Assembly: GCF_041021895.1 (NCBI RefSeq)
Contig: NZ_CP157429.1
Coordinates: 1-64,000, forward strand
Reading direction: 5' to 3'
Length of the DNA: 64,000 nt
Source: Acinetobacter sp. XH1741
GTDB lineage: Bacteria; Pseudomonadota; Gammaproteobacteria; Pseudomonadales; Moraxellaceae
In this document: positions 1 through 64,000 of the stretch, one piece after another
How the letters are laid out: each line of letters begins with the position of its first letter
How positions within the stretch are numbered: the first letter of the stretch is position 1
Translations under genes and position numbers: made by a program
The notes under the pieces: model-generated
What the model was told of the DNA's origin: nothing
Database searches by the model: none
Seen by the model: only the letters and a program-made list of their open reading frames with translations

Positions 1-260
1 GTATAAAAATAATGTCATTGAATGTGATCATGGTAAGTTAAAGCGGATCATCAGGGCCACATTAGGATTCAAATCTATGAAGACGGCTTATGCCACAATT
101 AAAGGTATTGAAGTCATGCGTGCACTACGTAAAGGACAAGCATCGTCATTTTATTATGGTCAGCCTCAAGGTGAAGTGTGTCTAATCAACAGGGTTTTCG
201 GTCTCTAAGCACTTTTAAAAAGGAACTTCATCGACTCAAATCTCTATTTGCAACAGTGCC
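1..260 (+). mobile_element. IS6-family element, 3' end only (cut by window edge)
   Basis: The last part of an IS6-family transposase runs in from the left edge and stops at 206-208. It is followed by the right terminal repeat ending in TATTTGCAACAGTGCC at 260. The coding part is nearly identical to the end of the intact copy at 3132-3836, differing at a few bases. The rest of the element lies outside the window, so it may be intact there. The orientation is the same as that of the copy at 3070-3888. Confidence 0.9.
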
Positions 261-366
261 AAATTTTTTTGCCTTTTAATCACGGTTTTTGAAATTAGCC
301 AATAATAATCTCTACAGATGAAATAAATTTATTATAATCATCCTGATAACAAAAAGGATATACCTT

Positions 367-1068
367 GTGCGCCATTCTTATCATATTGAAAAACATTACA
401 TCGAACGTGCGGGATGGTTGCGTGCAGCTGTGCTGGGGGCAAATGACGGGATTATTTCAGTCACAAGTCTCGTGGTGGGAATCGCAGCCAGTGGAGCATC
501 TACCCATACTGTACTGGTGACCTGTATCGCCGGATTAATATCTGGAGCTGCATCGATGGCTGCAGGTGAATACATCTCCGTTAAATCGCAACAAGACATT
601 GAAAAGAATGATCTGCAGATGGAAGAACGTGAACTGCAACGCCATCCTGAACATGAATTAAATGAGCTAAAAAATATTTACATACAGCGTGGATTACAAC
701 CCGCTTTAGCGCAAGAAGTCGCGCAACAACTGACTGCACACAATGCTTTAGATGCACATGCGCGTGATGAAATTGGTATTTCAGATCATACTTCTGCCCA
801 GCCGTTTCGTGCTGCCTTCTCTTCAGCCATTGCATTTACTGTAGGCTCATTATTTCCTTTAATTTCAATTATGCTTCTGCCTGAGCGATACTTAGAGAAA
901 GGCGTCATGCTGATTGGGGTATTAAGTCTCGGAATTATGGGTGCCTTGGCCAGTTATGCGGGCGGCGCCAGTATTTGGAGAGGTTCGATTCGGGTAATGA
1001 TTTGGGGTATTATTGCCATGTTATTCAGTGCTTGGATTGGATCATTATTTAATGTTGCGGTGGCATAA
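367..1068 (+). CDS. VIT1/CCC1-family iron/manganese transporter
   Basis: A 233-residue membrane protein of the VIT/CCC1 family, whose members move Fe(II) or Mn(II) across a membrane. The N-terminal stretch ending in RAAVLGANDGIISVTSLVVG is the family hallmark. About five membrane segments are visible (near residues 18-45, 48-70, 150-172, 178-200 and 208-230), with a charged helical cytoplasmic region at 75-145 that binds metal in characterised members. The start is GTG at 367, supported by the AAAAGGA ribosome site at 350-356. The gene stands alone behind an IS6 end. The family call is firm; the metal and direction of transport are not shown by the sequence. Confidence 0.88.
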   Translation: MRHSYHIEKHYIERAGWLRAAVLGANDGIISVTSLVVGIAASGASTHTVLVTCIAGLISGAASMAAGEYISVKSQQDIEKNDLQMEERELQRHPEHELNELKNIYIQRGLQPALAQEVAQQLTAHNALDAHARDEIGISDHTSAQPFRAAFSSAIAFTVGSLFPLISIMLLPERYLEKGVMLIGVLSLGIMGALASYAGGASIWRGSIRVMIWGIIAMLFSAWIGSLFNVAVA

Positions 1069-1150
1069 GATCCTTTTTTGTATAATCCAAATATTCCCAC
1101 TCCATGAGGAGTATAGATAATAAGTCTATAGAAATACCTGACCTATCTGA

Positions 1151-1174
1151 CATGCTTTATATCAATAAAGCATG
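1151..1174. terminator. Hairpin between convergent genes
   Basis: A perfect 10-bp inverted repeat (CATGCTTTAT / ATAAAGCATG) with a 4-nt loop lies between the convergent transporter and cytochrome genes. There is no clear T-run after it on either strand, so it is only a possible bidirectional terminator. Confidence 0.45.
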
Positions 1175-1222
1175 TTGTTCTAGGTGAACAATATGCCTAT
1201 TTTCTATAGTTATAGATCTAAA

Positions 1223-1735
1223 TCATTTCATTTTTTTAAAAAGCATACTTTTTAATACATTATCTTTGAAAATAAAATGGTGGATTAATGCAGCACAAGC
1301 ATGTAAACCTACGACTGTAATAAAGAAGTTACCTAAAAATTGATGCATCTGACCAATATATTTAACCTCTCTAACACTGCTCAAAAGTGGCAAATTTAAA
1401 GAGAATACTTGGAAGTTATCAGTGAAACTCGATAATGCAAGCCAGCCCGCTATTGGAACGACACATAAACTTACGTAAAGCGTAAATCTGACAATTTTAA
1501 ATAATTTTATTTGATACGGATTAATGATCTCATTTTGAGGAATACTTCTTTTATAGAGAAAAACAACACTCAACCGCACGAAAAATAGAATAAATATTGA
1601 AATTCCACCTATAACATGAATCTGGCCCTGCAAACCTGTTCTTGTTGGATCTCCACTCGTCAAATATACAATTACAACTAAAACAAAGGTAATCCAGTGC
1701 ATTATTATCATAGGTTTAGGATAATTATTGTTCAT
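1223..1735 (-). CDS. Cytochrome b561 family protein
   Basis: A 170-residue, four-helix membrane protein of the cytochrome b561 (CybB-like) family. Such proteins carry two b-type hemes and pass electrons from ubiquinol in the inner membrane. Histidines suitable as heme ligands sit at the expected places: H13 in helix 1 (MIIMHWITF), H40 (GQIHVIGG), and H130 and H144 in the last helices (MHQFLGN, GLHACAAL). The length matches the family. The ATG at 1735 is preceded by AGGAAAAAAAT. The partner of the electron transfer cannot be read from the neighbours, since an IS3 element follows directly upstream. Confidence 0.85.
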   Translation of the reverse strand: MNNNYPKPMIIMHWITFVLVVIVYLTSGDPTRTGLQGQIHVIGGISIFILFFVRLSVVFLYKRSIPQNEIINPYQIKLFKIVRFTLYVSLCVVPIAGWLALSSFTDNFQVFSLNLPLLSSVREVKYIGQMHQFLGNFFITVVGLHACAALIHHFIFKDNVLKSMLFKKMK

Positions 1736-1759
1736 ATTTTTTTCCTGAATTTTAAATAT

Positions 1760-2725
1760 TGATGTGTGTTGATAAAAACGGAGGCTTTCGCTTGGGAGGA
1801 TTCTAGACAGCCAACCTGTAAAAGTCCTCTGCCATTTGATTTGGTGTCTTAAAATCCAATCCTTTTTGGATTCTTTGCTGATTATAAAATAGCTCTATGT
1901 ATTTTGTAATATCTGCTTTCGCTTTTTCCCTCGTTTCATAAGTACGATGGTGTATAAGTTCATTCTTTAATATGCCCCAGAAGCTTTCAATTGGTGCATT
2001 ATCAAAGCAGTCTCCACGCTTACTCATTGAACCTTGAAAATCATATTTTTCAATCATATTTCGATATACATGACTGCAATATTGACTGCCTCTGTCTGAG
2101 TGAACAATTAAGCCTTGTGGCGGTTTTTGATTCCGAATAGCCATTTTAAGAGCATCACAGACCAACTGTGCTGTCATACGTTCATTTAGACTATAGCCAA
2201 CAACCTGCTTTGTATAAAGATCCTTTGAAGCAGCCAGATATAGCCATCCTTCGTTTGTCCAAATGTAGGTAATGTCACTTACCCACGCGTGGTTTGGAGT
2301 GCTCACGTTAAATTTTTGCTCTAATAAGTTTTTGTAGACGGGACGGTTGTGATCACTGTTTGTTGTTCTTTTAAAGCGCTTATGGCGCTTGCAAAAGAGT
2401 TTATTGACCTTCTTTATTGTACGTACTGCATATTGGCTAATTTGAACACCTTGAGCGTGTAAATGCTTACTCAGGCGAATATAGCCATAGCTTTCATTGG
2501 TCTCCTGATGTGCTATTTTCACCATGATAGTCTGCTGATTTCTTCGAATTTGTTTTTGGCTTAAGCCACTTTTCAACCACTCATAAAATCTTGATACTGA
2601 AACTTTTAACAGCTTCGCCATCATGGTGATTGGGTATGTATCTTTATACTGTTTCATGCAGGCGTACCTCACTGACTTTCTTTGGCAAAGTACGCTACTG
2701 CTTTTTTTAAGAATTCTCTTTGACA
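1760..2725 (-). mobile_element. IS3-family element truncated at its 5' end
   Basis: This is a second copy of the IS3-type element found complete at 59588-60861. Its right terminal repeat begins with TGATGTGTGTTGAT at 1760 and resembles both ends of the complete copy. At the other side homology stops near 2725, inside the last 20 or so codons of orfA, so most of orfA and the left end are missing. Beyond that point lies the tail of an unrelated membrane protein gene. Confidence 0.85.
1803..2657 (-). CDS. IS3-family transposase OrfB
   Basis: A 284-residue integrase-core transposase, the same length as the OrfB at 59965-60819 and similar throughout. The three catalytic acidic residues are visible in SDITYIW, HSDRGSQY and NAPIESFW. 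An A-rich slippery run (TTAAAAAAAG) precedes the gene in the remaining orfA tail, as expected for a -1 frameshift fusion in this family. With orfA missing the element should not be able to move by itself. I chose the ATG at 2657 because it aligns with the other copy; an open frame extends to 2726 through the orfA tail. Confidence 0.9.
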   Translation of the reverse strand: MKQYKDTYPITMMAKLLKVSVSRFYEWLKSGLSQKQIRRNQQTIMVKIAHQETNESYGYIRLSKHLHAQGVQISQYAVRTIKKVNKLFCKRHKRFKRTTNSDHNRPVYKNLLEQKFNVSTPNHAWVSDITYIWTNEGWLYLAASKDLYTKQVVGYSLNERMTAQLVCDALKMAIRNQKPPQGLIVHSDRGSQYCSHVYRNMIEKYDFQGSMSKRGDCFDNAPIESFWGILKNELIHHRTYETREKAKADITKYIELFYNQQRIQKGLDFKTPNQMAEDFYRLAV

Positions 2726-2952
2726 ATAGTTCTTTTCTTAAGACACTATCAATTAATAAGTTTCATGATCTAAAAGTTATTATATTACATGTATCTATTA
2801 TAGTTATAGTCATCTTGTTTTTAGAAGATATTGTTGTTTTTGGTGGAACTTTAGCCAACTTATATGCTGGTATTTCTTCTAGCCTAGTCATATTAGCAAT
2901 AATTTTTACTTGTAAGCTATTAGATAATGATCATCACAAAGACGATGAATAA
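2725..2952 (+). pseudogene. 3' fragment of a YqhA/UPF0114-like membrane protein gene
   Basis: The last 75 or so codons of a membrane protein, cut off by the truncated IS3 element. The readable part has two hydrophobic helices around a short FLEDIVVFGGTL segment and ends in a charged tail (DNDHHKDDE). The pattern resembles the C-terminal half of the YqhA/UPF0114 (COG2862) family, but this is from memory and only moderately sure. No start codon or promoter remains, so it is unlikely to be expressed as a working protein. Confidence 0.45.
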
Positions 2953-3020
2953 CTTAAATCGCAAGGACTCATTTATAATTACTCTTTTATTTGAGCATTT
3001 AATTGAAGTTAAGATTAGAG

Positions 3021-3069
3021 GGCACTGTTGCAAATAGAGATTTGAGTCGATGATGTTCCCTTTAAAAAG
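3021..3069 (-). repeat. 49-bp inverted remnant of an IS6-family right end
   Basis: The sequence from GGCACTGTTGCAAATA at 3021 to 3069 is the reverse complement of the right end of the adjacent IS6 element (about 3840-3888). It abuts the left end of that element head on, so it is a leftover of an oppositely oriented copy. Confidence 0.85.
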
Positions 3070-3888
3070 GGCACTGTTGCAAATAACCACGAATGGTAAG
3101 CTGAAGACTGTTTTAGCTAAAGGTGCAGCATATGAATCCTTTCCATGGTCGGCATTTTCAGGGCGAAATCATTCTTTGGGCTGTGCGCTGGTATTGTAAA
3201 TATGGCATTAGCTATCGTGAACTGCAGGAAATGCTGGCCGAACGGGGTGTGAATGTTGATCACACGACTATTTACCGTTGGGTTCAACGTTATGCTCCTG
3301 AAATAGAAAAACGTTTACGCTGGTATTGGCGTAATCCTACAGATCTGAGCTCGTGGCATATTGATGAAACCTATGTAAAAGTGAATGGACGATGGTCTTA
3401 TCTGTATCGTGCAGTCGATCAACGTGGCGATACCATTGATTTTTATCTTTCTTCTAGACGTAATACCAAATCAGCATATTGTTTTCTTGGAAAAATTTTA
3501 AATAATGTGAAGAAGTGGCAAATTCCACAAGTGATCAACACGGATAAAGCACCCACATATGGACGTGCTTTATCACGGTTAAAACGGGAAGGTAAATGTC
3601 CACCAGACCTTGAGCACAGGCAGATTAAGTATAAAAATAACGTGATTGAATGTGATCATGGCAAGCTAAAGCGGATCATCAGGGCCACATTAGGATTCAA
3701 ATCTATGAAGACGGCTTATGCCACAATTAAAGGTATTGAAGTCATGCGTGCACTACGTAAAGGACAAGCATCGTCATTTTATTATGGTCAGCCTCAGGGT
3801 GAAGTGTGTCTAATCAACAGGGTTTTCGGTCTCTAAGTACTTTTTAAAGGGAACATCATCGACTCAAATCTCTATTTGCAACAGTGCC
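3070..3888 (+). mobile_element. Complete IS6-family insertion sequence (IS1006/IS1008 type)
   Basis: An 819-bp element bounded by GGCACTGTTGCAAATA at 3070 and its reverse complement ending at 3888. The length and terminal repeats fit the IS1006/IS1007/IS1008 group common in Acinetobacter. The flanking octamers (TTAAAAAG and ACTTCACA) do not match, so the element is not in its original insertion context; recombination or replicative cointegration with another copy is likely. Confidence 0.92.
3132..3836 (+). CDS. IS6-family transposase
   Basis: A 234-residue DDE transposase. The N-terminal part (FHGRHFQGE...WYCKYGISYREL) holds the helix-turn-helix and the catalytic residues lie in WHIDETY, INTDKAP and NVIECDHGK. 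IS6 enzymes act by replicative transposition and cointegration, which explains repeated copies in the same orientation at both ends of accessory segments. The start at ATG 3132 matches the usual family N-terminus; an upstream in-frame start at 3123 would add three residues. Confidence 0.93.
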   Translation: MNPFHGRHFQGEIILWAVRWYCKYGISYRELQEMLAERGVNVDHTTIYRWVQRYAPEIEKRLRWYWRNPTDLSSWHIDETYVKVNGRWSYLYRAVDQRGDTIDFYLSSRRNTKSAYCFLGKILNNVKKWQIPQVINTDKAPTYGRALSRLKREGKCPPDLEHRQIKYKNNVIECDHGKLKRIIRATLGFKSMKTAYATIKGIEVMRALRKGQASSFYYGQPQGEVCLINRVFGL

Positions 3889-4049
3889 ACTTCACAGTAG
3901 GTCTTGAATACAACTTCTAAGTTCGACATTGAAATACAAGCTGAATTTTAGCCAATTTCACTAGAACTGACTTGAAAAATAATGAGATAAAACCTAGCCT
4001 GAGTATATTCGGTTGGGTTTTTCTTATGTGTATTTTTTAGCGAATTGCA

Positions 4050-4249
4050 AAGAAATTAAATTGGTCAGATCATCGTTATCTTATTGTTATCATATGGACT
4101 GGTATTTATATAAAATCAGGCATTTAGTTGAAAATATGTTTTGTAGATTAAAACAATTTAGAGGGATAGCTACTCGATATGACAAGCTCAAAAGAAATTA
4201 TCAAAGTGCTGTTGCCTTAGCCTGTATATTTTTATGGCTACCTTTATAG
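4050..4249 (+). pseudogene. C-terminal remnant of an IS5-family transposase
   Basis: About 60 codons encode the tail typical of IS5-family enzymes: HLVENMFCRLKQFRGIATRY followed by DKLKRNYQSAVALACIFLWL. The first catalytic residues and any start are missing; the acidic residue in HLVENMF is the last of the DDE triad. A similar tail occurs in the decayed element at 50440-51269. No terminal repeat could be assigned. Confidence 0.75.
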
Positions 4250-4461
4250 GTTTAATTATGAACAGTAAATGTCAACAGACCCTAATTGAATCTGAAAAAG
4301 ATTATCCTTCTACTTGGGCAGCAATCACAGCTATTGATCCTAAAATCGGTTGTACTCCTGAAACATTGCGTGTTTGGTATCAAAAATATTTAGATCAACA
4401 AAATCCTGTCAAAATACAACAGATATCTGATCAAGAAAAAATGAAGGGTAATCCCCCCTAA
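4249..4461 (+). pseudogene. Truncated IS3-family OrfA
   Basis: About 70 codons encode the N-terminal helix-turn-helix of an IS3-family OrfA, recognisable from PSTWAAITAIDPKIGCTPET and LRVWYQKYLDQQNP. The frame stops after EKMKGNPP, before the leucine zipper and frameshift region that a complete OrfA needs, and no OrfB follows. It directly adjoins the IS5 tail upstream. Confidence 0.7.
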
Positions 4462-4569
4462 AATACTAGCTCTTTAAAAGAGGCAGTATTATGCTTTTAC
4501 AACATGGTGTTTAACTTGAGAAACTGAATTTAAAACAATCTACTGTAACTCTTCCAGACAGATATGAAA

Positions 4570-5196
4570 TTAATCCACCCCTAGCCCCTTAAACACAGCA
4601 TCTACCGGATCTGCATAAAAGCTGGTCTGGAACTTGGTAAACAGTTCCACAGGAATCGTTGGGATATCTGCCGCACTACTCATTGGCAAAGCAACCTTCT
4701 TGGCACCCGCATCAAAAGCAACTTGCAGACATTCGGCAATACTTTCCACCGGTGTCACTGAACCACCCAAGCTCATATCACCCAGTACCACCATCTGACT
4801 TTGAACCGATCGTCCTAAGAGGCCAGAAGCGAAAGCCACTAAACTTGGCAGAGCAAGATGGCTGAGCGGGCCGGTATTCTGTAATTCCACCACATGTAAA
4901 TGGAAATCATGTTCCAGCACCTTACTCCCCCCCGAGATCCGGGATGCATTGGCCTTGAAGTAATCAAAAGCAATCTTGACCTGCTCTTTGGCACTACTTG
5001 AATTCCATAAGCCAGATGTCGCCAATTTTCCTGAACCTTTAGTGACTTGAAGTTCTAAGCGGTATAAGCCTGGCATGCCCTTATTACTGAGGCCAATGGT
5101 ATACAGGAAGCCTGGTTTAGCAGGACCTTCGGGAATAAGTCCACCTCCACCCTGCTCTTTGACTGAGACAAAATGTTCTTCTCCAGAAAATCTGAC
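4570..5196 (-). pseudogene. brxL: brxL 3' fragment (BREX Lon-like C-terminal domain)
   Basis: About 208 codons encode the C-terminal Lon-protease-like domain of BrxL from type I BREX phage defence. Visible landmarks are VSVKEQGGGGLIPEG, GMPGLYRLELQVTKGSGKL, the HLHVVELQNTGP segment, MVVLGDMSLGG, and the ending SSAADIPTIPVELFTKFQ...DPVDAVFKGLGVD. The AAA+ ATPase half of BrxL is missing. The fragment is fused out of frame to the start of brxA near 5182-5196. A separate frame from an internal ATG (168 codons, 4570-5076) might still be translated, but it would lack the motor domain. It is a relic, not a working BrxL. Confidence 0.85.
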
Positions 5197-5567
5197 CAGA
5201 TATAACTGTCCAGGTATTGAGCCTGAGAGATATAGGCCTCTCTCATCACCGTTTCCATAAACTCAATCAGTAAAAGGTTCCGTTCTAAAGCCCCACAAAA
5301 AGCCACCTGGGTCGCCAGCTCATCATCGCCATCACGCAAAGCTTTCCAGAAATCAGGTTCTAAACGCTCCAGGCGCTTGCGAATAGCGGTGGCATTGCGT
5401 TGCGCCGAAGCCGCAGTTCTTTTTTGCAGAATATTGTCAATCTGAATGGCCTGATGCCATTGTTCTGGAGTCGCTTCTCGTAATAACAGATCCGCGATCA
5501 GCCGGCTTTCACGCACCATCAGGGAGCCACCAATCAGGTCACTGTCATAATGAAATTGTTCTAACAT
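5055..5567 (-). pseudogene. brxA: brxA 5' part fused to out-of-frame brxL sequence
   Basis: The first 125 or so codons match BrxA (DUF1819), a small DNA-binding protein of BREX operons: YDSDLIGGSLMVRESRLIAD, LLREATPEQWHQAI, NILQKRTAASAQRNATAIRKRL and the DGDDELATQ segment are typical. Homology ends near WSDFLEKN (about 5180-5196); the remaining 40 codons are brxL read in the wrong frame and end at 5055. The start at ATG 5567 has a good ribosome site (AGGAGATTGGCC) 10 nt after the brxR stop. Full BrxA is about 200 residues, so roughly the last third is lost, along with brxB, brxC, pglX and pglZ. Confidence 0.85.
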
Positions 5568-5577
5568 GGCCAATCTC

Positions 5578-6444
5578 CTATGAGGCCTGATCAAACAGGT
5601 AAGACGACAGCTTTTCGATATCTGAGCGTTGTAGTACCAAGGGATATTTCAAGGCATCATCCGCCTCAGCCAGCGTGATCGCGGCCTGATAGCGCTGCAA
5701 GGTATAGTGAGCCAGGGCTTTTTTCACCGGAATCTGTAATCTGCCATCAGGCATGCCGAAGTCTTTTTCGACCAGCGCTTTTTGAGCTTCATTCAATTTT
5801 GGATTCGGGATCAGCGTCAGTACAATTTCTTCATGCCATTGCTGATCCTGAGCAGGGTCTACTGACTCAATCGCCACCACAACAGGTGTGCGATCAATTC
5901 TGGAGAGTAAAAAGTCCTTAAACTGCTTGCTCTGATGGCAATAGGCACGGACATGCCAGCGAAAACCGGTATACACCAGGGTATGTGGGGAAATCATGCG
6001 TTCATGCCACTGCGGATTCTGCATGGAGGCATAAATAATTTTGAGACAGCTTTGTGTTCGACAGGCACGCAACACTTCCCTGATGACTTCAGGACGCACA
6101 CTGCGATCAGGTAATTGAACTGCTGCAAGATTCGGTTCTGGCATCGCAATCAGGGCATGCGATTCACTGACCAAGCCCGAGAGCATATTGAGATATTCAT
6201 TGATATGCGCTGTAGTCAGTACAGGCTGGAAGCTGGCTTTAGGCACATAACCCTTGACTGAGGGATCATGAATCAAGGCATCGGGGTTATACAGCGTATT
6301 ATAGCGCTTGATATCCGCAGAAGCCTGTTGTCGACTCAGTCCAAACCAGCTCATCAAACGATTGGTAACCAAACGACCTTCCCAATATGCAAGGAGCTCG
6401 ATCGCCCGCATCCTAAGAAGCACCTCATGCTTATCTGTCGTCAT
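5578..6444 (-). CDS. brxR: BrxR-type WYL-domain transcriptional regulator of BREX
   Basis: A 288-residue regulator with an N-terminal winged helix (about residues 1-75, including RLVTNRLMSWFGLSRQQASAD), a WYL domain (about 115-190, with PHTLVYTGFRWHVRAYC) and a C-terminal extension. Proteins of this architecture sit first in many BREX loci and bind an inverted repeat upstream of themselves; BrxR from an Acinetobacter BREX system has been characterised. Here it directly precedes the brxA remnant. An in-frame TTG at 6459 would add five residues; I prefer the ATG at 6444. The gene appears intact although the defence genes it controlled are gone. Confidence 0.85.
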   Translation of the reverse strand: MTTDKHEVLLRMRAIELLAYWEGRLVTNRLMSWFGLSRQQASADIKRYNTLYNPDALIHDPSVKGYVPKASFQPVLTTAHINEYLNMLSGLVSESHALIAMPEPNLAAVQLPDRSVRPEVIREVLRACRTQSCLKIIYASMQNPQWHERMISPHTLVYTGFRWHVRAYCHQSKQFKDFLLSRIDRTPVVVAIESVDPAQDQQWHEEIVLTLIPNPKLNEAQKALVEKDFGMPDGRLQIPVKKALAHYTLQRYQAAITLAEADDALKYPLVLQRSDIEKLSSYLFDQAS

Positions 6445-6508
6445 ATACCAATCAGTCAATAAATAGCAGTTTTAAGATTACCCTACAGCAAATATACAGT
6501 AAAGATTT

Positions 6509-6580
6509 TTGACGGTATTTAAAGGTAGTATTGCAATCATCAGATAAAAAATATACTAGTATCCTGATGATAGCCGTCAA
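6509..6580. promoter_or_regulatory. Nested inverted repeats upstream of brxR (candidate BrxR operator)
   Basis: An outer repeat (TTGACGGTAT at 6509-6518, ATAGCCGTCAA at 6570-6580, one-base indel) encloses an inner repeat (ATCATCAGATA at 6536-6546, TATCCTGATGAT at 6560-6571, one-base indel). They lie between the divergent brxR and DUF4236 genes. Position and symmetry fit an autoregulatory BrxR site; binding is inferred. Confidence 0.55.
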
Positions 6581-6652
6581 AGTACGATCTCTAGCAGATC
6601 ATGGATCCTGGTATAGCGCGTGAATTGAGCTAAGTTTTAGAATGAGAGCAAT

Positions 6653-6982
6653 ATGGGTTTTAGATTTCGTAAAAGTATTAAATTATTCCCGGGTTTTAAA
6701 ATTAATCTGACCCATAAAGGCATCAGCAGTGCCAGCATTGGCAAACCTGGTGCTTCTCTAAATATTGGGAAAAAAGGTACGCGAACCAGTGTCGGCATTC
6801 CAGGTACGGGACTATCTTACTCTAAACACCAACCTTACTCTAAAAAGACCCGTGTTCCACAACCGACATCGCTAGAACACACGGAATATAATCCTCAGAA
6901 TTTAGAACAACCGAAGACAAAGATCTGGCCTTGGATTATTTTTGGAATATTGTGTTTTATGGTGGGTGCCGTCATTTTTTAG
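6653..6982 (+). CDS. DUF4236 domain protein with C-terminal membrane anchor
   Basis: A 109-residue protein. Residues 1-58 form a DUF4236 domain, recognisable from GFRFRKSIKLFPGFKINLT, SIGKPGASLNIGKKG and TSVGIPGTGLSY. A proline/threonine-rich linker follows, and a single membrane helix ends the protein (about residues 91-109). DUF4236 proteins are widespread and of unknown function. The gene is divergent from brxR and shares its regulatory region, so co-regulation is possible. The region just before the ATG has no strong ribosome site (GAGAGCAAT). Confidence 0.8.
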   Translation: MGFRFRKSIKLFPGFKINLTHKGISSASIGKPGASLNIGKKGTRTSVGIPGTGLSYSKHQPYSKKTRVPQPTSLEHTEYNPQNLEQPKTKIWPWIIFGILCFMVGAVIF

Positions 6983-7002
6983 CAAGAACCGCATTGTATT
7001 TT

Positions 7003-7037
7003 AATCAAAAAAAATGCCCAGATGGATGAATGGGCAA
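7003..7037 (-). terminator. Intrinsic terminator, minus strand
   Basis: On the minus strand TGCCCATTCATCCATCTGGGCA folds into a hairpin followed by a run of eight T. The same terminator type follows the intact HNH segment at 8850-8880, and the bases between are also alike. It closes the decayed HNH remnant upstream of it. Confidence 0.7.
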
Positions 7038-7094
7038 ACTAAGGAATTAATATCCTTCAGAAACTCCAGCGCAATTCTCGCTACTTTCAGTAAG

Positions 7095-7209
7095 CGACTC
7101 TGGCTCAATCATGAGGGTCTGACTCAATCGAATCGAGGTAAATCGATCCATCACAATTGGAGCAGAAATTATGCTTGAATACATTCTTGGATGATGCTGA
7201 AAAGTCTTT
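7095..7209 (-). pseudogene. Decayed duplicate of the HNH-domain 3' end
   Basis: On the minus strand this stretch reads KDFSASSKNVFKHNF, then CSNCDGSIYLDSIESD and a stop. It aligns with the end of the split DUF262-HNH gene (KAFSALTKSLLKHNF, CLICDGLIYLDSTESD). The catalytic His/Asn part is deleted, and the following DNA and terminator resemble those after the intact copy. It is therefore the remnant of a second, related gene in the same orientation. Confidence 0.65.
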
Positions 7210-7253
7210 GAGTTTTAATCAATAAATAAGAGTATTCATGTCTACCCTCAACT

Positions 7254-8486
7254 TTACTTATTTTCAGATAGCAACCAATCGAGAGCACTCATTTTTACAA
7301 TACCATTATAATTTGCTTCAGCCCCTATCGTGTCTAAGGTAAGTAAATATTTGGGATACGAATCAGAAATTTTCTGTAATGGACGTAACTCTCGGCTGAG
7401 TGTCTCCTCATTGAGCGTTTCTAATGCCACCTGATAATAAGTTAAATTCTGTAAAGTATCGACAGCAACAAAATCAATTTCATATTCATCAACCCGCCCT
7501 ACATAGACCGTATAACCTCGTCTGACAAGCTCAAGATAAATCACATTTTCTAAGATATGACCTTGATCAGCATTAGCATCAGGCAACATAATCCGGCGCA
7601 ATCCGACATCAACTAAATAGTATTTTTCAGAGGATTGTAATAACTCACGCCCGCGTACTTTAAATTGTGCGGCACTATAAAATAACAAACTGTCCTGTAA
7701 GCCCTGAATATAGCGTTTTACTGTTTCAAATGAGATTTTAACCCCGCTTGAAACAAAGGTATTTTTAATTTTATTGATGGAAATGGGTGAGCCTGTCACG
7801 CTTGCCAAATATCTTGCGACACGCTCGAGAGAGTTAATATCAGCAGTATTCAAACGAGGAATAACATCTTTAAACATTACACTGGCATAGACCGCTTGCA
7901 AGTAATCATAGGTTTCCTGCTGACTAGTCATGGCAAGCGTATAGGGGAAACTACTGTGCGTGTACATGGCATACAAATCACGATTGGATAATTGTTGGAT
8001 GATCGGATTATTTTCAATATGCCACTGTTTAAACTCTTGGAATGACAAGGGTAAAACATGTTGCTCGATATAGCGTCCTGTGAGTAACGTCGCAAGTTCT
8101 CCACTTAGAAAGAATGCATTTGAACCTGTAATATATAAATCGATATAATCCCGAACATATAAAGAGTCGACTACTTTCTCAAAATTTGTAACATGTTGTA
8201 TTTCATCTAAAAAAACATAGTTTTTTTTACTTTTATCAACTTTGGACAATACATAATCATGTAGTTTACGGTAATCGGTGAGTTCTTCAAATTCCATAAA
8301 TTCGAAGTTGATGGCAATGATGTTTTCGGCTTGTACACCCTGTGCTTTTAGGTCTTGTTGAAACATCGCCAATAAGGTGGATTTTCCAGAGCGACGCACA
8401 CCTGAAAGTACTTTAATGACATCACGGTCTTGCCATGTATTCAGAAATTTTAAGTAGCCATCACGTCGAATATTAGCGCTTCTCAT
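7254..8486 (-). CDS. AAA-family ATPase with DUF4143 domain
   Basis: A 410-residue protein of the AAA_14 + DUF4143 type. The P-loop is at about residues 29-37 (GVRRSGKST) and the Walker B segment is YVFLDEIQHV (about 93-102); the second half carries the DUF4143 fold, including QDSLLFYS, KYYLVDVGLRR and a LENVIYLEL...DFVAV segment that resembles a nuclease-like fold. Such proteins are common on mobile and defence-related DNA, but their cellular role is not established. The gene is read in the same direction as the flanking defence remnants and starts with ATG at 8486. Confidence 0.82.
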   Translation of the reverse strand: MRSANIRRDGYLKFLNTWQDRDVIKVLSGVRRSGKSTLLAMFQQDLKAQGVQAENIIAINFEFMEFEELTDYRKLHDYVLSKVDKSKKNYVFLDEIQHVTNFEKVVDSLYVRDYIDLYITGSNAFFLSGELATLLTGRYIEQHVLPLSFQEFKQWHIENNPIIQQLSNRDLYAMYTHSSFPYTLAMTSQQETYDYLQAVYASVMFKDVIPRLNTADINSLERVARYLASVTGSPISINKIKNTFVSSGVKISFETVKRYIQGLQDSLLFYSAAQFKVRGRELLQSSEKYYLVDVGLRRIMLPDANADQGHILENVIYLELVRRGYTVYVGRVDEYEIDFVAVDTLQNLTYYQVALETLNEETLSRELRPLQKISDSYPKYLLTLDTIGAEANYNGIVKMSALDWLLSENK

Positions 8487-8735
8487 TATTTACACTTAGA
8501 ATCTAAAGTTTTAATAAATTCTATCAAATTTTAGAATGTATATGTAAATATATTTAGTTTTAAGAAAAGTTTAAAGGTTAAGTGAAACATTCAAAGCTAC
8601 TGTAGAAGCATGTAAACATGCAGATCTGATCAAAATCCAAATTCTGTCTTTTTGATTATTTTCCATGTCATGTTATTTCATTGATGCTACGAGTTAACTG
8701 CTATATAAATTAAGTGAAAAGTAAATGGAACTAAG

Positions 8736-8825
8736 ATGTTAACTAGAGTGGAACTCATTTTTGTTGTGCTGATGGTCTCAGCCTTAATCCTAATTGCTTA
8801 TGAAATGCTAAAAGGTTTATTTTAG
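8736..8825 (+). CDS. Putative 29-residue single-pass membrane peptide
   Basis: A short frame encodes MLTRVELIFVVLMVSALI followed by LIAYEMLKGLF. It has one strong hydrophobic helix with a positively charged start, as in many small bacterial membrane peptides. GGAA six nt upstream could act as a ribosome site. Nothing else links it to a function; it could be chance. Confidence 0.4.
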   Translation: MLTRVELIFVVLMVSALILIAYEMLKGLF

Positions 8826-8849
8826 AGCATCTATACAATTTTTGATCAA

Positions 8850-8880
8850 AAAAAAAGCCCACAGAGGGAATCTATGGGCG
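8850..8880 (-). terminator. Intrinsic terminator after the DUF262-HNH gene
   Basis: On the minus strand GCCCATAGATTCCCTCTGTGGGC is followed by nine T. It lies about 160 nt downstream of the HNH stop codon and is a clear Rho-independent terminator. Confidence 0.8.
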
Positions 8881-9038
8881 AAACTAAGGACCTTGACGGT
8901 CATTCAGAAACTACAGCTAGTTTCTGGTTGTGATTCTGGACTGAATTAAAAATAACCACATTGGCTGAATGTATCAAAAGTTAAATCATGTGATTAATCA
9001 TTGATACATCTGCAAAAATGAGCTCATCGCTCTGTTGA

Positions 9039-9279
9039 TTAATACAGTAATTCACCAAACAAATCCGCTCTAATCTCTTCCAGACTCAGATCTGATTTCA
9101 TTCTATTACAGATGGGATGAACCAGCAGACCATTCTCTAGAACACCTTGCCCACCTACGGCTTTGGCAATCCGATGATCCGATTCAGTAGAATCAAGATA
9201 GATCAATCCATCACAAATGAGGCAAAAGTTATGATTACCCACCAGAAAATTGTGCTTAAGCAGACTCTTGGTTAATGCC
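9039..9279 (-). pseudogene. HNH-domain 3' end of a DUF262-HNH gene split by the composite transposon
   Basis: This fragment encodes a small HNH nuclease domain: CLICDG (zinc-binding CxxC), ESDHRIAKAVGG (the conserved His), then LLVHPICNRMKSDL with the Asn of the motif. It reads to the stop at 9039. The frame is open up to the transposon edge at 9285. When the segment 9280-26675 is removed, leaving one GAAAA, it joins in frame to the fragment at 26676-28091 as ...KPKAFS-ALTKSLLKHNF. A GTG at 9242 could start a 67-residue stand-alone HNH peptide, but that looks incidental. Confidence 0.8.
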
Positions 9280-9284
9280 GAAAA
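9280..9284. repeat. Outer 5-bp direct repeat GAAAA (left)
   Basis: GAAAA directly precedes the left end of the first Tn21-like copy. The same five bases directly follow the right end of the second copy at 26676-26680. Five bp is the target duplication size of the Tn21 group, so the pair marks insertion of the whole 9285-26675 unit. Confidence 0.8.
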
Positions 9285-9317
9285 GGGGTCGTCTCAGGAA
9301 ACGGAAAATATAGCACG

Positions 9318-9926
9318 CTAAGGATTTTCACTCCGACTTCTTTTAACGATATCCAACACGGTATTTTTGCTTAGATTGACCAGCCGACCGACTTGTCGAT
9401 AAGAGTGTCCAGCAGACACCAACTCCAACACTTTAGGTGCCAGACGATCTGACTTGGTACGTTGACCAGGACGACGACCAAACACAACGCCCCGCGCTTG
9501 TGCCGCTGCTACACCAGAGCGCACACGTTCACGTAGTAAATCTCCCTCAAACTCTGCTAATGCAGACATCACAGAAGCCATGAGCTTTCCCTGAGATGTG
9601 GAAAGGTCAAACTGCAAACCTGTTTGTGCCACCAGAGATACCCCGAAATGCCCAAGATCTTGTAATGACTGTACGAGATCCACGGTGCTTCTGCCCCAGC
9701 GTGTCAATTCCGTCACCAAGATGGCATCGATTTCACGAGATTGCGCCATGGTCATCAAGTATTTTCTTTGCAATCTCTCATCCTTACTGCCTGATGCAGT
9801 TTCTTTCCAAACACCGACAACATCGTAGCCGCAACGATTGGCGTAGGCACGTAGGTCATATTCCTGTCGTTCGCAGGACTGATCGTTCGTTGATACTCGG
9901 CAATAAATGGCCGCATTCTGTCCCAA
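9318..9926 (-). CDS. tnpR: Serine resolvase of the Tn21-like transposon, copy 1
   Basis: A 202-residue small serine recombinase. The catalytic serine is in AAIYCRVSTNDQSCERQ and the conserved ELTRWGRSTVDL and SALAEFEGDLLRERV segments follow; the C-terminus has a helix-turn-helix (HSYRQVGRLVNLSKNTVLDI). It resolves cointegrates at the res site beside it. The start is TTG at 9926, chosen because AAGGAGG lies five nt upstream and the conserved N-terminus begins right after it. The sequence is of a different subtype from the classic 186-residue Tn21 resolvase, which suggests a module swap. It is identical to the copy at 26034-26642. Confidence 0.9.
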   Translation of the reverse strand: MGQNAAIYCRVSTNDQSCERQEYDLRAYANRCGYDVVGVWKETASGSKDERLQRKYLMTMAQSREIDAILVTELTRWGRSTVDLVQSLQDLGHFGVSLVAQTGLQFDLSTSQGKLMASVMSALAEFEGDLLRERVRSGVAAAQARGVVFGRRPGQRTKSDRLAPKVLELVSAGHSYRQVGRLVNLSKNTVLDIVKRSRSENP

Positions 9927-9968
9927 TTGAACCTCCTTGCGAAATTGCAGCGCAAAGCTAAGCGTGGC

Positions 9969-9986
9969 GGTACAAAATAATGTACC
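9969..9986. promoter_or_regulatory. Candidate res subsite, copy 1
   Basis: A perfect inverted repeat GGTACA-AAATAA-TGTACC lies in the 94-bp gap between tnpR and tnpA. Tn3-type transposons keep their res site there, and palindromic subsites bind resolvase. The second copy has the same site at 25974-25991. Confidence 0.6.
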
Positions 9987-10020
9987 TTTAATAGTTTAGT
10001 TTATTTGGGACTAATGAGCC

Positions 10021-12987
10021 ATGCCGCGCCATTCTATTTTGTCGTCCACGGAATTGGGAAGCCTGTTCGAAATTCCAGATGATAGAGCTTTTATGCTTCA
10101 GCATTACACTCTGAGTGATTCTGATAAATCCATAGTCCATCAACATCGAGGGGCATCCAACAAGCTAGGCTTTGCAATTCAACTTTGCTACATGCGTTAC
10201 CCTGGAGTGATATTGGGTATTAACGACGAACCATTCAAACCCTTACTTTTCATGATGGCTGCTCAACTTAGTATATCAGTGGACTGCTGGAATGATTATG
10301 GTCAGCGCGAGCAAACAAGACGAGAACATATTGCCGAATTGAAAAAAGTTTTTGGGTTCAAACTATTCACCTTGAGTGACTATCGGCAATCGGTCAATAT
10401 GATGGTGGATTTGTCCCTTCAGACAGATAAAGGTCTTATTTTAGCCACAACTCTCGTTGAAAATTTACGACAAAAATCAGTCCTTTTGCCAGCTATAAAT
10501 GCAATTGATAGTATTTGCGCAGAAGCAATCACATCTGCCAACCGCATAATTTATACTGCTTTGACGAGCTCACTTTCAGAAACTCATCGTCAAAATATAG
10601 ATGCTTTGCTGAACCGTAAAGAGGGCAGCAAACTGACAATATTGGGGTGGCTTAGACAGTCACCAGCTAAACCAAACTCAAAGTACATGCTTGAGCACAT
10701 TGAGCGGCTGAAGTGCTTACAAGCCATCGATCTACCTGAAGACATTGGAAAACACGTTCATCAAAATCGCTTACTGAAAATTGCTCGCGAAGGTGGGCAA
10801 ATGACTCCTGCTGATTTGGCCAGATTTGAATCTCAACGTCGATATGCCACTTTGGTAGCAATCGTTGTGGAGAGTATGGCCACGATCACCGACGAAATTA
10901 TTGACCTGCATGATCGCATTATTGGAAAGCTATTTGCTATCGCAAAAAATAAACACCAGCAACAATTTCAATCATCAGGTAAAGCGATCAACGACAAAGT
11001 GCGTTTGTATGGGCTTATCGGGAAAGCCTTGCTAGATGCCAAGCAAAATGGCAGTGATCCGTTTGCCGCCATCGAAACTGTTATTTCATGGGATGCTTTT
11101 GCAGCAAGTATTACTGAGGCAGAAAAACTGGCGCAACCCGAAGACTTTGATTTTTTACCACGAATTGGCGAGAGCTATGCAACTTTACGCCGTTACGCGC
11201 CAGAACTTCTTGCCATACTTAAATTGCGTGCTGCCCCAGCAGCAAAAGATATGCTTGCCGCTGTAGAGTTGCTCCGCAGCATGAATGTTGATAATACACG
11301 AAAAATCCCCTCTAATGCTCCAATAGCGTTTATCAAAAAACGGTGGGCAAGACTAGTCTTTACCGATGATGGTATTGATCGCCGCTATTACGAAATATGT
11401 GTGTTATCTGAACTTAAAAACTCGCTACGGGCTGGGGATCTCTGGGTACAAGGCTCTCGCCAATTCAAAGACTTCGATGAGTATTTAGTGACTGCTGATA
11501 AATTTAATCAGCTAAAACAGTCCAATGAGTTACCTCTAACCATTACTACTGATTGTGATCTATATTTGCAAAGTCGCCTTTCACTATTGGAGCAGAAATT
11601 AGCAATCATTAATCGCATGGCAGCGACCAACGATTTGCCTGATGCGATGATCAATCAATCTGGTCTAAAAATAACACCTCTCGATGCCGTGGCTCCTGAT
11701 ACAGCCCAAACTTTAATTGACCAAACAGCAATGCTGTTACCACATATCAAGATCACCGAATTATTAATGGAGGTCGATGAATGGACAGGCTTTACTCGAC
11801 ACTTCACTCATTTGAAAACGGATGACACTGCGAAGGATAAAGCGTTATTGCTCACGACCATACTGGCTGATGCAATTAATTTAGGGCTGACGAAAATGGC
11901 CGAATCATGTCCTGGTACAACTTATGCCAAACTCTCATGGCTACAGGCTTGGCATATCCGTGATGAAACTTATTCAACGGCATTGGCCGAATTGGTGAAT
12001 GCTCAATTGAAACAACCTTTCGCTGAAAACTGGGGAGATGGCACTACCTCCTCATCAGATGGCCAACGCTTCCGCGCAGGTGGCAGAGCTGAAAGTACAG
12101 GACATATCAATCCAAAATATGGCGCAGAGCCTGGAAGGTTATTTTATACACACATTTCTGATCAATACGCACCATTTAGCAGTAAGCTGATCAATGTGGG
12201 CGTTCGTGATTCAACCTATGTTCTTGATGGGCTGCTGTATCACGAGTCTGATTTACGCATCGAGGAACACTACACCGATACGGCTGGATTCACCGACCAT
12301 GTTTTTGCACTCATGCACATGCTAGGGTTTCGATTTGCACCACGAATTCGTGATCTGGGCGATACGAAACTCTATATTCCAAAGTCAGACATAGACTATG
12401 CCGCACTTAAACCCATGATTGGCGGCACACTGAATATCAAACAGATTCGTACTCATTGGGACGATATTTTGCGTCTGGCCGCATCAATCAAGCAAGGGAC
12501 TGTCACAGCGTCGCTAATGCTACGTAAACTCGGTAGTTATCCACGACAGAATGGTTTGGCATTGGCATTACGAGAGCTGGGGCGTATTGAGCGCACACTG
12601 TTTATCTTGGATTGGTTGCAAAGCGTAGAACTACGCCGTCGGGTTCAAGCTGGATTAAATAAAGGTGAAGCCCGTAATGCATTAGCGCGCGCCGTTTTCT
12701 TTTATCGATTGGGTGAGATTCGAGATCGAAGCTTTGAGCAACAGCGTTATCGAGCCAGTGGCTTGAATCTAGTGACCGCCGCCATTGTATTGTGGAACAC
12801 GGTTTATTTAGAGAGAGCGACTAACGCCCTACGAGGGCATGGTCGCACAGTCGATGATACCTTGCTGCAATATCTGTCACCGCTGGGGTGGGAGCACATC
12901 AATTTAACTGGGGATTATCTATGGCGAAGCAAAGCCAAGATAGGTGGTGGAAAATTTAGGCCATTGCGCGCAATTGAAAAACCTTAG
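10021..12987 (+). CDS. tnpA: Tn3-superfamily (Tn21 group) transposase, copy 1
   Basis: A 988-residue DDE transposase, exactly the length of Tn21 TnpA. The start [20 protein letters not shown] and the segment [20 protein letters not shown] are characteristic of the group. The C-terminal catalytic half includes [34 protein letters not shown] and the late [17 protein letters not shown] segment. The enzyme carries out replicative transposition and makes a 5-bp target duplication. The frame is intact. It starts with ATG at 10021 and stops within the right terminal repeat region. Confidence 0.95.
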
Positions 12988-13020
12988 CGTGCTATATTTT
13001 CCGTTTCCTGAGACGACCCC

Positions 13021-13161
13021 TACAAGGGCCGTAAGCCGTCACTGACTCCTGAACAAGTGGCTCTGCTGCATCAACGTCTTGAATCTGGCGACTACAAAAC
13101 CAAGCGAGCATTGGCGAAGGAGTTTGGGATTTCTGCGCCAACGCTGTATCGGTATCAGTAG
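13021..13161 (+). pseudogene. C-terminal remnant of a different serine resolvase
   Basis: Directly after the transposon end the frame reads YKGRKPSLTPEQVALLHQRL, then ESGDYKTKRALAKEFGISAP and TLYRYQ before a stop. This is the DNA-binding tail of a Tn3-type resolvase or invertase, unlike the resolvases of the two Tn21-like copies. The catalytic domain is gone, cut off by the transposon. It shows that another transposon lay here earlier. Confidence 0.75.
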
Positions 13162-13252
13162 TAGTTCCAGCTATTTGATATTATTTGTCTATCTATTGAA
13201 AATTTTTCTGAGTAAAACAGGGTCGGCATCCTGAACTGAGCTTGCTCCAATT

Positions 13253-13672
13253 TTATTTGCTGCTAACCGTAAACAGGAATCGACCGATACAAACCAACTT
13301 GCCATCAAGTAGTAACTGAACCGATACTGTCGTAATGCGCCGACCCGCACGAACAATACTGGGGACTGCCTGTAACGTACCTATAAATGCTGGCCGCAGG
13401 TAATCAAAGGTCATCGTGGAGCATAAGGGCAGCTCATTATCACCACGCTGACGGGCAAGATAGGCGGCGGCGGCCACTTCACCAAAACTCGCGAGAATGC
13501 CGCCATGAAACGTGCCAATCATCGGGTTGCCGATATGCGAATCACGAAAGTCCATAAAGTACTGTATTTCTCCATGTTGCATTTCCTCACGAAAACCTAG
13601 AAAATCGACAAAAGGCTCGTCACACAATTTTAGTGGGGGTGTTTCCGCGCTCATCTGATTTACTATACTCAT
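13253..13672 (-). CDS. PaaI-like hotdog thioesterase (second of the pair)
   Basis: A 139-residue hotdog-fold protein of the PaaI/YbgC thioesterase class, which hydrolyse acyl-CoA esters. The family core is visible in GNPMIGTFHGGILASFGEVA (the HGG motif with the helix following it), then STMTFDYLRPAFIGTLQA and VRAGRRITTVSVQL. The ATG at 13672 is one base after the stop of the upstream thioesterase gene, so the two are translationally linked. A longer frame to 13816 overlaps the upstream gene and is unlikely. It is the last gene of the operon 15801-13253. The substrate is unknown; fatty acyl-CoA would fit the alkane context. Confidence 0.8.
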   Translation of the reverse strand: MSIVNQMSAETPPLKLCDEPFVDFLGFREEMQHGEIQYFMDFRDSHIGNPMIGTFHGGILASFGEVAAAAYLARQRGDNELPLCSTMTFDYLRPAFIGTLQAVPSIVRAGRRITTVSVQLLLDGKLVCIGRFLFTVSSK

Positions 13673-13673
13673 A

Positions 13674-14138
13674 TCACTCGCCTCGCGCTTCATTGCTGTC
13701 AAAAGAGGGTCCCATCGTGCCGATTGCGAAAGAACCAGTGACAGTAGCCAGTAGCTCACCACTGTCTTCTGCAACCGCTCGGCCCGTGATAAAGGCCACC
13801 GTATCGGTTCTACCAATGCAATCCACTATCGCCTTTAAACCTACCGCAGAGGGAATACGTCGCAAAAAATCGACACGCAAATCAATAGTGGCAATCGGCT
13901 CTAACGACCGCAATGACGAAAAAATAGATAAGCCGCAAGTCGTATCCAGCAGCGTCACCAAAGCCCCTCGATGCAGTGAGCCTTTACGGTCAGAGAGTTG
14001 CTCAGAGAAGGGCATCGTCATCTCGGCATGACCATCGCTCACTGCACCAACACTAATATTGAACATATTGAATAAAGGGTGATTAGTACCAAAAAACGCC
14101 TTAGCCATGGTCAGGTGTGCCGTGTTATTACTGTCCAT
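13674..14138 (-). CDS. PaaI-like hotdog thioesterase (first of the pair)
   Basis: A 154-residue hotdog protein with the family signature DRKGSLHRGALVTLLDTTCG (HxG followed by the Asp/Thr helix) and TIDLRVDFLRRIPSAVGLKA. It probably hydrolyses an acyl-CoA. The ATG at 14138 has GGGAG nine nt upstream; an in-frame TTG at 14198 overlaps the preceding gene and is less likely. It is 30 percent or so similar in layout to the next gene, and the pair may form a heteromer or act in sequence; that is inference. Confidence 0.8.
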   Translation of the reverse strand: MDSNNTAHLTMAKAFFGTNHPLFNMFNISVGAVSDGHAEMTMPFSEQLSDRKGSLHRGALVTLLDTTCGLSIFSSLRSLEPIATIDLRVDFLRRIPSAVGLKAIVDCIGRTDTVAFITGRAVAEDSGELLATVTGSFAIGTMGPSFDSNEARGE

Positions 14139-14194
14139 TTTTGAACTCCCGCCATTGCTGGCTGATTTTATTGCGAAAAAATTAGCGGCACGTC

Positions 14195-15166
14195 TCAAAG
14201 TGCAAGGGCGGCATCTGTATAATTACGTTCGGCCTGCATCACCGCCACAATGGCCTCTTCAATGGCGGCATATGGAAAGTTTGTGCTTTCCGAGGCAGAC
14301 TTCAAACACATGGCTAATGCCGTCCATGCTTTTTCGCAAGCCCTCATTAACAGGGGCAGTCGATATTGCTGTACACTTGCGTCATAGTGAACCGCTTCAT
14401 CAAGGAATTCAGCGTACATTTTGCGGAAGCCGCCGCCACCTGTGCCACGCTTTTCAATAATTTGGTAGGCAAATCGGGTCGTCCAGTGCCAATCGCCTGT
14501 GGCTCCCCAACGACTCAGTTCGGCCAGCCATGTTTCCAGTGCCGATATGCCACTCACAGCTAATGACTTGGCGTTGTCATGGATGACACCGGTAATCATC
14601 TCGGGGGTAATTTCGCCTTGAAACGCGGTGGGCGTGAACATATTGCCATAGTGAATAAATGGGGGCTGTGTAGAAAAACGTGCGCGGGTCAGTGCCTCTC
14701 GCGTCACCGACAAAACACTCGGACGCTCGGTATCGGTGACAAATACCGCACCTGTCTCTGGATTTCTCGACCAAGCGGCTATGGCGTGACCGGGAAAGTG
14801 CGTGCTGCTGTTGAAGTAAGGTAAATAAAAAATATCCGTCAGCAACAGGGTGGGGTGACCCGCATCCAAACATTTCTCCAGCGCGGTGGCTGCCGATTCG
14901 GGTGACTCGAAGGTTTGCCACTCAAAGGGTATACCGATACTTTCAAATACGCGCGCTTCAAACCCCAAAGACCGCACATGCACTAAAAATGGCACAGGGG
15001 CGTCAGCCATTTCCAAATAGGTCACGCCAAGCCCTGAGCCTAATCCAAAGCACATGGCCTCGGAAATATTCAGCCCATTAAACTCGAGCAAATCACGAAT
15101 TGCGGAGCTGCCACAATGCCTCCCGATGGCGTGCGTGATACGGGATGGAGTCTTATAGTTGGTCAC
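14195..15166 (-). CDS. BtrH N-terminal/DUF4872-type protein
   Basis: A 323-residue protein resembling the BtrH_N plus DUF4872 architecture: IGRHCGSSAIRDLLEFNGL near the N-terminus, then AMCFGLGSGLGVTYL, and a GHAIAAW segment around residue 128. BtrH is an acyltransferase that moves an acyl group from a carrier protein in butirosin synthesis, with Cys and His in these positions; related proteins occur in many operons of unknown product. Here the first Cys (residue 18) and the later His (in FPGHAIAAW) are kept. The start overlaps the stop of the TetR gene by 4 bp (ATGA). The substrate is not predictable. Confidence 0.7.
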   Translation of the reverse strand: MTNYKTPSRITHAIGRHCGSSAIRDLLEFNGLNISEAMCFGLGSGLGVTYLEMADAPVPFLVHVRSLGFEARVFESIGIPFEWQTFESPESAATALEKCLDAGHPTLLLTDIFYLPYFNSSTHFPGHAIAAWSRNPETGAVFVTDTERPSVLSVTREALTRARFSTQPPFIHYGNMFTPTAFQGEITPEMITGVIHDNAKSLAVSGISALETWLAELSRWGATGDWHWTTRFAYQIIEKRGTGGGGFRKMYAEFLDEAVHYDASVQQYRLPLLMRACEKAWTALAMCLKSASESTNFPYAAIEEAIVAVMQAERNYTDAALAL

Positions 15167-15801
15167 AGGTTTTTTGCCTCTTCGTGAAAATCTGGATTAA
15201 GGATGCCTCTTGTCATCATCTGCCATATCGCATCCGCGATCTGTTCAAGATTGTACTTACCATTTTCTTTATACCAAGTGGCAGCCCAGTTTATTGCTCC
15301 TAGCCCAATCAGTCTTAACAGATCTGCATCCACATCGTTTCGGATACAACCATAAGACTGCAGATCATCAAGAATTGTCTGCCAATATCGCTCGTATCTG
15401 TCTCTCTCAGCAATAATCTGCTCACGTGCGACTCCATGTACCGAGCGCCACTCAAACAACAACACATAAACCATATCGTCACCCGACATAAGGATATCGA
15501 CATGTGTCTGCAGTGCCGATTGCATTTTTTTGAGTGGATCTTGAATCGCGGAAGTCGCCTCAACAATCCTGTAAATAGTTCTCTCAATAGCAAGCCGCAT
15601 CATATCAACCAAAATATCGTCTTTACTACGATAGCGGTAATGCAGACTGCCTGGAAGAATACCACAAGCACTGGCAATTTCTCGCACACTGGTACGCTCA
15701 AAACCCTTTTCTCGAAACAGCTTGGCAGAAGCGGCTAATACTCTCTCGCGGTCAGCAACTTCGACTCGCGTAGATTCACTACTCAACATAGTTTGACTCA
15801 T
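15163..15801 (-). CDS. TetR-family transcriptional regulator
   Basis: A 212-residue repressor-type protein. The DNA-binding domain covers residues 15-65 (ERVLAASAKLFREKGFERTS, VREIASACGILPGSLHYRYR, SKDDILVDMM); the ligand domain follows and resembles that of KstR2-like lipid regulators. It is the first gene of an operon with the BtrH-like and thioesterase genes (4-bp overlap downstream). A perfect palindrome 25 bp upstream (15826-15847) is the likely operator, so it probably represses its own operon. An acyl-CoA or fatty acid ligand is plausible but not shown. Confidence 0.88.
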   Translation of the reverse strand: MSQTMLSSESTRVEVADRERVLAASAKLFREKGFERTSVREIASACGILPGSLHYRYRSKDDILVDMMRLAIERTIYRIVEATSAIQDPLKKMQSALQTHVDILMSGDDMVYVLLFEWRSVHGVAREQIIAERDRYERYWQTILDDLQSYGCIRNDVDADLLRLIGLGAINWAATWYKENGKYNLEQIADAIWQMMTRGILNPDFHEEAKNL

Positions 15802-15825
15802 AACATTATATCAATAAGACAGGTT

Positions 15826-15847
15826 ACTCGACTTGGTCAAGTCGAGT
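15826..15847. promoter_or_regulatory. Palindromic operator upstream of the TetR operon
   Basis: ACTCGACTTG-GT-CAAGTCGAGT is a perfect 10-bp inverted repeat with a 2-nt centre, placed 25 bp before the TetR start. It is followed by a further partial half-site (CGAGTC). TetR regulators commonly bind such sites to repress themselves. Confidence 0.7.
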
Positions 15848-15872
15848 CGAGTCTTTCACGGTCTCTCCTGAT

Positions 15873-16742
15873 CTATACAGCTTTTGCAATGGGGACATTA
15901 AAAACAATTCGTGACGCTTCCATAGGGTCTTGATGCTTATCATATTCAGCCAGCCAAGAATTAACCTTTTCTGGGATTTCGGTGTCGCTAGGATGGAAAC
16001 CTGGCTTAAACCAGTCCAGATAGCGTGGAATAAGTCTGGTAATCAGGCCACGTGGTCCATAGAGGCGATAAAATCCCTTAGCAAGCACCAATGGCTGACC
16101 TTGTAGTTTGTCAATTTTCAACATATGCCAAAGAACTGAGCCAACCACCGCATGTACCAGTAGCGTTCCGATAATCAAAGCAGATGCGCGGGTGAAATAC
16201 CCCCCACCTGCCGCTGTTTCGTAAACATCAAAGGCTACTGTTTTGTGTTCGACTTCTTCTACCCCATGCCACATGAACATGGCACGCATTGCGGGATGAG
16301 CATTCTTGAACATCTCACCCTCACCCTCCATAGCACCCTCGCCTAGTACAGCAGTAATATGTTCAAAGGCAGCTGTCATGGCCAACAGATACTTGGCGGG
16401 CAGGTGTTTTTGGGAGAGCCGAATAAATAATTTGAATCTTGCGATGACCTTTTCGACATGAATGCCTTGCGACTGCATCACCGCATTATACTGGTCATGC
16501 ACAATGCCATGTTGCGCTTCTTGGCGAAAAAAGTTTTTGATATCTTCTCTCAGTTTAGGATCTGTGACCAGATCCTGATAGTTACGCACCGACTGAATAA
16601 AAAAACGCTCTCCATCGGGGAAGTGAATAGAAAGTGCATCAAAGAAGCGTGTTAACACCGGGTCACCGTCGTTCCAAAAAACTGGAACATCACTTAAATC
16701 AAACCGCGGCTTACGTGGCTGGATATTGATCATATGAGTCAT
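15873..16742 (-). CDS. PF10118-type metal-dependent hydrolase
   Basis: A 289-residue protein of the family annotated as predicted metal-dependent hydrolase (PF10118). The helical core has a ferritin-like set of metal-ligand candidates: FFRQEAQHGIVHDQYN, AAFEHITAVLGEG and HGVEEVEHKTVAFDVY. A hydrophobic segment lies at about residues 175-195. Members often sit beside alkane or fatty acid genes, but the reaction is not established. The ATG at 16742 has AAGGAA upstream. Two palindromes 120-170 bp upstream probably control it, separately from the neighbouring TetR operon. Confidence 0.72.
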   Translation of the reverse strand: MTHMINIQPRKPRFDLSDVPVFWNDGDPVLTRFFDALSIHFPDGERFFIQSVRNYQDLVTDPKLREDIKNFFRQEAQHGIVHDQYNAVMQSQGIHVEKVIARFKLFIRLSQKHLPAKYLLAMTAAFEHITAVLGEGAMEGEGEMFKNAHPAMRAMFMWHGVEEVEHKTVAFDVYETAAGGGYFTRASALIIGTLLVHAVVGSVLWHMLKIDKLQGQPLVLAKGFYRLYGPRGLITRLIPRYLDWFKPGFHPSDTEIPEKVNSWLAEYDKHQDPMEASRIVFNVPIAKAV

Positions 16743-16861
16743 GGCGAGAGTTTCCTTGTAAAGGCATCGAATGTCTGTAAACCTGCTATCACATTTGACC
16801 TTGAGCAATATTTTTCACCTTGGTCAGGCACAGCAAATATCACACAAGAATTCAACGGGTA

Positions 16862-16913
16862 TTGGTCAAATGACCAAATGCATATTTTGAATATATATTG
16901 GTCGATTGACCAA
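16862..16913. promoter_or_regulatory. Twin TTGGTCA palindromes upstream of the PF10118 gene
   Basis: Two inverted repeats, TTGGTCAAATGACCAA (16862-16877) and TTGGTCGATTGACCAA (16898-16913), lie 36 bp centre to centre. The shared sequence and symmetry point to a dimeric repressor, probably of the TetR type. The palindrome differs from the one before the local TetR gene, so the cognate regulator is probably elsewhere. Confidence 0.6.
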
Positions 16914-17128
16914 ATGTCAAGCCTGTCCTCAAAATTTGATAGAATGAGTTAACAACGCAGCAGGTGAGCCAGATCATCTTTGACATCGAATATAGCTACC
17001 AGACCTTTTGGCAGAGGTGTTTTTTTAATGTTAGTTTTTTTACATTAGAGTGTGTTGACGTTTGAAAATATTGATTGCAAATTGGAGGCAGACTCAGAGA
17101 ATTAAAGCTCTCCCCATCCGAGTCCACC

Positions 17129-17629
17129 ATGCCACGCTTTATGCTGAACGACCAACATTGAGCAAAGATTTCTCCTATGCTCAAGCAACAGGACATTGAT
17201 CACAAACCAAATTTACGGCTCACCGTAGAAGCCATGCTCTACAGAATGTGGGTGAAATGTCCATGGCTAGACCTACCTCCTGACTGAGTTTGGTCAGCAG
17301 CCTAATCTCTACAAAAGATACAACGACTGGTCAGCAAAAGGTTTTTTCCAAAGCATACTCAGGGTTTTATCTACTGACTCTGATATAGAGTAGGGGTTAT
17401 GGATAGCAATTACGTCAAGGCACATCAACATAATGCACGTGCTGCAACTCACGATCAGGAGGCGATTGGCTTAAGTCGAGGTAGCAAGACAAGTAAGATC
17501 CATCTTGCCGTAGATGGGTATGGATTACCCATCGTGTTTGCGATCACGGGTGGTGAATTACACAAAGCCAAAGCTGCACCTGACTTGCTCTCACAGGTAT
17601 CTATCGATGCCATTCTGATTAACATCTGA
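17129..17629 (+). pseudogene. Decayed IS5-family transposase
   Basis: Fragments in order read PRFMLNDQHW (with the Trp codon turned into a stop), LKQQDIDHKPNLRLTVEAML, NLYKRYNDWSAKGFF and finally MDSNYVKAHQHNARAATHDQ with KIHLAVDGYGLPIVFAITGG. The order matches an IS5-family (IS427-type) enzyme; several stops and frameshifts are present and the C-terminal third is missing. The fragment separates the CYP153 operon from the PF10118 gene. Confidence 0.8.
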
Positions 17630-17667
17630 ATCAGCGTAATGCAAATCTAGCCTGATGTAGTTTTAAG

Positions 17668-18882
17668 CTACCCCATCAACGCCTGTACCGCAATCGACTC
17701 ATCCGCCAACCGCAGTGGATCGACCGCCGTACCAGCCGTGATCAGCTTTTTGCTTAGCATAAACTCCTGCGGACGATTCACACAATCCGCCGCAATCAGG
17801 CGACCCGCCTGCAAATAAAACGCTGCAAAGCTACGCCTTTGCTGCACATCACCCCGAATCACGATCTGATCATACCCCTGACTGAGTCCCGCAATCTGCA
17901 ACTTTAGATCATACTGATCTGACCAAAACCAAGGCAAACTCTTCGAGGTCCGCTGTAAGCCACACAAGGTCGCCGAGGCAATTTTGGCCTGTTCATTGGC
18001 GTTTGGTACCGACTCCAAGCGCATCCGCCGCTGATAAATCGGATTAAACGCATTGGCACAATCCCCGATGGCCACAATCTCTGGCGCACTGGTACGGCAA
18101 TACTCATCAATCACAATACCATTGTCCACCTGCAAGCCCGCGTCCAGCGCCAACTCGATATTCGGTACAACCCCGACCCCGATGATCACCAGATCTGCAT
18201 CGAACATCGAACCATCGGCACACAGCACCGCTTGCGCCCGCCCCTCACCCGTGATCGCCGTGACCGACACACCGGTATGAATCGTCACACCCTGTTCGCG
18301 ATGAATCCGCGTATAAAAGTCCGACACTTCCGGTGCAGTTACCCGCTGCAAAATCCGCTCGGCGGCTTCCAAGACCACCACCTGCATGCCCTGCTCGGTC
18401 AATGCGGCGGCTGTTTCAAGACCGATATAGCCACCACCGATCACCACTGCTTTGCCGTTGGGTTGTACAAATGGCTGGATAGCCTGTACATCGCTGATAT
18501 TTCTAAGATAATGCACACCTGCCAAATCAGACCCAGCCAGCGACACCGTCCTGACTCGTGCACCGGTACACAGCGCCAACTGGTCATACGCAAGCGTACT
18601 GCCATCTTGTAGTGTCACGCTGCGCGCTGCCCGATCAATCGCAACCACCCGCCCGTGCCGAAATTCGATCTGATTTTTTTGATAAAAAGCGGCTGGCCGA
18701 ATCAATAACTCATCGACCAGTTGTGCACCGCATAAAAAGGTCTTGGACAACGGCGGTCGATGATACGGCAAATACGGCTCATCGCCGATCACCACAATCT
18801 CGCCCTGCCAGCCATCTGGCCGCAGACTTGCCGCCAACTGCGCCGCAGCATGACTTGCGCCAATGATGACGATTGTTTGCAT
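17668..18882 (-). CDS. FAD-dependent ferredoxin reductase of the CYP153 system
   Basis: A 404-residue reductase of the putidaredoxin/rhodocoxin reductase family. It takes electrons from NADH through FAD to the 2Fe-2S ferredoxin encoded two genes upstream. The FAD site starts at IIGASHAAAQLAASLR, the NADH-binding motif is VVIGGGYIGLETAAAL (about 146-161), and the second FAD motif is EIVAIGDCANAF (about 268-279). It is the last gene of the operon, 86 bp after the P450 stop. Cytosolic. The start at ATG 18882 is preceded by GAGTGAATTCAT. The role follows from family and neighbours. Confidence 0.9.
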   Translation of the reverse strand: MQTIVIIGASHAAAQLAASLRPDGWQGEIVVIGDEPYLPYHRPPLSKTFLCGAQLVDELLIRPAAFYQKNQIEFRHGRVVAIDRAARSVTLQDGSTLAYDQLALCTGARVRTVSLAGSDLAGVHYLRNISDVQAIQPFVQPNGKAVVIGGGYIGLETAAALTEQGMQVVVLEAAERILQRVTAPEVSDFYTRIHREQGVTIHTGVSVTAITGEGRAQAVLCADGSMFDADLVIIGVGVVPNIELALDAGLQVDNGIVIDEYCRTSAPEIVAIGDCANAFNPIYQRRMRLESVPNANEQAKIASATLCGLQRTSKSLPWFWSDQYDLKLQIAGLSQGYDQIVIRGDVQQRRSFAAFYLQAGRLIAADCVNRPQEFMLSKKLITAGTAVDPLRLADESIAVQALMG

Positions 18883-18968
18883 ATGAATTCACTCAGTTCA
18901 TGGTTGATGCACAGCATCAATTGTTGCCGACGACAGTTGCAAAATGCCTCTGTCGCCTATTTTGATAC

Positions 18969-20360
18969 CTACGCTTTGGCAGTCAGTTTGACCATCATCT
19001 TGGCATAGCCGCGCACAAAGTTAGACTGCACCAACTCTGGCTCACCCAATACCTCAATATTGTCGAAGCGAAGCAATAACTCCTCCCACAGAATCCGCAA
19101 CTGCATCTCGGCCAAGCGATTGCCCATACAGCGATGCACACCAAAGCCAAATGACAAATGATTGCGTGCACCTTTACGATCAATCAAAAACGCATCTGGC
19201 TGTTCAATCACCCGCTCGTCACGATTGCCCGAGGCATACCACATTAAGATCTTGTCGCCCTTACGGATGGTTTGGCCGTGCATCTCGATGTCTTGCTTGG
19301 CGATGCGACGCATATACGCCAGTGGGGTCTGCCAGCGAATGATCTCGGACACCATATTTGGAATCAGGCTCGGTTGGTTTTTCAGTTTGACAAACTGCTC
19401 AGGAAACAGGTTCAGCGCATATACCCCGCCGGTCATGGAGTTCCGCGTGGTGTCATTCCCACCGACAATCAGCAAGGCCAAATTGCCCAAAAACTCCATC
19501 GGACGGTGAATCAAATCCTTGGTATCGTCATTGCTCAGCATTAAGCTAATCAAATCAAATCCCATCGGCTCACCTGCCGCTTGCTGAGCCGCCTTGGCAT
19601 GCCACAGCGCGGCAAACTGCTTGGCCATATCAGCGGCGGCATTAAAAAGCACATCGTTGTCGCTAATCTCACCGCCCGTGGCTTCTGCGCTGCCCGCCAA
19701 CGTATCAGACCAGTACACCAGCTTGTGCCGCTGTTCATACGGAAAATCTAACAAGGTCGCCAGCATGCGTGCGGTGATTTCTTTGGACACCCGCTCCACC
19801 CAATCAAACGGCGTATCGAGCGGCAAATCATCCAAAATCTCTTGTACCCGACTGCGGATCAGCCCTTCCATTTCTTTTAAATTTTTCGGTGCGACCACAC
19901 CTTGTACCGCTTGACGCTGCACATCGTGCTTAGGCGGATCCATTGCAATAAACATTTCCACATCCAGTCCGGCGGGCGGCTTGCCAATCACAATCACCGG
20001 TTCCGCCGAAAACAGCTCGTGGGATTTGTCCACGAACACAATATCGTCATAACGGGTAATCGACCAAAATGCACCGAATGGACTGCTTTTTTGGTAATGA
20101 ACAGGACGCTCGTCGCGTAGCCGCTTAAAGTATGACTGCCATTGATGCTGTCGATATAAAAACGGATTGCTCATATCGATGTCTTCGAGCTTGAGCGTGG
20201 CAACATCGGGGATTGGCTTTTCTACAAAATCAGGGAACGGTTGCGCCTGTGTCACCCGTTGCTTGACCTTTTGGAACACCTGCATGCCTTTCACTTGTAA
20301 ATGCATGGGTATCGGCAGCAGGGCTGAAATTTGGTTTAGTGTGGCTTGCATGTTTTTCAT
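18969..20360 (-). CDS. Cytochrome P450, CYP153 type alkane terminal hydroxylase
   Basis: A 463-residue soluble P450. The heme ligand is the Cys at about residue 411 in FGFGVHRCMGNRLAE, the I-helix oxygen-activating motif is VGGNDTTRNSM and the K-helix pair is EIIRWQTP. The overall sequence resembles CYP153, which hydroxylates medium-chain n-alkanes at the terminal carbon in Acinetobacter, Alcanivorax and others. The ferredoxin and reductase genes on either side provide the electron supply. Its start (ATG 20360) has GAGGAATG upstream. Assignment to CYP153 is from overall recognition and the neighbourhood; chain-length preference cannot be judged. Confidence 0.92.
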   Translation of the reverse strand: MKNMQATLNQISALLPIPMHLQVKGMQVFQKVKQRVTQAQPFPDFVEKPIPDVATLKLEDIDMSNPFLYRQHQWQSYFKRLRDERPVHYQKSSPFGAFWSITRYDDIVFVDKSHELFSAEPVIVIGKPPAGLDVEMFIAMDPPKHDVQRQAVQGVVAPKNLKEMEGLIRSRVQEILDDLPLDTPFDWVERVSKEITARMLATLLDFPYEQRHKLVYWSDTLAGSAEATGGEISDNDVLFNAAADMAKQFAALWHAKAAQQAAGEPMGFDLISLMLSNDDTKDLIHRPMEFLGNLALLIVGGNDTTRNSMTGGVYALNLFPEQFVKLKNQPSLIPNMVSEIIRWQTPLAYMRRIAKQDIEMHGQTIRKGDKILMWYASGNRDERVIEQPDAFLIDRKGARNHLSFGFGVHRCMGNRLAEMQLRILWEELLLRFDNIEVLGEPELVQSNFVRGYAKMMVKLTAKA

Positions 20361-20409
20361 GATTCATTCCTCAATGATGATGCTTAACAGCTGTTGAAAT
20401 CTGCCGTCA

Positions 20410-20730
20410 CTACATTTGAAACTCAGGCAAATGCACCACCATGCCATCCATTGCATCGGACAATTGAATCTGGCACGCCAAACGAGACGACGCCGTACCT
20501 TCTGGTACCATCTCTAGCATGCGCGCCTCTTCGTCATTGGGCTGTCCTGTCGCCGCCAGCCAAGCACCGTCAACGATCACATGACAGGTTCCACAAGCAC
20601 ATTCGCCACCGCAATCTCCATCAATGCCGGATACGCCGTGATCGATAGCCAGTTGCATCAGCGACTTGCCCGCTTCGATGTCAAGTACGGTGGCGGTACC
20701 GTCATACTCGATCAATGTAATTTGACCCAT
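20410..20730 (-). CDS. 2Fe-2S ferredoxin of the CYP153 system
   Basis: A 106-residue adrenodoxin/putidaredoxin-type ferredoxin. The cluster ligands are C40, C46 and C49 (DGDCGGECACGTC) plus C86 (SRLACQ). It carries electrons from the reductase to the P450. The ATG at 20730 is chosen because AGGAG lies about 10 nt upstream and the conserved ITLIEYDGTA start follows. A longer open frame to 20955 has no homology. It is the first gene of the three-gene operon and is divergent from the AraC-type regulator. Confidence 0.92.
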   Translation of the reverse strand: MGQITLIEYDGTATVLDIEAGKSLMQLAIDHGVSGIDGDCGGECACGTCHVIVDGAWLAATGQPNDEEARMLEMVPEGTASSRLACQIQLSDAMDGMVVHLPEFQM

Positions 20731-20946
20731 TATTACTACTCCTGTGTGGTATACGGTTGCTGGTGACGCCGATGAAAATAGCCATCCCTCTTTACTCATA
20801 ATAGACATGTATCCATACTGCTTACAGGTCTCTTGTTGACAATATAGGGTCATTAAAAGACGATTATGGCGCTGTAGCCCCATCGTCGATTGCATTTTTC
20901 TAGTCGATGTTCTTTCATACTGGTCTGTTATTGAGGTGTTTGAGCC

Positions 20947-22026
20947 ATGTTGCATCCAAGTCTGCTGACTGGTCTCGCCAGTACAAGTGAATCTGCTAAT
21001 ATCCCCTGTAGCTATACCCGTCTGATTGGCCGAGAGCTGGACTTGCAGGCGCGTGACCTACCTAAACTATTAAAATTCACCACGCTGACCGCTGAACAAC
21101 TGATGCGTGACGACACGATGATCACGGCCAGCCAACAGATTCAAATCTTACAAAATAGCTTGGAGTTGTCCGCATCCGATCAGTTTGGCTTGCGTTTAGG
21201 GCAGCGGCTCACGCCGTCAACACATGGCTCGATGGGCTTTTTAATCAATAGCAGCCCGAACTTATTGGCCGTGTTACAAGCGTTTCAAACTTTTTTGCCG
21301 ACCCGTATGAGTTTGATTAGGCTCGAAACACACACCAATGCTGAGTGGACGACCTGCTTGATTTTCTTTGAGCAGACCTTGAGTCATGCAGTACATCGGC
21401 TACTGTCCGAAACTGTTGCGGTGATTTTTTCGGAATGTGCCGAATTTATTGTTGGACGACCGCTGACCGAGGCGGTGATTCAGTTTAGCCATCCCGCCCC
21501 CGATCATCATGCCTGTTACGCGGATTATCTTGCCGGTACCTATCAGTTTGATCAGCCACAACTGTCGATCCGAGTGCCGACCGAGTTGTGCTTGATTGCC
21601 AATGCATCCGCGCAGCACGATAGCTATCTGCTGGCGATGCAACAATGCGAAATGATCCTCAACCGGCTCAAGACCCAACAACACAGCACCACCTACCAAG
21701 TGCAAAAAGCCATGCTGTCCTATCCGCTCGGGCAACTGAGTGAAGAGGATCTGGCTGCAGCCTTGTTTATGAATAAGCGTACGCTGGCCAGACGTCTGGT
21801 CAAAGAGAACACGAGTTACCGGCTGATTCGAGATCGGATTTTATCTGAGAAAGCCAGTAGTTATTTACATGACCCTCAAATATCGGTCGAGGCAATTGCC
21901 AGCTTACTGAATTACCACGACTCTGCTAATTTTCGGCGCGCGTTTAAACGCTGGTTTGGTGTATCACCAAGTGCTTATCGGCGAAAAATCACCCATCGGC
22001 AAGAAGAAAATGACCTGAGAGAATGA
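20947..22026 (+). CDS. AraC-family regulator of the CYP153 operon
   Basis: A 359-residue regulator with an N-terminal arabinose-binding-like domain (about residues 25-210, including GLRLGQRLTPSTHGSMGF) and a C-terminal AraC helix-turn-helix (about 255-350: MNKRTLARRLVKENTSYRLI, SVEAIASLLNYHDSANFRRA, FKRWFGVSPSAYRR). It is divergent from the ferredoxin-P450-reductase operon with a 216-bp gap, the usual arrangement for an alkane-responsive activator. The inducer is inferred, not seen. The start at ATG 20947 lacks a strong ribosome site. Confidence 0.88.
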   Translation: MLHPSLLTGLASTSESANIPCSYTRLIGRELDLQARDLPKLLKFTTLTAEQLMRDDTMITASQQIQILQNSLELSASDQFGLRLGQRLTPSTHGSMGFLINSSPNLLAVLQAFQTFLPTRMSLIRLETHTNAEWTTCLIFFEQTLSHAVHRLLSETVAVIFSECAEFIVGRPLTEAVIQFSHPAPDHHACYADYLAGTYQFDQPQLSIRVPTELCLIANASAQHDSYLLAMQQCEMILNRLKTQQHSTTYQVQKAMLSYPLGQLSEEDLAAALFMNKRTLARRLVKENTSYRLIRDRILSEKASSYLHDPQISVEAIASLLNYHDSANFRRAFKRWFGVSPSAYRRKITHRQEENDLRE

Positions 22027-22233
22027 GGTTGTTCGTATGATTGTTAATACGTTGAAACATCAATACGCCCTAGAAAAATACCTTAAAACGCTATGTCAGA
22101 GATGGCAATCATATGGCAGCCCTCCACTTCCAATCCGATAACCTCAACTCAACCCAACGCTTGCAACCCGCTGTGAACTCTGTAGAGGTTTTAATTCCCA
22201 TTGCAGCCCATCCACCGTCAATGTCTTCAGTTA

Positions 22234-22607
22234 GGGGTCGTCTCAGGAAACGGAAAATATAGCACGCTAAGGATTTTCACTCCGACTTCTTTTAACGATA
22301 TCCAACACGGTATTTTTGCTTAGATTGACCAGCCGACCGACTTGTCGATAAGAGTGTCCAGCAGACACCAACTCCAACACTTTAGGTGCCAGACGATCTG
22401 ACTTGGTACGTTGACCAGGACGACGACCAAACACAACGCCACGCGCTTGTGCCGCTGCTACACCAGAGCGCACACGTTCACGTAGTAAATCTCCCTCAAA
22501 CTCTGCTAATGCAGACATCACAGAAGCCATGAGCTTTCCCTGAGATGTGGAAAGGTCAAACTGCAAACCTGTTTGTGCCACCAGAGATACCCCGAAATGC
22601 CCAAGAT
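22234..22607 (-). mobile_element. Third, partial Tn21-like copy (resolvase end only)
   Basis: The terminal repeat GGGGTCGTCTCAGGAAAC starts at 22234 and is followed by the last 110 or so codons of the same resolvase (22267 to about 22606), identical to the other copies except for one silent change near 22441. The copy is cut at 22607 by the end of an IS21-family element. It has the same orientation as copy 1. Confidence 0.9.
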
Positions 22608-22939
22608 TGTTGACGCTCACTTAATATTGACCAGCGATGCTCGTTGAATATTGACCAGGCATTTAAGCAATGTAGCGTACTACACTGCTGTGGATAAATC
22701 GATCAATTGCTGTTGCTTTTTCTTCACTGATCGACGGTTAAAATAACTCTCCTTTCTCTGCTTCTCGTTTCTTTATACGCTGCTTGGCTTCCTCCGTGCT
22801 TTGCTTAAAACGATAGGATTCATTACCCGTTTCGATGATATGGCAATGATGAGTCAGTCGATCCAGCAGTGCAGTCGTCAACTTAGCATCACCAAATACA
22901 TTGCTCCATTCCGAGAAGCTCAAGTTCGTCGTAATGATA
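22608..22939 (-). mobile_element. IS21-family remnant with IstB C-terminus
   Basis: The end TGTTGACGCTCACTTAATAT at 22608, with internal repeats of ATATTGACCAG, is typical of IS21 elements. The minus-strand frame 22738-22939 encodes the IstB (ATPase helper) C-terminus: [40 protein letters not shown] and [10 protein letters not shown]. The rest of istB and all of istA are lost where Tn21-like copy 2 begins at 22940. Confidence 0.85.
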
Positions 22940-22972
22940 GGGGTCGTCTCAGGAAACGGAAAATATAGCACG

Positions 22973-25939
22973 CTAAGGTTTTTCAATTGCGCGCAATGGC
23001 CTAAATTTTCCACCACCTATCTTGGCTTTGCTTCGCCATAGATAATCCCCAGTTAAATTGATGTGCTCCCACCCCAGCGGTGACAGATATTGCAGCAAGG
23101 TATCATCGACTGTGCGACCATGCCCTCGTAGGGCGTTAGTCGCTCTCTCTAAATAAACCGTGTTCCACAATACAATGGCGGCGGTCACTAGATTCAAGCC
23201 ACTGGCTCGATAACGCTGTTGCTCAAAGCTTCGATCTCGAATCTCACCCAATCGATAAAAGAAAACGGCGCGCGCTAATGCATTACGGGCTTCACCTTTA
23301 TTTAATCCAGCTTGAACCCGACGGCGTAGTTCTACGCTTTGCAACCAATCCAAGATAAACAGTGTGCGCTCAATACGCCCCAGCTCTCGTAATGCCAATG
23401 CCAAACCATTCTGTCGTGGATAACTACCGAGTTTACGTAGCATTAGCGACGCTGTGACAGTCCCTTGCTTGATTGATGCGGCCAGACGCAAAATATCGTC
23501 CCAATGAGTACGAATCTGTTTGATATTCAGTGTGCCGCCAATCATGGGTTTAAGTGCGGCATAGTCTATGTCTGACTTTGGAATATAGAGTTTCGTATCG
23601 CCCAGATCACGAATTCGTGGTGCAAATCGAAACCCTAGCATGTGCATGAGTGCAAAAACATGGTCGGTGAATCCAGCCGTATCGGTGTAGTGTTCCTCGA
23701 TGCGTAAATCAGACTCGTGATACAGCAGCCCATCAAGAACATAGGTTGAATCACGAACGCCCACATTGATCAGCTTACTGCTAAATGGTGCGTATTGATC
23801 AGAAATGTGTGTATAAAATAACCTTCCAGGCTCTGCGCCATATTTTGGATTGATATGTCCTGTACTTTCAGCTCTGCCACCTGCGCGGAAGCGTTGGCCA
23901 TCTGATGAGGAGGTAGTGCCATCTCCCCAGTTTTCAGCGAAAGGTTGTTTCAATTGAGCATTCACCAATTCGGCCAATGCCGTTGAATAAGTTTCATCAC
24001 GGATATGCCAAGCCTGTAGCCATGAGAGTTTGGCATAAGTTGTACCAGGACATGATTCGGCCATTTTCGTCAGCCCTAAATTAATTGCATCAGCCAGTAT
24101 GGTCGTGAGCAATAACGCTTTATCCTTCGCAGTGTCATCCGTTTTCAAATGAGTGAAGTGTCGAGTAAAGCCTGTCCATTCATCGACCTCCATTAATAAT
24201 TCGGTGATCTTGATATGTGGTAACAGCATTGCTGTTTGGTCAATTAAAGTTTGGGCTGTATCAGGAGCCACGGCATCGAGAGGTGTTATTTTTAGACCAG
24301 ATTGATTGATCATCGCATCAGGCAAATCGTTGGTCGCTGCCATGCGATTAATGATTGCTAATTTCTGCTCCAATAGTGAAAGGCGACTTTGCAAATATAG
24401 ATCACAATCAGTAGTAATGGTTAGAGGTAACTCATTGGACTGTTTTAGCTGATTAAATTTATCAGCAGTCACTAAATACTCATCGAAGTCTTTGAATTGG
24501 CGAGAGCCTTGTACCCAGAGATCCCCAGCCCGTAGCGAGTTTTTAAGTTCAGATAACACACATATTTCGTAATAGCGGCGATCAATACCATCATCGGTAA
24601 AGACTAGTCTTGCCCACCGTTTTTTGATAAACGCTATTGGAGCATTAGAGGGGATTTTTCGTGTATTATCAACATTCATGCTGCGGAGCAACTCTACAGC
24701 GGCAAGCATATCTTTTGCTGCTGGGGCAGCACGCAATTTAAGTATGGCAAGAAGTTCTGGCGCGTAACGGCGTAAAGTTGCATAGCTCTCGCCAATTCGT
24801 GGTAAAAAATCAAAGTCTTCGGGTTGCGCCAGTTTTTCTGCCTCAGTAATACTTGCTGCAAAAGCATCCCATGAAATAACAGTTTCGATGGCGGCAAACG
24901 GATCACTGCCATTTTGCTTGGCATCTAGCAAGGCTTTCCCGATAAGCCCATACAAACGCACTTTGTCGTTGATCGCTTTACCTGATGATTGAAATTGTTG
25001 CTGGTGTTTATTTTTTGCGATAGCAAATAGCTTTCCAATAATGCGATCATGCAGGTCAATAATTTCGTCGGTGATCGTGGCCATACTCTCCACAACGATT
25101 GCTACCAAAGTGGCATATCGACGTTGAGATTCAAATCTGGCCAAATCAGCAGGAGTCATTTGCCCACCTTCGCGAGCAATTTTCAGTAAGCGATTTTGAT
25201 GAACGTGTTTTCCAATGTCTTCAGGTAGATCGATGGCTTGTAAGCACTTCAGCCGCTCAATGTGCTCAAGCATGTACTTTGAGTTTGGTTTAGCTGGTGA
25301 CTGTCTAAGCCACCCCAATATTGTCAGTTTGCTGCCCTCTTTACGGTTCAGCAAAGCATCTATATTTTGACGATGAGTTTCTGAAAGTGAGCTCGTCAAA
25401 GCAGTATAAATTATGCGGTTGGCAGATGTGATTGCTTCTGCGCAAATACTATCAATTGCATTTATAGCTGGCAAAAGGACTGATTTTTGTCGTAAATTTT
25501 CAACGAGAGTTGTGGCTAAAATAAGACCTTTATCTGTCTGAAGGGACAAATCCACCATCATATTGACCGATTGCCGATAGTCACTCAAGGTGAATAGTTT
25601 GAACCCAAAAACTTTTTTCAATTCGGCAATATGTTCTCGTCTTGTTTGCTCGCGCTGACCATAATCATTCCAGCAGTCCACTGATATACTAAGTTGAGCA
25701 GCCATCATGAAAAGTAAGGGTTTGAATGGTTCGTCGTTAATACCCAATATCACTCCAGGGTAACGCATGTAGCAAAGTTGAATTGCAAAGCCTAGCTTGT
25801 TGGATGCCCCTCGATGTTGATGGACTATGGATTTATCAGAATCACTCAGAGTGTAATGCTGAAGCATAAAAGCTCTATCATCTGGAATTTCGAACAGGCT
25901 TCCCAATTCCGTGGACGACAAAATAGAATGGCGCGGCAT
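22973..25939 (-). CDS. tnpA: Tn3-superfamily (Tn21 group) transposase, copy 2
   Basis: The 988-residue protein is identical in sequence to the transposase at 10021-12987 and the frame is intact. Two identical transposases in opposite orientation mean either copy, or the whole composite, could be mobilised by the same enzyme. Identity of the copies suggests the composite formed recently or is kept uniform by gene conversion. Confidence 0.95.
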
Positions 25940-25973
25940 GGCTCATTAGTCCCAAATAAACTAAACTATTAAA

Positions 25974-25991
25974 GGTACATTATTTTGTACC
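25974..25991. promoter_or_regulatory. Candidate res subsite, copy 2
   Basis: The same GGTACA-AAATAA-TGTACC palindrome as at 9969-9986, here in mirror position between tnpA and tnpR. With the two res regions in inverted orientation, recombination between them would invert the cargo instead of deleting it. Confidence 0.6.
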
Positions 25992-26033
25992 GCCACGCTT
26001 AGCTTTGCGCTGCAATTTCGCAAGGAGGTTCAA

Positions 26034-26642
26034 TTGGGACAGAATGCGGCCATTTATTGCCGAGTATCAACGAACGATCAGTCCTGCGAACGACAGGAAT
26101 ATGACCTACGTGCCTACGCCAATCGTTGCGGCTACGATGTTGTCGGTGTTTGGAAAGAAACTGCATCAGGCAGTAAGGATGAGAGATTGCAAAGAAAATA
26201 CTTGATGACCATGGCGCAATCTCGTGAAATCGATGCCATCTTGGTGACGGAATTGACACGCTGGGGCAGAAGCACCGTGGATCTCGTACAGTCATTACAA
26301 GATCTTGGGCATTTCGGGGTATCTCTGGTGGCACAAACAGGTTTGCAGTTTGACCTTTCCACATCTCAGGGAAAGCTCATGGCTTCTGTGATGTCTGCAT
26401 TAGCAGAGTTTGAGGGAGATTTACTACGTGAACGTGTGCGCTCTGGTGTAGCAGCGGCACAAGCGCGGGGCGTTGTGTTTGGTCGTCGTCCTGGTCAACG
26501 TACCAAGTCAGATCGTCTGGCACCTAAAGTGTTGGAGTTGGTGTCTGCTGGACACTCTTATCGACAAGTCGGTCGGCTGGTCAATCTAAGCAAAAATACC
26601 GTGTTGGATATCGTTAAAAGAAGTCGGAGTGAAAATCCTTAG
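26034..26642 (+). CDS. tnpR: Serine resolvase of the Tn21-like transposon, copy 2
   Basis: Identical in sequence to the 202-residue resolvase at 9318-9926, with the same TTG start and AAGGAGG ribosome site. The stop codon lies inside the terminal repeat region. A third, truncated copy of the gene is present at 22267-22606. Confidence 0.92.
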   Translation: MGQNAAIYCRVSTNDQSCERQEYDLRAYANRCGYDVVGVWKETASGSKDERLQRKYLMTMAQSREIDAILVTELTRWGRSTVDLVQSLQDLGHFGVSLVAQTGLQFDLSTSQGKLMASVMSALAEFEGDLLRERVRSGVAAAQARGVVFGRRPGQRTKSDRLAPKVLELVSAGHSYRQVGRLVNLSKNTVLDIVKRSRSENP

Positions 26643-26675
26643 CGTGCTATATTTTCCGTTTCCTGAGACGACCCC

Positions 26676-26680
26676 GAAAA
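26676..26680. repeat. Outer 5-bp direct repeat GAAAA (right)
   Basis: The partner of the GAAAA at 9280-9284. It lies directly outside the right end of the composite transposon and belongs to the interrupted coding sequence. Confidence 0.8.
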
Positions 26681-28091
26681 GGCCTTGGGCTTTGACCGAG
26701 AAATTGGACTAATCGACTCCACATATCCCACCACATGCTTGACGACTGCATCATCATAACCACCCAAAAATCTTTCGACATAAAACTCGTTAAAGTTTAT
26801 GTACTTGAAGGCCTTAGACATGGACAGAATAAAGGTATTCAGGCATTCCTCATCATCAAAATCAACCTCCATTTCCAAGCTTAAGCAAATAAAGGCTTTA
26901 TAGACAATTTGTAGCCGATCATAGCCCTTGATACCACTGCCGAACTTGCCGACCGTTTCGGTGGTCGCCACGGGGAAATTGGCGATCAAGAACTCAATAC
27001 TACGGCGTACCCGGGTGAAGTCCTTGAAACTAATCTTTCGATGATGAATCTGCATGCGGCTTTCATGAATTTCATACACAATTGAAAACCATGCAAGAAA
27101 AGAAGTAATCTGAAAACTCTGATCCTTATAAAAATATAAGTATGGATGTAAGCCCAAACTCGGAACCCCAGCATTTTTTACAGGCGTCGCTATTCTGCAA
27201 AGAATGGTCAACAGATGCGACATTAGGTTTTCAACGCGCTCCCCCTGATTCAGACTCATAATATTATGAATCTGATCACCCGCAATGATATTCATCAGCT
27301 CATTGACCAGGCCAATTTTTTTGCCATGACTCATTTCATTGTCTAATAAAATGGTCGAAAAAAGTAACTGGTGGATCCTCTCCCCTAACTCAATCAACTC
27401 ATTTAAACGTGTATATTGGAGCTCTTCTAGGTTAGATTTATTGTCATTGATATAACAACAGGCATAGATCGCATAATACGCGTCACTACCGCGATTTCTT
27501 AGGTGATATTCCTCATATTTATCTAAACGTTTAGTATCTGAGTTAATAGATTGAAATACCCGTCGCGCATCTTCCGGAGTCCCCAGTACCTGCCGGAAAC
27601 TGATTTTAATATCGCCTAATTTCGATTTTTTTTTCTGCAAATTCGGCATCAGTACAAATTTTTTGAAAATCAGCAAGATCTCCTAAATAATTGCGGAGGT
27701 AACGAATATCTTGTTTTTGTTGATCATTGAAATTAGGTGCTTGAGGGACTTGCTCATCCGCAAAATATCTATTGATCCACGCATAGATACAGGAAAGACG
27801 ATGTGCTCCATCAATAATGTAAATATTGCTGTGTATATCTTTCCAATACAAAATGCATAAATTGATGTTTTGATCTTCTGTGCAATCCTCAATAAAGTTT
27901 GCAATTTCTTGCACGCTCCAACATTCCGTAGAACGCTGGTTATCCGCCTTAAATAAACATTTGATGATTGGATGCTTTTCAAAATCAGTCAGTGTCACTT
28001 CAAAATTGTCACGCTGCATTGAAGGTGACATTTCTTCTGGCAACATGACTTTACGCTGAATAATATTGGTCAATAGTCGTGTAGAACCCAT
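26676..28091 (-). pseudogene. DUF262 part of a split DUF262-HNH (GmrSD-like) gene
   Basis: Two overlapping frames encode one protein. The first (from ATG 28091, ribosome site GGAGAG) has the DUF262/ParB-like nucleotide-binding core, seen in NIYIIDGAHRLSCIYAWINR, the counterpart of DGQQRL in GmrS. It runs into a stop at 27606 after a run of nine A (27628-27636). With eight A the frame continues as EFAEKKSKLGDIKISFRQVL, FQSINSDTKRLDKYEEYHLR and on to KPKAFS at the transposon edge. The HNH domain that completes the gene is at 9039-9279. Reconstructed, the gene has exactly 552 codons. DUF262-HNH proteins are type IV restriction enzymes or related antiphage nucleases; here the gene is broken. Confidence 0.8.
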
Positions 28092-28261
28092 TTCTTATTC
28101 TCTCCAGGCAACACTTTCCTACTTTCGCTCAAGTACGAAATTTGAAAATGTATATAGTTCGATTTGGTTAAAGCTGTGAATTAAATGACCGTCAATATCC
28201 AGTCAGCGCTAACAAAAGAGACCTAAGAGAAATGGGGGGATTAGAGAACGTAATAAATCAT

Positions 28262-28292
28262 AAAAAAGCCCCGATTGGAGAAAAGGGGCTTT
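28262..28292 (-). terminator. Intrinsic terminator, minus strand
   Basis: AAAGCCCC and GGGGCTTT form an 8-bp stem; on the minus strand it is followed by TTTTTTA. It would stop transcripts coming from the copper-storage gene. A similar hairpin precedes the pdif site at 57549 at nearly the same distance. Confidence 0.7.
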
Positions 28293-28337
28293 AAAGATTG
28301 TATTATACCATTGAAAAATAAAGAAAAAAATATAAGA

Positions 28338-28365
28338 ATTTCGTATAAGGTGTATTATGTTAATT
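28338..28365 (+). other. pdif site (XerC-spacer-XerD)
   Basis: ATTTCGTATAA (XerC half), GGTGTA spacer, TTATGTTAATT (XerD half). This is the standard 28-bp pdif architecture of Acinetobacter plasmids, where chromosomal XerC/XerD recombine modules. It lies between the DUF262 remnant and the Cys-rich protein gene. Confidence 0.88.
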
Positions 28366-28373
28366 TTAGGAAA

Positions 28374-28412
28374 GGCTCTAGACTAGTAGAATGATTATGT
28401 TAGTCTAGAGCC
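28374..28412. repeat. 12-bp perfect inverted repeat beside the pdif site
   Basis: GGCTCTAGACTA (28374-28385) and TAGTCTAGAGCC (28401-28412) can form a 12-bp stem with a 15-nt loop. It sits between the pdif site and the end of the Cys-rich gene. With no T-run it is not a standard terminator. Confidence 0.6.
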
Positions 28413-28437
28413 ATATAATTAACATTATTGAAGTATT

Positions 28438-28767
28438 TTACATGGCAATTTTTCGACATTCTTCTGCACACTGACGGCAAGCCTCAGCACATTTTTTACA
28501 ATAATCATGTGAATGTTTTTCACACTCTTCCGCACAATATTCACAGATCTTAGCACAAAGCTCACAAATCTCTTTGAGGAAAGGTGAGTTATGTTGTTGC
28601 ATACGCACACATAACTGACAAATATCTGCACATTCTAGACAACGTTGAATACATTCACGCATCATCTCTAAATCTTTTTCTTTTAAACAAGAAGTTGCAC
28701 ATTCAGTACAAATAAGTGAACAGTTTGTACATGCAGAAATACACTTTGAAAATTCCGTATTAATCAT
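28438..28767 (-). CDS. Cys-rich four-helix-bundle copper storage protein (Csp/DUF326)
   Basis: A 109-residue protein with 21 cysteines in CxxC and CxxxC steps along four helices, for example CTNCSLICTECATSC, CLECADICQLC, CELCAKICEYCAEEC and CKKCAEACRQCAEEC. The pattern fits Csp proteins, which hold many Cu(I) ions inside a four-helix bundle. There is no signal peptide, so it should be cytosolic (Csp3-like). The ATG at 28767 is preceded by GAGAG. It lies alone between a pdif site and an IS17-like element, so it may be a pdif module cargo whose right site was lost. Confidence 0.87.
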   Translation of the reverse strand: MINTEFSKCISACTNCSLICTECATSCLKEKDLEMMRECIQRCLECADICQLCVRMQQHNSPFLKEICELCAKICEYCAEECEKHSHDYCKKCAEACRQCAEECRKIAM

Positions 28768-28914
28768 TTTTTACTCTCAACTTATATAATCAAAGAAATA
28801 ATTAAAACATAATTTTTTTCTACTAATTATTTTAAATTATTAGTAAATGTAATACATAATGTTAATTTATATGAATAATGTTAATTTTAACTAAATCTTA
28901 TTTATATTCCAAAT

Positions 28915-29953
28915 GGCTTTGTTGCACAAAGATTTGAAAGGCAAAGCGCCCCTAATTGAGCCAAATTTAAGGCGTAACTTGGGTAAGTGGTCGACCTAAT
29001 TCCGTAAATCTGTTGAGGACTGCTACACGTGCATGAACCTCATTGACTTGGCTATCAAAGCTCCTTGCACTGAGTTTATCTCTTAATAATTTGATGCAGT
29101 GCATTTTAGTCTCAACCAAACTTCGGCGATGATAGCCTGACCATTTTTTCCATAGTGTCCTACCTAAACGTTTAATTGTTCGAAGTAATTCATTTCGCTC
29201 TAGCGAGCTACTCTTTGTATCTTTCCATGGTTTCGCATTTTTTCTAGGTGGAATCACCGCATGTGCTTGCCGATCTGCAATGACCTGACGGCATTGCTTG
29301 GTGTCATAAGCTCCATCGGTATAAACAGAGTCAATCTGCTCATCTTGTGGAATCTGATTAAGTAAATCACCAAGCACCTGTGAATCACAGACATTATTGG
29401 TTGTGAGCTGAATAGCGCGTATTTGTAGGGTTTTGGCATCTATACCAATATGTAGTTTACGCCATTGGCGACGATATTCAGCTCCATGTTTCTTGCGTTT
29501 CCATTCGCCCTCACCTAGAAACTTCATCCCTGTAGAGTCTACGAGTAGATGCAGCCCATCGCTACTTTTTTGGTAGCTGATTGCAATATCAATATGCTTT
29601 TGTCTTCTACAAAGCGTACTGTAATCTGGTGCGGTCCAATTTAATCCGCAAAGTTTAATCAGACTTTGCACAAAGCCAGTGACCATACGTAAAGATAGAC
29701 GGAATAAGGATTTAATCATTAAGCAGCATTGGATGGCTGCGTCGGAGTAGGTTTGATTTCGCCCTTGTTTGCCTTTTGATGGAGCATACCATTGCGTAGC
29801 AGGATCAAACCAAAGGGCAATATTTCCGCGATTAATGAGTGCTCGGTTATATGCGGGCCAATTGGTTGTGCGGTAGATTTTGTGTGTAGGCTTCTTCATT
29901 TGAAAATTATATCGCTGAAAAAGCCTTTACAGATAGGTTTGTGCAACAAAGCC
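28915..29953 (-). mobile_element. IS17-like insertion sequence (IS5 family, IS903 group)
   Basis: A 1,039-bp element with ends GGCTTTGTTGCACAAA (28915) and TTTGTGCAACAAAGCC (ending 29953). Size and ends fit IS17-like elements of Acinetobacter. The 9-bp flanks (ATTCCAAAT and GCTGGAAAC) do not match, so the two sides were not originally adjacent. It cuts the end of lspA. Confidence 0.88.
28967..29899 (-). CDS. IS5-family (IS903 group) transposase
   Basis: A 310-residue DDE transposase. Catalytic residues lie in LHLLVDSTGMKFLGEGEWKR, SVYTDGAYDTKQCR and RRSLVETKMHCIKLL. The frame is complete from ATG 29899 to 28967. A decayed relative is present at 32010-32771. Confidence 0.92.
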   Translation of the reverse strand: MKKPTHKIYRTTNWPAYNRALINRGNIALWFDPATQWYAPSKGKQGRNQTYSDAAIQCCLMIKSLFRLSLRMVTGFVQSLIKLCGLNWTAPDYSTLCRRQKHIDIAISYQKSSDGLHLLVDSTGMKFLGEGEWKRKKHGAEYRRQWRKLHIGIDAKTLQIRAIQLTTNNVCDSQVLGDLLNQIPQDEQIDSVYTDGAYDTKQCRQVIADRQAHAVIPPRKNAKPWKDTKSSSLERNELLRTIKRLGRTLWKKWSGYHRRSLVETKMHCIKLLRDKLSARSFDSQVNEVHARVAVLNRFTELGRPLTQVTP

Positions 29954-30412
29954 GCTGGAAACTAAAAGTAAGGCACCGAGGACAATTGCAATATCAGCCA
30001 GGTTGAAGGCCGGCCAATGCCAGTCTCGCCAATAGAAATCAAAGGAATCCACAACATAGCCGCGAAAGACCCGGTCAATCAGGTTGCCCATGGCGCCACC
30101 GAGGATAAGACTGTAAGCGATGGCTTCTCCTTTATGACGATTTTCAAGGATCAGCTTGATCAGAAAAATCGAGACCACTACCGCGATTCCGATAAAAAAG
30201 TAGCGCTGCCAGCCTCCACCATTCGCAAAAAGACTGAATGCGGCACCGGTATTCCATACGTGTACCCAGTTAAAGAATGAGGTCACTGAAATAGACTCGC
30301 CATATGCCATTGATTGTTGCACCAGCCATTTTATGGCCTGATCAGACGCTGCCAGCAGGCCCGATATGGACAACAGAGCGTACGGTGACAGATGTTTGCC
30401 AAAAATGGACAT
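29927..30412 (-). CDS. lspA: Lipoprotein signal peptidase LspA with IS-derived tail
   Basis: A 161-residue, four-helix aspartic protease that removes signal peptides from prolipoproteins in the inner membrane. The catalytic Asp residues are in GGAMGNLIDRVFRG and AFNLADIAIVLG. The natural end is cut by the IS17-like element: the last eight residues (GFVAQTYL) and the stop come from the IS. Both catalytic motifs and all helices remain, so activity is plausible. Its start lies 3 bp after the stop of the CDF transporter gene. Extra lspA genes are common in Cd/Pb resistance operons. Confidence 0.88.
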   Translation of the reverse strand: MSIFGKHLSPYALLSISGLLAASDQAIKWLVQQSMAYGESISVTSFFNWVHVWNTGAAFSLFANGGGWQRYFFIGIAVVVSIFLIKLILENRHKGEAIAYSLILGGAMGNLIDRVFRGYVVDSFDFYWRDWHWPAFNLADIAIVLGALLLVSSGFVAQTYL

Positions 30413-30415
30413 TGC

Positions 30416-31312
30416 TTAATCCTTGAGCGCCAGAATGCGTCTAGCACCGTTAAGTACAATTACCCCCGCGATGGTGCCGATAATCAGATCCGGATAATTG
30501 GACCCGGTCCACGCGACCAGAGCGCCGGCGGTGATGACCCCCAGGTTGATCACCACGTCGTTGGCCGAGAATATCCAGCTTGCCTTCATGTGCGCCCCGC
30601 CCTCCCGATGTTTGGATATGAGCAGCAGACAACTGGTATTGGCAATCAATGCGACGAATGCGATAGCCATCATCACCAGCGATTCAGGCTCACTACCGAA
30701 TACAAAGCGTCTCACCACCTCTATGAGTACGCCCACAGCCAAGATCAGTTGCAGTACACCAGCAAGATGCGCGGCACGTACCTGCATTTTCACGCTATGT
30801 CCAACCGCATAAAGGGCAAGCCCGTACACCGCCGCATCGGCAAAATTGTCCAGGGATTCTCCAATCAGGCCAGTGGACCGGGCGATCAGACCGGCAGTCA
30901 TTTCCACCACGAACAGAAGTGCATTGATGCCGAGCAACCAGCGCAGGGTCCCGGATTCTTGCTTAGCAGAAGCTGCCGAAAACTCGGCGGCCTTGATGGT
31001 CTCCGGATTTGCAGCGACGGTTTCCTGAAGCGAGGCGCCTAGCCCCAAGGTCTTCAGTTTCGAGGTGACGGGCTCGACCTCACCGTCATGCACGACCTTC
31101 AACCGGCGGTTCGACAAGTCGAAGGACAGTGCCCGAATCCCCTCAACGCCGTTCAGGGCCAGGCGAATCATGCGCTCTTCTGATGGACAGTCCATCTTCG
31201 GCACGGCATAAACACTGACCCATTCCCCCGACGCATCGGAGGAGGCCTGCATATCGGTATCCGACGCAGGCCTTGCATGGTCGCCACAGGGGCCTCCGCA
31301 GTTTTTACTCAT
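30416..31312 (-). CDS. CDF-family heavy-metal transporter
   Basis: A 298-residue protein. The N-terminal part has a Cys/His-rich start (KNCGGPCGDHARP) and a ferredoxin-like metal-binding domain (about 32-95, with MDCPSEERMIRLALNGVEGI). The rest is a cation diffusion facilitator membrane domain with GLIGESLDNFADAAVYGLAL and SANDVVINLGVITAGAL, in which the Asp residues bind metal. It probably exports Cd(II), Zn(II) or Pb(II). It is divergent from the CadR-type regulator and in operon with lspA, an arrangement known from cad/pbr modules. GC content is well above the window average. Confidence 0.85.
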   Translation of the reverse strand: MSKNCGGPCGDHARPASDTDMQASSDASGEWVSVYAVPKMDCPSEERMIRLALNGVEGIRALSFDLSNRRLKVVHDGEVEPVTSKLKTLGLGASLQETVAANPETIKAAEFSAASAKQESGTLRWLLGINALLFVVEMTAGLIARSTGLIGESLDNFADAAVYGLALYAVGHSVKMQVRAAHLAGVLQLILAVGVLIEVVRRFVFGSEPESLVMMAIAFVALIANTSCLLLISKHREGGAHMKASWIFSANDVVINLGVITAGALVAWTGSNYPDLIIGTIAGVIVLNGARRILALKD

Positions 31313-31345
31313 GATATGACTCCACTTGAATGTGATCGGGTTTTC

Positions 31346-31376
31346 ATTTAAAACTATATAGTAGCTATAATGTCAA
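31346..31376 (-). promoter_or_regulatory. MerR-type promoter of the metal transporter
   Basis: On the minus strand TTGACA (31371-31376) and TTAAAT (31346-31351) are 19 bp apart. The long spacer contains the partly symmetrical TTATAGCTACTATATAG. A 19-bp spacer with a dyad is the hallmark of promoters twisted open by MerR regulators. It lies between the divergent transporter and regulator genes. Confidence 0.7.
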
Positions 31377-31407
31377 TAGCGTAGAGAATCCGTTGCGGAG
31401 GAACCCG

Positions 31408-31815
31408 ATGCGTATTGGTCAGTTGGCACAGTCAGTAGGGGTAGATACACAGACGATCCGCTTCTACGAACGGCAGGGCTTGTTGCCGCCGCCTGGTCGG
31501 CAGGAGAACGGTTACCGTGTCTATACCGAGAAACACGTTGAGCGGCTGGCCTTTATTCGTCGCTGCCGCATCCTGGATCTGTCACTGGCAGAAATTCACG
31601 AACTAAAGCGCTATCAGGACGACCCTCATCAGTCCTGTACCGCTGTCAATGCCTTGCTCGATGATCACATCTCTCATGTGCGCTCGCAGATAACCGCTCT
31701 ACAGGCGCTTGAGAAACAACTCGTTTCACTAAGAGCGCGTTGCAACGATGACCGGGAAGTTAAGGCGTGTGGGGTTCTTGCTGGAATTAGCGAGGGAAGC
31801 ATGCATCAGCAGTAG
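31408..31815 (+). CDS. cadR: Cd(II)/Pb(II)-responsive MerR-family regulator
   Basis: A 135-residue MerR protein. The winged helix covers about residues 1-70 (MRIGQLAQSVGVDTQTIRFY, ERQGLLPPPGRQENGYRVYT) and is followed by the dimer helix. Cys residues in PHQSCTAVN, RARCNDD and VKACGVLAG match the metal site of CadR/PbrR proteins. The ATG at 31408 follows GGAGG with a 6-nt gap. It should activate the divergent transporter-lspA operon when metal is bound. The choice between Cd and Pb is open. Confidence 0.88.
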   Translation: MRIGQLAQSVGVDTQTIRFYERQGLLPPPGRQENGYRVYTEKHVERLAFIRRCRILDLSLAEIHELKRYQDDPHQSCTAVNALLDDHISHVRSQITALQALEKQLVSLRARCNDDREVKACGVLAGISEGSMHQQ

Positions 31816-32009
31816 GTTGGAGTGCCAACCAGATAATCCGATGAGATGCCGGTTTGCCTCACTCTCATGCAAAGGTAAGATCAACCATTTAATCCGCTTA
31901 CCCTATTTTTTTTTGCTTTCACCTTATCCAAAATTCACCACCCCATAATTGAAAATATTTTGAATTATAAGCCCTTAGGGTGCTCATAATCCATAAATCA
32001 ATTTCGAAG

Positions 32010-32771
32010 TTCTTTGTTGCATAAAGCCTTTAAAGATTGAGTTTTCCTAAGCAACTCAAATTTAAGTTACAACTCGGGTATTAGGTCGGCCTAATTCCAT
32101 AAATCTGTTGAGGACTGCTACGCGAGCATGAATTTCACTCATCTGACTAGGAAAGCTTCTTGCCATTAATTTATCGCCTAATAATTTGATGCAGTGCATC
32201 TTTGTTTCGACCAAACTTCGGCGATGATAGCCTGACCATTTTTTCCATAGTGTTCTACCTAGCAGGGTTTTAGTATCTATACCAATATGAAGTTTACGCC
32301 ATTGGCGACGATATTTCGGCTAATGCTTTTTACGTTTCCATTCACCTTCACCTAAGAACTTCAAATCCGTGGAATCAACGAGTAGATGCAGTCCATTGCA
32401 ACTCTTTTCATAGCTAATTTGAATATCAATATGCTTTTGTCTTCTGCGAATGGTTGAATAATCCAGAGCTGTCCAATCTAATCCGCAAAGTTTAATCAAG
32501 CTTTGGACAAAGCCAGTCACCATGCATACAGAAAGACGAAATAAGGATTTAATCATGAGATAGCACTGAATGGCTATGTCAGAATAAGTTTGATTTCGAC
32601 CATGTTTTCCTTGTGACTGCGAATATCATTGAATCTTAGTATCAAACCAAATTGTAAAATTACCATGATTGATCAAAGCATGATTGTAGGATGACCAATT
32701 CGGTGTACGATAAATTTAGGTGTAGGCTATTGCTGTATAAGACCTTATCGGTAGGTTTGCGCAACAAGGCC
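32010..32771 (-). mobile_element. Decayed IS17-like element
   Basis: Ends resembling TTCTTTGTTGCATAAA (near 32010) and GCGCAACAAGGCC (ending 32771) enclose a shortened relative of the element at 28915-29953. The transposase is broken by deletion and frameshifts; the longest piece (32320-32556) reads MIKSLFRLSVCMVTGFVQSL and LHLLVDSTDLKFLGEGEWKR. Together with the intact copy it brackets the Cd/Pb module, both in the same orientation. Confidence 0.82.
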
Positions 32772-32899
32772 TCAAAATCCCACCTTAAAATGCAAATAGC
32801 AAAAAAACTCTACCATTCGATTGATTTCATTTTAGAAGTAATGAAATTAGTATCTGTTTGTAATGATATTTTATAAAATTCAATATTAGATCTGCAGAG

Positions 32900-32981
32900 A
32901 AAAACTTATCAAACTAAGTATTGGCTAGTCTTTTTCTTCGAAAAACTTATCAAACGAAGTATTAAGTTAATCTTTTTCTTC
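32900..32981. repeat. Diverged 41-bp tandem repeat at the XRE gene end
   Basis: Two adjacent 41-bp units, each starting AAAAACTTATCAAAC and ending TCTTTTTCTTC, differ at a few positions. The second unit includes the last codons and stop of the XRE gene, so the first is a duplicated gene tail. Confidence 0.65.
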
Positions 32982-33188
32982 AACTTCTTCCTTAAACTCA
33001 AACAAATCATTCATCGTACAGTTAAAGTACTTACACAACTTATCGGCGACTGGTAATTCAATACGTACAGCACGGTCATAATACATACTTGTGAGCGTGT
33101 TGCGATTGATACCTGTTGCATGCACCACTTCACTTAATTTTAAAATTTTTCTATCGCCCATGAGGCTAGATAACTTACAAGTAATCAT
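32967..33188 (-). CDS. Small XRE-family (Cro/CI-like) repressor
   Basis: A 73-residue protein made almost wholly of one helix-turn-helix domain: LKLSEVVHATGINRNTLTSM followed by YYDRAVRIELPVADKLCKYF and the typical NCTMNDLFEF ending. It starts with ATG at 33188. Two related operators upstream (33209-33229 and 33262-33282) suggest that it controls itself and the divergent gene. The tail (KEEVEEKD) is highly charged. Confidence 0.85.
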   Translation of the reverse strand: MITCKLSSLMGDRKILKLSEVVHATGINRNTLTSMYYDRAVRIELPVADKLCKYFNCTMNDLFEFKEEVEEKD

Positions 33189-33208
33189 ATTTAAATTAAT
33201 TTACAAAA

Positions 33209-33229
33209 AATAACTTGCTGTGGGTTATT
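33209..33229. promoter_or_regulatory. Operator 1 of the XRE region
   Basis: AATAACTTGCTGTGGGTTATT is 20 bp upstream of the XRE start. It is nearly the reverse complement of the site at 33262-33282 and is itself partly symmetrical (AATAAC/GTTATT). Confidence 0.6.
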
Positions 33230-33261
33230 TGAAGTTGTTGCCTGAGTAATACTTTGCTAAA

Positions 33262-33282
33262 ATTAACCTACAGCAGGTTATT
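33262..33282. promoter_or_regulatory. Operator 2 of the XRE region
   Basis: ATTAACCTACAGCAGGTTATT reads AATAACCTGCTGTAGGTTAA on the other strand, matching operator 1 at most positions. It lies upstream of the rightward gene, so one repressor could control both promoters. Confidence 0.6.
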
Positions 33283-33373
33283 ACAACTTATAGAAAGTAT
33301 ATTTTATCCATTTCAATTAAATTATAACTTTTTAAATATAAGGATTGAACCTGCATTAGATTTTTTTGTGGAG

Positions 33374-33634
33374 ATGACCGCCGTGTTACCAAATGAGTTA
33401 TTAATCAGCCAGCAAGCTCGTGACTTAGGAAATCAATTAATTAAAGAAATGAACATCAATAGAAGTTATGGATTGGCTAATTTTCTTGGAGTAAATACTT
33501 GCTATGATAATCATCAGGCTGTACTTATTTGGACATTTCAACTGCTAGAAAGAGAACCTGCCTTAAATGAATTAGCAGAAATTAAAAAATATTTTCTTTT
33601 AATCTTTCCAGATAGTGTTTATCAATTAGCCTAA
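33374..33634 (+). CDS. Hypothetical protein divergent from the XRE repressor
   Basis: An 86-residue soluble protein that I do not recognise (MTAVLPNELLISQQARDLGN at the start, AEIKKYFLLIFPDSVYQLA at the end). A longer frame starts at 33254 but runs across operator 2 and most of the promoter region, so I prefer the ATG at 33374, which has GTGGAG close upstream. The shared regulatory region suggests repression by the XRE protein. Confidence 0.55.
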   Translation: MTAVLPNELLISQQARDLGNQLIKEMNINRSYGLANFLGVNTCYDNHQAVLIWTFQLLEREPALNELAEIKKYFLLIFPDSVYQLA

Positions 33635-33800
33635 GTTATTTTTAAAAATTATTTTTTTTATATAAAAACACTAAATCAAAGAAAACTTTCTTTTAAAATA
33701 CCTATTAATTCAAATTCATACGATTTACAGAGTATATGAAGCATAAATTCTTGTTCCTGCTTTATCACTCACTCCTACTAGACCTTAGTAAAGACTAAAA

Positions 33801-34120
33801 TTACATAGCTCTTTTTACTGATACTAAACGATTCATGCCCACACTACGTTCTGCAGCTTCGAGGGCTAGTTTTTGTTGAACCACTGAGAACAAGGACAAT
33901 AAATTGCCTACTATATTTTTCCGGAGAGTGGTGTAGGAACTTTTTCATTATTGCTAATCATATCAGCGACAACATCAGCAACGAGCTCCTCTATTCCTGA
34001 GAATGCTTTAGACTGATCCGCATCATGCTAAGACAATGATGGAAACTCAGCACACAACCCAACATACCCATTATCTTCAGCTGACCATTTAACACGGTAA
34101 GTATATTGTTTACTATCCAT
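33801..34120 (-). pseudogene. Decayed HicB-family antitoxin gene
   Basis: The minus strand reads MDSKQYTYRVKWSAEDNGYV and GLCAEFPSLS, then stops; other frames continue with ADQSKAFSGIEELVADVVAD, MISNNEKVPTPLSGK and finally LALEAAERSVGMNRLVSVKR. The order is that of a HicB-like protein with an HicB domain and an Arc-type DNA-binding end. A frameshift and internal stops disrupt it. No HicA toxin gene is visible on either side. Confidence 0.7.
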
Positions 34121-34165
34121 TTGACACCCCATCATGTTTTAAGTTTATGTATAAAAGTACGATTT

Positions 34166-35365
34166 TCACTTACTAGTACTTAAATAATCACCCCACCACT
34201 GCATCATTTCAGTCCGTTGAGCTAAATAGTCAGCGTGATTATAGCTGGCACGGGTACGGTTCTTATCAATATGTGAAAGTTGTGCCTCAATCCAATTATC
34301 TTGGAACAAACCTGAGTCATTCAAAATGGTACTAAAAGTAGAACGTAATCCATGAGAAGATAGTTGATGTTTGCCATACCCCATCTTACGTATGGCCATA
34401 TTTAGAGTATTAAAATGAATCGGTTGATTGTGTTTGCGAGGGCTAGCAAAAAGGTATTTTTCACCGTATGACCACTGCATGACGTCTTTCAAAATCTCTA
34501 AAGCCTGATTTGAAAGTGGAACTAAAAAATCTGGAATCTCATGGCCTAATATGACTTTTCGTCGAAACTGTTTAATATGCAAGGCAGGTATTTTCCAGAT
34601 TTTTTCATTTAAATCAAAATGATGAGGCTCAGCCAATAACAATTCGGCCCCTCTCACGCCAGTATGTAATTTGAACATCAGTGCTTTTTTAATAATGGGA
34701 TGGGCATCCAATTTTTGTAATTTATTCTTAAAATCAGATATTTCCTCCGCTTTCAAATACGGATAATTTTTCTTGATTTTGCTGTTAATGGTGATTTTAT
34801 TTAAACCATGAGCGATGTTGAACTCACAATAACCCATCGCTACAGCGTAGTCATAAATTTGGTTCAAATAACTACAAGCTTTTTTGACAGGTTCTTTTAC
34901 TTGGCGTCCCTCTATTTTTTTGATTACTGAAACCAGGTCATAGCGCTTGATGTTTTGAAAAGGTAAATCCTGAAGGTCTGGATAAATATCTTGCTGTAAG
35001 CATCTTTCTGCTAACTGTAGTACACCACAGCGGGGTAGATCGTTGAAGGCATTCTTCAGTTTGAACTGTAACCACTCCTCCCCGACCTTACCAAAGGTGA
35101 TAAGATTAGAGGCAGTATCATGTTCAAAACAGAAATTATTGTCTTTAAAGTCATCTCTGACTTGTCGTGCCTTTTTCAGCGATAAATCAGGATAAAGACC
35201 TAACTGAATGCGTCGACGTTTTTTAGTTTGTGGATCTGTATAGCGATAGCACCAAGATTTTCTTCCACTCGGCTCAATCTTCAGGCTAAGCCCATCTTCA
35301 TCGGATAAAAAACAGGTTTTTTCCTTGCAATGAGCTTGGCGAACTTTAATATCAGTAAGACTCAT
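34166..35365 (-). CDS. Tyrosine recombinase (phage/island integrase)
   Basis: A 399-residue integrase of the P4-like class. The N-terminal DUF4102 arm-binding domain is visible (FLSDEDGLSLKIEPSGRKSW, RIQLGLYPDLSLKKARQVRD). The catalytic residues lie in TGVRGAELL (Arg), SSHGLRSTFSTIL (His, Arg), LSHIDKN (His) and RASYNHADY (Tyr). It integrates DNA at an att site, often a tRNA gene; none is present here. The frame is intact from ATG 35365. A 31-bp palindrome lies 60 bp upstream. Confidence 0.9.
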   Translation of the reverse strand: MSLTDIKVRQAHCKEKTCFLSDEDGLSLKIEPSGRKSWCYRYTDPQTKKRRRIQLGLYPDLSLKKARQVRDDFKDNNFCFEHDTASNLITFGKVGEEWLQFKLKNAFNDLPRCGVLQLAERCLQQDIYPDLQDLPFQNIKRYDLVSVIKKIEGRQVKEPVKKACSYLNQIYDYAVAMGYCEFNIAHGLNKITINSKIKKNYPYLKAEEISDFKNKLQKLDAHPIIKKALMFKLHTGVRGAELLLAEPHHFDLNEKIWKIPALHIKQFRRKVILGHEIPDFLVPLSNQALEILKDVMQWSYGEKYLFASPRKHNQPIHFNTLNMAIRKMGYGKHQLSSHGLRSTFSTILNDSGLFQDNWIEAQLSHIDKNRTRASYNHADYLAQRTEMMQWWGDYLSTSK

Positions 35366-35427
35366 GGAATTTAAATGAAACCTAATAAGGGGTTGATTGG
35401 ATCAATTATATCAAAATAGAACGCTTT

Positions 35428-35458
35428 ATATATGATGCGTATGATACGCATCATATAT
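35428..35458. promoter_or_regulatory. 31-bp near-perfect palindrome upstream of the integrase
   Basis: ATATATGATGCGTAT (35428-35442) and ATACGCATCATATAT (35444-35458) are perfect 15-bp arms with one central base. It lies about 65 bp upstream of the integrase start. It may be an operator for a symmetric repressor or a recombination-associated site. Confidence 0.6.
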
Positions 35459-35664
35459 TTTTATAAGTATTTGTTAAATAAAGTTTATATATAGATTGGC
35501 TATTCCTTAGTGACCAATTAATTAACCATTGATTTCGCAAGTCTTAAATTAACATTTGAAGTGCAACTCTATGTTATGACTATTCACAGTTCTGTTCCAT
35601 GATTCATGGTTACTTATTACTTATGTTACTATGTCAGGGGCGATACAAGAATTAAGGTAACCTT

Positions 35665-36096
35665 ATGAAAATAGCGAATACGAAATTACTAGCTGGTGCT
35701 TTTATGACCCTAACTTTAACTATGCTTAGCCCTGCCGCACTTGCAAATGATAACAATGATATACGAAAGACTGTTGTAGTTAAGTTTGCTAAAAAAGCTT
35801 ACTCTGCAAATTATTACGGAAGGATAGATGGATACAAGTATGATTCCTACAAATTTTATGCTAAAAAAGGGCAAAAGTTAAAAGTGAGGTTGACTGGAGG
35901 AAATGTTGAAACTTACTTATGGGGTAATCAATTAAAAGACTCCATCAATCTTGGAGAATATTCTCCAAAGCTTGATGATAATGGTATTTATATTTTACCT
36001 GCTTCAGGTGAGTATGAAATTAGAGTATTACAACCTAGATCACAGGCAAGAAAAGATAAAAAACCTCAATACTGGATGAGTATTAACATTAAATAA
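35665..36096 (+). CDS. pliG: Periplasmic inhibitor of g-type lysozyme (PliG)
   Basis: A 143-residue secreted protein. Residues 1-27 are a signal peptide ending ...LSPAALA. The mature part matches PliG from E. coli: YYGRIDGYKYDSYKFYAKKG, QKLKVRLTGGNVETYLWG, YSPKLDDNGIYILPASGEYE and IRVLQPRSQARKDKK. PliG blocks host goose-type lysozymes in the periplasm. The ATG at 35665 has AAGGTAA upstream. It is a single gene beside the integrase, which suggests arrival with that element. The match to a characterised family is strong. Confidence 0.88.
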   Translation: MKIANTKLLAGAFMTLTLTMLSPAALANDNNDIRKTVVVKFAKKAYSANYYGRIDGYKYDSYKFYAKKGQKLKVRLTGGNVETYLWGNQLKDSINLGEYSPKLDDNGIYILPASGEYEIRVLQPRSQARKDKKPQYWMSINIK

Positions 36097-36510
36097 AGAC
36101 TTGCTAGATTCGTTTAAACTTTTATACAAGGGTTCAAAAACTATTGCCAGTTAAACGGGGCGTGATTTTTACGTATATGCGTTTATGTTAGTAAAATGAT
36201 GTAGTTTACTTGTTTAATACCCCGAGGAATAATTTAATCTTGCTGTGCGTTAGTCACGTTTCTTTCTTTCAGAAGTTGATTATATCTTTCAACGTAACCG
36301 TCGTGATATTCAAACTCTTTTGATAGGAATTTGATGGGAAGAATAGGCGAAACTTGTCTTAAATAATGGTAATTCCTTATCTTTAAAATAGAGAACGCCC
36401 GATGAAATTCATTAGGCGTTTAATTTAAATAAGTGTCAGCTTATTTTATAACTAGATGTACTTGACAATCACGATTCTTTTTCTAAATTGCCTTTAAAAA
36501 ATCAATCTTG
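36097..36510. other. Gene-free region with one weak hairpin
   Basis: No open frame with support is visible on either strand. The only structure is a 6-bp hairpin AACGCC/GGCGTT (36394-36420) followed by TTAATTT, a weak terminator candidate for rightward transcripts. Confidence 0.5.
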
Positions 36511-37149
36511 CTATTTTTGACTTTTCACACCATTTTGTTCAATTTGTACTGCGGCTTGCCAGCTAGGTAGTTGGCTTAAACCTGCTACATAACGTTGGAT
36601 ATGGGGATAATTTTCACCTTGTCCCATATGATAAACTAAAGCATGTAGTCCAAAGCCCATCATAAAGTCAGCACCGGTTAAACGGTCTGCCACTAGAAAT
36701 TCTTTATCTTTTAAATATTCATTTAAATGGCCGAATACTTTATCGAACTCAACTTGAGTATAATTTTCTAGAAATACCAACTTCGTACCCTGCTTGGTTT
36801 CAATCGCATTAAACGTTTTTAATAAAAATGGCAGCATGGCAGAGCTTTCTGAGAAATGAATCCACTGTAGATAATCGACATAGGTAGGTTCATCCATATC
36901 TGGTGCTAAATGCGGCGCAAGTTTCTGAATTAATAACTCAACGATTGCGCCTGACTCTGCAATAACTTTGCCATCCCATTCCAATACTGGAGATTTCCCT
37001 AAAGGATGGATGTTTTTTAAAGATTCAGGGGCCAAATGCGTGCTTGAGTCACGATAATAGCTTTTCAGCTCATAGGGCTGCTTGATTTCTTCAAGTAACC
37101 ACAAAATGCGAAAAGAACGTGATTGATCTAAATGATGTAGTGTAATCAT
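36511..37149 (-). CDS. Glutathione S-transferase family protein
   Basis: A 212-residue cytosolic GST. The thioredoxin-like N-terminal domain has HHLDQSRSFRILWLLEEI, the glutathione-binding HPLGKSPVLEWDG and the ESGAIVELLI motif; the helical C-terminal domain carries TGADFMMGFGLHALVY. It likely conjugates or reduces electrophiles with glutathione. It follows the CurA-like reductase by 15 bp in the same operon and so probably shares its TetR control. Confidence 0.88.
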   Translation of the reverse strand: MITLHHLDQSRSFRILWLLEEIKQPYELKSYYRDSSTHLAPESLKNIHPLGKSPVLEWDGKVIAESGAIVELLIQKLAPHLAPDMDEPTYVDYLQWIHFSESSAMLPFLLKTFNAIETKQGTKLVFLENYTQVEFDKVFGHLNEYLKDKEFLVADRLTGADFMMGFGLHALVYHMGQGENYPHIQRYVAGLSQLPSWQAAVQIEQNGVKSQK

Positions 37150-37164
37150 AATATTCCTATTTTT

Positions 37165-38184
37165 TTAAATTTTTACAACCACTTTGCCAAAGTTTTTGCC
37201 TTTTAACATACCATTGAAAGCATTGATCGTGTTATCTAAACCTTGCACCATATGCTCTTTATATTTGATTTTTCTGTCTTTCAACCATTCAGACATTTGC
37301 TGATTGAATTCCGGATACTGATTGCCATAATCATCAAAAATAATAAAGCCTTGCATGCGAATACGCTTTCTTAAAAGAGTGGAAATAAAGCCAGGTAAAC
37401 GGTCTGGCCCTTGTGCTTGCTCGGTAGCGTTATACTGCGAAACCACACCACACACCGGTACACGTGCCGCAGAGTTAAGCAATGGCCATACCGCATCAAA
37501 CACTTTACCCCCTACATTCTCATAATAAATATCAATACCGTTGGGAACTGCTTGTTGTAATTGTTCTGCAAAATTTTCATCATGATAATTGATACAAGCA
37601 TCGAAGCCGAGTTCTTGTACTGCATAATGGCATTTTTCAGCCCCACCTGCGACGCCAACCACGCGACAACCTTTAAGTTTGCCAATTTGTCCAACTGTAG
37701 CACCAACAGGTCCCGTTGCAGCTGCAACGACTAAAGTTTCACCGGCTTTAGGCTGACCAATGTCCAACAACCCCATATAAGCAGTAAAGCCAGGCATCCC
37801 CAAAATACCCAATGCCCAAGATGGATGTTCGGGTTGCATACCTAAGCTTTGACATGCAGTCCCATCAGAAATTGCGTAGCCCTGCCAACCATTTCCAGAA
37901 AGAACCCACTCGCCTTCTTTGAATTTTGGGTTTTTAGAGGCCATCACTTGACTGACTGTTCCACCGACCATCACTTCGCCAATTTCAACCGGTGCTGCAT
38001 ATGAGGGAGCATCACTCATGCGACCACGCATATAAGGATCGAGTGACAAGTAAATGGTTTTTAACAATATCTCGCCTTGTTTAAGTTCATTGAGCTCAAC
38101 TTGCTCAATACGAAAATCGCTGTGTTTTGGCTCACCCACTGGCCGTTTAGCTAAAACGATGCGTTGATTAATAACTGTTTTCAC
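37165..38184 (-). CDS. CurA-like NADPH-dependent 2-alkenal/curcumin reductase
   Basis: A 339-residue zinc-free medium-chain reductase of the leukotriene B4 dehydrogenase-like group. Landmarks: LSLDPYMRGRMSDAPSY near the N-terminus, MPGFTAYMGLLDIGQPKAGE, the NADPH motif AATGPVGATVGQIGK (about 155-169), and YYENVGGKVFDAV. E. coli CurA (YncB) is of this type and reduces unsaturated aldehydes and ketones. First gene of an operon with the GST gene, divergent from a TetR gene. The operator at 38287-38302 lies between the two. Confidence 0.87.
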   Translation of the reverse strand: MKTVINQRIVLAKRPVGEPKHSDFRIEQVELNELKQGEILLKTIYLSLDPYMRGRMSDAPSYAAPVEIGEVMVGGTVSQVMASKNPKFKEGEWVLSGNGWQGYAISDGTACQSLGMQPEHPSWALGILGMPGFTAYMGLLDIGQPKAGETLVVAAATGPVGATVGQIGKLKGCRVVGVAGGAEKCHYAVQELGFDACINYHDENFAEQLQQAVPNGIDIYYENVGGKVFDAVWPLLNSAARVPVCGVVSQYNATEQAQGPDRLPGFISTLLRKRIRMQGFIIFDDYGNQYPEFNQQMSEWLKDRKIKYKEHMVQGLDNTINAFNGMLKGKNFGKVVVKI

Positions 38185-38286
38185 ACATATAACTCCATGT
38201 TTTATTTAAAAGTATTTCTCTTCATAATCAAAAATTATGATTAAAATTTCTTTACATCCATTGTAGATGAGTTATAATAAAAAACA

Positions 38287-38302
38287 ATACGACTGGTCTA
38301 TT
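38287..38302. promoter_or_regulatory. TetR operator between the CurA-like and TetR genes
   Basis: On the minus strand it reads AAAAATAGACCAGTCGT followed by ATTG. The same 17 nt occur upstream of the YqhD-like gene at 42729-42745. It lies 28 bp before the TetR start. TAGACC-type half-sites are used by NemR-like regulators. Confidence 0.72.
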
Positions 38303-38329
38303 TTTTTTACAATAGAGTAAATAATTAAT

Positions 38330-38935
38330 ATGAAGCCTACTCCTATTAAAAAGTCTGAAGCGAAGCGCTTACACATTCTTAACACCAGTTCAGACCTGAT
38401 TTTGCATAAAGGTTTTACTGGCGTAGGATTACAGGAAATTTTACAGAGCTGTGAGATCCCCAAAGGCTCGTTTTATCATTATTTCCAATCCAAGGAAGCT
38501 TTCGGATGTGAATTGGTACAGCATTATGTGGATAATTACCAAGTCCGTTTAAATGATGTATGGCGTAGCGATAAATCCCCTTATCAAAAGCTGATTGAGT
38601 ATTTTAATTTATGGATAGAAGATCCTGAAACACACTGTGGTTGGGCGAATAGCTGTTTAATTGTGAAACTTGCCGCAGAAGTTGCCGATCTATCTGAAGA
38701 TATGCGTTCCATTATGTCCGCTGGCGTGGATGATGTAATCCAACGTATTGCTGGTTTAATTGATTTGGGAAAACAGGATCAGTCTATTCAAGCAAATACT
38801 GAGGCCTCGACGTTGGCACAAGTACTTTACCAAATGTGGTTAGGTGCAGCATTACTGAGTAAGTTGCAAAAAGATAAAACACCATTACATCAAGCTCTGA
38901 GAGCAACTAAATTTCTATTAAAAAGTGAAGATTGA
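38330..38935 (+). CDS. TetR-family regulator, NemR/AcuR-like
   Basis: A 201-residue repressor. The DNA-binding domain spans residues 8-60 (ILNTSSDLILHKGFTGVGLQ, EILQSCEIPKGSFYHYFQSK). The ligand domain (with WANSCLIVKLAAEVADLSED) resembles the NemR/AcuR type, in which reactive electrophiles modify a cysteine; C105 or so in ANSCLIV and others could serve. It is divergent from the CurA-GST operon. A 17-nt operator shared with the YqhD-like gene suggests that it controls both sides of this island. Function is inferred from family, operator and neighbours. Confidence 0.87.
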   Translation: MKPTPIKKSEAKRLHILNTSSDLILHKGFTGVGLQEILQSCEIPKGSFYHYFQSKEAFGCELVQHYVDNYQVRLNDVWRSDKSPYQKLIEYFNLWIEDPETHCGWANSCLIVKLAAEVADLSEDMRSIMSAGVDDVIQRIAGLIDLGKQDQSIQANTEASTLAQVLYQMWLGAALLSKLQKDKTPLHQALRATKFLLKSED

Positions 38936-39042
38936 TAAAATTTAGATTAAATATCAATTACATAATTAATGACAGCAGCCCAATGATTAGTTATTAATGT
39001 GTTGCTATTAGATTAATTTACAATCCATGAGTATAGCGCACA

Positions 39043-39273
39043 ATGAATTCTTCTCCTAAAGCCCTCATGACTCGTATTTTAGTCGGATATTTAGGCTTAT
39101 ATCCCACACTATTACTGGTACTCACTTTATTAAAGCCAATTACTCAGCATCAAAGTTTCCCGATGATGGTGTTGATTGAAGTCATAGTATTAGTGCCAGT
39201 AACGCAACTGATTTCTTTCCCACTGGCAGGTTGGCTCATTACACAGCTAAAAATTTTTAAGAATTTGTTTTAA
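39043..39273 (+). CDS. Small membrane protein with two helices
   Basis: A 76-residue protein with two hydrophobic segments (about 11-30 and 42-70) and little else. It resembles short DUF2798-like membrane proteins found near detoxification genes, but I do not firmly recognise it. The start at ATG 39043 lacks a clear ribosome site. It is followed by a strong bidirectional terminator. Confidence 0.5.
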   Translation: MNSSPKALMTRILVGYLGLYPTLLLVLTLLKPITQHQSFPMMVLIEVIVLVPVTQLISFPLAGWLITQLKIFKNLF

Positions 39274-39311
39274 TAAGAATTTATGCTGGCAACAGCAATC
39301 CTAAGTCCTTA

Positions 39312-39338
39312 TTTTGCCAACCACAAAGGTTGGCAAAA
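39312..39338. terminator. Bidirectional terminator
   Basis: TTTTGCCAACC (39312-39322) pairs with GGTTGGCAAAA (39328-39338), an 11-bp stem with A and T ends on both sides. It lies between the convergent small membrane protein gene and the NemA-like gene. Confidence 0.8.
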
Positions 39339-39356
39339 TAACTCACTTAGTCAATA

Positions 39357-40484
39357 TTAATCTGCGTAAGCTGGATAATCAATATAGCCTTTTTCCGTCC
39401 CACCATACATAGTGCTTGCATCTACTGCATTCAATGGCCAGCCATTGGCGATGCGATCGGGTAAATCTGGATTCGCAATAAATGGGCGTCCAAATGCAAT
39501 TAAATCGGCCAGCCCTGCCTTTAAAATTCGAGTCCCTCTTTCTGCCGTATATCGACCTGCATAAATAATCCGACCACTGAAAGTGTCTCTGACATCTTTA
39601 CGAAAATTATGAGGAAGTTCTGGTGCATGATCCCAATCAGCTTCTGCAATCGATAAATAGGCAATCCCAACTTCTTCAAGTATTTTTATGGCTTCAATAT
39701 AAGTCACATGTGGATCATCTTCAACCAACCCCATATAAACACGATCTTCCTCTGTACTTTCAAATAGCGGGGCAAAACGCACTCCTAAACGATCTGCACC
39801 AACCACCTCAGCAACTGCCTGTACTACTTCACGTAAAAAACGCAAACGATTGTTTAGTGATCCACCATATTCATCTTCACGGTGGTTACTATGTGCAGAG
39901 ATAAATTGATTTACCAAATAACCATTTGCACAATGAATTTCAACCCCATCAAAACCAGCAGCCAATGCATTACGCGCTGCTTGAGCATAGAGTTGCACTA
40001 ATTCTTTAACTTCTGCATTGCTTAAAGCACGTGGCATTGAAGGATCAGCCAAGGCCCCTGCATTGGGCCCGGTTTCAATAAAGACTTTAACATTACTATC
40101 AGCCCTAATAGCCGAGGGCGCGACCGGTGATGCGTGATCGGGTTGCAAAGATGTATGTGAAACACGCCCAACATGCCAAAGTTGTGCAAAAATAATGCCT
40201 CCTTTAGCATGCACTGCTTCCGTCACTTTACGCCATCCAGCAATCTGTTCAGGGCTGTAAATACCGGGAGTCCAAGCATAGCCTTGACCACGTGGCTCGA
40301 TTTGCGTACCTTCGGTCACCATAAATCCTGCCCCGGCACGCTGTTGATAATAGGTTGCCATCAGTTCATTTGGAATATTCCCTGGCTGAGTACTACGCGA
40401 CCGCGTTAATGGTGGCAATACAATACGGTTTTGCAAAACATAAGGGCCTAAGCTTAAGTTTTGAAAAAGTTTGCTGTCTTTCAT
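39357..40484 (-). CDS. nemA: Old-yellow-enzyme family reductase, NemA-like
   Basis: A 375-residue FMN-dependent ene-reductase. FMN and substrate contacts are visible in RIVLPPLTRSRS, QLWHVGRVSH, and the catalytic EIHCANGYLVNQFISAHSNH segment (His/Asn pair around residue 182), and GRPFIANPDLPDR at the end. NemA reduces N-ethylmaleimide, quinones and other activated alkenes with NADPH. In E. coli its gene is repressed by NemR, and here a NemR-like TetR gene lies nearby. No copy of the 17-nt operator was found just upstream of this gene. Confidence 0.9.
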   Translation of the reverse strand: MKDSKLFQNLSLGPYVLQNRIVLPPLTRSRSTQPGNIPNELMATYYQQRAGAGFMVTEGTQIEPRGQGYAWTPGIYSPEQIAGWRKVTEAVHAKGGIIFAQLWHVGRVSHTSLQPDHASPVAPSAIRADSNVKVFIETGPNAGALADPSMPRALSNAEVKELVQLYAQAARNALAAGFDGVEIHCANGYLVNQFISAHSNHREDEYGGSLNNRLRFLREVVQAVAEVVGADRLGVRFAPLFESTEEDRVYMGLVEDDPHVTYIEAIKILEEVGIAYLSIAEADWDHAPELPHNFRKDVRDTFSGRIIYAGRYTAERGTRILKAGLADLIAFGRPFIANPDLPDRIANGWPLNAVDASTMYGGTEKGYIDYPAYAD

Positions 40485-40536
40485 TTCATTGAATCCAAGT
40501 CATCATGGCTTAATTGATCTAAATTAAAAAAAATAA

Positions 40537-40570
40537 CCTTCCTTCCTGTATATAGAAAAATAAAGGAAGG
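40537..40570 (-). terminator. Intrinsic terminator, minus strand
   Basis: CCTTCCTT (40537-40544) pairs with AAGGAAGG (40563-40570); on the minus strand TTATTTTTTTTAA follows. It ends the operon of the YqhD-like and DJ-1/PfpI genes before the NemA-like gene. Confidence 0.7.
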
Positions 40571-40687
40571 AAAGCTATTCACTCAGGCCCTTCACCATTA
40601 AGTGAGGGTTATTTTGCTTATTGCGCCAGTTGCTCAGAGTCAGAAGTTTATTCACTGCTAAGCACCACAACAGAGACTAGCTACTCT

Positions 40688-41365
40688 TTATTTCAACAAT
40701 TGAAGTAATGCTGTAGCGGTTGCAGCAGAAGATGCTGGATTTTGTCCAGTAACCAGCAAGCCATCTACTTGAACATATACTTGCCAATCATCCACTTTAG
40801 AATAATGACCACCGTTTTCTTTAAGCATGTCTTCGACTAAAAATGGTACAATTTCAGTCAAACCTACAGCGGCCTCCTCAGTATTGGTGAAACCAGTCAC
40901 TAATTTACCGCTAACTAAAGGCGCTCCATTACTCGCTTTCACATGTCGAAAAACACCCGGGGCATGACACACTGCTGCAACAGGTTTGCCAGACTGAATC
41001 GCCTGTTCAATCACAGAAATTGAAATCGGATCTTCTGCTAAATCCCACAATGGGCCATGCCCGCCTGGATAAAACACTGCATCATAATCAGCTACAGAAA
41101 TTTCGCTAAGTTTATGCGTCTGTGCCAATGCTTGCATTGCAGTTGGATCAGCTTCAAAACGATGAGTGGTTTCAGTTTGCGCATCGGCCAAATTACTTTT
41201 CGGATCTAGTGGTGGCTGCCCACCTTGAGGCGACGCCAGCGTAACTTCAGCACCAGAGTCAATAAAGGTGTAATACGGTGCAGCAAGTTCTTCTAGCCAG
41301 AAACCTGTTTTCTTACCAGTATTGCCAAGTTGATCATGTGAGGTTAAAACGATTAAAATTTTCAT
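40688..41365 (-). CDS. DJ-1/PfpI family protein, glyoxalase III-like
   Basis: A 225-residue protein of the type 1 glutamine amidotransferase-like DJ-1/PfpI superfamily, closest in style to HchA/YDR533-like glyoxalases. The nucleophile elbow is AAVCHAPGVF (Cys about residue 134) and the acidic and His partners are in FYPGGHGPLWDL. These enzymes convert methylglyoxal to lactate without cofactor. The ATG at 41365 has GGAGAAATAAC upstream. It follows the YqhD-like gene by 85 bp in the same operon, in keeping with aldehyde detoxification. Confidence 0.85.
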   Translation of the reverse strand: MKILIVLTSHDQLGNTGKKTGFWLEELAAPYYTFIDSGAEVTLASPQGGQPPLDPKSNLADAQTETTHRFEADPTAMQALAQTHKLSEISVADYDAVFYPGGHGPLWDLAEDPISISVIEQAIQSGKPVAAVCHAPGVFRHVKASNGAPLVSGKLVTGFTNTEEAAVGLTEIVPFLVEDMLKENGGHYSKVDDWQVYVQVDGLLVTGQNPASSAATATALLQLLK

Positions 41366-41450
41366 GTTATTTCTCCGATATTTTTCAGGATTGAGGAGCA
41401 TTGTTGCATGATCACTTGTCGTGTAACGTGACCATGACAGATACGCTTAT

Positions 41451-42608
41451 TTAGATACTCGTCTCGAGAATTTGGCGACTGATCTCTAATGAAACAGTTT
41501 TATGTTCGCCTAGCTGTGTAAGATTGTGTGATTTAAGTTGCGTAATGATGATCTCAATATCTGTCTCCCCCAGTCCATAATCGCTAAGACGAGTCGGCAA
41601 TCCAAGTTGCTCAAAGAAGGCTCGAGTACGAGCAATAGCAGTATCAATACGTTGTTCTTCATCACCTTCGACAATCTGCCAGACTCGAGCTGCATACTGT
41701 AGTAATTTTTCTCGCTTCTCTTGACGACGCACTTGTAGATTGGCCGGCAACACAATGGCCAAGGTACGAGCATGATCAATACCATGTAAAGCCGTGAGCT
41801 CATGCCCAATCAAATGAGTTGACCAATCTTGTGGTACACCAGCTCCAATTAGCCCATTCAGTGCCATGCTAGCAGCCCACATCAAATTCGCACGCGTGTC
41901 ATAATCTGCTGAATCTTCCAAGATTTTCGGTCCAATCTCAATCAGAGTTTGCAATAGACCTTCGGCAAAACGATCTTGTACTTGTGCATTGACAGGGTAA
42001 GTTAAGTACTGTTCCATGACATGAACAAATGCATCGACCACGCCATTTGCTAATTGGCGCGTCGGCAAGCTAAAAGTTTTATTCGGATCCAGTACGGAAA
42101 ATTGCGGAAAAACATAGGGGCTGTTAAATGACAATTTGGCTTGGGTCGATTTTCTGGTTACTACCCCACCGCTATTCATTTCTGAACCAGTTGCCGGAAG
42201 GGTGAGTACACTCGCAAAAGGCAAAGCTTGAGTAATTTTAGTACCATGGGTTTCTAAAATCTCCCATGTATCCCCTGTATAATTGACTGCTGCTGCAATA
42301 AATTTAGTACCATCAATTACCGATCCGCCACCGACAGCCATCAAGAAATCTATCTTTTGTTCTCGAATCAGCTCTACAGCTTTCATGAGGGTTTCATAAC
42401 TCGGATTCGGCTCAATTCCGCCAAATTCATGAATTTCTCTTGCACCTAATGCTTCACGCACCTCAGCTAAAGTACCATTCTTACGTGCACTTTCACCACC
42501 AAACAACATTAATACTTTTGCTTCTGTAGGCACATAGTCATTGATTTTAGCTATTGTATCGCCACCAAAAATAATGCGAGTCGGATTATAAAAGTTAAAA
42601 TTCAACAT
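41451..42608 (-). CDS. Iron-containing NADPH-dependent alcohol dehydrogenase, YqhD-like
   Basis: A 385-residue group III alcohol dehydrogenase. The start FNFYNPTRIIFGGDTIAKI, the NADP motif AVGGGSVIDGTKFIA, and metal-binding residues in VVDAFVHVMEQYL, HLIGHELTALHGIDHA and the following stretch are typical of YqhD. YqhD reduces short aldehydes such as glyoxal, methylglyoxal and acrolein. The gene opens a two-gene operon with the DJ-1/PfpI protein. Upstream (42731-42749) is a palindrome that shares 17 nt with the operator of the TetR gene at 38330. Confidence 0.9.
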   Translation of the reverse strand: MLNFNFYNPTRIIFGGDTIAKINDYVPTEAKVLMLFGGESARKNGTLAEVREALGAREIHEFGGIEPNPSYETLMKAVELIREQKIDFLMAVGGGSVIDGTKFIAAAVNYTGDTWEILETHGTKITQALPFASVLTLPATGSEMNSGGVVTRKSTQAKLSFNSPYVFPQFSVLDPNKTFSLPTRQLANGVVDAFVHVMEQYLTYPVNAQVQDRFAEGLLQTLIEIGPKILEDSADYDTRANLMWAASMALNGLIGAGVPQDWSTHLIGHELTALHGIDHARTLAIVLPANLQVRRQEKREKLLQYAARVWQIVEGDEEQRIDTAIARTRAFFEQLGLPTRLSDYGLGETDIEIIITQLKSHNLTQLGEHKTVSLEISRQILETSI

Positions 42609-42730
42609 ATTTTTATCCTAGGATGATCAGCTAATTGATTTGAAAAACCACCGTTATTCATCAAATAAACTTTAAAAAAATTGGACAACACTGCGGCTTT
42701 TGACTGCACTATGTGCTAACTATACACAAA

Positions 42731-42749
42731 AATAGACCAGTCGTCTATT
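42731..42749. promoter_or_regulatory. TetR operator upstream of the YqhD-like gene
   Basis: AATAGACCAGTCGTCTATT is a palindrome with ATAGAC/GTCTAT arms, about 125 bp before the start codon. AAAAATAGACCAGTCGT within and beside it is identical to the minus strand at the TetR/CurA-like promoter region (38287-38302). Confidence 0.72.
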
Positions 42750-42789
42750 TTTATAAAAATTATTTCAGCTTGCCGACCTTAGTGATGGT

Positions 42790-43120
42790 TAAACACATTC
42801 AGGCTTGTTCTATACCACTTTTATTATTGATGTATTTTCACGAGCGATTGTTGAATGGAAGGTATCAACACGCATGACTACTGACATGGTCGTGAACGCA
42901 TTGGCTAAAGCAGTGAATGGCTCATACAAAATAGCAATGATTAAATATTTTAAAAGCAGATTGGCACGGTTTAGCAGATGTACAAATGCGACAGTAAATT
43001 AGATAGATTGGTTCAATATAAAGCGTGTAAATAGTTGCATTTGTTTATTTACCCTGTTTTGGATATTGACCCTTGTAAATGATGAGATTAAGCCATTAAA
43101 TAAAGTAGCCCAACTTGAAT
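42790..43120 (+). pseudogene. Decayed IS3-family OrfB fragment
   Basis: Readable pieces are FIIDVFSRAIVEWKVSTRMT, VNALAKAVNGSYK and, after a deletion and frameshift, DWFNIKRV and the ending VAQLE. The order matches the integrase core of an IS3-type transposase, with stops and gaps. The same type of end occurs at 45489-45690 and 57130-57310. Confidence 0.7.
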
Positions 43121-43207
43121 AGAAAGCCTCTGACAAACATCATAGGGTTGAAGTGCTGCCTTACATTCAAAATTTCAGACAGCACCCTCATACATTTAAG
43201 CATCGGT

Positions 43208-43510
43208 TTAAGCTGGTAGTTTACTCGCCAAAACATCTACTTTTTCAATAGACGGTGGCTCTGAAAATAGCTCTTCGGCCTGAGCCATCAACGCAGCTGC
43301 AACCTTGCCAGATAAATGCGCTTGGCGACCCGCCTCATCAGGAAATGCATCAAAAATACCAAATGTTGTAGGTCCAAGACGTAGGCCAAACCACGCAACT
43401 GTCGCAGGTTCTTCCATTACAATAGGTAAACCGGCTTTAAGAAAAGCTTCCACTTCGTCTTCTTTACCCGGTTTAGCTTCAAGACGGACATATAAAGCTG
43501 TTTTAAGCAT
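43208..43510 (-). CDS. ABM-domain (quinol) monooxygenase-like protein
   Basis: A 100-residue dimeric alpha-beta barrel protein of the antibiotic biosynthesis monooxygenase family, the type of E. coli YgiN quinol monooxygenase. Recognisable parts are LYVRLEAKPGKEDEVEAFLK, TVAWFGLRLGPTTFGIFDAF and DEAGRQAHLSGKV. The family oxidises quinols or similar aromatics without metal cofactor. The gene stands between IS remnants and fits the electrophile/quinone theme of this island. The start at ATG 43510 has GGAG upstream. Confidence 0.82.
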   Translation of the reverse strand: MLKTALYVRLEAKPGKEDEVEAFLKAGLPIVMEEPATVAWFGLRLGPTTFGIFDAFPDEAGRQAHLSGKVAAALMAQAEELFSEPPSIEKVDVLASKLPA

Positions 43511-43580
43511 GACTAAAACTCCATAATTGATTAGAATTCAAACTGATTCTGACATTGCTAATGTATGCATGTCAGAAAGT

Positions 43581-43830
43581 TTTGTTGTATAAAAGTTAGA
43601 AAAAATTCCCATAGCTGAGCCAAAATTTAGGTTTTTATTTCGACATAATGCTATGAATTTATTCAAGTTAATATCATTAACATTTGAATCAAAAAATCAA
43701 GATATGAGATGATTAAATTCAATCTTATTTATATAAGGATCAATTGACTCTACCTTAGCTTTATAAGCTGACCTCTTCATCTGGAAATTATATTGCTCAA
43801 GAAGCATTCAAGAACAATATTGTACATCCT
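43581..43830 (-). mobile_element. Internally deleted IS17-like remnant
   Basis: One end (TTTTGTTGTATAAAAG followed by TGAGCCAAAATTTAGG) and the other (CTTCATCTGGAAATTATATT, then GCTCAAGAAGCATTC) match the two ends of the IS17-like element with many changes. Only about 250 bp remain and no coding part survives. Confidence 0.5.
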
Positions 43831-43847
43831 CATATCTATGAAAGTTA

Positions 43848-45265
<1,418 letters not shown>

Positions 45266-45488
45266 CTATTTTAAATATGATTTTAGAATCTTGGCGATTT
45301 CAGCCAATTCTTCTTTTCGTTGTTGTTCTGTGGTTTCACCTGATACTAAAGTGTCCTTTAAATGAACCTCCAACATTTCATTCATTAAACCATTAATAGC
45401 ACCACGCACAGAGCATATTTGTTGCAGAATTGCACCACATTCCACATTGTCTTCTAAAGCTTTTTCAATCGCTTGTACAACTTGCGAT
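45266..45488 (-). pseudogene. frmR: FrmR-type formaldehyde-responsive repressor, 5'-truncated
   Basis: The frame reads QAIEKALEDNVECGAILQQI, CSVRGAINGLMNEMLEVHLK and ends TEQQRKEELAEIAKILKSYL before the stop. This is the CsoR/FrmR family; the conserved Cys in VECGAI is present, but the N-terminal 20 or so residues including the first ligand Pro/His region and the start codon are missing. It is cut by an IS3 remnant at about 45489. Loss of the repressor could leave adhC without its regulation. Confidence 0.8.
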
Positions 45489-45690
45489 ATTAAATTGGGT
45501 AGATTGGTTCAATAAAAAGCGTGTACACAGTGCATTGGTTATGTATCGCCTTTTGATTTTGAAACAAAGTATTATGATAAAATTAACCCGTTAGTTCAGG
45601 TGGCCCAACTTAAATAAAAAGTCTCCTACAAACCCAGTACGGTTCACTCTGCTATCAAAGGCTTTATGCAACAAAGCCTCATGGAAATAA
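45489..45690 (+). pseudogene. IS3-family OrfB 3' remnant and IS17-like end
   Basis: LNWVDWFNKKRVHSAL opens the fragment and VAQLK followed by the stop and AAAGTCTCCTACAAACCCAG closes it, with a frameshift between; this is an IS3-type transposase end. At 45658-45679 GGCTTTATGCAACAAAGCC resembles a terminal repeat of the IS17-like elements. Confidence 0.65.
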
Positions 45691-45783
45691 AGACAAAAGT
45701 GACTTTTAAATCTGAAAAAATCAAAATTGTGGTCTCAAAATTGCTTTATAAAAATATTGAAAAAAGTGAAGAACATTAAATTT

Positions 45784-46743
45784 ATGTTACAAAACTCTAA
45801 GCGTATTGGTTTTTTATTACTCGATAACTTTTCAATGATTGCTTTCTCAAACATGGTTGAAGTCTTGCGTATGGCTAATTATGTTACAGAAGACAATTTA
45901 TACCAATGGAATGTAACGGGTTTAGATGGTCATCATAGCTGCGCAAGCAATGGTCTTCAAATACAACATACCTGTGTTTGGTCACATTTACTGAACATGG
46001 ATATAGTTTTTATTTGTGGTGGTTTTCAACTTTATAAAAATATGACAGTACGCTTAAAGAATTTTTTATATAGGTTGGATCAACAAAAAATTGCTTTAGG
46101 TGGTTTATGTACAGGCGCTTATGTATTAGCGAAAGCCAATCTACTAAATGGCTTTCGTGCTAGCCTTCATTGGGAAAATACCTTAGCGGCACAAGAAGAG
46201 TTTCCATTAGTACAGTTTACCCCACATATTTTTACCATTGATGCGAACCGTTTTACCTGTTCTGGTGGGCTTGCAGCGATTGATTTAGGCTTGGCACTTG
46301 TTGAAATACACTATCCAAATATTGCTAAAAGAATCTGTGAGCAATTTATTGTTCATCAAGTGCGTGAGAGCAATGAAATTCAACATCAACCTATTGCTGA
46401 ACATAAGAAAAAACTTGATTTTCAGATTCAAGAAGTATTGCGCTTAATGGAAAATAATATTAATGAGCCTTTAACTATTGCTGAAATTGCACAGCATGTA
46501 AAAATTCAACCGCGTACTTTAGAGCGCTTGTTTAAAATGAATCTACAATTGGCTCCAAAAGAATATTATTTAAAACTAAGACTCACCTATGCACAGAATC
46601 TACTTAAACAGTCTACGTTAAACATTTCAAATATTGCTTTGGCATGTGGTTTTTGTAATGTATCTAGTTTTACTAAAGCCTATAAAGCTTTTTTTAACTA
46701 TTCCCCCAAATTTGAACGTAACATTCTGGATTTTGCTCATTAG
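45784..46743 (+). CDS. GlxA-type AraC-family regulator of the creatine cassette
   Basis: A 319-residue regulator with an N-terminal DJ-1/PfpI-like domain (about residues 5-180: IGFLLLDNFSMIAFSNMVEV, GGLCTGAYVLAKANLLNG, FTCSGGLAAIDLGLALVE) and a C-terminal AraC helix-turn-helix (about 215-315: EPLTIAEIAQHVKIQPRTLE, NISNIALACGFCNVSSFTKA). GlxA-type proteins often control amine and amino-acid catabolism genes next door. The ATG at 45784 is preferred over an in-frame start at 45727. It is read in the same direction as creatinase, 115 bp downstream, and probably activates it. Confidence 0.86.
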   Translation: MLQNSKRIGFLLLDNFSMIAFSNMVEVLRMANYVTEDNLYQWNVTGLDGHHSCASNGLQIQHTCVWSHLLNMDIVFICGGFQLYKNMTVRLKNFLYRLDQQKIALGGLCTGAYVLAKANLLNGFRASLHWENTLAAQEEFPLVQFTPHIFTIDANRFTCSGGLAAIDLGLALVEIHYPNIAKRICEQFIVHQVRESNEIQHQPIAEHKKKLDFQIQEVLRLMENNINEPLTIAEIAQHVKIQPRTLERLFKMNLQLAPKEYYLKLRLTYAQNLLKQSTLNISNIALACGFCNVSSFTKAYKAFFNYSPKFERNILDFAH

Positions 46744-46858
46744 TGTTTTTTAGTCTTGTCGGTTTTTGACAACTTTTTGACGCTTTTAGCAAAAATCCCT
46801 ATTCATATTCTGCATAAGCTTAGCTCATTGATTACATTACATTGATCTAGGAAAATAT

Positions 46859-48097
46859 ATGAATACTTTAGTAAATAATTTTGTTGCTTCACAACTACCA
46901 TCATTATTAACCATTGAAAATGGTGAAAAAGTTTCTGCAACATTTTCATTATCTGAGTATCAAAATAGACAGAGCAAGTTACGCCAACTAATGGAAGAGC
47001 TAGAAATTGATCATATTCTATTTAGTTCAATCCATAACATTAACTATTATGCAGACTTTATTTATTGTTCATTTGGGCGCTTCTACGGTCTGGTGGTTAG
47101 CCCAGAAAAAGTGGTGACAATTTCAGCAAATATTGATGCTGGGCAACCTTGGCGTCGTACGATTGGCGACTATAACGTAGTTTATACTGACTGGCAGCGT
47201 GATAACTATTTTAAAGCGGTTACACAAGAAATTCCAAATAAAGGCCGTGTAGGAATTGAGTTTGATCATTTACCTTTAGAACGTTTAAACAAGTTAAAAG
47301 CAGTTTTACCGAATGTGCAGTTTGTGGATATTAGTGCCGCATGCATGAAGCTACGCATGATTAAATCTGCTGAAGAAATTGCACATATCACCCAAGGTGC
47401 TGCAGTATGTGATATTGGTGGTTTTGCAGTGACTGCAGCAATTCGTGAAGGTGTGCCAGAGCATGAAGTGGCTTTAGCCTCTACTCAATCCATGGTACGT
47501 GAAATTGCCAAACGTTTTCCAAACTCTGAACTCATGGATACGTGGACTTGGTTTCAATCAGGCATTAATACGGATGGTGCACATAATCCTGTTACAACCC
47601 GCCAAGTCCGAAAAGGTGATATTTTAAGTTTAAACTGCTTTTCTATGATTGCTGGCTATTATACAGCTTTAGAGCGTACACAGTTCTTTGATCACTGTGA
47701 TGATGCTTCATTACGAATTTGGGAGGCGAATGTCAAGGTGCATGAAGCTGGCTTAAAACTCATTCGCCCAGGTGCACGTTGCAGTGATATTGCTAAAGAG
47801 TTAAATGAAATTTTCTATGAAGAAGGTTTATTGCAGTACCGCACATTTGGTTATGGACATTCCTTTGGTGTGTTATCACATTATTACGGTCGTGAAGCCG
47901 GTTTAGAATTACGTGAAGATATTGATACGGTGATAGAACCAGGCATGGTGATTTCAATGGAACCTATGATTATGATTCCGCAAGGAATGGCTGGGGCTGG
48001 TGGTTACCGTGAACATGATATCTTGGTCGTTACAGAATCAGGAAATGAAAATATTACCAAATTCCCATATGGTCCAGAACATAACATTATCAAATAA
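46859..48097 (+). CDS. Creatinase (creatine amidinohydrolase)
   Basis: A 412-residue enzyme that hydrolyses creatine to sarcosine and urea (EC 3.5.3.3), cytosolic. It matches Pseudomonas creatinase closely: HNINYYADFIYCSFGRFYGL, SANIDAGQPWRRTIGDYN, MDTWTWFQSGINTDGAHNPV (catalytic His), YTALERTQFFDHCDD (Glu), GYGHSFGVLSHYYGREAGLE and SMEPMIMIPQG. The M24 pita-bread fold lacks metal in creatinases. The gene is followed by a hairpin and an MHS transporter gene. No creatininase or sarcosine oxidase gene is present in the window, so the rest of the pathway must be elsewhere. Confidence 0.94.
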   Translation: MNTLVNNFVASQLPSLLTIENGEKVSATFSLSEYQNRQSKLRQLMEELEIDHILFSSIHNINYYADFIYCSFGRFYGLVVSPEKVVTISANIDAGQPWRRTIGDYNVVYTDWQRDNYFKAVTQEIPNKGRVGIEFDHLPLERLNKLKAVLPNVQFVDISAACMKLRMIKSAEEIAHITQGAAVCDIGGFAVTAAIREGVPEHEVALASTQSMVREIAKRFPNSELMDTWTWFQSGINTDGAHNPVTTRQVRKGDILSLNCFSMIAGYYTALERTQFFDHCDDASLRIWEANVKVHEAGLKLIRPGARCSDIAKELNEIFYEEGLLQYRTFGYGHSFGVLSHYYGREAGLELREDIDTVIEPGMVISMEPMIMIPQGMAGAGGYREHDILVVTESGNENITKFPYGPEHNIIK

Positions 48098-48105
48098 AAG
48101 ATTTT

Positions 48106-48136
48106 AAATAGGCACTCTGAAAATGAGTGCCTATTT
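48106..48136. terminator. Strong hairpin between creatinase and transporter genes
   Basis: AAATAGGCACTC (48106-48117) pairs perfectly with GAGTGCCTATTT (48125-48136), a 12-bp stem with a 7-nt loop followed by AATTAGGAG. It may reduce transcription into the transporter gene or stabilise the creatinase mRNA end. Confidence 0.6.
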
Positions 48137-48153
48137 AATTAGGAGTAAATAGA

Positions 48154-49446
48154 ATGAAAAACAATCATCAAATAGAGCAAAAAAATACTCTAAGACGTGT
48201 TGCTAGCGCCAGCTTTATTGGTAATTTTGTGGAGTGGTTTGATTATGCTGCATATGGTTTTTTGGCAACAGTTATTGCAGTGGTTTTTTTCCCGAAAAGT
48301 GACCCTTTAACCGCATTAATGGCTACATATGCGATCTTTGCAATTTCATTTATTTTTCGTCCATTAGGCGGTATTTTTTGGGGGCATGTTGGGGATAAAT
48401 TTGGTCGAAAAAATGCACTATCGTGGTCGATTATATTAATGACACTGGCTACGGTATGTATTGCACTGTTACCAAGTTATCAAAGTATCGGTATTTTTGC
48501 ACCGATTATGTTATTAATATTCCGGATGATCCAAGGCTTCTCCGCTTCAGGTGAATATGCTGGTGCAGCAAATTTTCTTGCAGAATACGCCCCTAAGGGA
48601 AAAAGAGGACTTTATACCAGTTTAGTTCCTGCAAGTACTGCAACGGGTTTACTACTCGGCTCTTTAATGGCAGCGGCGATGTTCGCTTTCATGTCAGAGG
48701 CGTTTTTACACGAATATGGTTGGAGAATTCCATTTTTATTGGCAGCACCATTAGGTTTAATCGGGTATTATATCCGTGTAAAGTTAGAAGAAACCCCAGA
48801 GTTTTTAGAACATCAAAAAAATAGCAACAAAGAAAATTTTCCAATCAAAGCCTTATTTACTCAGTATCAACCAGCACTTTTTAAAGCATTTGCAGTTGCA
48901 TCTTTAAATGCCACCGCCTTCTATCTTATTTTTAGTTATATGCCAAATTATTTAGCTACAGAGTTAGGTGTAAATAAATCCCAAGCCTTTATATCAGGGT
49001 CAATTTCATTGCTATTTTATATTGCTGTAGTTTTTGTGATGGGCAAATATTCAGATCGAATTGGACGTAAGAAAATGTTGCTTTGGGCAGGTCTAAGCTT
49101 TATAGCACTGACTGTACCCTTGTTCTACTTACTTTCAACTGCCAGTTTTATTGAAATGGTGATCATTCAGCTCATGTTCTGCACATTATTAGCAATGAAC
49201 GATGGGAGCTTACCTGCATATTTAACAGAACAATTCCCTATACAAGTGCGCTATACCGGTTTTGCCTTTAGTTTTAATACTGCTAATGCACTGTTAGGTG
49301 GAACAGTTCCTTTCGTTGCAACTTGGTTAATTCAACAAACAGCTAATACCTTAGCACCTAGTATCTTATTAGTTATAGTTGCAATTTTTGCAAGTATGGC
49401 TTTATTAGAGAGGAAATCACATCATTTAATCAATGCTAAGGCTTAA
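48154..49446 (+). CDS. MHS-family transporter (MFS)
   Basis: A 430-residue permease with twelve helices of the metabolite:H+ symporter subfamily (ProP-like). Signature parts are GNFVEWFDYAAYGFLATVIA, the loop motif GHVGDKFGRKNALSWSI and GFSASGEYAGAANFLAEYAP. It probably imports creatine or a related compound, judged from its place after creatinase. The start at ATG 48154 follows AGGAG (48141-48145). The substrate is inference. Confidence 0.87.
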   Translation: MKNNHQIEQKNTLRRVASASFIGNFVEWFDYAAYGFLATVIAVVFFPKSDPLTALMATYAIFAISFIFRPLGGIFWGHVGDKFGRKNALSWSIILMTLATVCIALLPSYQSIGIFAPIMLLIFRMIQGFSASGEYAGAANFLAEYAPKGKRGLYTSLVPASTATGLLLGSLMAAAMFAFMSEAFLHEYGWRIPFLLAAPLGLIGYYIRVKLEETPEFLEHQKNSNKENFPIKALFTQYQPALFKAFAVASLNATAFYLIFSYMPNYLATELGVNKSQAFISGSISLLFYIAVVFVMGKYSDRIGRKKMLLWAGLSFIALTVPLFYLLSTASFIEMVIIQLMFCTLLAMNDGSLPAYLTEQFPIQVRYTGFAFSFNTANALLGGTVPFVATWLIQQTANTLAPSILLVIVAIFASMALLERKSHHLINAKA

Positions 49447-49458
49447 AAGGAATAGGTT

Positions 49459-50373
49459 ATGCTTTTAAATGCTCTCCCTACATTCAATAGAAATATATCG
49501 ACTTTAATTGGTCTTACAGCTGTCATATTTTGGAGTACAAATGTAGGCTTAATGCGTAGTGTCAGTGAGAGCTTTGGAGCTGTAGCTGGTGCTGCTCTAA
49601 TTTACAGTGTCGCATCCATGATTTTAGTTTTCATGGTTGGTATGCCTAAGTTTTCTACCATCCCAAAATCCTATTTATGGTGGGGAAGCCTTTTATTTGT
49701 TGCTTATGAATTATGTTTTGCCCTTTCTATTGGCTATGCGCAAAACAGTAGACAAGCAATCGAAGTCGGCATGATTAATTATCTATGGCCAACATTTACT
49801 CTACTATTCGCAATTATTTTTAACAACGTTAAGGCCAATATTTTAATTATTCCTGGCTGCATATTCGCTTTAGTTGGAATTTGTTGGGTATTAGGAGGAG
49901 ATACTGGATTTGATTTTTTTCAGATATTTACTAATTTAAAAGCTAATCCTCTTAGTTATGGTTTAGCTTTTGCTGCTGCTATTTTGTGGGCTGCATATTG
50001 TTCTGTGACAGTAAAAACATCTCAGGGTAAAAATCTAGTCACTATATTTTTTGCCTTGACTGGAGTTGTACTATGGATCAAATACCTTCTCATGAGTGGG
50101 TCAGCTCTTAATTTTACTTATGACAATACAGTCACTCTGATTATGGCAGCTGGTGCTTTAGGTTTGGGATATGGTGCTTGGAATATTGGAATTATTTCAG
50201 GGAACATGACGTTAATGGCTGGAGCTTCTTATTTTATTCCCGTGCTATCAGCTTTGTTTGCGGCATTAATTCTAAGTACGTCCTTATCTTTTATCTTTTG
50301 GCAAGGTGTTGCAATGGTGACAGCAGGAGCAGTTTTGTGTTGGTTAGCGACTCGAAAGAAACAAATTATTTAG
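49459..50373 (+). CDS. DMT-superfamily exporter, YddG-like
   Basis: A 304-residue membrane protein with about ten helices of the EamA/DMT type. GLTAVIFWSTNVGLMRSVSE, IEVGMINYLWPTFTLLFAII and GALGLGYGAWNIGIISGN fit the YddG group, which exports aromatic amino acids and related molecules. It follows the MHS gene by 12 bp with AAGGAATAGGTT before its ATG, so it is in the same operon. Its role in creatine use is unclear; it might remove a by-product. The pdif site follows 11 bp after the stop. Confidence 0.84.
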   Translation: MLLNALPTFNRNISTLIGLTAVIFWSTNVGLMRSVSESFGAVAGAALIYSVASMILVFMVGMPKFSTIPKSYLWWGSLLFVAYELCFALSIGYAQNSRQAIEVGMINYLWPTFTLLFAIIFNNVKANILIIPGCIFALVGICWVLGGDTGFDFFQIFTNLKANPLSYGLAFAAAILWAAYCSVTVKTSQGKNLVTIFFALTGVVLWIKYLLMSGSALNFTYDNTVTLIMAAGALGLGYGAWNIGIISGNMTLMAGASYFIPVLSALFAALILSTSLSFIFWQGVAMVTAGAVLCWLATRKKQII

Positions 50374-50384
50374 AGTTATACTAA

Positions 50385-50412
50385 AATTAACATACTAGAC
50401 TTTAAGCGAAGT
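50385..50412 (-). other. pdif site (XerD-spacer-XerC)
   Basis: AATTAACATAC (XerD half, minus), TAGACT spacer, TTAAGCGAAGT (XerC half, minus; one base from the TTATGCGAAGT variant). It closes the creatine cassette and may mark that cassette as pdif cargo; a partner site left of 45784 was not found. Confidence 0.72.
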
Positions 50413-50439
50413 CAAGATATTGAAACTGTTTATCTATTA

Positions 50440-51269
50440 GGGCGTGTCCTCATTTGAAAAATTGATTTTAAAGATTTAAAAGAATGATTTAACCTCTTTT
50501 TATTTGTATATTTCTCAATGGCACGAACTCTACTCACCGATGATATTTGACAACAAATCCAGTCTACGATGCAATTTCATGGTTGTTATTGTTCAAAGAA
50601 CGGTAGAAATATCATGGAAGCCATCTTATGGAAATTATGTACAGATGCAACATGGCGTGATATTCCTGAAGAATTTTGTCCTTGGAAAACAGCATATAAC
50701 CGCTTTAATCGTTGGGCGAGTAAGGGCTTGTGGGGTAAATTTTTTTAAACTACGAGGCGTATTGGATCAAGAATGAGTATTCATTGAGGGAAGCTACATA
50801 TGCGCGCATCAGCATGCAAGTGGAGCTCGGCACGGTTTCAAGCGAGCAATTGGACGGTCTAGAGGTGAAAGAACCACAAAAATTCATCTTGCAACCGACG
50901 CGAATGGATTGCCGATTGATTTTAAAATCACTAGAGGTGAACTCCATGACAGCCAAGTTGCGGAGTAGTTGATTGGTGAGGCAGATTATCTGATTGCAGA
51001 TAAAGGTTATGATTCGGAAAAAATTAGGACGTTGCCAAGAAAGCAAAATATTGTGCCGATCATCCCAATGAAATCAAATAGTAAGAGAGAAAATAAAGAA
51101 TTTGATCGGTATTAATATCGTTTAAGTCATCTAGTTGAAAATGCCTTTGCGAGATTAAAACATTTCCGAGCGATAGCGACCCGATTTGATAAGCTTGCAC
51201 GAAATTATCAGTCTATGATTTACATTGCTTGCATGTTAATTTGGTGCAAAGCCAAATGAGGACATGCCC
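50440..51269 (+). mobile_element. Decayed IS5-family element with TA target duplication
   Basis: GGGCGTGTCCTCATTTG at 50440 and its near reverse complement ending at 51269 enclose 830 bp; TA flanks both sides. The transposase is broken by stops and frameshifts but readable: TDATWRDIPEEFCPWKTAYN, FNRWASKGLWGKFF, later HLVENAFARLKHFRAIATRF and DKLARNYQSMIYIACMLIW. It inserted 27 bp from the pdif site. Confidence 0.82.
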
Positions 51270-51744
51270 TAGACATCAGACCTCCTTATTTTTTAGTTTT
51301 TATACTATAGTGCCCCATAGTATAAAAAGCAATACTTTTTATAAATCGAAAAATCAAAAAGGTCTTTAGCGAAAATTTTCTGTCTCTATTTTTAATTTTT
51401 TTAAATAAACATAGTAGAGCTTATACAAAAGTCACAAAAAAATGGGAGCTTTAGCTCCCATTTTTTTATTTTGGCTCATGTTCTTTGTAATGCTGTGACC
51501 TTTTAGAATTATGTTTCCAACTTTTAGCCACTTTGTAGATATTTTGAACGTATCACACCTTAAAAATACTACCGATAGTTTAGATTAAAAATGCCTTTAC
51601 AGACTGTACTAGATTATTTTTAGTGAGCGGATGATATTTATTATTCATTATTTAGGAATTATTAAATCCTATAAATATCATTTATTGGATTATTTTACTT
51701 TGGTACTGTGCATATCAACCCCCAGTTATGAATAAGGAACAACT
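51270..51744. other. Gene-free region with a terminator and the promoter area of the next gene
   Basis: No supported gene. Contents are the terminator at 51441-51467 and AT-rich DNA leading to the oxidoreductase gene at 51745. Confidence 0.5.
51441..51467 (+). terminator. Intrinsic terminator
   Basis: TGGGAGCTTTAGCTCCCA forms a tight hairpin between an A-run and seven T, a Rho-independent terminator that can work in both directions. A similar hairpin follows the SDR gene at 55590. Confidence 0.82.
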
Positions 51745-52740
51745 ATGAATAAGATGATGAGTGCTCTTATCCTAGAAAATTTTGGTGATCATGAATTTAC
51801 ACGTGTAGAACTCCCTATACCTCAACCAGAGGCTGGGCAAGTTCTAGTACGTATTCATGCTAGTGGTGTAAACCCTATTGATTATAAAATTCGTCTTGGT
51901 GAAGCACCATATGCTATGCCAGAGCTTCCTGCCGTGTTGGGAACAGATATGGCTGGGGTTGTAACTGCTATTGGTGAAGGTGTCACTCACTTCAACGTCG
52001 GAGATGAAGTTTACGGTCTGATTGGTGGCGTTCGTAATCTTCAAGGATCTTTAGCAGAATATATTGTAGCAGATGCTGATCTGATCGCATTAAAGCCACG
52101 GAATATCTCTATGCGCGAGGCAGCAGTACTACCATTGACGTTCCTCACCGCTTGGGAAGGTTTAGTGGATAATGCTAAGGTTCAACCAGGGCAAACTGTA
52201 CTGGTTCAGGGTGGTGCTGGTGGCGTTGGTTATATGGTTGTTCAGCTTGCAAAAGCACTTGATGCAAATGTTTGGGCGACTGGTCGTACAGCTGATCAAT
52301 CGCTGATTTCAGAACTCGGTGCAACACCTCTCGATTACACAACAGCATCTTCCGATGACATTATTGCTGCAAGCCCTGAGGGTCAAGGCTTTAACATTGT
52401 TTACGACACTGTGGGTGGTCCAGTACTCGAAGCCTCACTTTCCATGACAACTCACTATGGCCACATTACCAGCTGTGCTGCATTTGGTAATCATAATTTA
52501 GCGAGTTCATCTCTACGATGTGCCACACTGTCTGGCGTATTCGTCCTATTGCCGATGTTAACAGGCAATCGCCGTTCTCATCATGGTGATGTCCTTAAGA
52601 TCGCTACCCGTCTCGTTGAGGAAGGTAAACTGTGTCCTATTGTTGATCCTCGTCATTTTACTCTAGACCAAGCGATTGAGGCTCATGATGCTGTTCAAGA
52701 TCGCTCTGCCAATATTAAGGTCGTTATTGATGTCATTTAA
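51745..52740 (+). CDS. Zinc-free quinone oxidoreductase-like reductase
   Basis: A 331-residue medium-chain reductase of the QOR group. It has GVNPIDYKIRLGEAPYAMPE, the loop LGTDMAGVVTAIGEGVTHF, NADPH motif VQGGAGGVGYMVVQLAK (about 150-166) and NIVYDTVGGPVLEASLS. It probably reduces quinones or activated alkenes with NADPH. The start at ATG 51745 follows AAGGAACAACT. Its stop overlaps the start of the next reductase gene by 11 bp, so the two are co-translated. Confidence 0.86.
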   Translation: MNKMMSALILENFGDHEFTRVELPIPQPEAGQVLVRIHASGVNPIDYKIRLGEAPYAMPELPAVLGTDMAGVVTAIGEGVTHFNVGDEVYGLIGGVRNLQGSLAEYIVADADLIALKPRNISMREAAVLPLTFLTAWEGLVDNAKVQPGQTVLVQGGAGGVGYMVVQLAKALDANVWATGRTADQSLISELGATPLDYTTASSDDIIAASPEGQGFNIVYDTVGGPVLEASLSMTTHYGHITSCAAFGNHNLASSSLRCATLSGVFVLLPMLTGNRRSHHGDVLKIATRLVEEGKLCPIVDPRHFTLDQAIEAHDAVQDRSANIKVVIDVI

Positions 52741-53746
52741 CGCACTTCAGGCCAAGACTTGGCGCTTCAATTGTATTGGAGATACAGATGTTCTGACATT
52801 AGAAACACTTCCTGTTGCTTTACCAGCCGCAGGAGAAGTTCTAATACAGATGAAAACGATCGGACTCAACCGGGCTGATGTAATGTTTCGGCGTGGTACT
52901 TATATTCAAAAGGCAGTATTCCCTTCTCGTCTGGGATATGAGGGAGCAGGCATAGTTCTTGCGATAGGTGAAGGTGTACGCCAATTTTCTCCAGGAGATG
53001 CAGTATCGATTCTTCCGACTGACAATCTAGCCAAATATGGGACATATACGGACAAGCTTCTGATTCCAGAAACTTTTTTAGTTCACAAACCTGATAGTTT
53101 AAGCTGGGAAGAAGCTTCTTCAATCTGGATGCAGTATTTGACGGCTTGGGGTGGTGTAATCCATGCTGGTGGAGTTTCGAAAGGAAAAACGATCTTGATC
53201 ACAGCAGCTTCAAGTAGCGTAGGACTAGCTGCGATACAGATAGCTGAAGCAGCGGATGCTAAGGTCATTGCAAGTACACAGACGATAGAGAAAAAGCAAC
53301 GTTTACTGGATCTCGGTGTTAAAAATGTTATAGCCCGTGAAGATGAACCAGATTTGTATGAGGCGCTTGTTTTACGTTTAGGTGGAGAACATCTTGATGT
53401 CGCCTTCGATGCTGTGGGAGGGCCACATATTGAACAGATTGCAAAAGCGATGTCTGTGGGAGGAACTATGGTTATGCATGGTGCACTTAGCCCGGAGATC
53501 ACACCATTTCCCCTTAAAGTTGCATTACGCAAAAGCTTAACCATGCGAGGTTTTTTATTCCTTGAGGTTCTCCATGACCCTGTTCTAAGGGAGCAAGCCA
53601 GACGATTTATTCTTAGCAGTATAGGTGCAGGATATCTTCGTCCAGTGATCGACTGTTGCTTTAACTTTGAGGACATGCATGACGCTCAGCGCTATCTTGA
53701 ATCAAATCAGCAAATAGGAAAAATTGTAGTTACTCTAAATACATGA
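52730..53746 (+). CDS. Second quinone oxidoreductase-like reductase
   Basis: A 338-residue zinc-free medium-chain reductase: MKTIGLNRADVMFRRGTYIQ, LGYEGAGIVLAIGEGVRQFS, the cofactor motif ITAASSSVGLAAIQIAE and DVAFDAVGGPHIEQIAKAM. The start ATG at 52730 overlaps the previous stop; a longer frame from 52676 lies inside the previous gene. Together with the preceding reductase it forms an operon facing a convergent LysR gene. The substrate is unknown. Confidence 0.86.
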   Translation: MSFNALQAKTWRFNCIGDTDVLTLETLPVALPAAGEVLIQMKTIGLNRADVMFRRGTYIQKAVFPSRLGYEGAGIVLAIGEGVRQFSPGDAVSILPTDNLAKYGTYTDKLLIPETFLVHKPDSLSWEEASSIWMQYLTAWGGVIHAGGVSKGKTILITAASSSVGLAAIQIAEAADAKVIASTQTIEKKQRLLDLGVKNVIAREDEPDLYEALVLRLGGEHLDVAFDAVGGPHIEQIAKAMSVGGTMVMHGALSPEITPFPLKVALRKSLTMRGFLFLEVLHDPVLREQARRFILSSIGAGYLRPVIDCCFNFEDMHDAQRYLESNQQIGKIVVTLNT

Positions 53747-53796
53747 TGGTCTTATCTGATTTCTACTTTCTAAAAAAAAGGTTAGTTACATCTGAT

Positions 53797-54696
53797 TCAA
53801 GTTTCTATATGGCCCAGCACTTCCGCTAAGTAATCAAACAATGCTCGGATTCGCAAAGGTGTCGGGCCCCGCTGTGGACGATATAAATACAGGCGCCAAA
53901 CGGGAGAGTTTTCCTCATGAAGTATCTGAATGAGCTTACCACTCCTAAGCCACGGCAAAACTAGAAATCCAGGCATGTGTCCGAATCCGACTCCAGCGAG
54001 AATAGCTTGAAATTCAGCTTCTAGATCATCTGTAATAAAACGGGGCTTTGATGGCGTAAAGCTTCGACTTTCGGTGAATGTCCATGGCCAGTAACGCCCT
54101 GTTTTATGATCGACTAGTGCTGTTAGAGGGTATTTATCAAGATCAATAATTTTTTTGGGCATTCCAACCTTATCAATTAACTCTGGCGTACCCACAGAAT
54201 AAAAGTTCACTTTAGCCAATTCCTTTGCCACATATCGATTGTCCGGCAAAAATCCAAATCTGATCCCGATATCTATCCGCTCATCGATCACATCCGAGTG
54301 TGAATCTGTTAGCACACAATCAACGACAATATCTGGATAACGTGTGGCAAATTCTGCTAGTGCAGGTATTACCAATTTACGCCCTAACACAGACGACACA
54401 GTAAGACGGACAGTCCCACGCATTTCATCTCGTTTTTCCTTGGTGTCTTTTACAAGCAAAGCATCGATTGATCCCACCGCAAAACGTGCTTGCTTTGCCA
54501 GACGCTCACCATCAGCGGTAATTTTAATTTGTCGAGTACTCCTGTAGAACAGAATCTCTCCGCGCTGCTCTTCTAGCTCTTTTATTGCCCGTGTCACTAC
54601 CTGTGGGGAAATACCTAGCTGAGTTGCTGCCTCCTTAAAATTTCGAGACTCTGCTGCGACACAAAAGATACGCATCATTTCCAATTTGTTCTGCAT
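53797..54696 (-). CDS. LysR-family regulator
   Basis: A 299-residue LysR protein. The helix-turn-helix covers residues 1-60 (FCVAAESRNFKEAATQLGIS, PQVVTRAIKELEEQRGEILF) and the effector domain follows (TVRLTVSSVLGRKLVIPALA, SDVIDERIDIGIRFGFLPDN). The ATG at 54696 matches the usual N-terminus; a longer frame goes to 54759. It is divergent from the SDR gene by 135 bp, so it likely controls it and perhaps the reductases. The effector is unknown. Confidence 0.87.
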   Translation of the reverse strand: MQNKLEMMRIFCVAAESRNFKEAATQLGISPQVVTRAIKELEEQRGEILFYRSTRQIKITADGERLAKQARFAVGSIDALLVKDTKEKRDEMRGTVRLTVSSVLGRKLVIPALAEFATRYPDIVVDCVLTDSHSDVIDERIDIGIRFGFLPDNRYVAKELAKVNFYSVGTPELIDKVGMPKKIIDLDKYPLTALVDHKTGRYWPWTFTESRSFTPSKPRFITDDLEAEFQAILAGVGFGHMPGFLVLPWLRSGKLIQILHEENSPVWRLYLYRPQRGPTPLRIRALFDYLAEVLGHIET

Positions 54697-54831
54697 GTCC
54701 AATCCTGTGTTATGGTAATTATTCCGTAAATAGGAATTCTGAAAGATAATATTATTCATTTATTATACCTGACAAGGCTGTAATACTTAACCCATCAAAT
54801 ATGATTGACAGATAGGTTGAAGGTTACTTAT

Positions 54832-55572
54832 ATGAATAATATAGAAAATAAAGTTATTGTTATCACTGGTGCAAGTAGTGGTTTAGGTGAAGCTACTGCT
54901 CGCTTACTTGCTAAAAAAGGTGCAAAGGTTGTACTTGGTGCTAGACGTACTGAAAAATTACAGGCTATTGTTCACGACATTCGTGCTGAAGGTGGTCAAG
55001 CTGAATTTATTGGTATGGATATAACCAAACCACATGAAGTACAAGCACTTATTGAAAAGGCATTAAGCGCATTTGGTCAAATCGATGTATTGGTAAACAA
55101 TGCTGGATTAATGTCTATTGCACCATTAAGTGAGCTAAAAGTTGATGAATGGGATCGTATGATCGACATTAATATTAAAGGTGTTCTTTATGGTATAGCA
55201 GCTACACTGCCTGTTTTCCAAAAACAAAACTTTGGACACTTTATTAATCTCGCATCTGTTGCAGGGTTAAAAGTATTTAGTCCAGGAGGTACTGTTTATA
55301 GCGGTACTAAGTTTGCTGTAAGAGCCATCTCTGAAGGCCTTCGTCATGAAGTTGGGGGAACAATTAGAACGACTACTATTGAGCCTGGTGCAATTGAGTC
55401 AGAACTAAAATTTGGTTCTTCTCATAAAGAAAGTTCAGAGTTTGTTACTGATTTCTACAAACAAGCCATACCAGCTGACTCAGTCGCTCGAGCAATTGCT
55501 TATGCAATTGAACAGCCTGCGGATGTAGATATTAATGAAATTGTTTTGCGCCCAACGAGCCAAGAGTTTTAA
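54832..55572 (+). CDS. Short-chain dehydrogenase/reductase
   Basis: A 246-residue SDR. The cofactor motif is VIVITGASSGLGEATARLLA (TGxxxGxG), with an Arg pair (ARRTEKL) that favours NADP. NNAGLMSIAPL and the catalytic YSGTKFAVRAI (YxxxK) follow, with Ser in NLASVAG. The ATG at 54832 is preferred over 54805. The gene is divergent from the LysR gene and is followed by a terminator. The substrate is unknown. Confidence 0.88.
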   Translation: MNNIENKVIVITGASSGLGEATARLLAKKGAKVVLGARRTEKLQAIVHDIRAEGGQAEFIGMDITKPHEVQALIEKALSAFGQIDVLVNNAGLMSIAPLSELKVDEWDRMIDINIKGVLYGIAATLPVFQKQNFGHFINLASVAGLKVFSPGGTVYSGTKFAVRAISEGLRHEVGGTIRTTTIEPGAIESELKFGSSHKESSEFVTDFYKQAIPADSVARAIAYAIEQPADVDINEIVLRPTSQEF

Positions 55573-55589
55573 TTATTGAATAACATAAA

Positions 55590-55616
55590 ATGGGAGTACT
55601 TCGCTCCCATTTTTAC
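55590..55616 (+). terminator. Intrinsic terminator after the SDR gene
   Basis: ATGGGAGTACTTCGCTCCCATTTTT: an 7-bp GC-rich stem with T-run, ending the SDR transcript before the next gene at 55646. Confidence 0.75.
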
Positions 55617-55645
55617 TATATTTTTTTAAAGTTGAGGACAAATCT

Positions 55646-56644
55646 ATGAAAGCCGTATCGTATGTTATAAATAACCATGATGATTTTAAAAATTCATTGG
55701 TAGATATTGAAAAAGCGAAGCCTACGCTTAAGGAACGTGATGTACTGGTAAAAGTTCAGGCAATCTCTGTGAATCCAGTTGATACTAAAGTGAGAAAAAA
55801 TTCGTCTGAAGCAAATAATCGTATTTTAGGTTGGGATGCCGTTGGGGAAATTATCGAAGTTGGCTCAAAAGTTACCTCGTTTAAAGTAGGAGATTCTGTT
55901 TGGTATGCTGGCAATTTAACCCGAGATGGTAGTAATGCTGAGTTTCAAGCAGTCGATGAACGAATTATCAGTCTTAAACCAATTACAGTATCTAATGCAG
56001 AAGCAGCAGCATTGCCATTAACTGCAATAACGGCATGGGAAATGCTGTTTGATCGGTTTCAAATTTCAGAAACAGAAGTTGGCAGTATTTTAATTATTGG
56101 TGGTGCAGGCGGTGTAGGTTCAATTGCTATCCAACTCCTAAAAGCAAAAACAAATCTGAGCGTTATAGCAACAGCTTCACGTGAAGAAACGAAATCTTGG
56201 GTGGAATCACTTGGTGCCGACCATGTCATTGATCATAGCAAAGATTTAAATGTACAAATCGAGACACTAGGCATTGAAAAACCAAAATATGTATTCTCTA
56301 CAAATCATACAGAAACGTATATCAAGCAAATAGTTTCTCTGATTGCACCACAAGCCAAGCTTGGATTGATCGATGATCCACAAGCATTTGATATTATGCC
56401 GTTTAAGACTAAATCTATTTCTATCCATTGGGAGTTGATGTTCACCCGTTCAATGTATGAAACCGATGATATTGAAAAGCAAGGTAATCTATTGCAACAG
56501 GTTGCCCAATTAGTTGACCAGCAAAAAATTAGAAGTACCCTCAACCAAAATCTAGGAAAAATTAACGCTGCAAACTTGGAGAAGGCGCATAAGTTGCTTG
56601 AATCAGGCAAGTCAAAAGGCAAAATTGTACTAGAAAACTTCTAA
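55646..56644 (+). CDS. Zinc-type alcohol dehydrogenase-like reductase
   Basis: A 332-residue member of the zinc-free ADH-like group (often annotated zinc-binding alcohol dehydrogenase family). VQAISVNPVDTKVRKNSSEA, LGWDAVGEIIEVGSKVTSFK, the cofactor motif IIGGAGGVGSIAIQLLKA (about 151-168) and SLGADHVIDHSKDL are visible. The ligand residues of the catalytic zinc are absent. It starts at ATG 55646 with GAGGACAAATCT upstream. It lies 20 bp before an ABM-domain gene in the same operon. Confidence 0.86.
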   Translation: MKAVSYVINNHDDFKNSLVDIEKAKPTLKERDVLVKVQAISVNPVDTKVRKNSSEANNRILGWDAVGEIIEVGSKVTSFKVGDSVWYAGNLTRDGSNAEFQAVDERIISLKPITVSNAEAAALPLTAITAWEMLFDRFQISETEVGSILIIGGAGGVGSIAIQLLKAKTNLSVIATASREETKSWVESLGADHVIDHSKDLNVQIETLGIEKPKYVFSTNHTETYIKQIVSLIAPQAKLGLIDDPQAFDIMPFKTKSISIHWELMFTRSMYETDDIEKQGNLLQQVAQLVDQQKIRSTLNQNLGKINAANLEKAHKLLESGKSKGKIVLENF

Positions 56645-56664
56645 AACAAATTCAAGGTGAAATA

Positions 56665-56949
56665 ATGACTATTTCAATAATTGCGAACTTTAAGGCAAAA
56701 TCAGATCAAAAAGAGACGTTAGAAGCGCTTTTAAAAAGTGTAATAGAGCTTACGCTTCAAGAAGAAGGATGCTTGAAATATGAGCTTTATATTAGCGAAA
56801 ATGACTCGAGTAGATATTTCTTCTTAGAAGAATGGCGTAGCAGGGAGGATTTAGATATCCATATAGCCTCTGATTATATTCAAAGTTTATTTGGTAATAT
56901 CCAATCGCTAATTGAATCAAGTGATATTATAGAAATCAAAAAAATATAG
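56665..56949 (+). CDS. ABM-domain quinol monooxygenase-like protein
   Basis: A 94-residue protein with the antibiotic biosynthesis monooxygenase fold: ISIIANFKAKSDQKETLEAL, LTLQEEGCLKYELYISENDS and FFLEEWRSREDLDIHIASDY. It is of the YgiN type and would act on quinols. It is the second gene after the reductase at 55646. A second ABM gene is present at 43208-43510; the two differ in sequence. Confidence 0.83.
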   Translation: MTISIIANFKAKSDQKETLEALLKSVIELTLQEEGCLKYELYISENDSSRYFFLEEWRSREDLDIHIASDYIQSLFGNIQSLIESSDIIEIKKI

Positions 56950-57099
56950 CTGTATTCGGACATTATGATGAAGTATTCTTCAAATTAACATAGAGACTTA
57001 GAAAGCTAACATAAAAATTGTAGCTATAAGCTCCTGTTTTTTAATATTTTTTTAATTTTTTAGTAGTAACCTAGGCTTCAACAAATTATGCCCCTAAGG

Positions 57100-57320
57100 G
57101 GAGCCACCAATACCCTGCATTTTGACAACAATGTCATCGTTTAGAGGCAGGAAATTTACGAGCATCAGTCGGTACGACTGGTGATTCATATGATATTGCT
57201 TTGGCTGAAACGGTGAATGGCTTATACAAAACAGAGGTGATTGAATATTTAAAAGCAGATTGGCAAGGTTTAGAAGATGTACAACTTGCGACACTAAACT
57301 GGGTAATCGAGAATAAGCGA
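57100..57320 (+). pseudogene. IS3-family OrfB remnant
   Basis: The frame reads HRLEAGNLRASVGTTGDSYD, IALAETVNGLYKTEVIEYLK and ADWQGLEDVQLATLNW, part of the integrase core of an IS3 transposase with the catalytic Glu (ALAETVNGL). After NW the sequence changes to unrelated DNA. Confidence 0.72.
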
Positions 57321-57473
57321 ATTCCTATTCCTGAACACGTAGAGCCTTAACCGGAAAAAAGAGGCTTTGGGAGCCGATTCTTTAAGCCGTATGGCTGATC
57401 TGATTGTTCACCTTGGCTTATTAAAACCGTGGAACATTGATCAAATAGTAAGCGTGGAACATAAAAAATCATT

Positions 57474-57506
57474 AAAAAAGCCCATTCGAGGGTAAATGAG
57501 CTTTTT
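57474..57506 (+). terminator. Terminator-like hairpin before the pdif chain
   Basis: AAAAAGCCCATT and AATGAGCTTTTT pair with one mismatch around an 8-nt loop and are followed by AATAG. It lies 43 bp before the pdif site at 57549, much like the hairpin before the pdif site at 28338. Confidence 0.6.
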
Positions 57507-57548
57507 AATAGTATATAAAAAATTGATTTTTAAAGGAATAAAAATAGC

Positions 57549-57576
57549 ATTTCGTATAAGAGTTTTTATGTTAAAT
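57549..57576 (+). other. pdif site (XerC-spacer-XerD)
   Basis: ATTTCGTATAA, spacer GAGTTT, TTATGTTAAAT. Both halves match the consensus. It is the left boundary of the Sel1-repeat module and is in inverted orientation to the site at 58250. Confidence 0.9.
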
Positions 57577-57666
57577 AGGACTAAAAATATACTCTAATTT
57601 TAGAGTTCTCTTTTAGGTATGATGTAAAAACATACAAGCCTAAGAGTTTAATTTAAAGGTTAAGAA

Positions 57667-58233
57667 TTGAATAAATTAGTAAATATTTTTATGGCTTTAG
57701 GAGTTTGCCTTTCAATGGAAACATTTGCAGAACCTGTTTTTTCTAATGATTTATTAGCGAAAGCAGAAAGTGGAGATACTTCTGCCCAGTTAGAATTAGC
57801 TGAGATTTATCTATATGGTCATGGTGTTGATTCAGATGAAAATCAAGCTGAAATTTGGGCTATTAAATCAGCTGAAAATGGAAATGTAGCAGCAATGTTT
57901 TGGTTAGCTGATGGATATGTTACCTATGCTAGATTAATAGAGGATGATGACAAAAACGATTCTTTAGAACATTTCCAAAAAGCTTTTAAGTGGTTTCAGA
58001 AAGCTTCAGAAAATGGTCATTCTGAATCAATGGTTGAGTTAGCTGACCTATATACTCGCGCAGATAGCGGAATAGAAGTTAATATTAAGAAAGCTTTAGA
58101 ACTTCGTGAAAAGGCTGCAAAGTTAGGTAATAAGAAAGCAATGCGAAGTCTTTCCGTTATGTATCGTGATGGTATAGGCATTCCTAAAAATACTGATTTA
58201 GCTCAAAGTTGGTGGGATAAGTCTGAAAATTAG
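57667..58233 (+). CDS. Sel1-repeat protein in a pdif module
   Basis: A 188-residue secreted protein. Residues 1-21 are a signal peptide ending TFA. The rest has three to four Sel1-like repeats (about 36 residues each): SAQLELAEIYLYGHGVDSDE, AAMFWLADGY, ESMVELADLYTR and KAMRSLSVMYRDGIGIPKNT. Sel1 proteins are scaffolds with various roles, some in host interaction or toxin immunity. The start is TTG at 57667 with AAAGG upstream; no ATG gives the signal peptide. Two inverted pdif sites flank it, so it is a pdif module. Confidence 0.84.
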   Translation: MNKLVNIFMALGVCLSMETFAEPVFSNDLLAKAESGDTSAQLELAEIYLYGHGVDSDENQAEIWAIKSAENGNVAAMFWLADGYVTYARLIEDDDKNDSLEHFQKAFKWFQKASENGHSESMVELADLYTRADSGIEVNIKKALELREKAAKLGNKKAMRSLSVMYRDGIGIPKNTDLAQSWWDKSEN

Positions 58234-58249
58234 TCTTAAGACTTCCTAA

Positions 58250-58277
58250 AATTAACATAATGGCGGTTACACGAAGC
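58250..58277 (-). other. pdif site (XerD-spacer-XerC)
   Basis: AATTAACATAA, spacer TGGCGG, TTACACGAAGC. It ends the Sel1 module and is oriented opposite to the site at 57549, the classic arrangement of a pdif module. Only 24 bp separate it from the next site. Confidence 0.85.
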
Positions 58278-58301
58278 AAAAAACGTAGGAAATTGGCTCA
58301 G

Positions 58302-58329
58302 GCTTTGTATAACTCGTATTATGTTAATT
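58302..58329 (+). other. pdif site (XerC-spacer-XerD)
   Basis: GCTTTGTATAA (XerC half with changes), spacer CTCGTA, TTATGTTAATT (perfect XerD half). It opens the SUKH module. Confidence 0.8.
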
Positions 58330-58364
58330 TTAGTAAAAGTTAAGGATTTTTAAGAGTTTAATAA

Positions 58365-58877
58365 ATGAATAGTGTTCATGAAATTATAGCAAAAATACAT
58401 AATGAATGGGAGATTGAACCTAAGAAAGCTATTCAGAGAGGTATGGAATGTCCCTTTCCTTTGCAGTGTTCATTAAACCTAAAAAGCAAAATTTACTCAC
58501 AAATACCCCAAGTACTTTTACCAAAAGTATTAGAGGATTTTTATACAGTATCTAATGGTGCAGATCTATTTAAAGATCAAGAATACGGACAATGGGGCTT
58601 AAAATTATATTCTATTGAGGAAGTAATTTTTGCTTCAAAAATTTATAAAATTAATCGTAATAATGACGCTCTTCAAAGTGACTTAATTATTGGAGAATTC
58701 TATGGAGATTCAGACTTATTGTTAGTTCGATGTGATCCTAATAGTGATGATTACGGCTCTATTTTTGTTGTCTTACCTATAGATCAAAGACAAGATTGGT
58801 ACATTGTTGCTAATACTTTTCAAGAATTCATTAGTAAATTTTATGAAACTCAGGGTGATAAATTCTGGGAACCTTAA
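58365..58877 (+). CDS. SMI1/KNR4 (SUKH) family protein, putative immunity protein
   Basis: A 170-residue soluble protein with the SUKH fold: IPQVLLPKVLEDFYTVSNGA (the usual PxxyxxFyxxxNG segment), LKLYSIEEVI, SDLLLVRCDPNSDDYGSIFV and ANTFQEFISKFYE. SUKH proteins are often immunity proteins against contact-dependent or nuclease toxins. No toxin gene is present nearby, so it may protect against a toxin encoded elsewhere (orphan immunity). The ATG at 58365 lacks a strong ribosome site. It lies between pdif sites. Confidence 0.8.
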   Translation: MNSVHEIIAKIHNEWEIEPKKAIQRGMECPFPLQCSLNLKSKIYSQIPQVLLPKVLEDFYTVSNGADLFKDQEYGQWGLKLYSIEEVIFASKIYKINRNNDALQSDLIIGEFYGDSDLLLVRCDPNSDDYGSIFVVLPIDQRQDWYIVANTFQEFISKFYETQGDKFWEP

Positions 58878-58961
58878 AATTATATGGCGGACATAAGCTC
58901 TATTTAACTTATGTTCACCTAAAATTTATTTAATTATCATAAAAATAGTATCATTTTTTGA

Positions 58962-58989
58962 ATTTCATATAACGCGTATTATGTTAATT
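58962..58989 (+). other. pdif site (XerC-spacer-XerD)
   Basis: ATTTCATATAA, spacer CGCGTA, TTATGTTAATT. It is in the same orientation as the site at 58302, unlike the usual inverted arrangement, so a site between them may have been lost. Confidence 0.85.
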
Positions 58990-59084
58990 TTAGAAAATCT
59001 ATACAGTTCCTATTAATAAAATTTAGATATTTCTAATGGATAAAAACAGTATAATAATTAAAAGAAATTTAAAGAGTGCAATAT

Positions 59085-59600
59085 ATGTTTGGTATTTTTT
59101 CTTCTAAAAAGCAAAACTCCTTAAAAAACCCTGTTTACTTAGAAAAATTCATAAATAATGCCTACTTAGAATTAAGTAATAGTATTAAATCACCCAATGA
59201 GCTTTATCTTTTTTTAATTGAGGAACTTTGTGGAGCATCACAAGGGAACAATGATGGAAAACAACTAGTAGATTTTTCACAATTTCATGAAATTGAATAT
59301 AGGAATGCATTAAATAAAGAATCTGCAATGGACTTACCTAATAGCCCACTATCAATATTAAATAATAGTGTCAGCCCCCAGTTGATTAAGGAGTTAGGAA
59401 TAGATGAGGCTGTAAAAATAAGATGTACGCTTATAAAAAGGTTAATAGAGGCAAATCAAAACACATTAAATAGTAGCCGTTTAACTTTTGCAAAAAGCTA
59501 CATTCAGGTTGGAAGTTCTTATCTTCCAGAAGGTGAAATTCAAGCATGGTTTGATGTCATTAACTCAATACAAGGAGCTAGTAAAAATGATGTGTGCTGA
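59085..59600 (+). CDS. Unknown protein with its end cut by an IS3 element
   Basis: A 171-residue soluble protein that I do not recognise. It starts MFGIFSSKKQNSLKNP and is largely helical (LELSNSIKSPNELYLFLIEE, VKIRCTLIKRLIEANQN). The last four codons and the stop lie inside the left end of the IS3 element (from 59588), so the true C-terminus is missing. It lies after a pdif site and is probably cargo of a third pdif module. An upstream GTG at 59076 is less likely than the ATG at 59085. Confidence 0.6.
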   Translation: MFGIFSSKKQNSLKNPVYLEKFINNAYLELSNSIKSPNELYLFLIEELCGASQGNNDGKQLVDFSQFHEIEYRNALNKESAMDLPNSPLSILNNSVSPQLIKELGIDEAVKIRCTLIKRLIEANQNTLNSSRLTFAKSYIQVGSSYLPEGEIQAWFDVINSIQGASKNDVC

Positions 59601-59653
59601 GAAAACAGGAGGTTTTAACTTGGTAAACTATAGACACTCATCAGGAGTTTACC

Positions 59654-59953
59654 ATGAGCAAGAAACAGAAGACTTACACCGCAGAATTTAAAGTTGAAGC
59701 AATAAAATTGATTGAAGCCAATCAAGGCAATGTATCGGAAACAGCCAGACAACTTGGCATTTCAATGCAAACTCTTTCAAATTGGAATAATAAAGCAAAG
59801 ACTGGCACCTTAGCAGGCACTAAACAATATTCACCTGATCTAAATGCCTTACTCGAAGAAAATAAAAAGCTCAAACAACAGCTCAAAACAGCTGAAATGG
59901 AACGTGAATTTCTAAAAAAGGCAGCAGCGTACTTTGCGAAAGAAAGTCAGTAA
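59654..59953 (+). CDS. IS3-family OrfA
   Basis: A 99-residue protein with a helix-turn-helix (SKKQKTYTAEFKVEAIKLIE, GNVSETARQLGISMQTLSNW) and a leucine-zipper-like stretch (LEENKKLKQQLKTAEMEREF). The slippery A6G run (CTAAAAAAGGC) near 59915 is placed for a -1 shift into OrfB, giving the OrfAB transposase. It starts with ATG at 59654. Confidence 0.9.
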   Translation: MSKKQKTYTAEFKVEAIKLIEANQGNVSETARQLGISMQTLSNWNNKAKTGTLAGTKQYSPDLNALLEENKKLKQQLKTAEMEREFLKKAAAYFAKESQ

Positions 59954-59964
59954 GGTACGCCTAT

Positions 59965-60819
59965 ATGAAACAGCAAAGATATTTATTCCCGATTAGCTTT
60001 ATGGCTAGATTACTTCACGTTTCAGTGTCACGATTTTATGATTGGCTAAAACGAGGCATGAATAAAAGATTGGTTCAGCGAAATCAACAGACAATTTTGG
60101 TCAAAATAGCTCATGAGGAAACTAAACAAAGCTATGGCTATATTCGATTAACTAAGCATTTACAAGCGCAAGGTATCAAAATCAGTACGTATGCTGTACG
60201 TCAAATAAAAAAGCTCAACCAGCTGTATTGTAAGCGTCATAAGCGTTTCAAAAGAACTACGAAGAGTGATCATAATCGAGCGATCTACGCAAATTTACTA
60301 GAGCAACAGTTTTCAATGACTAAGCCCAATCTTGCATGGTCAAGCGATATTACATACATTTGGACTGCTGAAGGTTGGTTATACTTGGCAGCAGTAAAAG
60401 ACCTGTACACGAAACAAGTGGTTGGCTATAGCTTAAATGAGCGTATGACCGCACAACTTGTTTGCAATGCACTGACTATGGCGATTCGTAATCAAAAACC
60501 AACGAAAGGCTTAATTATTCATTCGGACAGAGGCAGCCAATATTGCAGCCATGAATATCGAAAGATACTGGAAAAATGTGATTTTCAAGGTTCAATGAGC
60601 AAACGTGGGGACTGTTACGATAATGCACCGATTGAAAGTTTCTGGGGCATACTCAAGAATGAATTAGTGCATCATTGCAACTATAAAACCAGAGATGAAG
60701 CTAAAGCAGATATTACAAAATACATTGTGTTATTTTATAATCAGCGAAGAATTCAAAAGAGTTTGGATTTTAAAACGCCAAATCAAATAGCAGAGAACTT
60801 TTATCGGTTAGCTGCCTAG
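59965..60819 (+). CDS. IS3-family OrfB (transposase)
   Basis: A 284-residue integrase-core protein with DDE residues in SDITYIWTAEG, IIHSDRGSQYCS and NAPIESFWGILK. It is in the -1 frame relative to OrfA, as usual for the family. It is similar throughout to the OrfB at 1803-2657. The stop is 42 bp before the right end of the element. Confidence 0.92.
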   Translation: MKQQRYLFPISFMARLLHVSVSRFYDWLKRGMNKRLVQRNQQTILVKIAHEETKQSYGYIRLTKHLQAQGIKISTYAVRQIKKLNQLYCKRHKRFKRTTKSDHNRAIYANLLEQQFSMTKPNLAWSSDITYIWTAEGWLYLAAVKDLYTKQVVGYSLNERMTAQLVCNALTMAIRNQKPTKGLIIHSDRGSQYCSHEYRKILEKCDFQGSMSKRGDCYDNAPIESFWGILKNELVHHCNYKTRDEAKADITKYIVLFYNQRRIQKSLDFKTPNQIAENFYRLAA

Positions 60820-60861
60820 CATATCCCAAGTGAAAGTCTCCTGCTAATTCAGCACATATCA

Positions 60862-61206
60862 ATTCATTCGGACAGAGGCAGCCAATATTGCAGCCATGAA
60901 TATCGAAAGATACTGGAAAAATGTGATTTTCAAGGTTCAATGAGCAAACGTGGGGACTGTTACGATAATGCACCGATTGAAAGTTTCTGGGGCATACTCA
61001 AGAATGAATTAGTGCATCATTGCAACTATAAAACCAGAGATGAAGCTAAAGCAGATATTACAAAATACATTGTGTTATTTTATAATCAGCGAAGAATTCA
61101 AAAGAGTTTGGATTTTAAAACGCCAAATCAAATAGCAGAGAACTTTTATCGGTTAGCTGCCTAGCATATCCCAAGTGAAAGTCTCCTGCTAATTCAGCAC
61201 ATATCA
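60862..61206 (+). repeat. 345-bp tandem duplication of the IS3 right part
   Basis: 60862-61206 repeats 60517-60861 with no gap and no visible mismatch. The unit begins inside OrfB at the second catalytic motif (TTCATTCGGACAGAGGC) and ends at the IS right end. The duplicated frame encodes the last 74 or so codons again from an internal ATG but has no first catalytic Asp. Confidence 0.9.
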
Positions 61207-61332
61207 GGTTTGAATGACGCGGACATTGACCACAGTGATGATCAGGCGACCAAAGCAGGTTGGATACAGGCGAGTCTTGAGAAGATTAAGAGTACGCCTT
61301 TTGCGCTAGAGCCTAAGCACCTGACACACTAG
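61207..61332 (+). pseudogene. 42-codon 3' fragment of an unrecognised gene
   Basis: Directly after the duplicated IS end the frame reads GLNDADIDHSDDQATKAGWI, QASLEKIKSTPFALEPKHLT and H before a stop. The codon use and GC are like those of the phosphite genes that follow. I cannot name the family. The 5' part was cut off by the IS. Confidence 0.35.
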
Positions 61333-61657
61333 ATGTACCCGAAAAGGGGCTAGTGAGACTAACGGACACGTTAGCTGGTGGATATGCGATGCAATTGATC
61401 TAAATTAATTTCAAAGCACCAGAACCGGCTCAGTTGTGCCCAAAGCGGATGTTCGCAAAAAATAATCTTCTCTTGATACCGCAGATTAAAGTGGATGTTC
61501 GATATGGCCTTTTAAAGGTAGAAAACTTAGTATTTAGACGCCTACCTTCTAGAGAAATAACGCAAATGAATAAAATGCTACCATCAACTTAAAATCATGA
61601 TATGTCACGGCAAACTTCACACTTTCTAACTGTTGGCATAAACAACATACCATCCAT
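61333..61657. other. Gene-free stretch
   Basis: No supported gene or clear terminator. A GTGGATGTTCG motif is repeated in part (GCGGATGTTCG at about 61451 and GTGGATGTTCG at about 61492), which is all that stands out. Confidence 0.45.
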
Positions 61658-62515
61658 CTACTGAAGTAGAAATTTTTTGAAATGTGCCGATGGTGTATTT
61701 TCAAGCATATTGCTACGACAAATAACGTAAAGATTTTTGTAGGGGGTGATCCCTTCAATTTTAACGCTTCTTAGTCGACCACTCTCGCACTCATCGACCA
61801 CAGACGAAGAGATCACCAATGAAATACCCAAGCCTGCCTGTACTGCCCGTTTAACCGCCTCTGTGCTTCCAAGCTGCATAGATACACCAATAGAATCTGC
61901 CACGCTTCCGAAAAAATGCTGTAACAGACGCCCTGTGCCGCTACTTGTTTCTCCCCCCAGCAATTTCTCTCCCTTCAGCCAATCTAATGGAATACTCGCC
62001 AATTTGGCCCACGGATGCTCCACCGGCACAATCACAGCTAGTTCTTCACTTCGCCAAACGCATGCATCAAATCCCTCTCGTTGATCCCACCATTCCATAA
62101 TGGCCACATCGACTTCAAAGTTTTCCAGTTTTTTCACAATGGTAAGATTATCGCCAATGACTACATCAAAATTGCAAGTTGCTGTTTTCTTGAACCGCCT
62201 CAAGTGCGGTGGCAATACATAGATGCCGATATTCGAGCTCGCGCCTATTACAAGACGATTTGTGTCGAATAATGCGCACGCTCTGGATCCGGTGCGCACT
62301 AGGTTTTCCGCATAAGGCAAAAACACTTTGCCTTCCTCTGTGAGCGTACAACCTGCGTTGTTTCGCACAATCAGATTGACACTCAGCGACTCTTCTAGGC
62401 GCCTAACATGCTGAGTCACAGCTGACTGTGAGAGCCCTGTGTGCTTGGCTGCTTCACGAAAGCCACCCCGATTCACGACAGCCAGAAAAGTAACTACGCG
62501 TTCAAGATTGATCAA
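61658..62515 (-). CDS. LysR-family regulator of the phosphite operon
   Basis: A 285-residue LysR protein. The N-terminal domain reads [40 protein letters not shown]; the effector domain follows ([33 protein letters not shown]). Its start overlaps the stop of ptxD by 4 bp, so it is in the same operon. In Pseudomonas stutzeri the gene after ptxD is the LysR gene ptxE, and this gene occupies the same position. The effector is presumably phosphite or a phosphate-starvation signal. Confidence 0.85.
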
Positions 62516-63519
62516 TTAACGCCTTCCAAAATTGGATTATTGATAGCATCGGATGGCCTTTGGCCGGTCAGTGCCTGTAAGATATTATTGGCTGCTAGTT
62601 TCTCGATTTCGAAACGCACGTCGTCGACCGCAGACCCCAAATGTGGGGTGAAAAATGTTTGCGCTGTATTGGTCAGTAACTCCTGCGGAATAGCTGTTGG
62701 CCTATCAACACGGATCCACTCTTCCAATTCGAAAACATCTGCCGCATAACCCGCCAATTTTCCAGATTCAAGTGCTTCGGCAACAGCTAATTCATCGACA
62801 ACTGAACCACGACACGCATTGATCAAGTAGCTTCCTGTGCGCATTGTGCCAATTGTTTCTGCATTCAATAAGTGCAAAGTTTGCGGCGTCATTGGCAGCA
62901 TAGGTACAACAAAGTCACTGCTACTTAATAATTCATCGAGACTCACCTGTCGTGCATTCCAGGCCTTTTCCTGCTCTTGATTCAAGGCGATGTCATCGCA
63001 ATAAAGCACCCGCATATCAAAACTCGATAAGCGCTTCGCAATCGCTCGCCCGACCGCACCCATACCGATGATTCCGAGTGTGCGTCCTGTTAAACCCGTT
63101 CCGTATAGTTCCGGTCTCCACCCGTTAAATCCGTGAGTTCGGATACGGCGATCCCCCTCGGCCAGATGGCGAGTCAGGCCAAGAAGCAATCCAATTGTCA
63201 GCTCCGCCGTTGGGATGGTCAGAAGGTCCGGCACGATGCTGAACCAAATACCACGGCGGGTACAAGCATCGACATCAAAGTTGTCATAGCCTTTGAGTGC
63301 TGCACCTACAATCTTCAATTTAGGGCAGGACGCAAGAAAATCATCATCGATACTGTCAGGCATGAATACCATTAGTGCGTCAGCATCCTTTGCTCTCTCC
63401 AGCAATTCTGCGCGCGACATAGTATCGCGGGTCATGTTGGGAACGACATCCGCAACAGATTGTAAATAATCGATAATTTCAGGATGAACCCAGTGGGTAA
63501 GAACTATTTTTTGTTTCAT
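62512..63519 (-). CDS. ptxD: Phosphite (phosphonate) dehydrogenase PtxD
   Basis: A 335-residue NAD-dependent D-2-hydroxyacid dehydrogenase-type enzyme that oxidises phosphite to phosphate. It matches Ptx[41 protein letters not shown], the NAD motif [24 protein letters not shown] (catalytic Arg), ADVFELEEW (Glu) and FTPHLGSAV (His). The ATG at 63519 with GAGGG upstream is preferred over 63531. It lies between the transporter permease gene and the LysR gene, as in known ptx operons. Confidence 0.9.
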
Positions 63520-63560
63520 GTGGACCCTCATGTGTATACCGGATTTTTTATATGGGTTAG

Positions 63561-64000
63561 CTACTTGAACTTGCGACGCAAGAATGAACTGAATGTATCA
63601 ACTAGCGTCACCATCCCAAGAATGACCAGCAATATCGCGGATACTTCTTGGTATTGCATAAGACGCAGCGATCCTATCAACTCGAAACCTATACCGCCGG
63701 CACCGACCATTCCCATCACCGTTGAGGCGCGAAAATTGTATTCCCACCGATAAATCGCGGTGTCGGCCATTTGCGGTAATACTTGCGGAAAAATGCCATG
63801 AAATATCACTTGTAGCGGGCTGCAACCTGCGGCCTGCGCAGCTTCAACTGGTGCTTGATCTGTATGCTCAATCGCTTCCGCAAAAAACTTAGCGATCATG
63901 CCGATTGAGTGCAGGCCTAATGCCAACACACCCGGCAGTGCACCAAAGCCGACAGCTGCCACGAAAACTATACCCATAATAAGCTCAGGAACAGATCTCA
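63561..64000 (-). CDS. ptxC: Phosphite/phosphonate ABC transporter permease (partial)
   Basis: The visible 146 codons encode the C-terminal part of a PhnE/PtxC-type permease. The coupling loop [20 protein letters not shown] (EAA motif) and the membrane parts [16 protein letters not shown] and [20 protein letters not shown] are present. The frame continues off the right edge without a stop. It is the last transporter gene before ptxD, with 42 bp between them. The binding protein and ATPase genes would lie to the right. Confidence 0.85.

Follow-up and report, generated by a model that had tools for sequence, protein, structure and literature searches.

Composite transposons built on IS1071, such as Tn5271, carry catabolic cargo between Tn3-family ends, and IS1071 is not known to encode a resolvase, unlike the ends of the Acinetobacter unit described here, each of which has its own tnpR. 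Tn5271 and other IS1071 composites are named in the available text of PMC4133298, which also describes TIME-COMP elements; these composites resemble our unit in being bounded by two Tn3-family ends with 5-bp duplications, but their ends are 262-bp elements without a transposase. TnPpa1 of Paracoccus pantotrophus is a composite of two Tn3434 copies and, according to the available parts of PMC3281130, shares with our unit the pairing of two identical cryptic transposons of the Tn3 family, both complete with tnpA and tnpR and in divergent orientation, as well as movement of the whole with 5-bp duplications and metabolic genes aboard. TnPpa1 differs in size (44 kb), in genus and in constituent element, and its transposition was seen experimentally, whereas the Acinetobacter unit is known from natural insertions at several sites and includes an IS21 fragment as well as the end of a third element copy. 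A preliminary description of the locus had called a composite of full Tn3-superfamily units unusual; such composites are indeed rare but, given TnPpa1, not without precedent, and the Acinetobacter unit is a new case of a rare, already known composite type.

Related arrangements have been reported in Acinetobacter. Plasmid pAME76 of Acinetobacter calcoaceticus E1 has a benzoate region flanked by ISAcsp1, with two 2,967-bp transposases (the length of tnpA here) that are 100% alike and in opposite orientation around catabolic genes, although the available text of PMC9676059 reports it as a benzoate region without a transposon label. NZ_CP045128, the plasmid to which pAME76 is likened, had no match to the element, the cargo or an ISAcsp1-flanked benzoate region in two 50-kb stretches that cover all but 3.6 kb of it. 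The CYP153A module of pCl107 (CP098522) has the same cargo as our unit, with one ISAcsp1 described, but is presented in the available text of PMC10117892 without a composite-transposon description. We found no publication describing the unit as a composite transposon among those judged from titles and the starts of abstracts, a coverage in which most subscription literature falls outside.

The window we analyzed is a 64,000-nucleotide stretch of the Acinetobacter sp. XH1741 contig NZ_CP157429.1. A 17,391-bp unit (17.4 kb; positions 9285-26675) lies within a DUF262/HNH gene of the window, with GAAAA on both sides in direct orientation (Table 1). The preliminary description had reported two identical 3,736-bp copies facing opposite ways, matching outer flanks and unlike inner flanks. 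A base-by-base comparison bears this out: the copies are 100% identical and inverted, each consists of 39-bp ends with divergent tnpR and tnpA, and on their inner sides the 5-bp flanks read TACAA (13021-13025) and TGATA (22935-22939). The two bases beside each IRR are TA in both copies, which is a chance agreement; the chance of a random 5-bp match, estimated from local composition, is ~0.001. The same account recognized the two copies but overlooked what lies inside the unit, namely a third, truncated left end (IRL'; 374 bp with one SNP, flanked by AGTTA) and, after it, a fragment of an IS21-family istB that adjoins copy 2. Two copies of a transposable element thus bound the cargo, and we confirm that the two inverted, complete Tn3-family copies around the CYP153 alkane-hydroxylase cluster constitute a composite transposon.

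Table 1. Features of the composite unit and its immediate flanks (window positions)
Feature	Position	Strand	Remarks
Left target-site duplication GAAAA	9280..9284		Single copy at empty site L029
Copy 1, complete Tn3-family transposon	9285..13020	+	IRL at 9285, IRR ends 13020; 100% identical to copy 2
tnpR, serine resolvase, 202 aa (copy 1)	9318..9926	-	PF00239 E 9e-37; gamma-delta resolvase relative
tnpA, Tn3-family DDE transposase, 988 aa (copy 1)	10021..12987	+	PF01526 E 4e-159; NF033527; DDE aligned to Tn4430 TnpA
Cargo segment	13021..22233		Inner flanks TACAA (left), AGTTA (right)
Remnant (3' part; 46 aa, HTH_7) of another resolvase gene, split by copy 1	13021..13158	+	
PaaI-like thioesterase ORF	13253..13816	-	PF03061
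BtrH-like / DUF4872 protein	14195..15166	-	PF14399, PF16169
TetR-family regulator	15163..15801	-	PF00440, PF17932
Predicted metal-dependent hydrolase	15873..16808	-	PF10118
FAD-dependent ferredoxin reductase	17668..18882	-	PF07992, PF14759
Cytochrome P450, CYP153	18969..20360	-	PF00067; WP_004658516
2Fe-2S ferredoxin ORF	20410..20955	-	PF00111
AraC-family regulator CypR	20947..22026	+	NF053784 E 2e-152
IRL', 374-bp left end of third copy, flank AGTTA	22234..22607	+	
IS21-family element fragment truncated by copy 2 (istB 3' end)	22608..22939	-	PF01695 in ORF 22738-23016; flank TGATA 22935-22939
Copy 2, complete Tn3-family transposon	22940..26675	-	IRR at 22940, IRL ends 26675
tnpA of copy 2	22973..25939	-	Identical to copy 1
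tnpR of copy 2	26034..26642	+	Identical to copy 1
Right target-site duplication GAAAA	26676..26680		

The catalytic residues of TnpA line up with the DDE residues of Tn4430 TnpA, as in a Tn3-type DDE domain, and the catalytic serine of TnpR aligns with that of gamma-delta resolvase, as in a serine resolvase. The 39-bp terminal repeats (GGGGTCGTCTCAGG...) are present at both sides, with IRL and IRR 97.8% alike over 46 bp, and agree with the ~38-bp terminal inverted repeats starting GGGG that characterize the Tn3 family. The 94-bp gap between tnpR and tnpA gave a weak folding signal (z -2.0), and no res subsites were identified in it. As for the initial label "Tn21-like", the terminal repeat resembles the IR of Tn21, and to that extent the label fits. 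However, tnpR and tnpA have the same direction in the Tn21 subgroup and are divergent here. Tn3-family element is a better name for the copies, which NCBI annotation lists as "ISAcsp1 family".

The presence of a CYP153 cluster between the two copies was upheld. Assignment of the P450 to CYP153 is supported because CypR scores 507 bits with NF053784, for which the cut-off is 500, and the same P450 protein, WP_004658516, is typed as CYP153A in the available text of PMC10117892. The cargo is also present in 45 of the 47 PLSDB records with this tnpA, such that the element is hardly seen alone in PLSDB; a whole single element without cargo was not found in the collections searched, except for one deletion derivative of the unit.

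We conclude from sequence comparison that window 9285-26675 is very probably one transposable unit that moved via its outermost ends (probability about 0.95). The one-event move suggested in the preliminary description is supported both by an empty site and by other sites with their own duplications. The uninterrupted DUF262/HNH gene that had been proposed as a check is present in NZ_CP040913, without cargo and with a single GAAAA; the left flank extends to position 4000 and the right flank starts at 3996, giving a 5-bp overlap. Matching duplications flank the unit elsewhere: AATTT in CP119225, TAAGT in AP024709, TTCAT in CP125671 and CTTAT in genome G006. The AATTT site is empty in NZ_CP012956, with a 5-bp overlap, and CP119225 itself has an uninterrupted TTCAT site, again with a 5-bp overlap and with flanks 87-93% identical. 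An empty CTTAT site was not found in 119 genomes of the genus, where the best match outside G006 was 70% over 366 bases. Alternatively, the two copies could have inserted independently beside a resident CYP153 cluster, with the GAAAA match being coincidental, and the unlike inner flanks TACAA and TGATA are what independent first insertions would leave. That scenario, however, predicts a duplication for each copy, so that TACAA or TGATA would recur at its outer end, and neither copy has one. The continuity of the DUF262/HNH gene in NZ_CP040913 without the cargo and the exact outer matches at four further sites refute this explanation, which we consider extremely unlikely.

Seven distinct sites are ungapped and retain both ends; at five of them the outer 5-bp sequences match exactly, in agreement with the 5-bp target duplication of the Tn3 family. 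In CP038025, the ends are CTTTA (left) and TTTAT (right), which share four bases, a partial match explicable by the loss of one C from a C-run. The ends in CP139049, TGATA versus TATTT, are a real mismatch. Genome G203 has ATAAA and AATAA in a stretch that holds Ns, and was left unscored. Most of copy 2 is missing next to an IS1008-like gene in seven plasmid loci (L030, L031, L032, L045, L046, L048 and L049), L043/L047 have lost part of one copy, and both copies are cut in genome G194; the outer duplications of these loci are therefore not comparable. We tallied the inner flanks in 33 unit loci from other records, some of which represent the same plasmid twice and some of which are fragments. 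TACAA was kept in 30/30, AGTTA in 30/30 and TGATA in 23/23 of the loci retaining the respective junction; the 17.4-kb unit occurs at other sites, as sought, with constant inner flanks.

Five sequences, namely the window, AP021937, CP139259, AP022303 and CP118893, share the same site and flanks, and for these it suffices to assume a single insertion, after which the plasmid spread or recombined. Over 17,391 bp, AP021937 and CP139259 have no differences from the window, CP118893 has one and AP022303 has two. Spread of the unit by homologous recombination between plasmids with a common backbone, without transposition, nonetheless fails to account for units that are bounded exactly by the IRs, lie in unrelated sequences and have different 5-bp duplications. 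Homologous recombination may operate within one insertion site, but as an explanation for the unit as a whole we regard it as most improbable.

The IRL of copy 1 and IRL' form 374-bp direct repeats. CP118893 has a flipped form of the unit, and CP139288, a related plasmid, has a deletion form in which exactly the 4.4-kb segment from IRL' (22234) to 26675 lies between GAAAA and GAAAA; both forms are attributable to recombination between the repeats of the unit. The form in CP139288 would also be expected had a smaller 4.4-kb unit inserted at GAAAA and acquired the cargo later. However, IRL x IRL' recombination in the full unit, with loss of 12,949 bp, yields the same product, and the occurrence of the full unit at other sites, its inner junctions unchanged, shows that it existed as a unit, which makes later addition of the cargo very unlikely. 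Two candidate ancestors were rejected: genome G205, as an ancestor without the element at AGTTA, retains no more than the first 13 IR bases there and is a truncated derivative, and AP019743, in which IS21 might have been intact as in an ancestor, lacks the two outer ends.

For transposition of the entire unit, TnpA, which both end copies encode, would act on IRL 9285 and IRL 26675, with the three internal ends ignored. The 17,391-bp unit was inserted into a DUF262/HNH gene on a plasmid, and GAAAA was duplicated; by analogy with the family, this would be replicative transposition via a cointegrate, with TnpR resolution at a putative res between tnpR and tnpA. In the history we propose, a first copy would have inserted into AGTTA, an IS21-family element cut the tnpR of this copy, istB received a second copy at TGATA, and another copy entered an unrelated resolvase gene at TACAA, after which the outermost ends would have captured all between. 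Later RecA-type recombination among the repeats would flip, shorten or homogenize the unit.

Because of transposition immunity, a Tn3-family element is expected to be excluded from a replicon that already carries a copy, and the composite, which packs five Tn3-family ends into 17 kb, therefore offers a natural setting in which to test how immunity is escaped. We tentatively suggest, as a possibility short of even odds, that the element is effectively composite-only (in the collections searched, not found whole without cargo, bar the one deletion derivative), that it has three insertion points within ~10 kb despite expected immunity, and that the unit diversifies by exchanging its catalytic cassette (CYP153, ferredoxin and the beginning of CypR) for a diverged version, the rest being nearly identical. 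The unit shows how genes for alkane oxidation move among Acinetobacter plasmids of environmental and clinical origin, and its constant inner flanks provide a simple marker for tracing it. In genome G194, where it lies on a 3.67-Mb contig, the unit is probably in a chromosome.

Self-comparison of the window bore out the two identical, oppositely oriented 3,736-bp transposons of the preliminary description (copy 1 and copy 2; limits set by trimming to the GGGG ends). Each has intact frames for a 988-aa Tn3-family transposase (PF01526, NF033527) and, divergently, a 202-aa serine resolvase (PF00239). By sequence, Tn4430 TnpA accounts for both solved relatives of the transposase (E about 1e-224), and the DDE residues of the two proteins align. 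The term 'Tn21-like' holds for the inverted repeats, which are similar to those of Tn21, but not for gene order, since divergent tnpR and tnpA is not the Tn21 order. NCBI names the element 'Tn3-like element ISAcsp1 family'. A 46-aa remnant (PF02796) marks another resolvase gene, interrupted by copy 1 at its 3' end. Folding of the tnpR–tnpA gap revealed no defined res site.

Positions of features in the window
Feature	Position	Strand	Length	Detail
Inverted repeat	1758-2716; 59906-60863		about 960 bp	77% identity
BREX remnant	4570-5594
Whole unit	9285-26675		17,391 bp
Copy 1	9285-13020	+	3,736 bp
CYP153 cargo	13021-22233			G+C 48.8%
Second diverged block	15229-16092			of CP139049, by window position; TetR/hydrolase region
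Diverged block	19026-21117			of 11 other cargo copies, by window position; some lineages reach 21279 or 21420
Third left end, IRL'	22234-22607		374 bp	one SNP; own flank AGTTA
IS21-family fragment, istB end			332 bp	after IRL'; interrupted by copy 2
Copy 2	22940-26675	-	3,736 bp
Tandem duplication	60517-61206		345 bp	perfect

The cargo carries the genes of a CYP153 system, namely P450, ferredoxin, ferredoxin reductase and the AraC-type regulator CypR; in PMC10117892 this very P450 is classed as CYP153A. It also encodes a TetR regulator, a thioesterase, a BtrH-like protein and a metal-dependent hydrolase. G+C is 45.2% in the copies and 39.0% in the window outside the unit. IRL' and the IS21-family fragment are additions to the preliminary description. 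The junctions of copy 1, IRL' and copy 2 therefore mark three insertion points of one element within about 10 kb (13021 to 22939). The inner flanks are constant wherever the junction is retained (TACAA in 30/30, AGTTA in 30/30 and TGATA in 23/23 of 33 unit loci from other records, a tally that counts fragments and one repeated plasmid).

By contrast, the outer flanks vary. Among unit loci fetched and delimited by IR scan and alignment to unit segments, seven distinct sites are ungapped and keep both outer ends; five of them have exact outer duplications, the chance per site being 0.001-0.004.

Outer flanks at ungapped sites with both ends
Left/right	Records	Detail
GAAAA/GAAAA	window, AP021937, CP139259, AP022303, CP118893	deletion form in CP139288
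AATTT/AATTT	CP119225	genome G078 has the right end too
TAAGT/TAAGT	AP024709
TTCAT/TTCAT	CP125671	copy 2 with internal deletion
CTTAT/CTTAT	genome G006
CTTTA/TTTAT	CP038025	inexact
TGATA/TATTT	CP139049	mismatch

The uninterrupted DUF262/HNH gene proposed as a check was found in the A. pittii plasmid NZ_CP040913, where the two flanks, both 100% identical, overlap by 5 bp at GAAAA (the left one, 400 bp, runs to 4000 and the right one starts at 3996); the intact gene scores slightly below the cut-offs of the GmrSD_N and HNH profiles. The AATTT and TTCAT sites are vacant in CP012956 and CP119225, respectively, each with a 5-bp overlap. For the TAAGT site, CP068205 matches just 9 bp of the left flank, and IS1006 is annotated right beside the unit in AP024709. 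The vacant CP038025 site in CP139049 reads ATTACTTTATGG and the overlap is four bases, indicating either a four-base duplication or loss of one C from the right-end C-run. The CP139049 unit is a true exception, possibly caused by a later deletion beside it. The stretch from genome G203 (ATAAA/AATAA) contains Ns and was left unscored. Constant inner flanks with varied outer flanks and fresh duplications are the signature of whole-unit transposition, and we conclude that, as first proposed, the 17.4-kb unit moved as one, both of the proposed checks having come out positive. From family knowledge, movement would be replicative, through a cointegrate resolved by TnpR; the order in which the unit was assembled would likewise follow from what is known of the family. 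In two other plasmids (L031, L046), the unit also lies in the DUF262/HNH gene, at TTATA, some 223 bp away from where it is inserted in the window; this repeat insertion may reflect chance, target preference or selection.

Flipped and shortened forms of the unit (REARRANGEMENTS) occur in CP118893, CP139288, L043 and L047. CP118893 has the interior flipped at the window's site, which would fit recombination between the inverted copies, and CP139288 retains 4.4 kb at the window's GAAAA site, a form that could arise if the 374-bp direct repeats, copy 1 IRL and IRL', recombined. From L043 and L047, 706 bp is missing between IRL' and copy 2 IRR, which brings AGTTA up against IRR, consistent with recombination between these two ends. 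The IRL' SNP is common to the end copies in some loci. Seven plasmid loci (L030-L032, L045, L046, L048, L049) have lost the right end of the unit, copy 2 being broken after 171 to 352 bp; an IS1008-like gene, at least 97.6% identical to that of L048, follows about 50-65 bp further. At the TACAA edge of the cargo in L036 (genome G074; 3171-3834), an internally deleted element of about 245 bp of left end and 432 bp of right end resembles a miniature derivative.

Composites of complete Tn3-family transposons are a rare yet known kind, so the unit is an added example. TnPpa1 of Paracoccus is also in the list in the excerpted part of PMC4133298, which describes TIME-COMP and Tn5271 too, and an excerpt of PMC9676059 places the benzoate region of pAME76 between two oppositely oriented ISAcsp1 copies. 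Our literature search recognised no paper describing the 17,391-bp unit as a transposon. Its points of interest are three insertions despite the immunity expected of the family, an element that is almost never found alone, and a swapped catalytic block.

In PLSDB, tnpA occurs at 99% identity or more in 47 records, all Acinetobacter, and at 60-80% in 13 others. The first 3.8 kb of the cargo occurs in 45 records, all 45 with tnpA when the lists were compared by eye; the tnpA records lacking cargo are CP139288 (the deletion form) and CP139283 (a 909-bp tnpA fragment). These records are not independent, because many are near-identical (e.g. nine 218,105-bp plasmids). Seven of 119 genus genomes (G000, G006, G049, G055, G064, G078, G079) contain a long portion of the element, from about 3.4 kb upward, and every one of them also has the cargo. 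A junction-pattern search of GTDB contigs returned 13 stretches, from eleven named Acinetobacter and two MAGs. One contig with the copy 1-cargo junction, in a record titled Planctomycetaceae MAG (L126), is probably a misbinned Acinetobacter contig.

Half of the other cargo copies aligned to that of the window (11/22) carry a sharp-edged diverged block covering most of CYP153, the ferredoxin and the start of CypR, with 79% aa identity in the P450. It starts at 19026 in all 11 and has three different end points; outside it, copies show 0 to 9 differences, save CP139049 (L088), which has the second block (189 differences). This pattern suggests that recombination within the transposon replaced one allele by another.

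Elsewhere in the window, the BREX remnant, in which a BrxA-like frame directly adjoins the C-terminal 168 residues of a BrxL-like protein, looks like an operon that has lost its middle. Self-comparison also detected the tandem duplication and, near both window ends, the inverted repeat.
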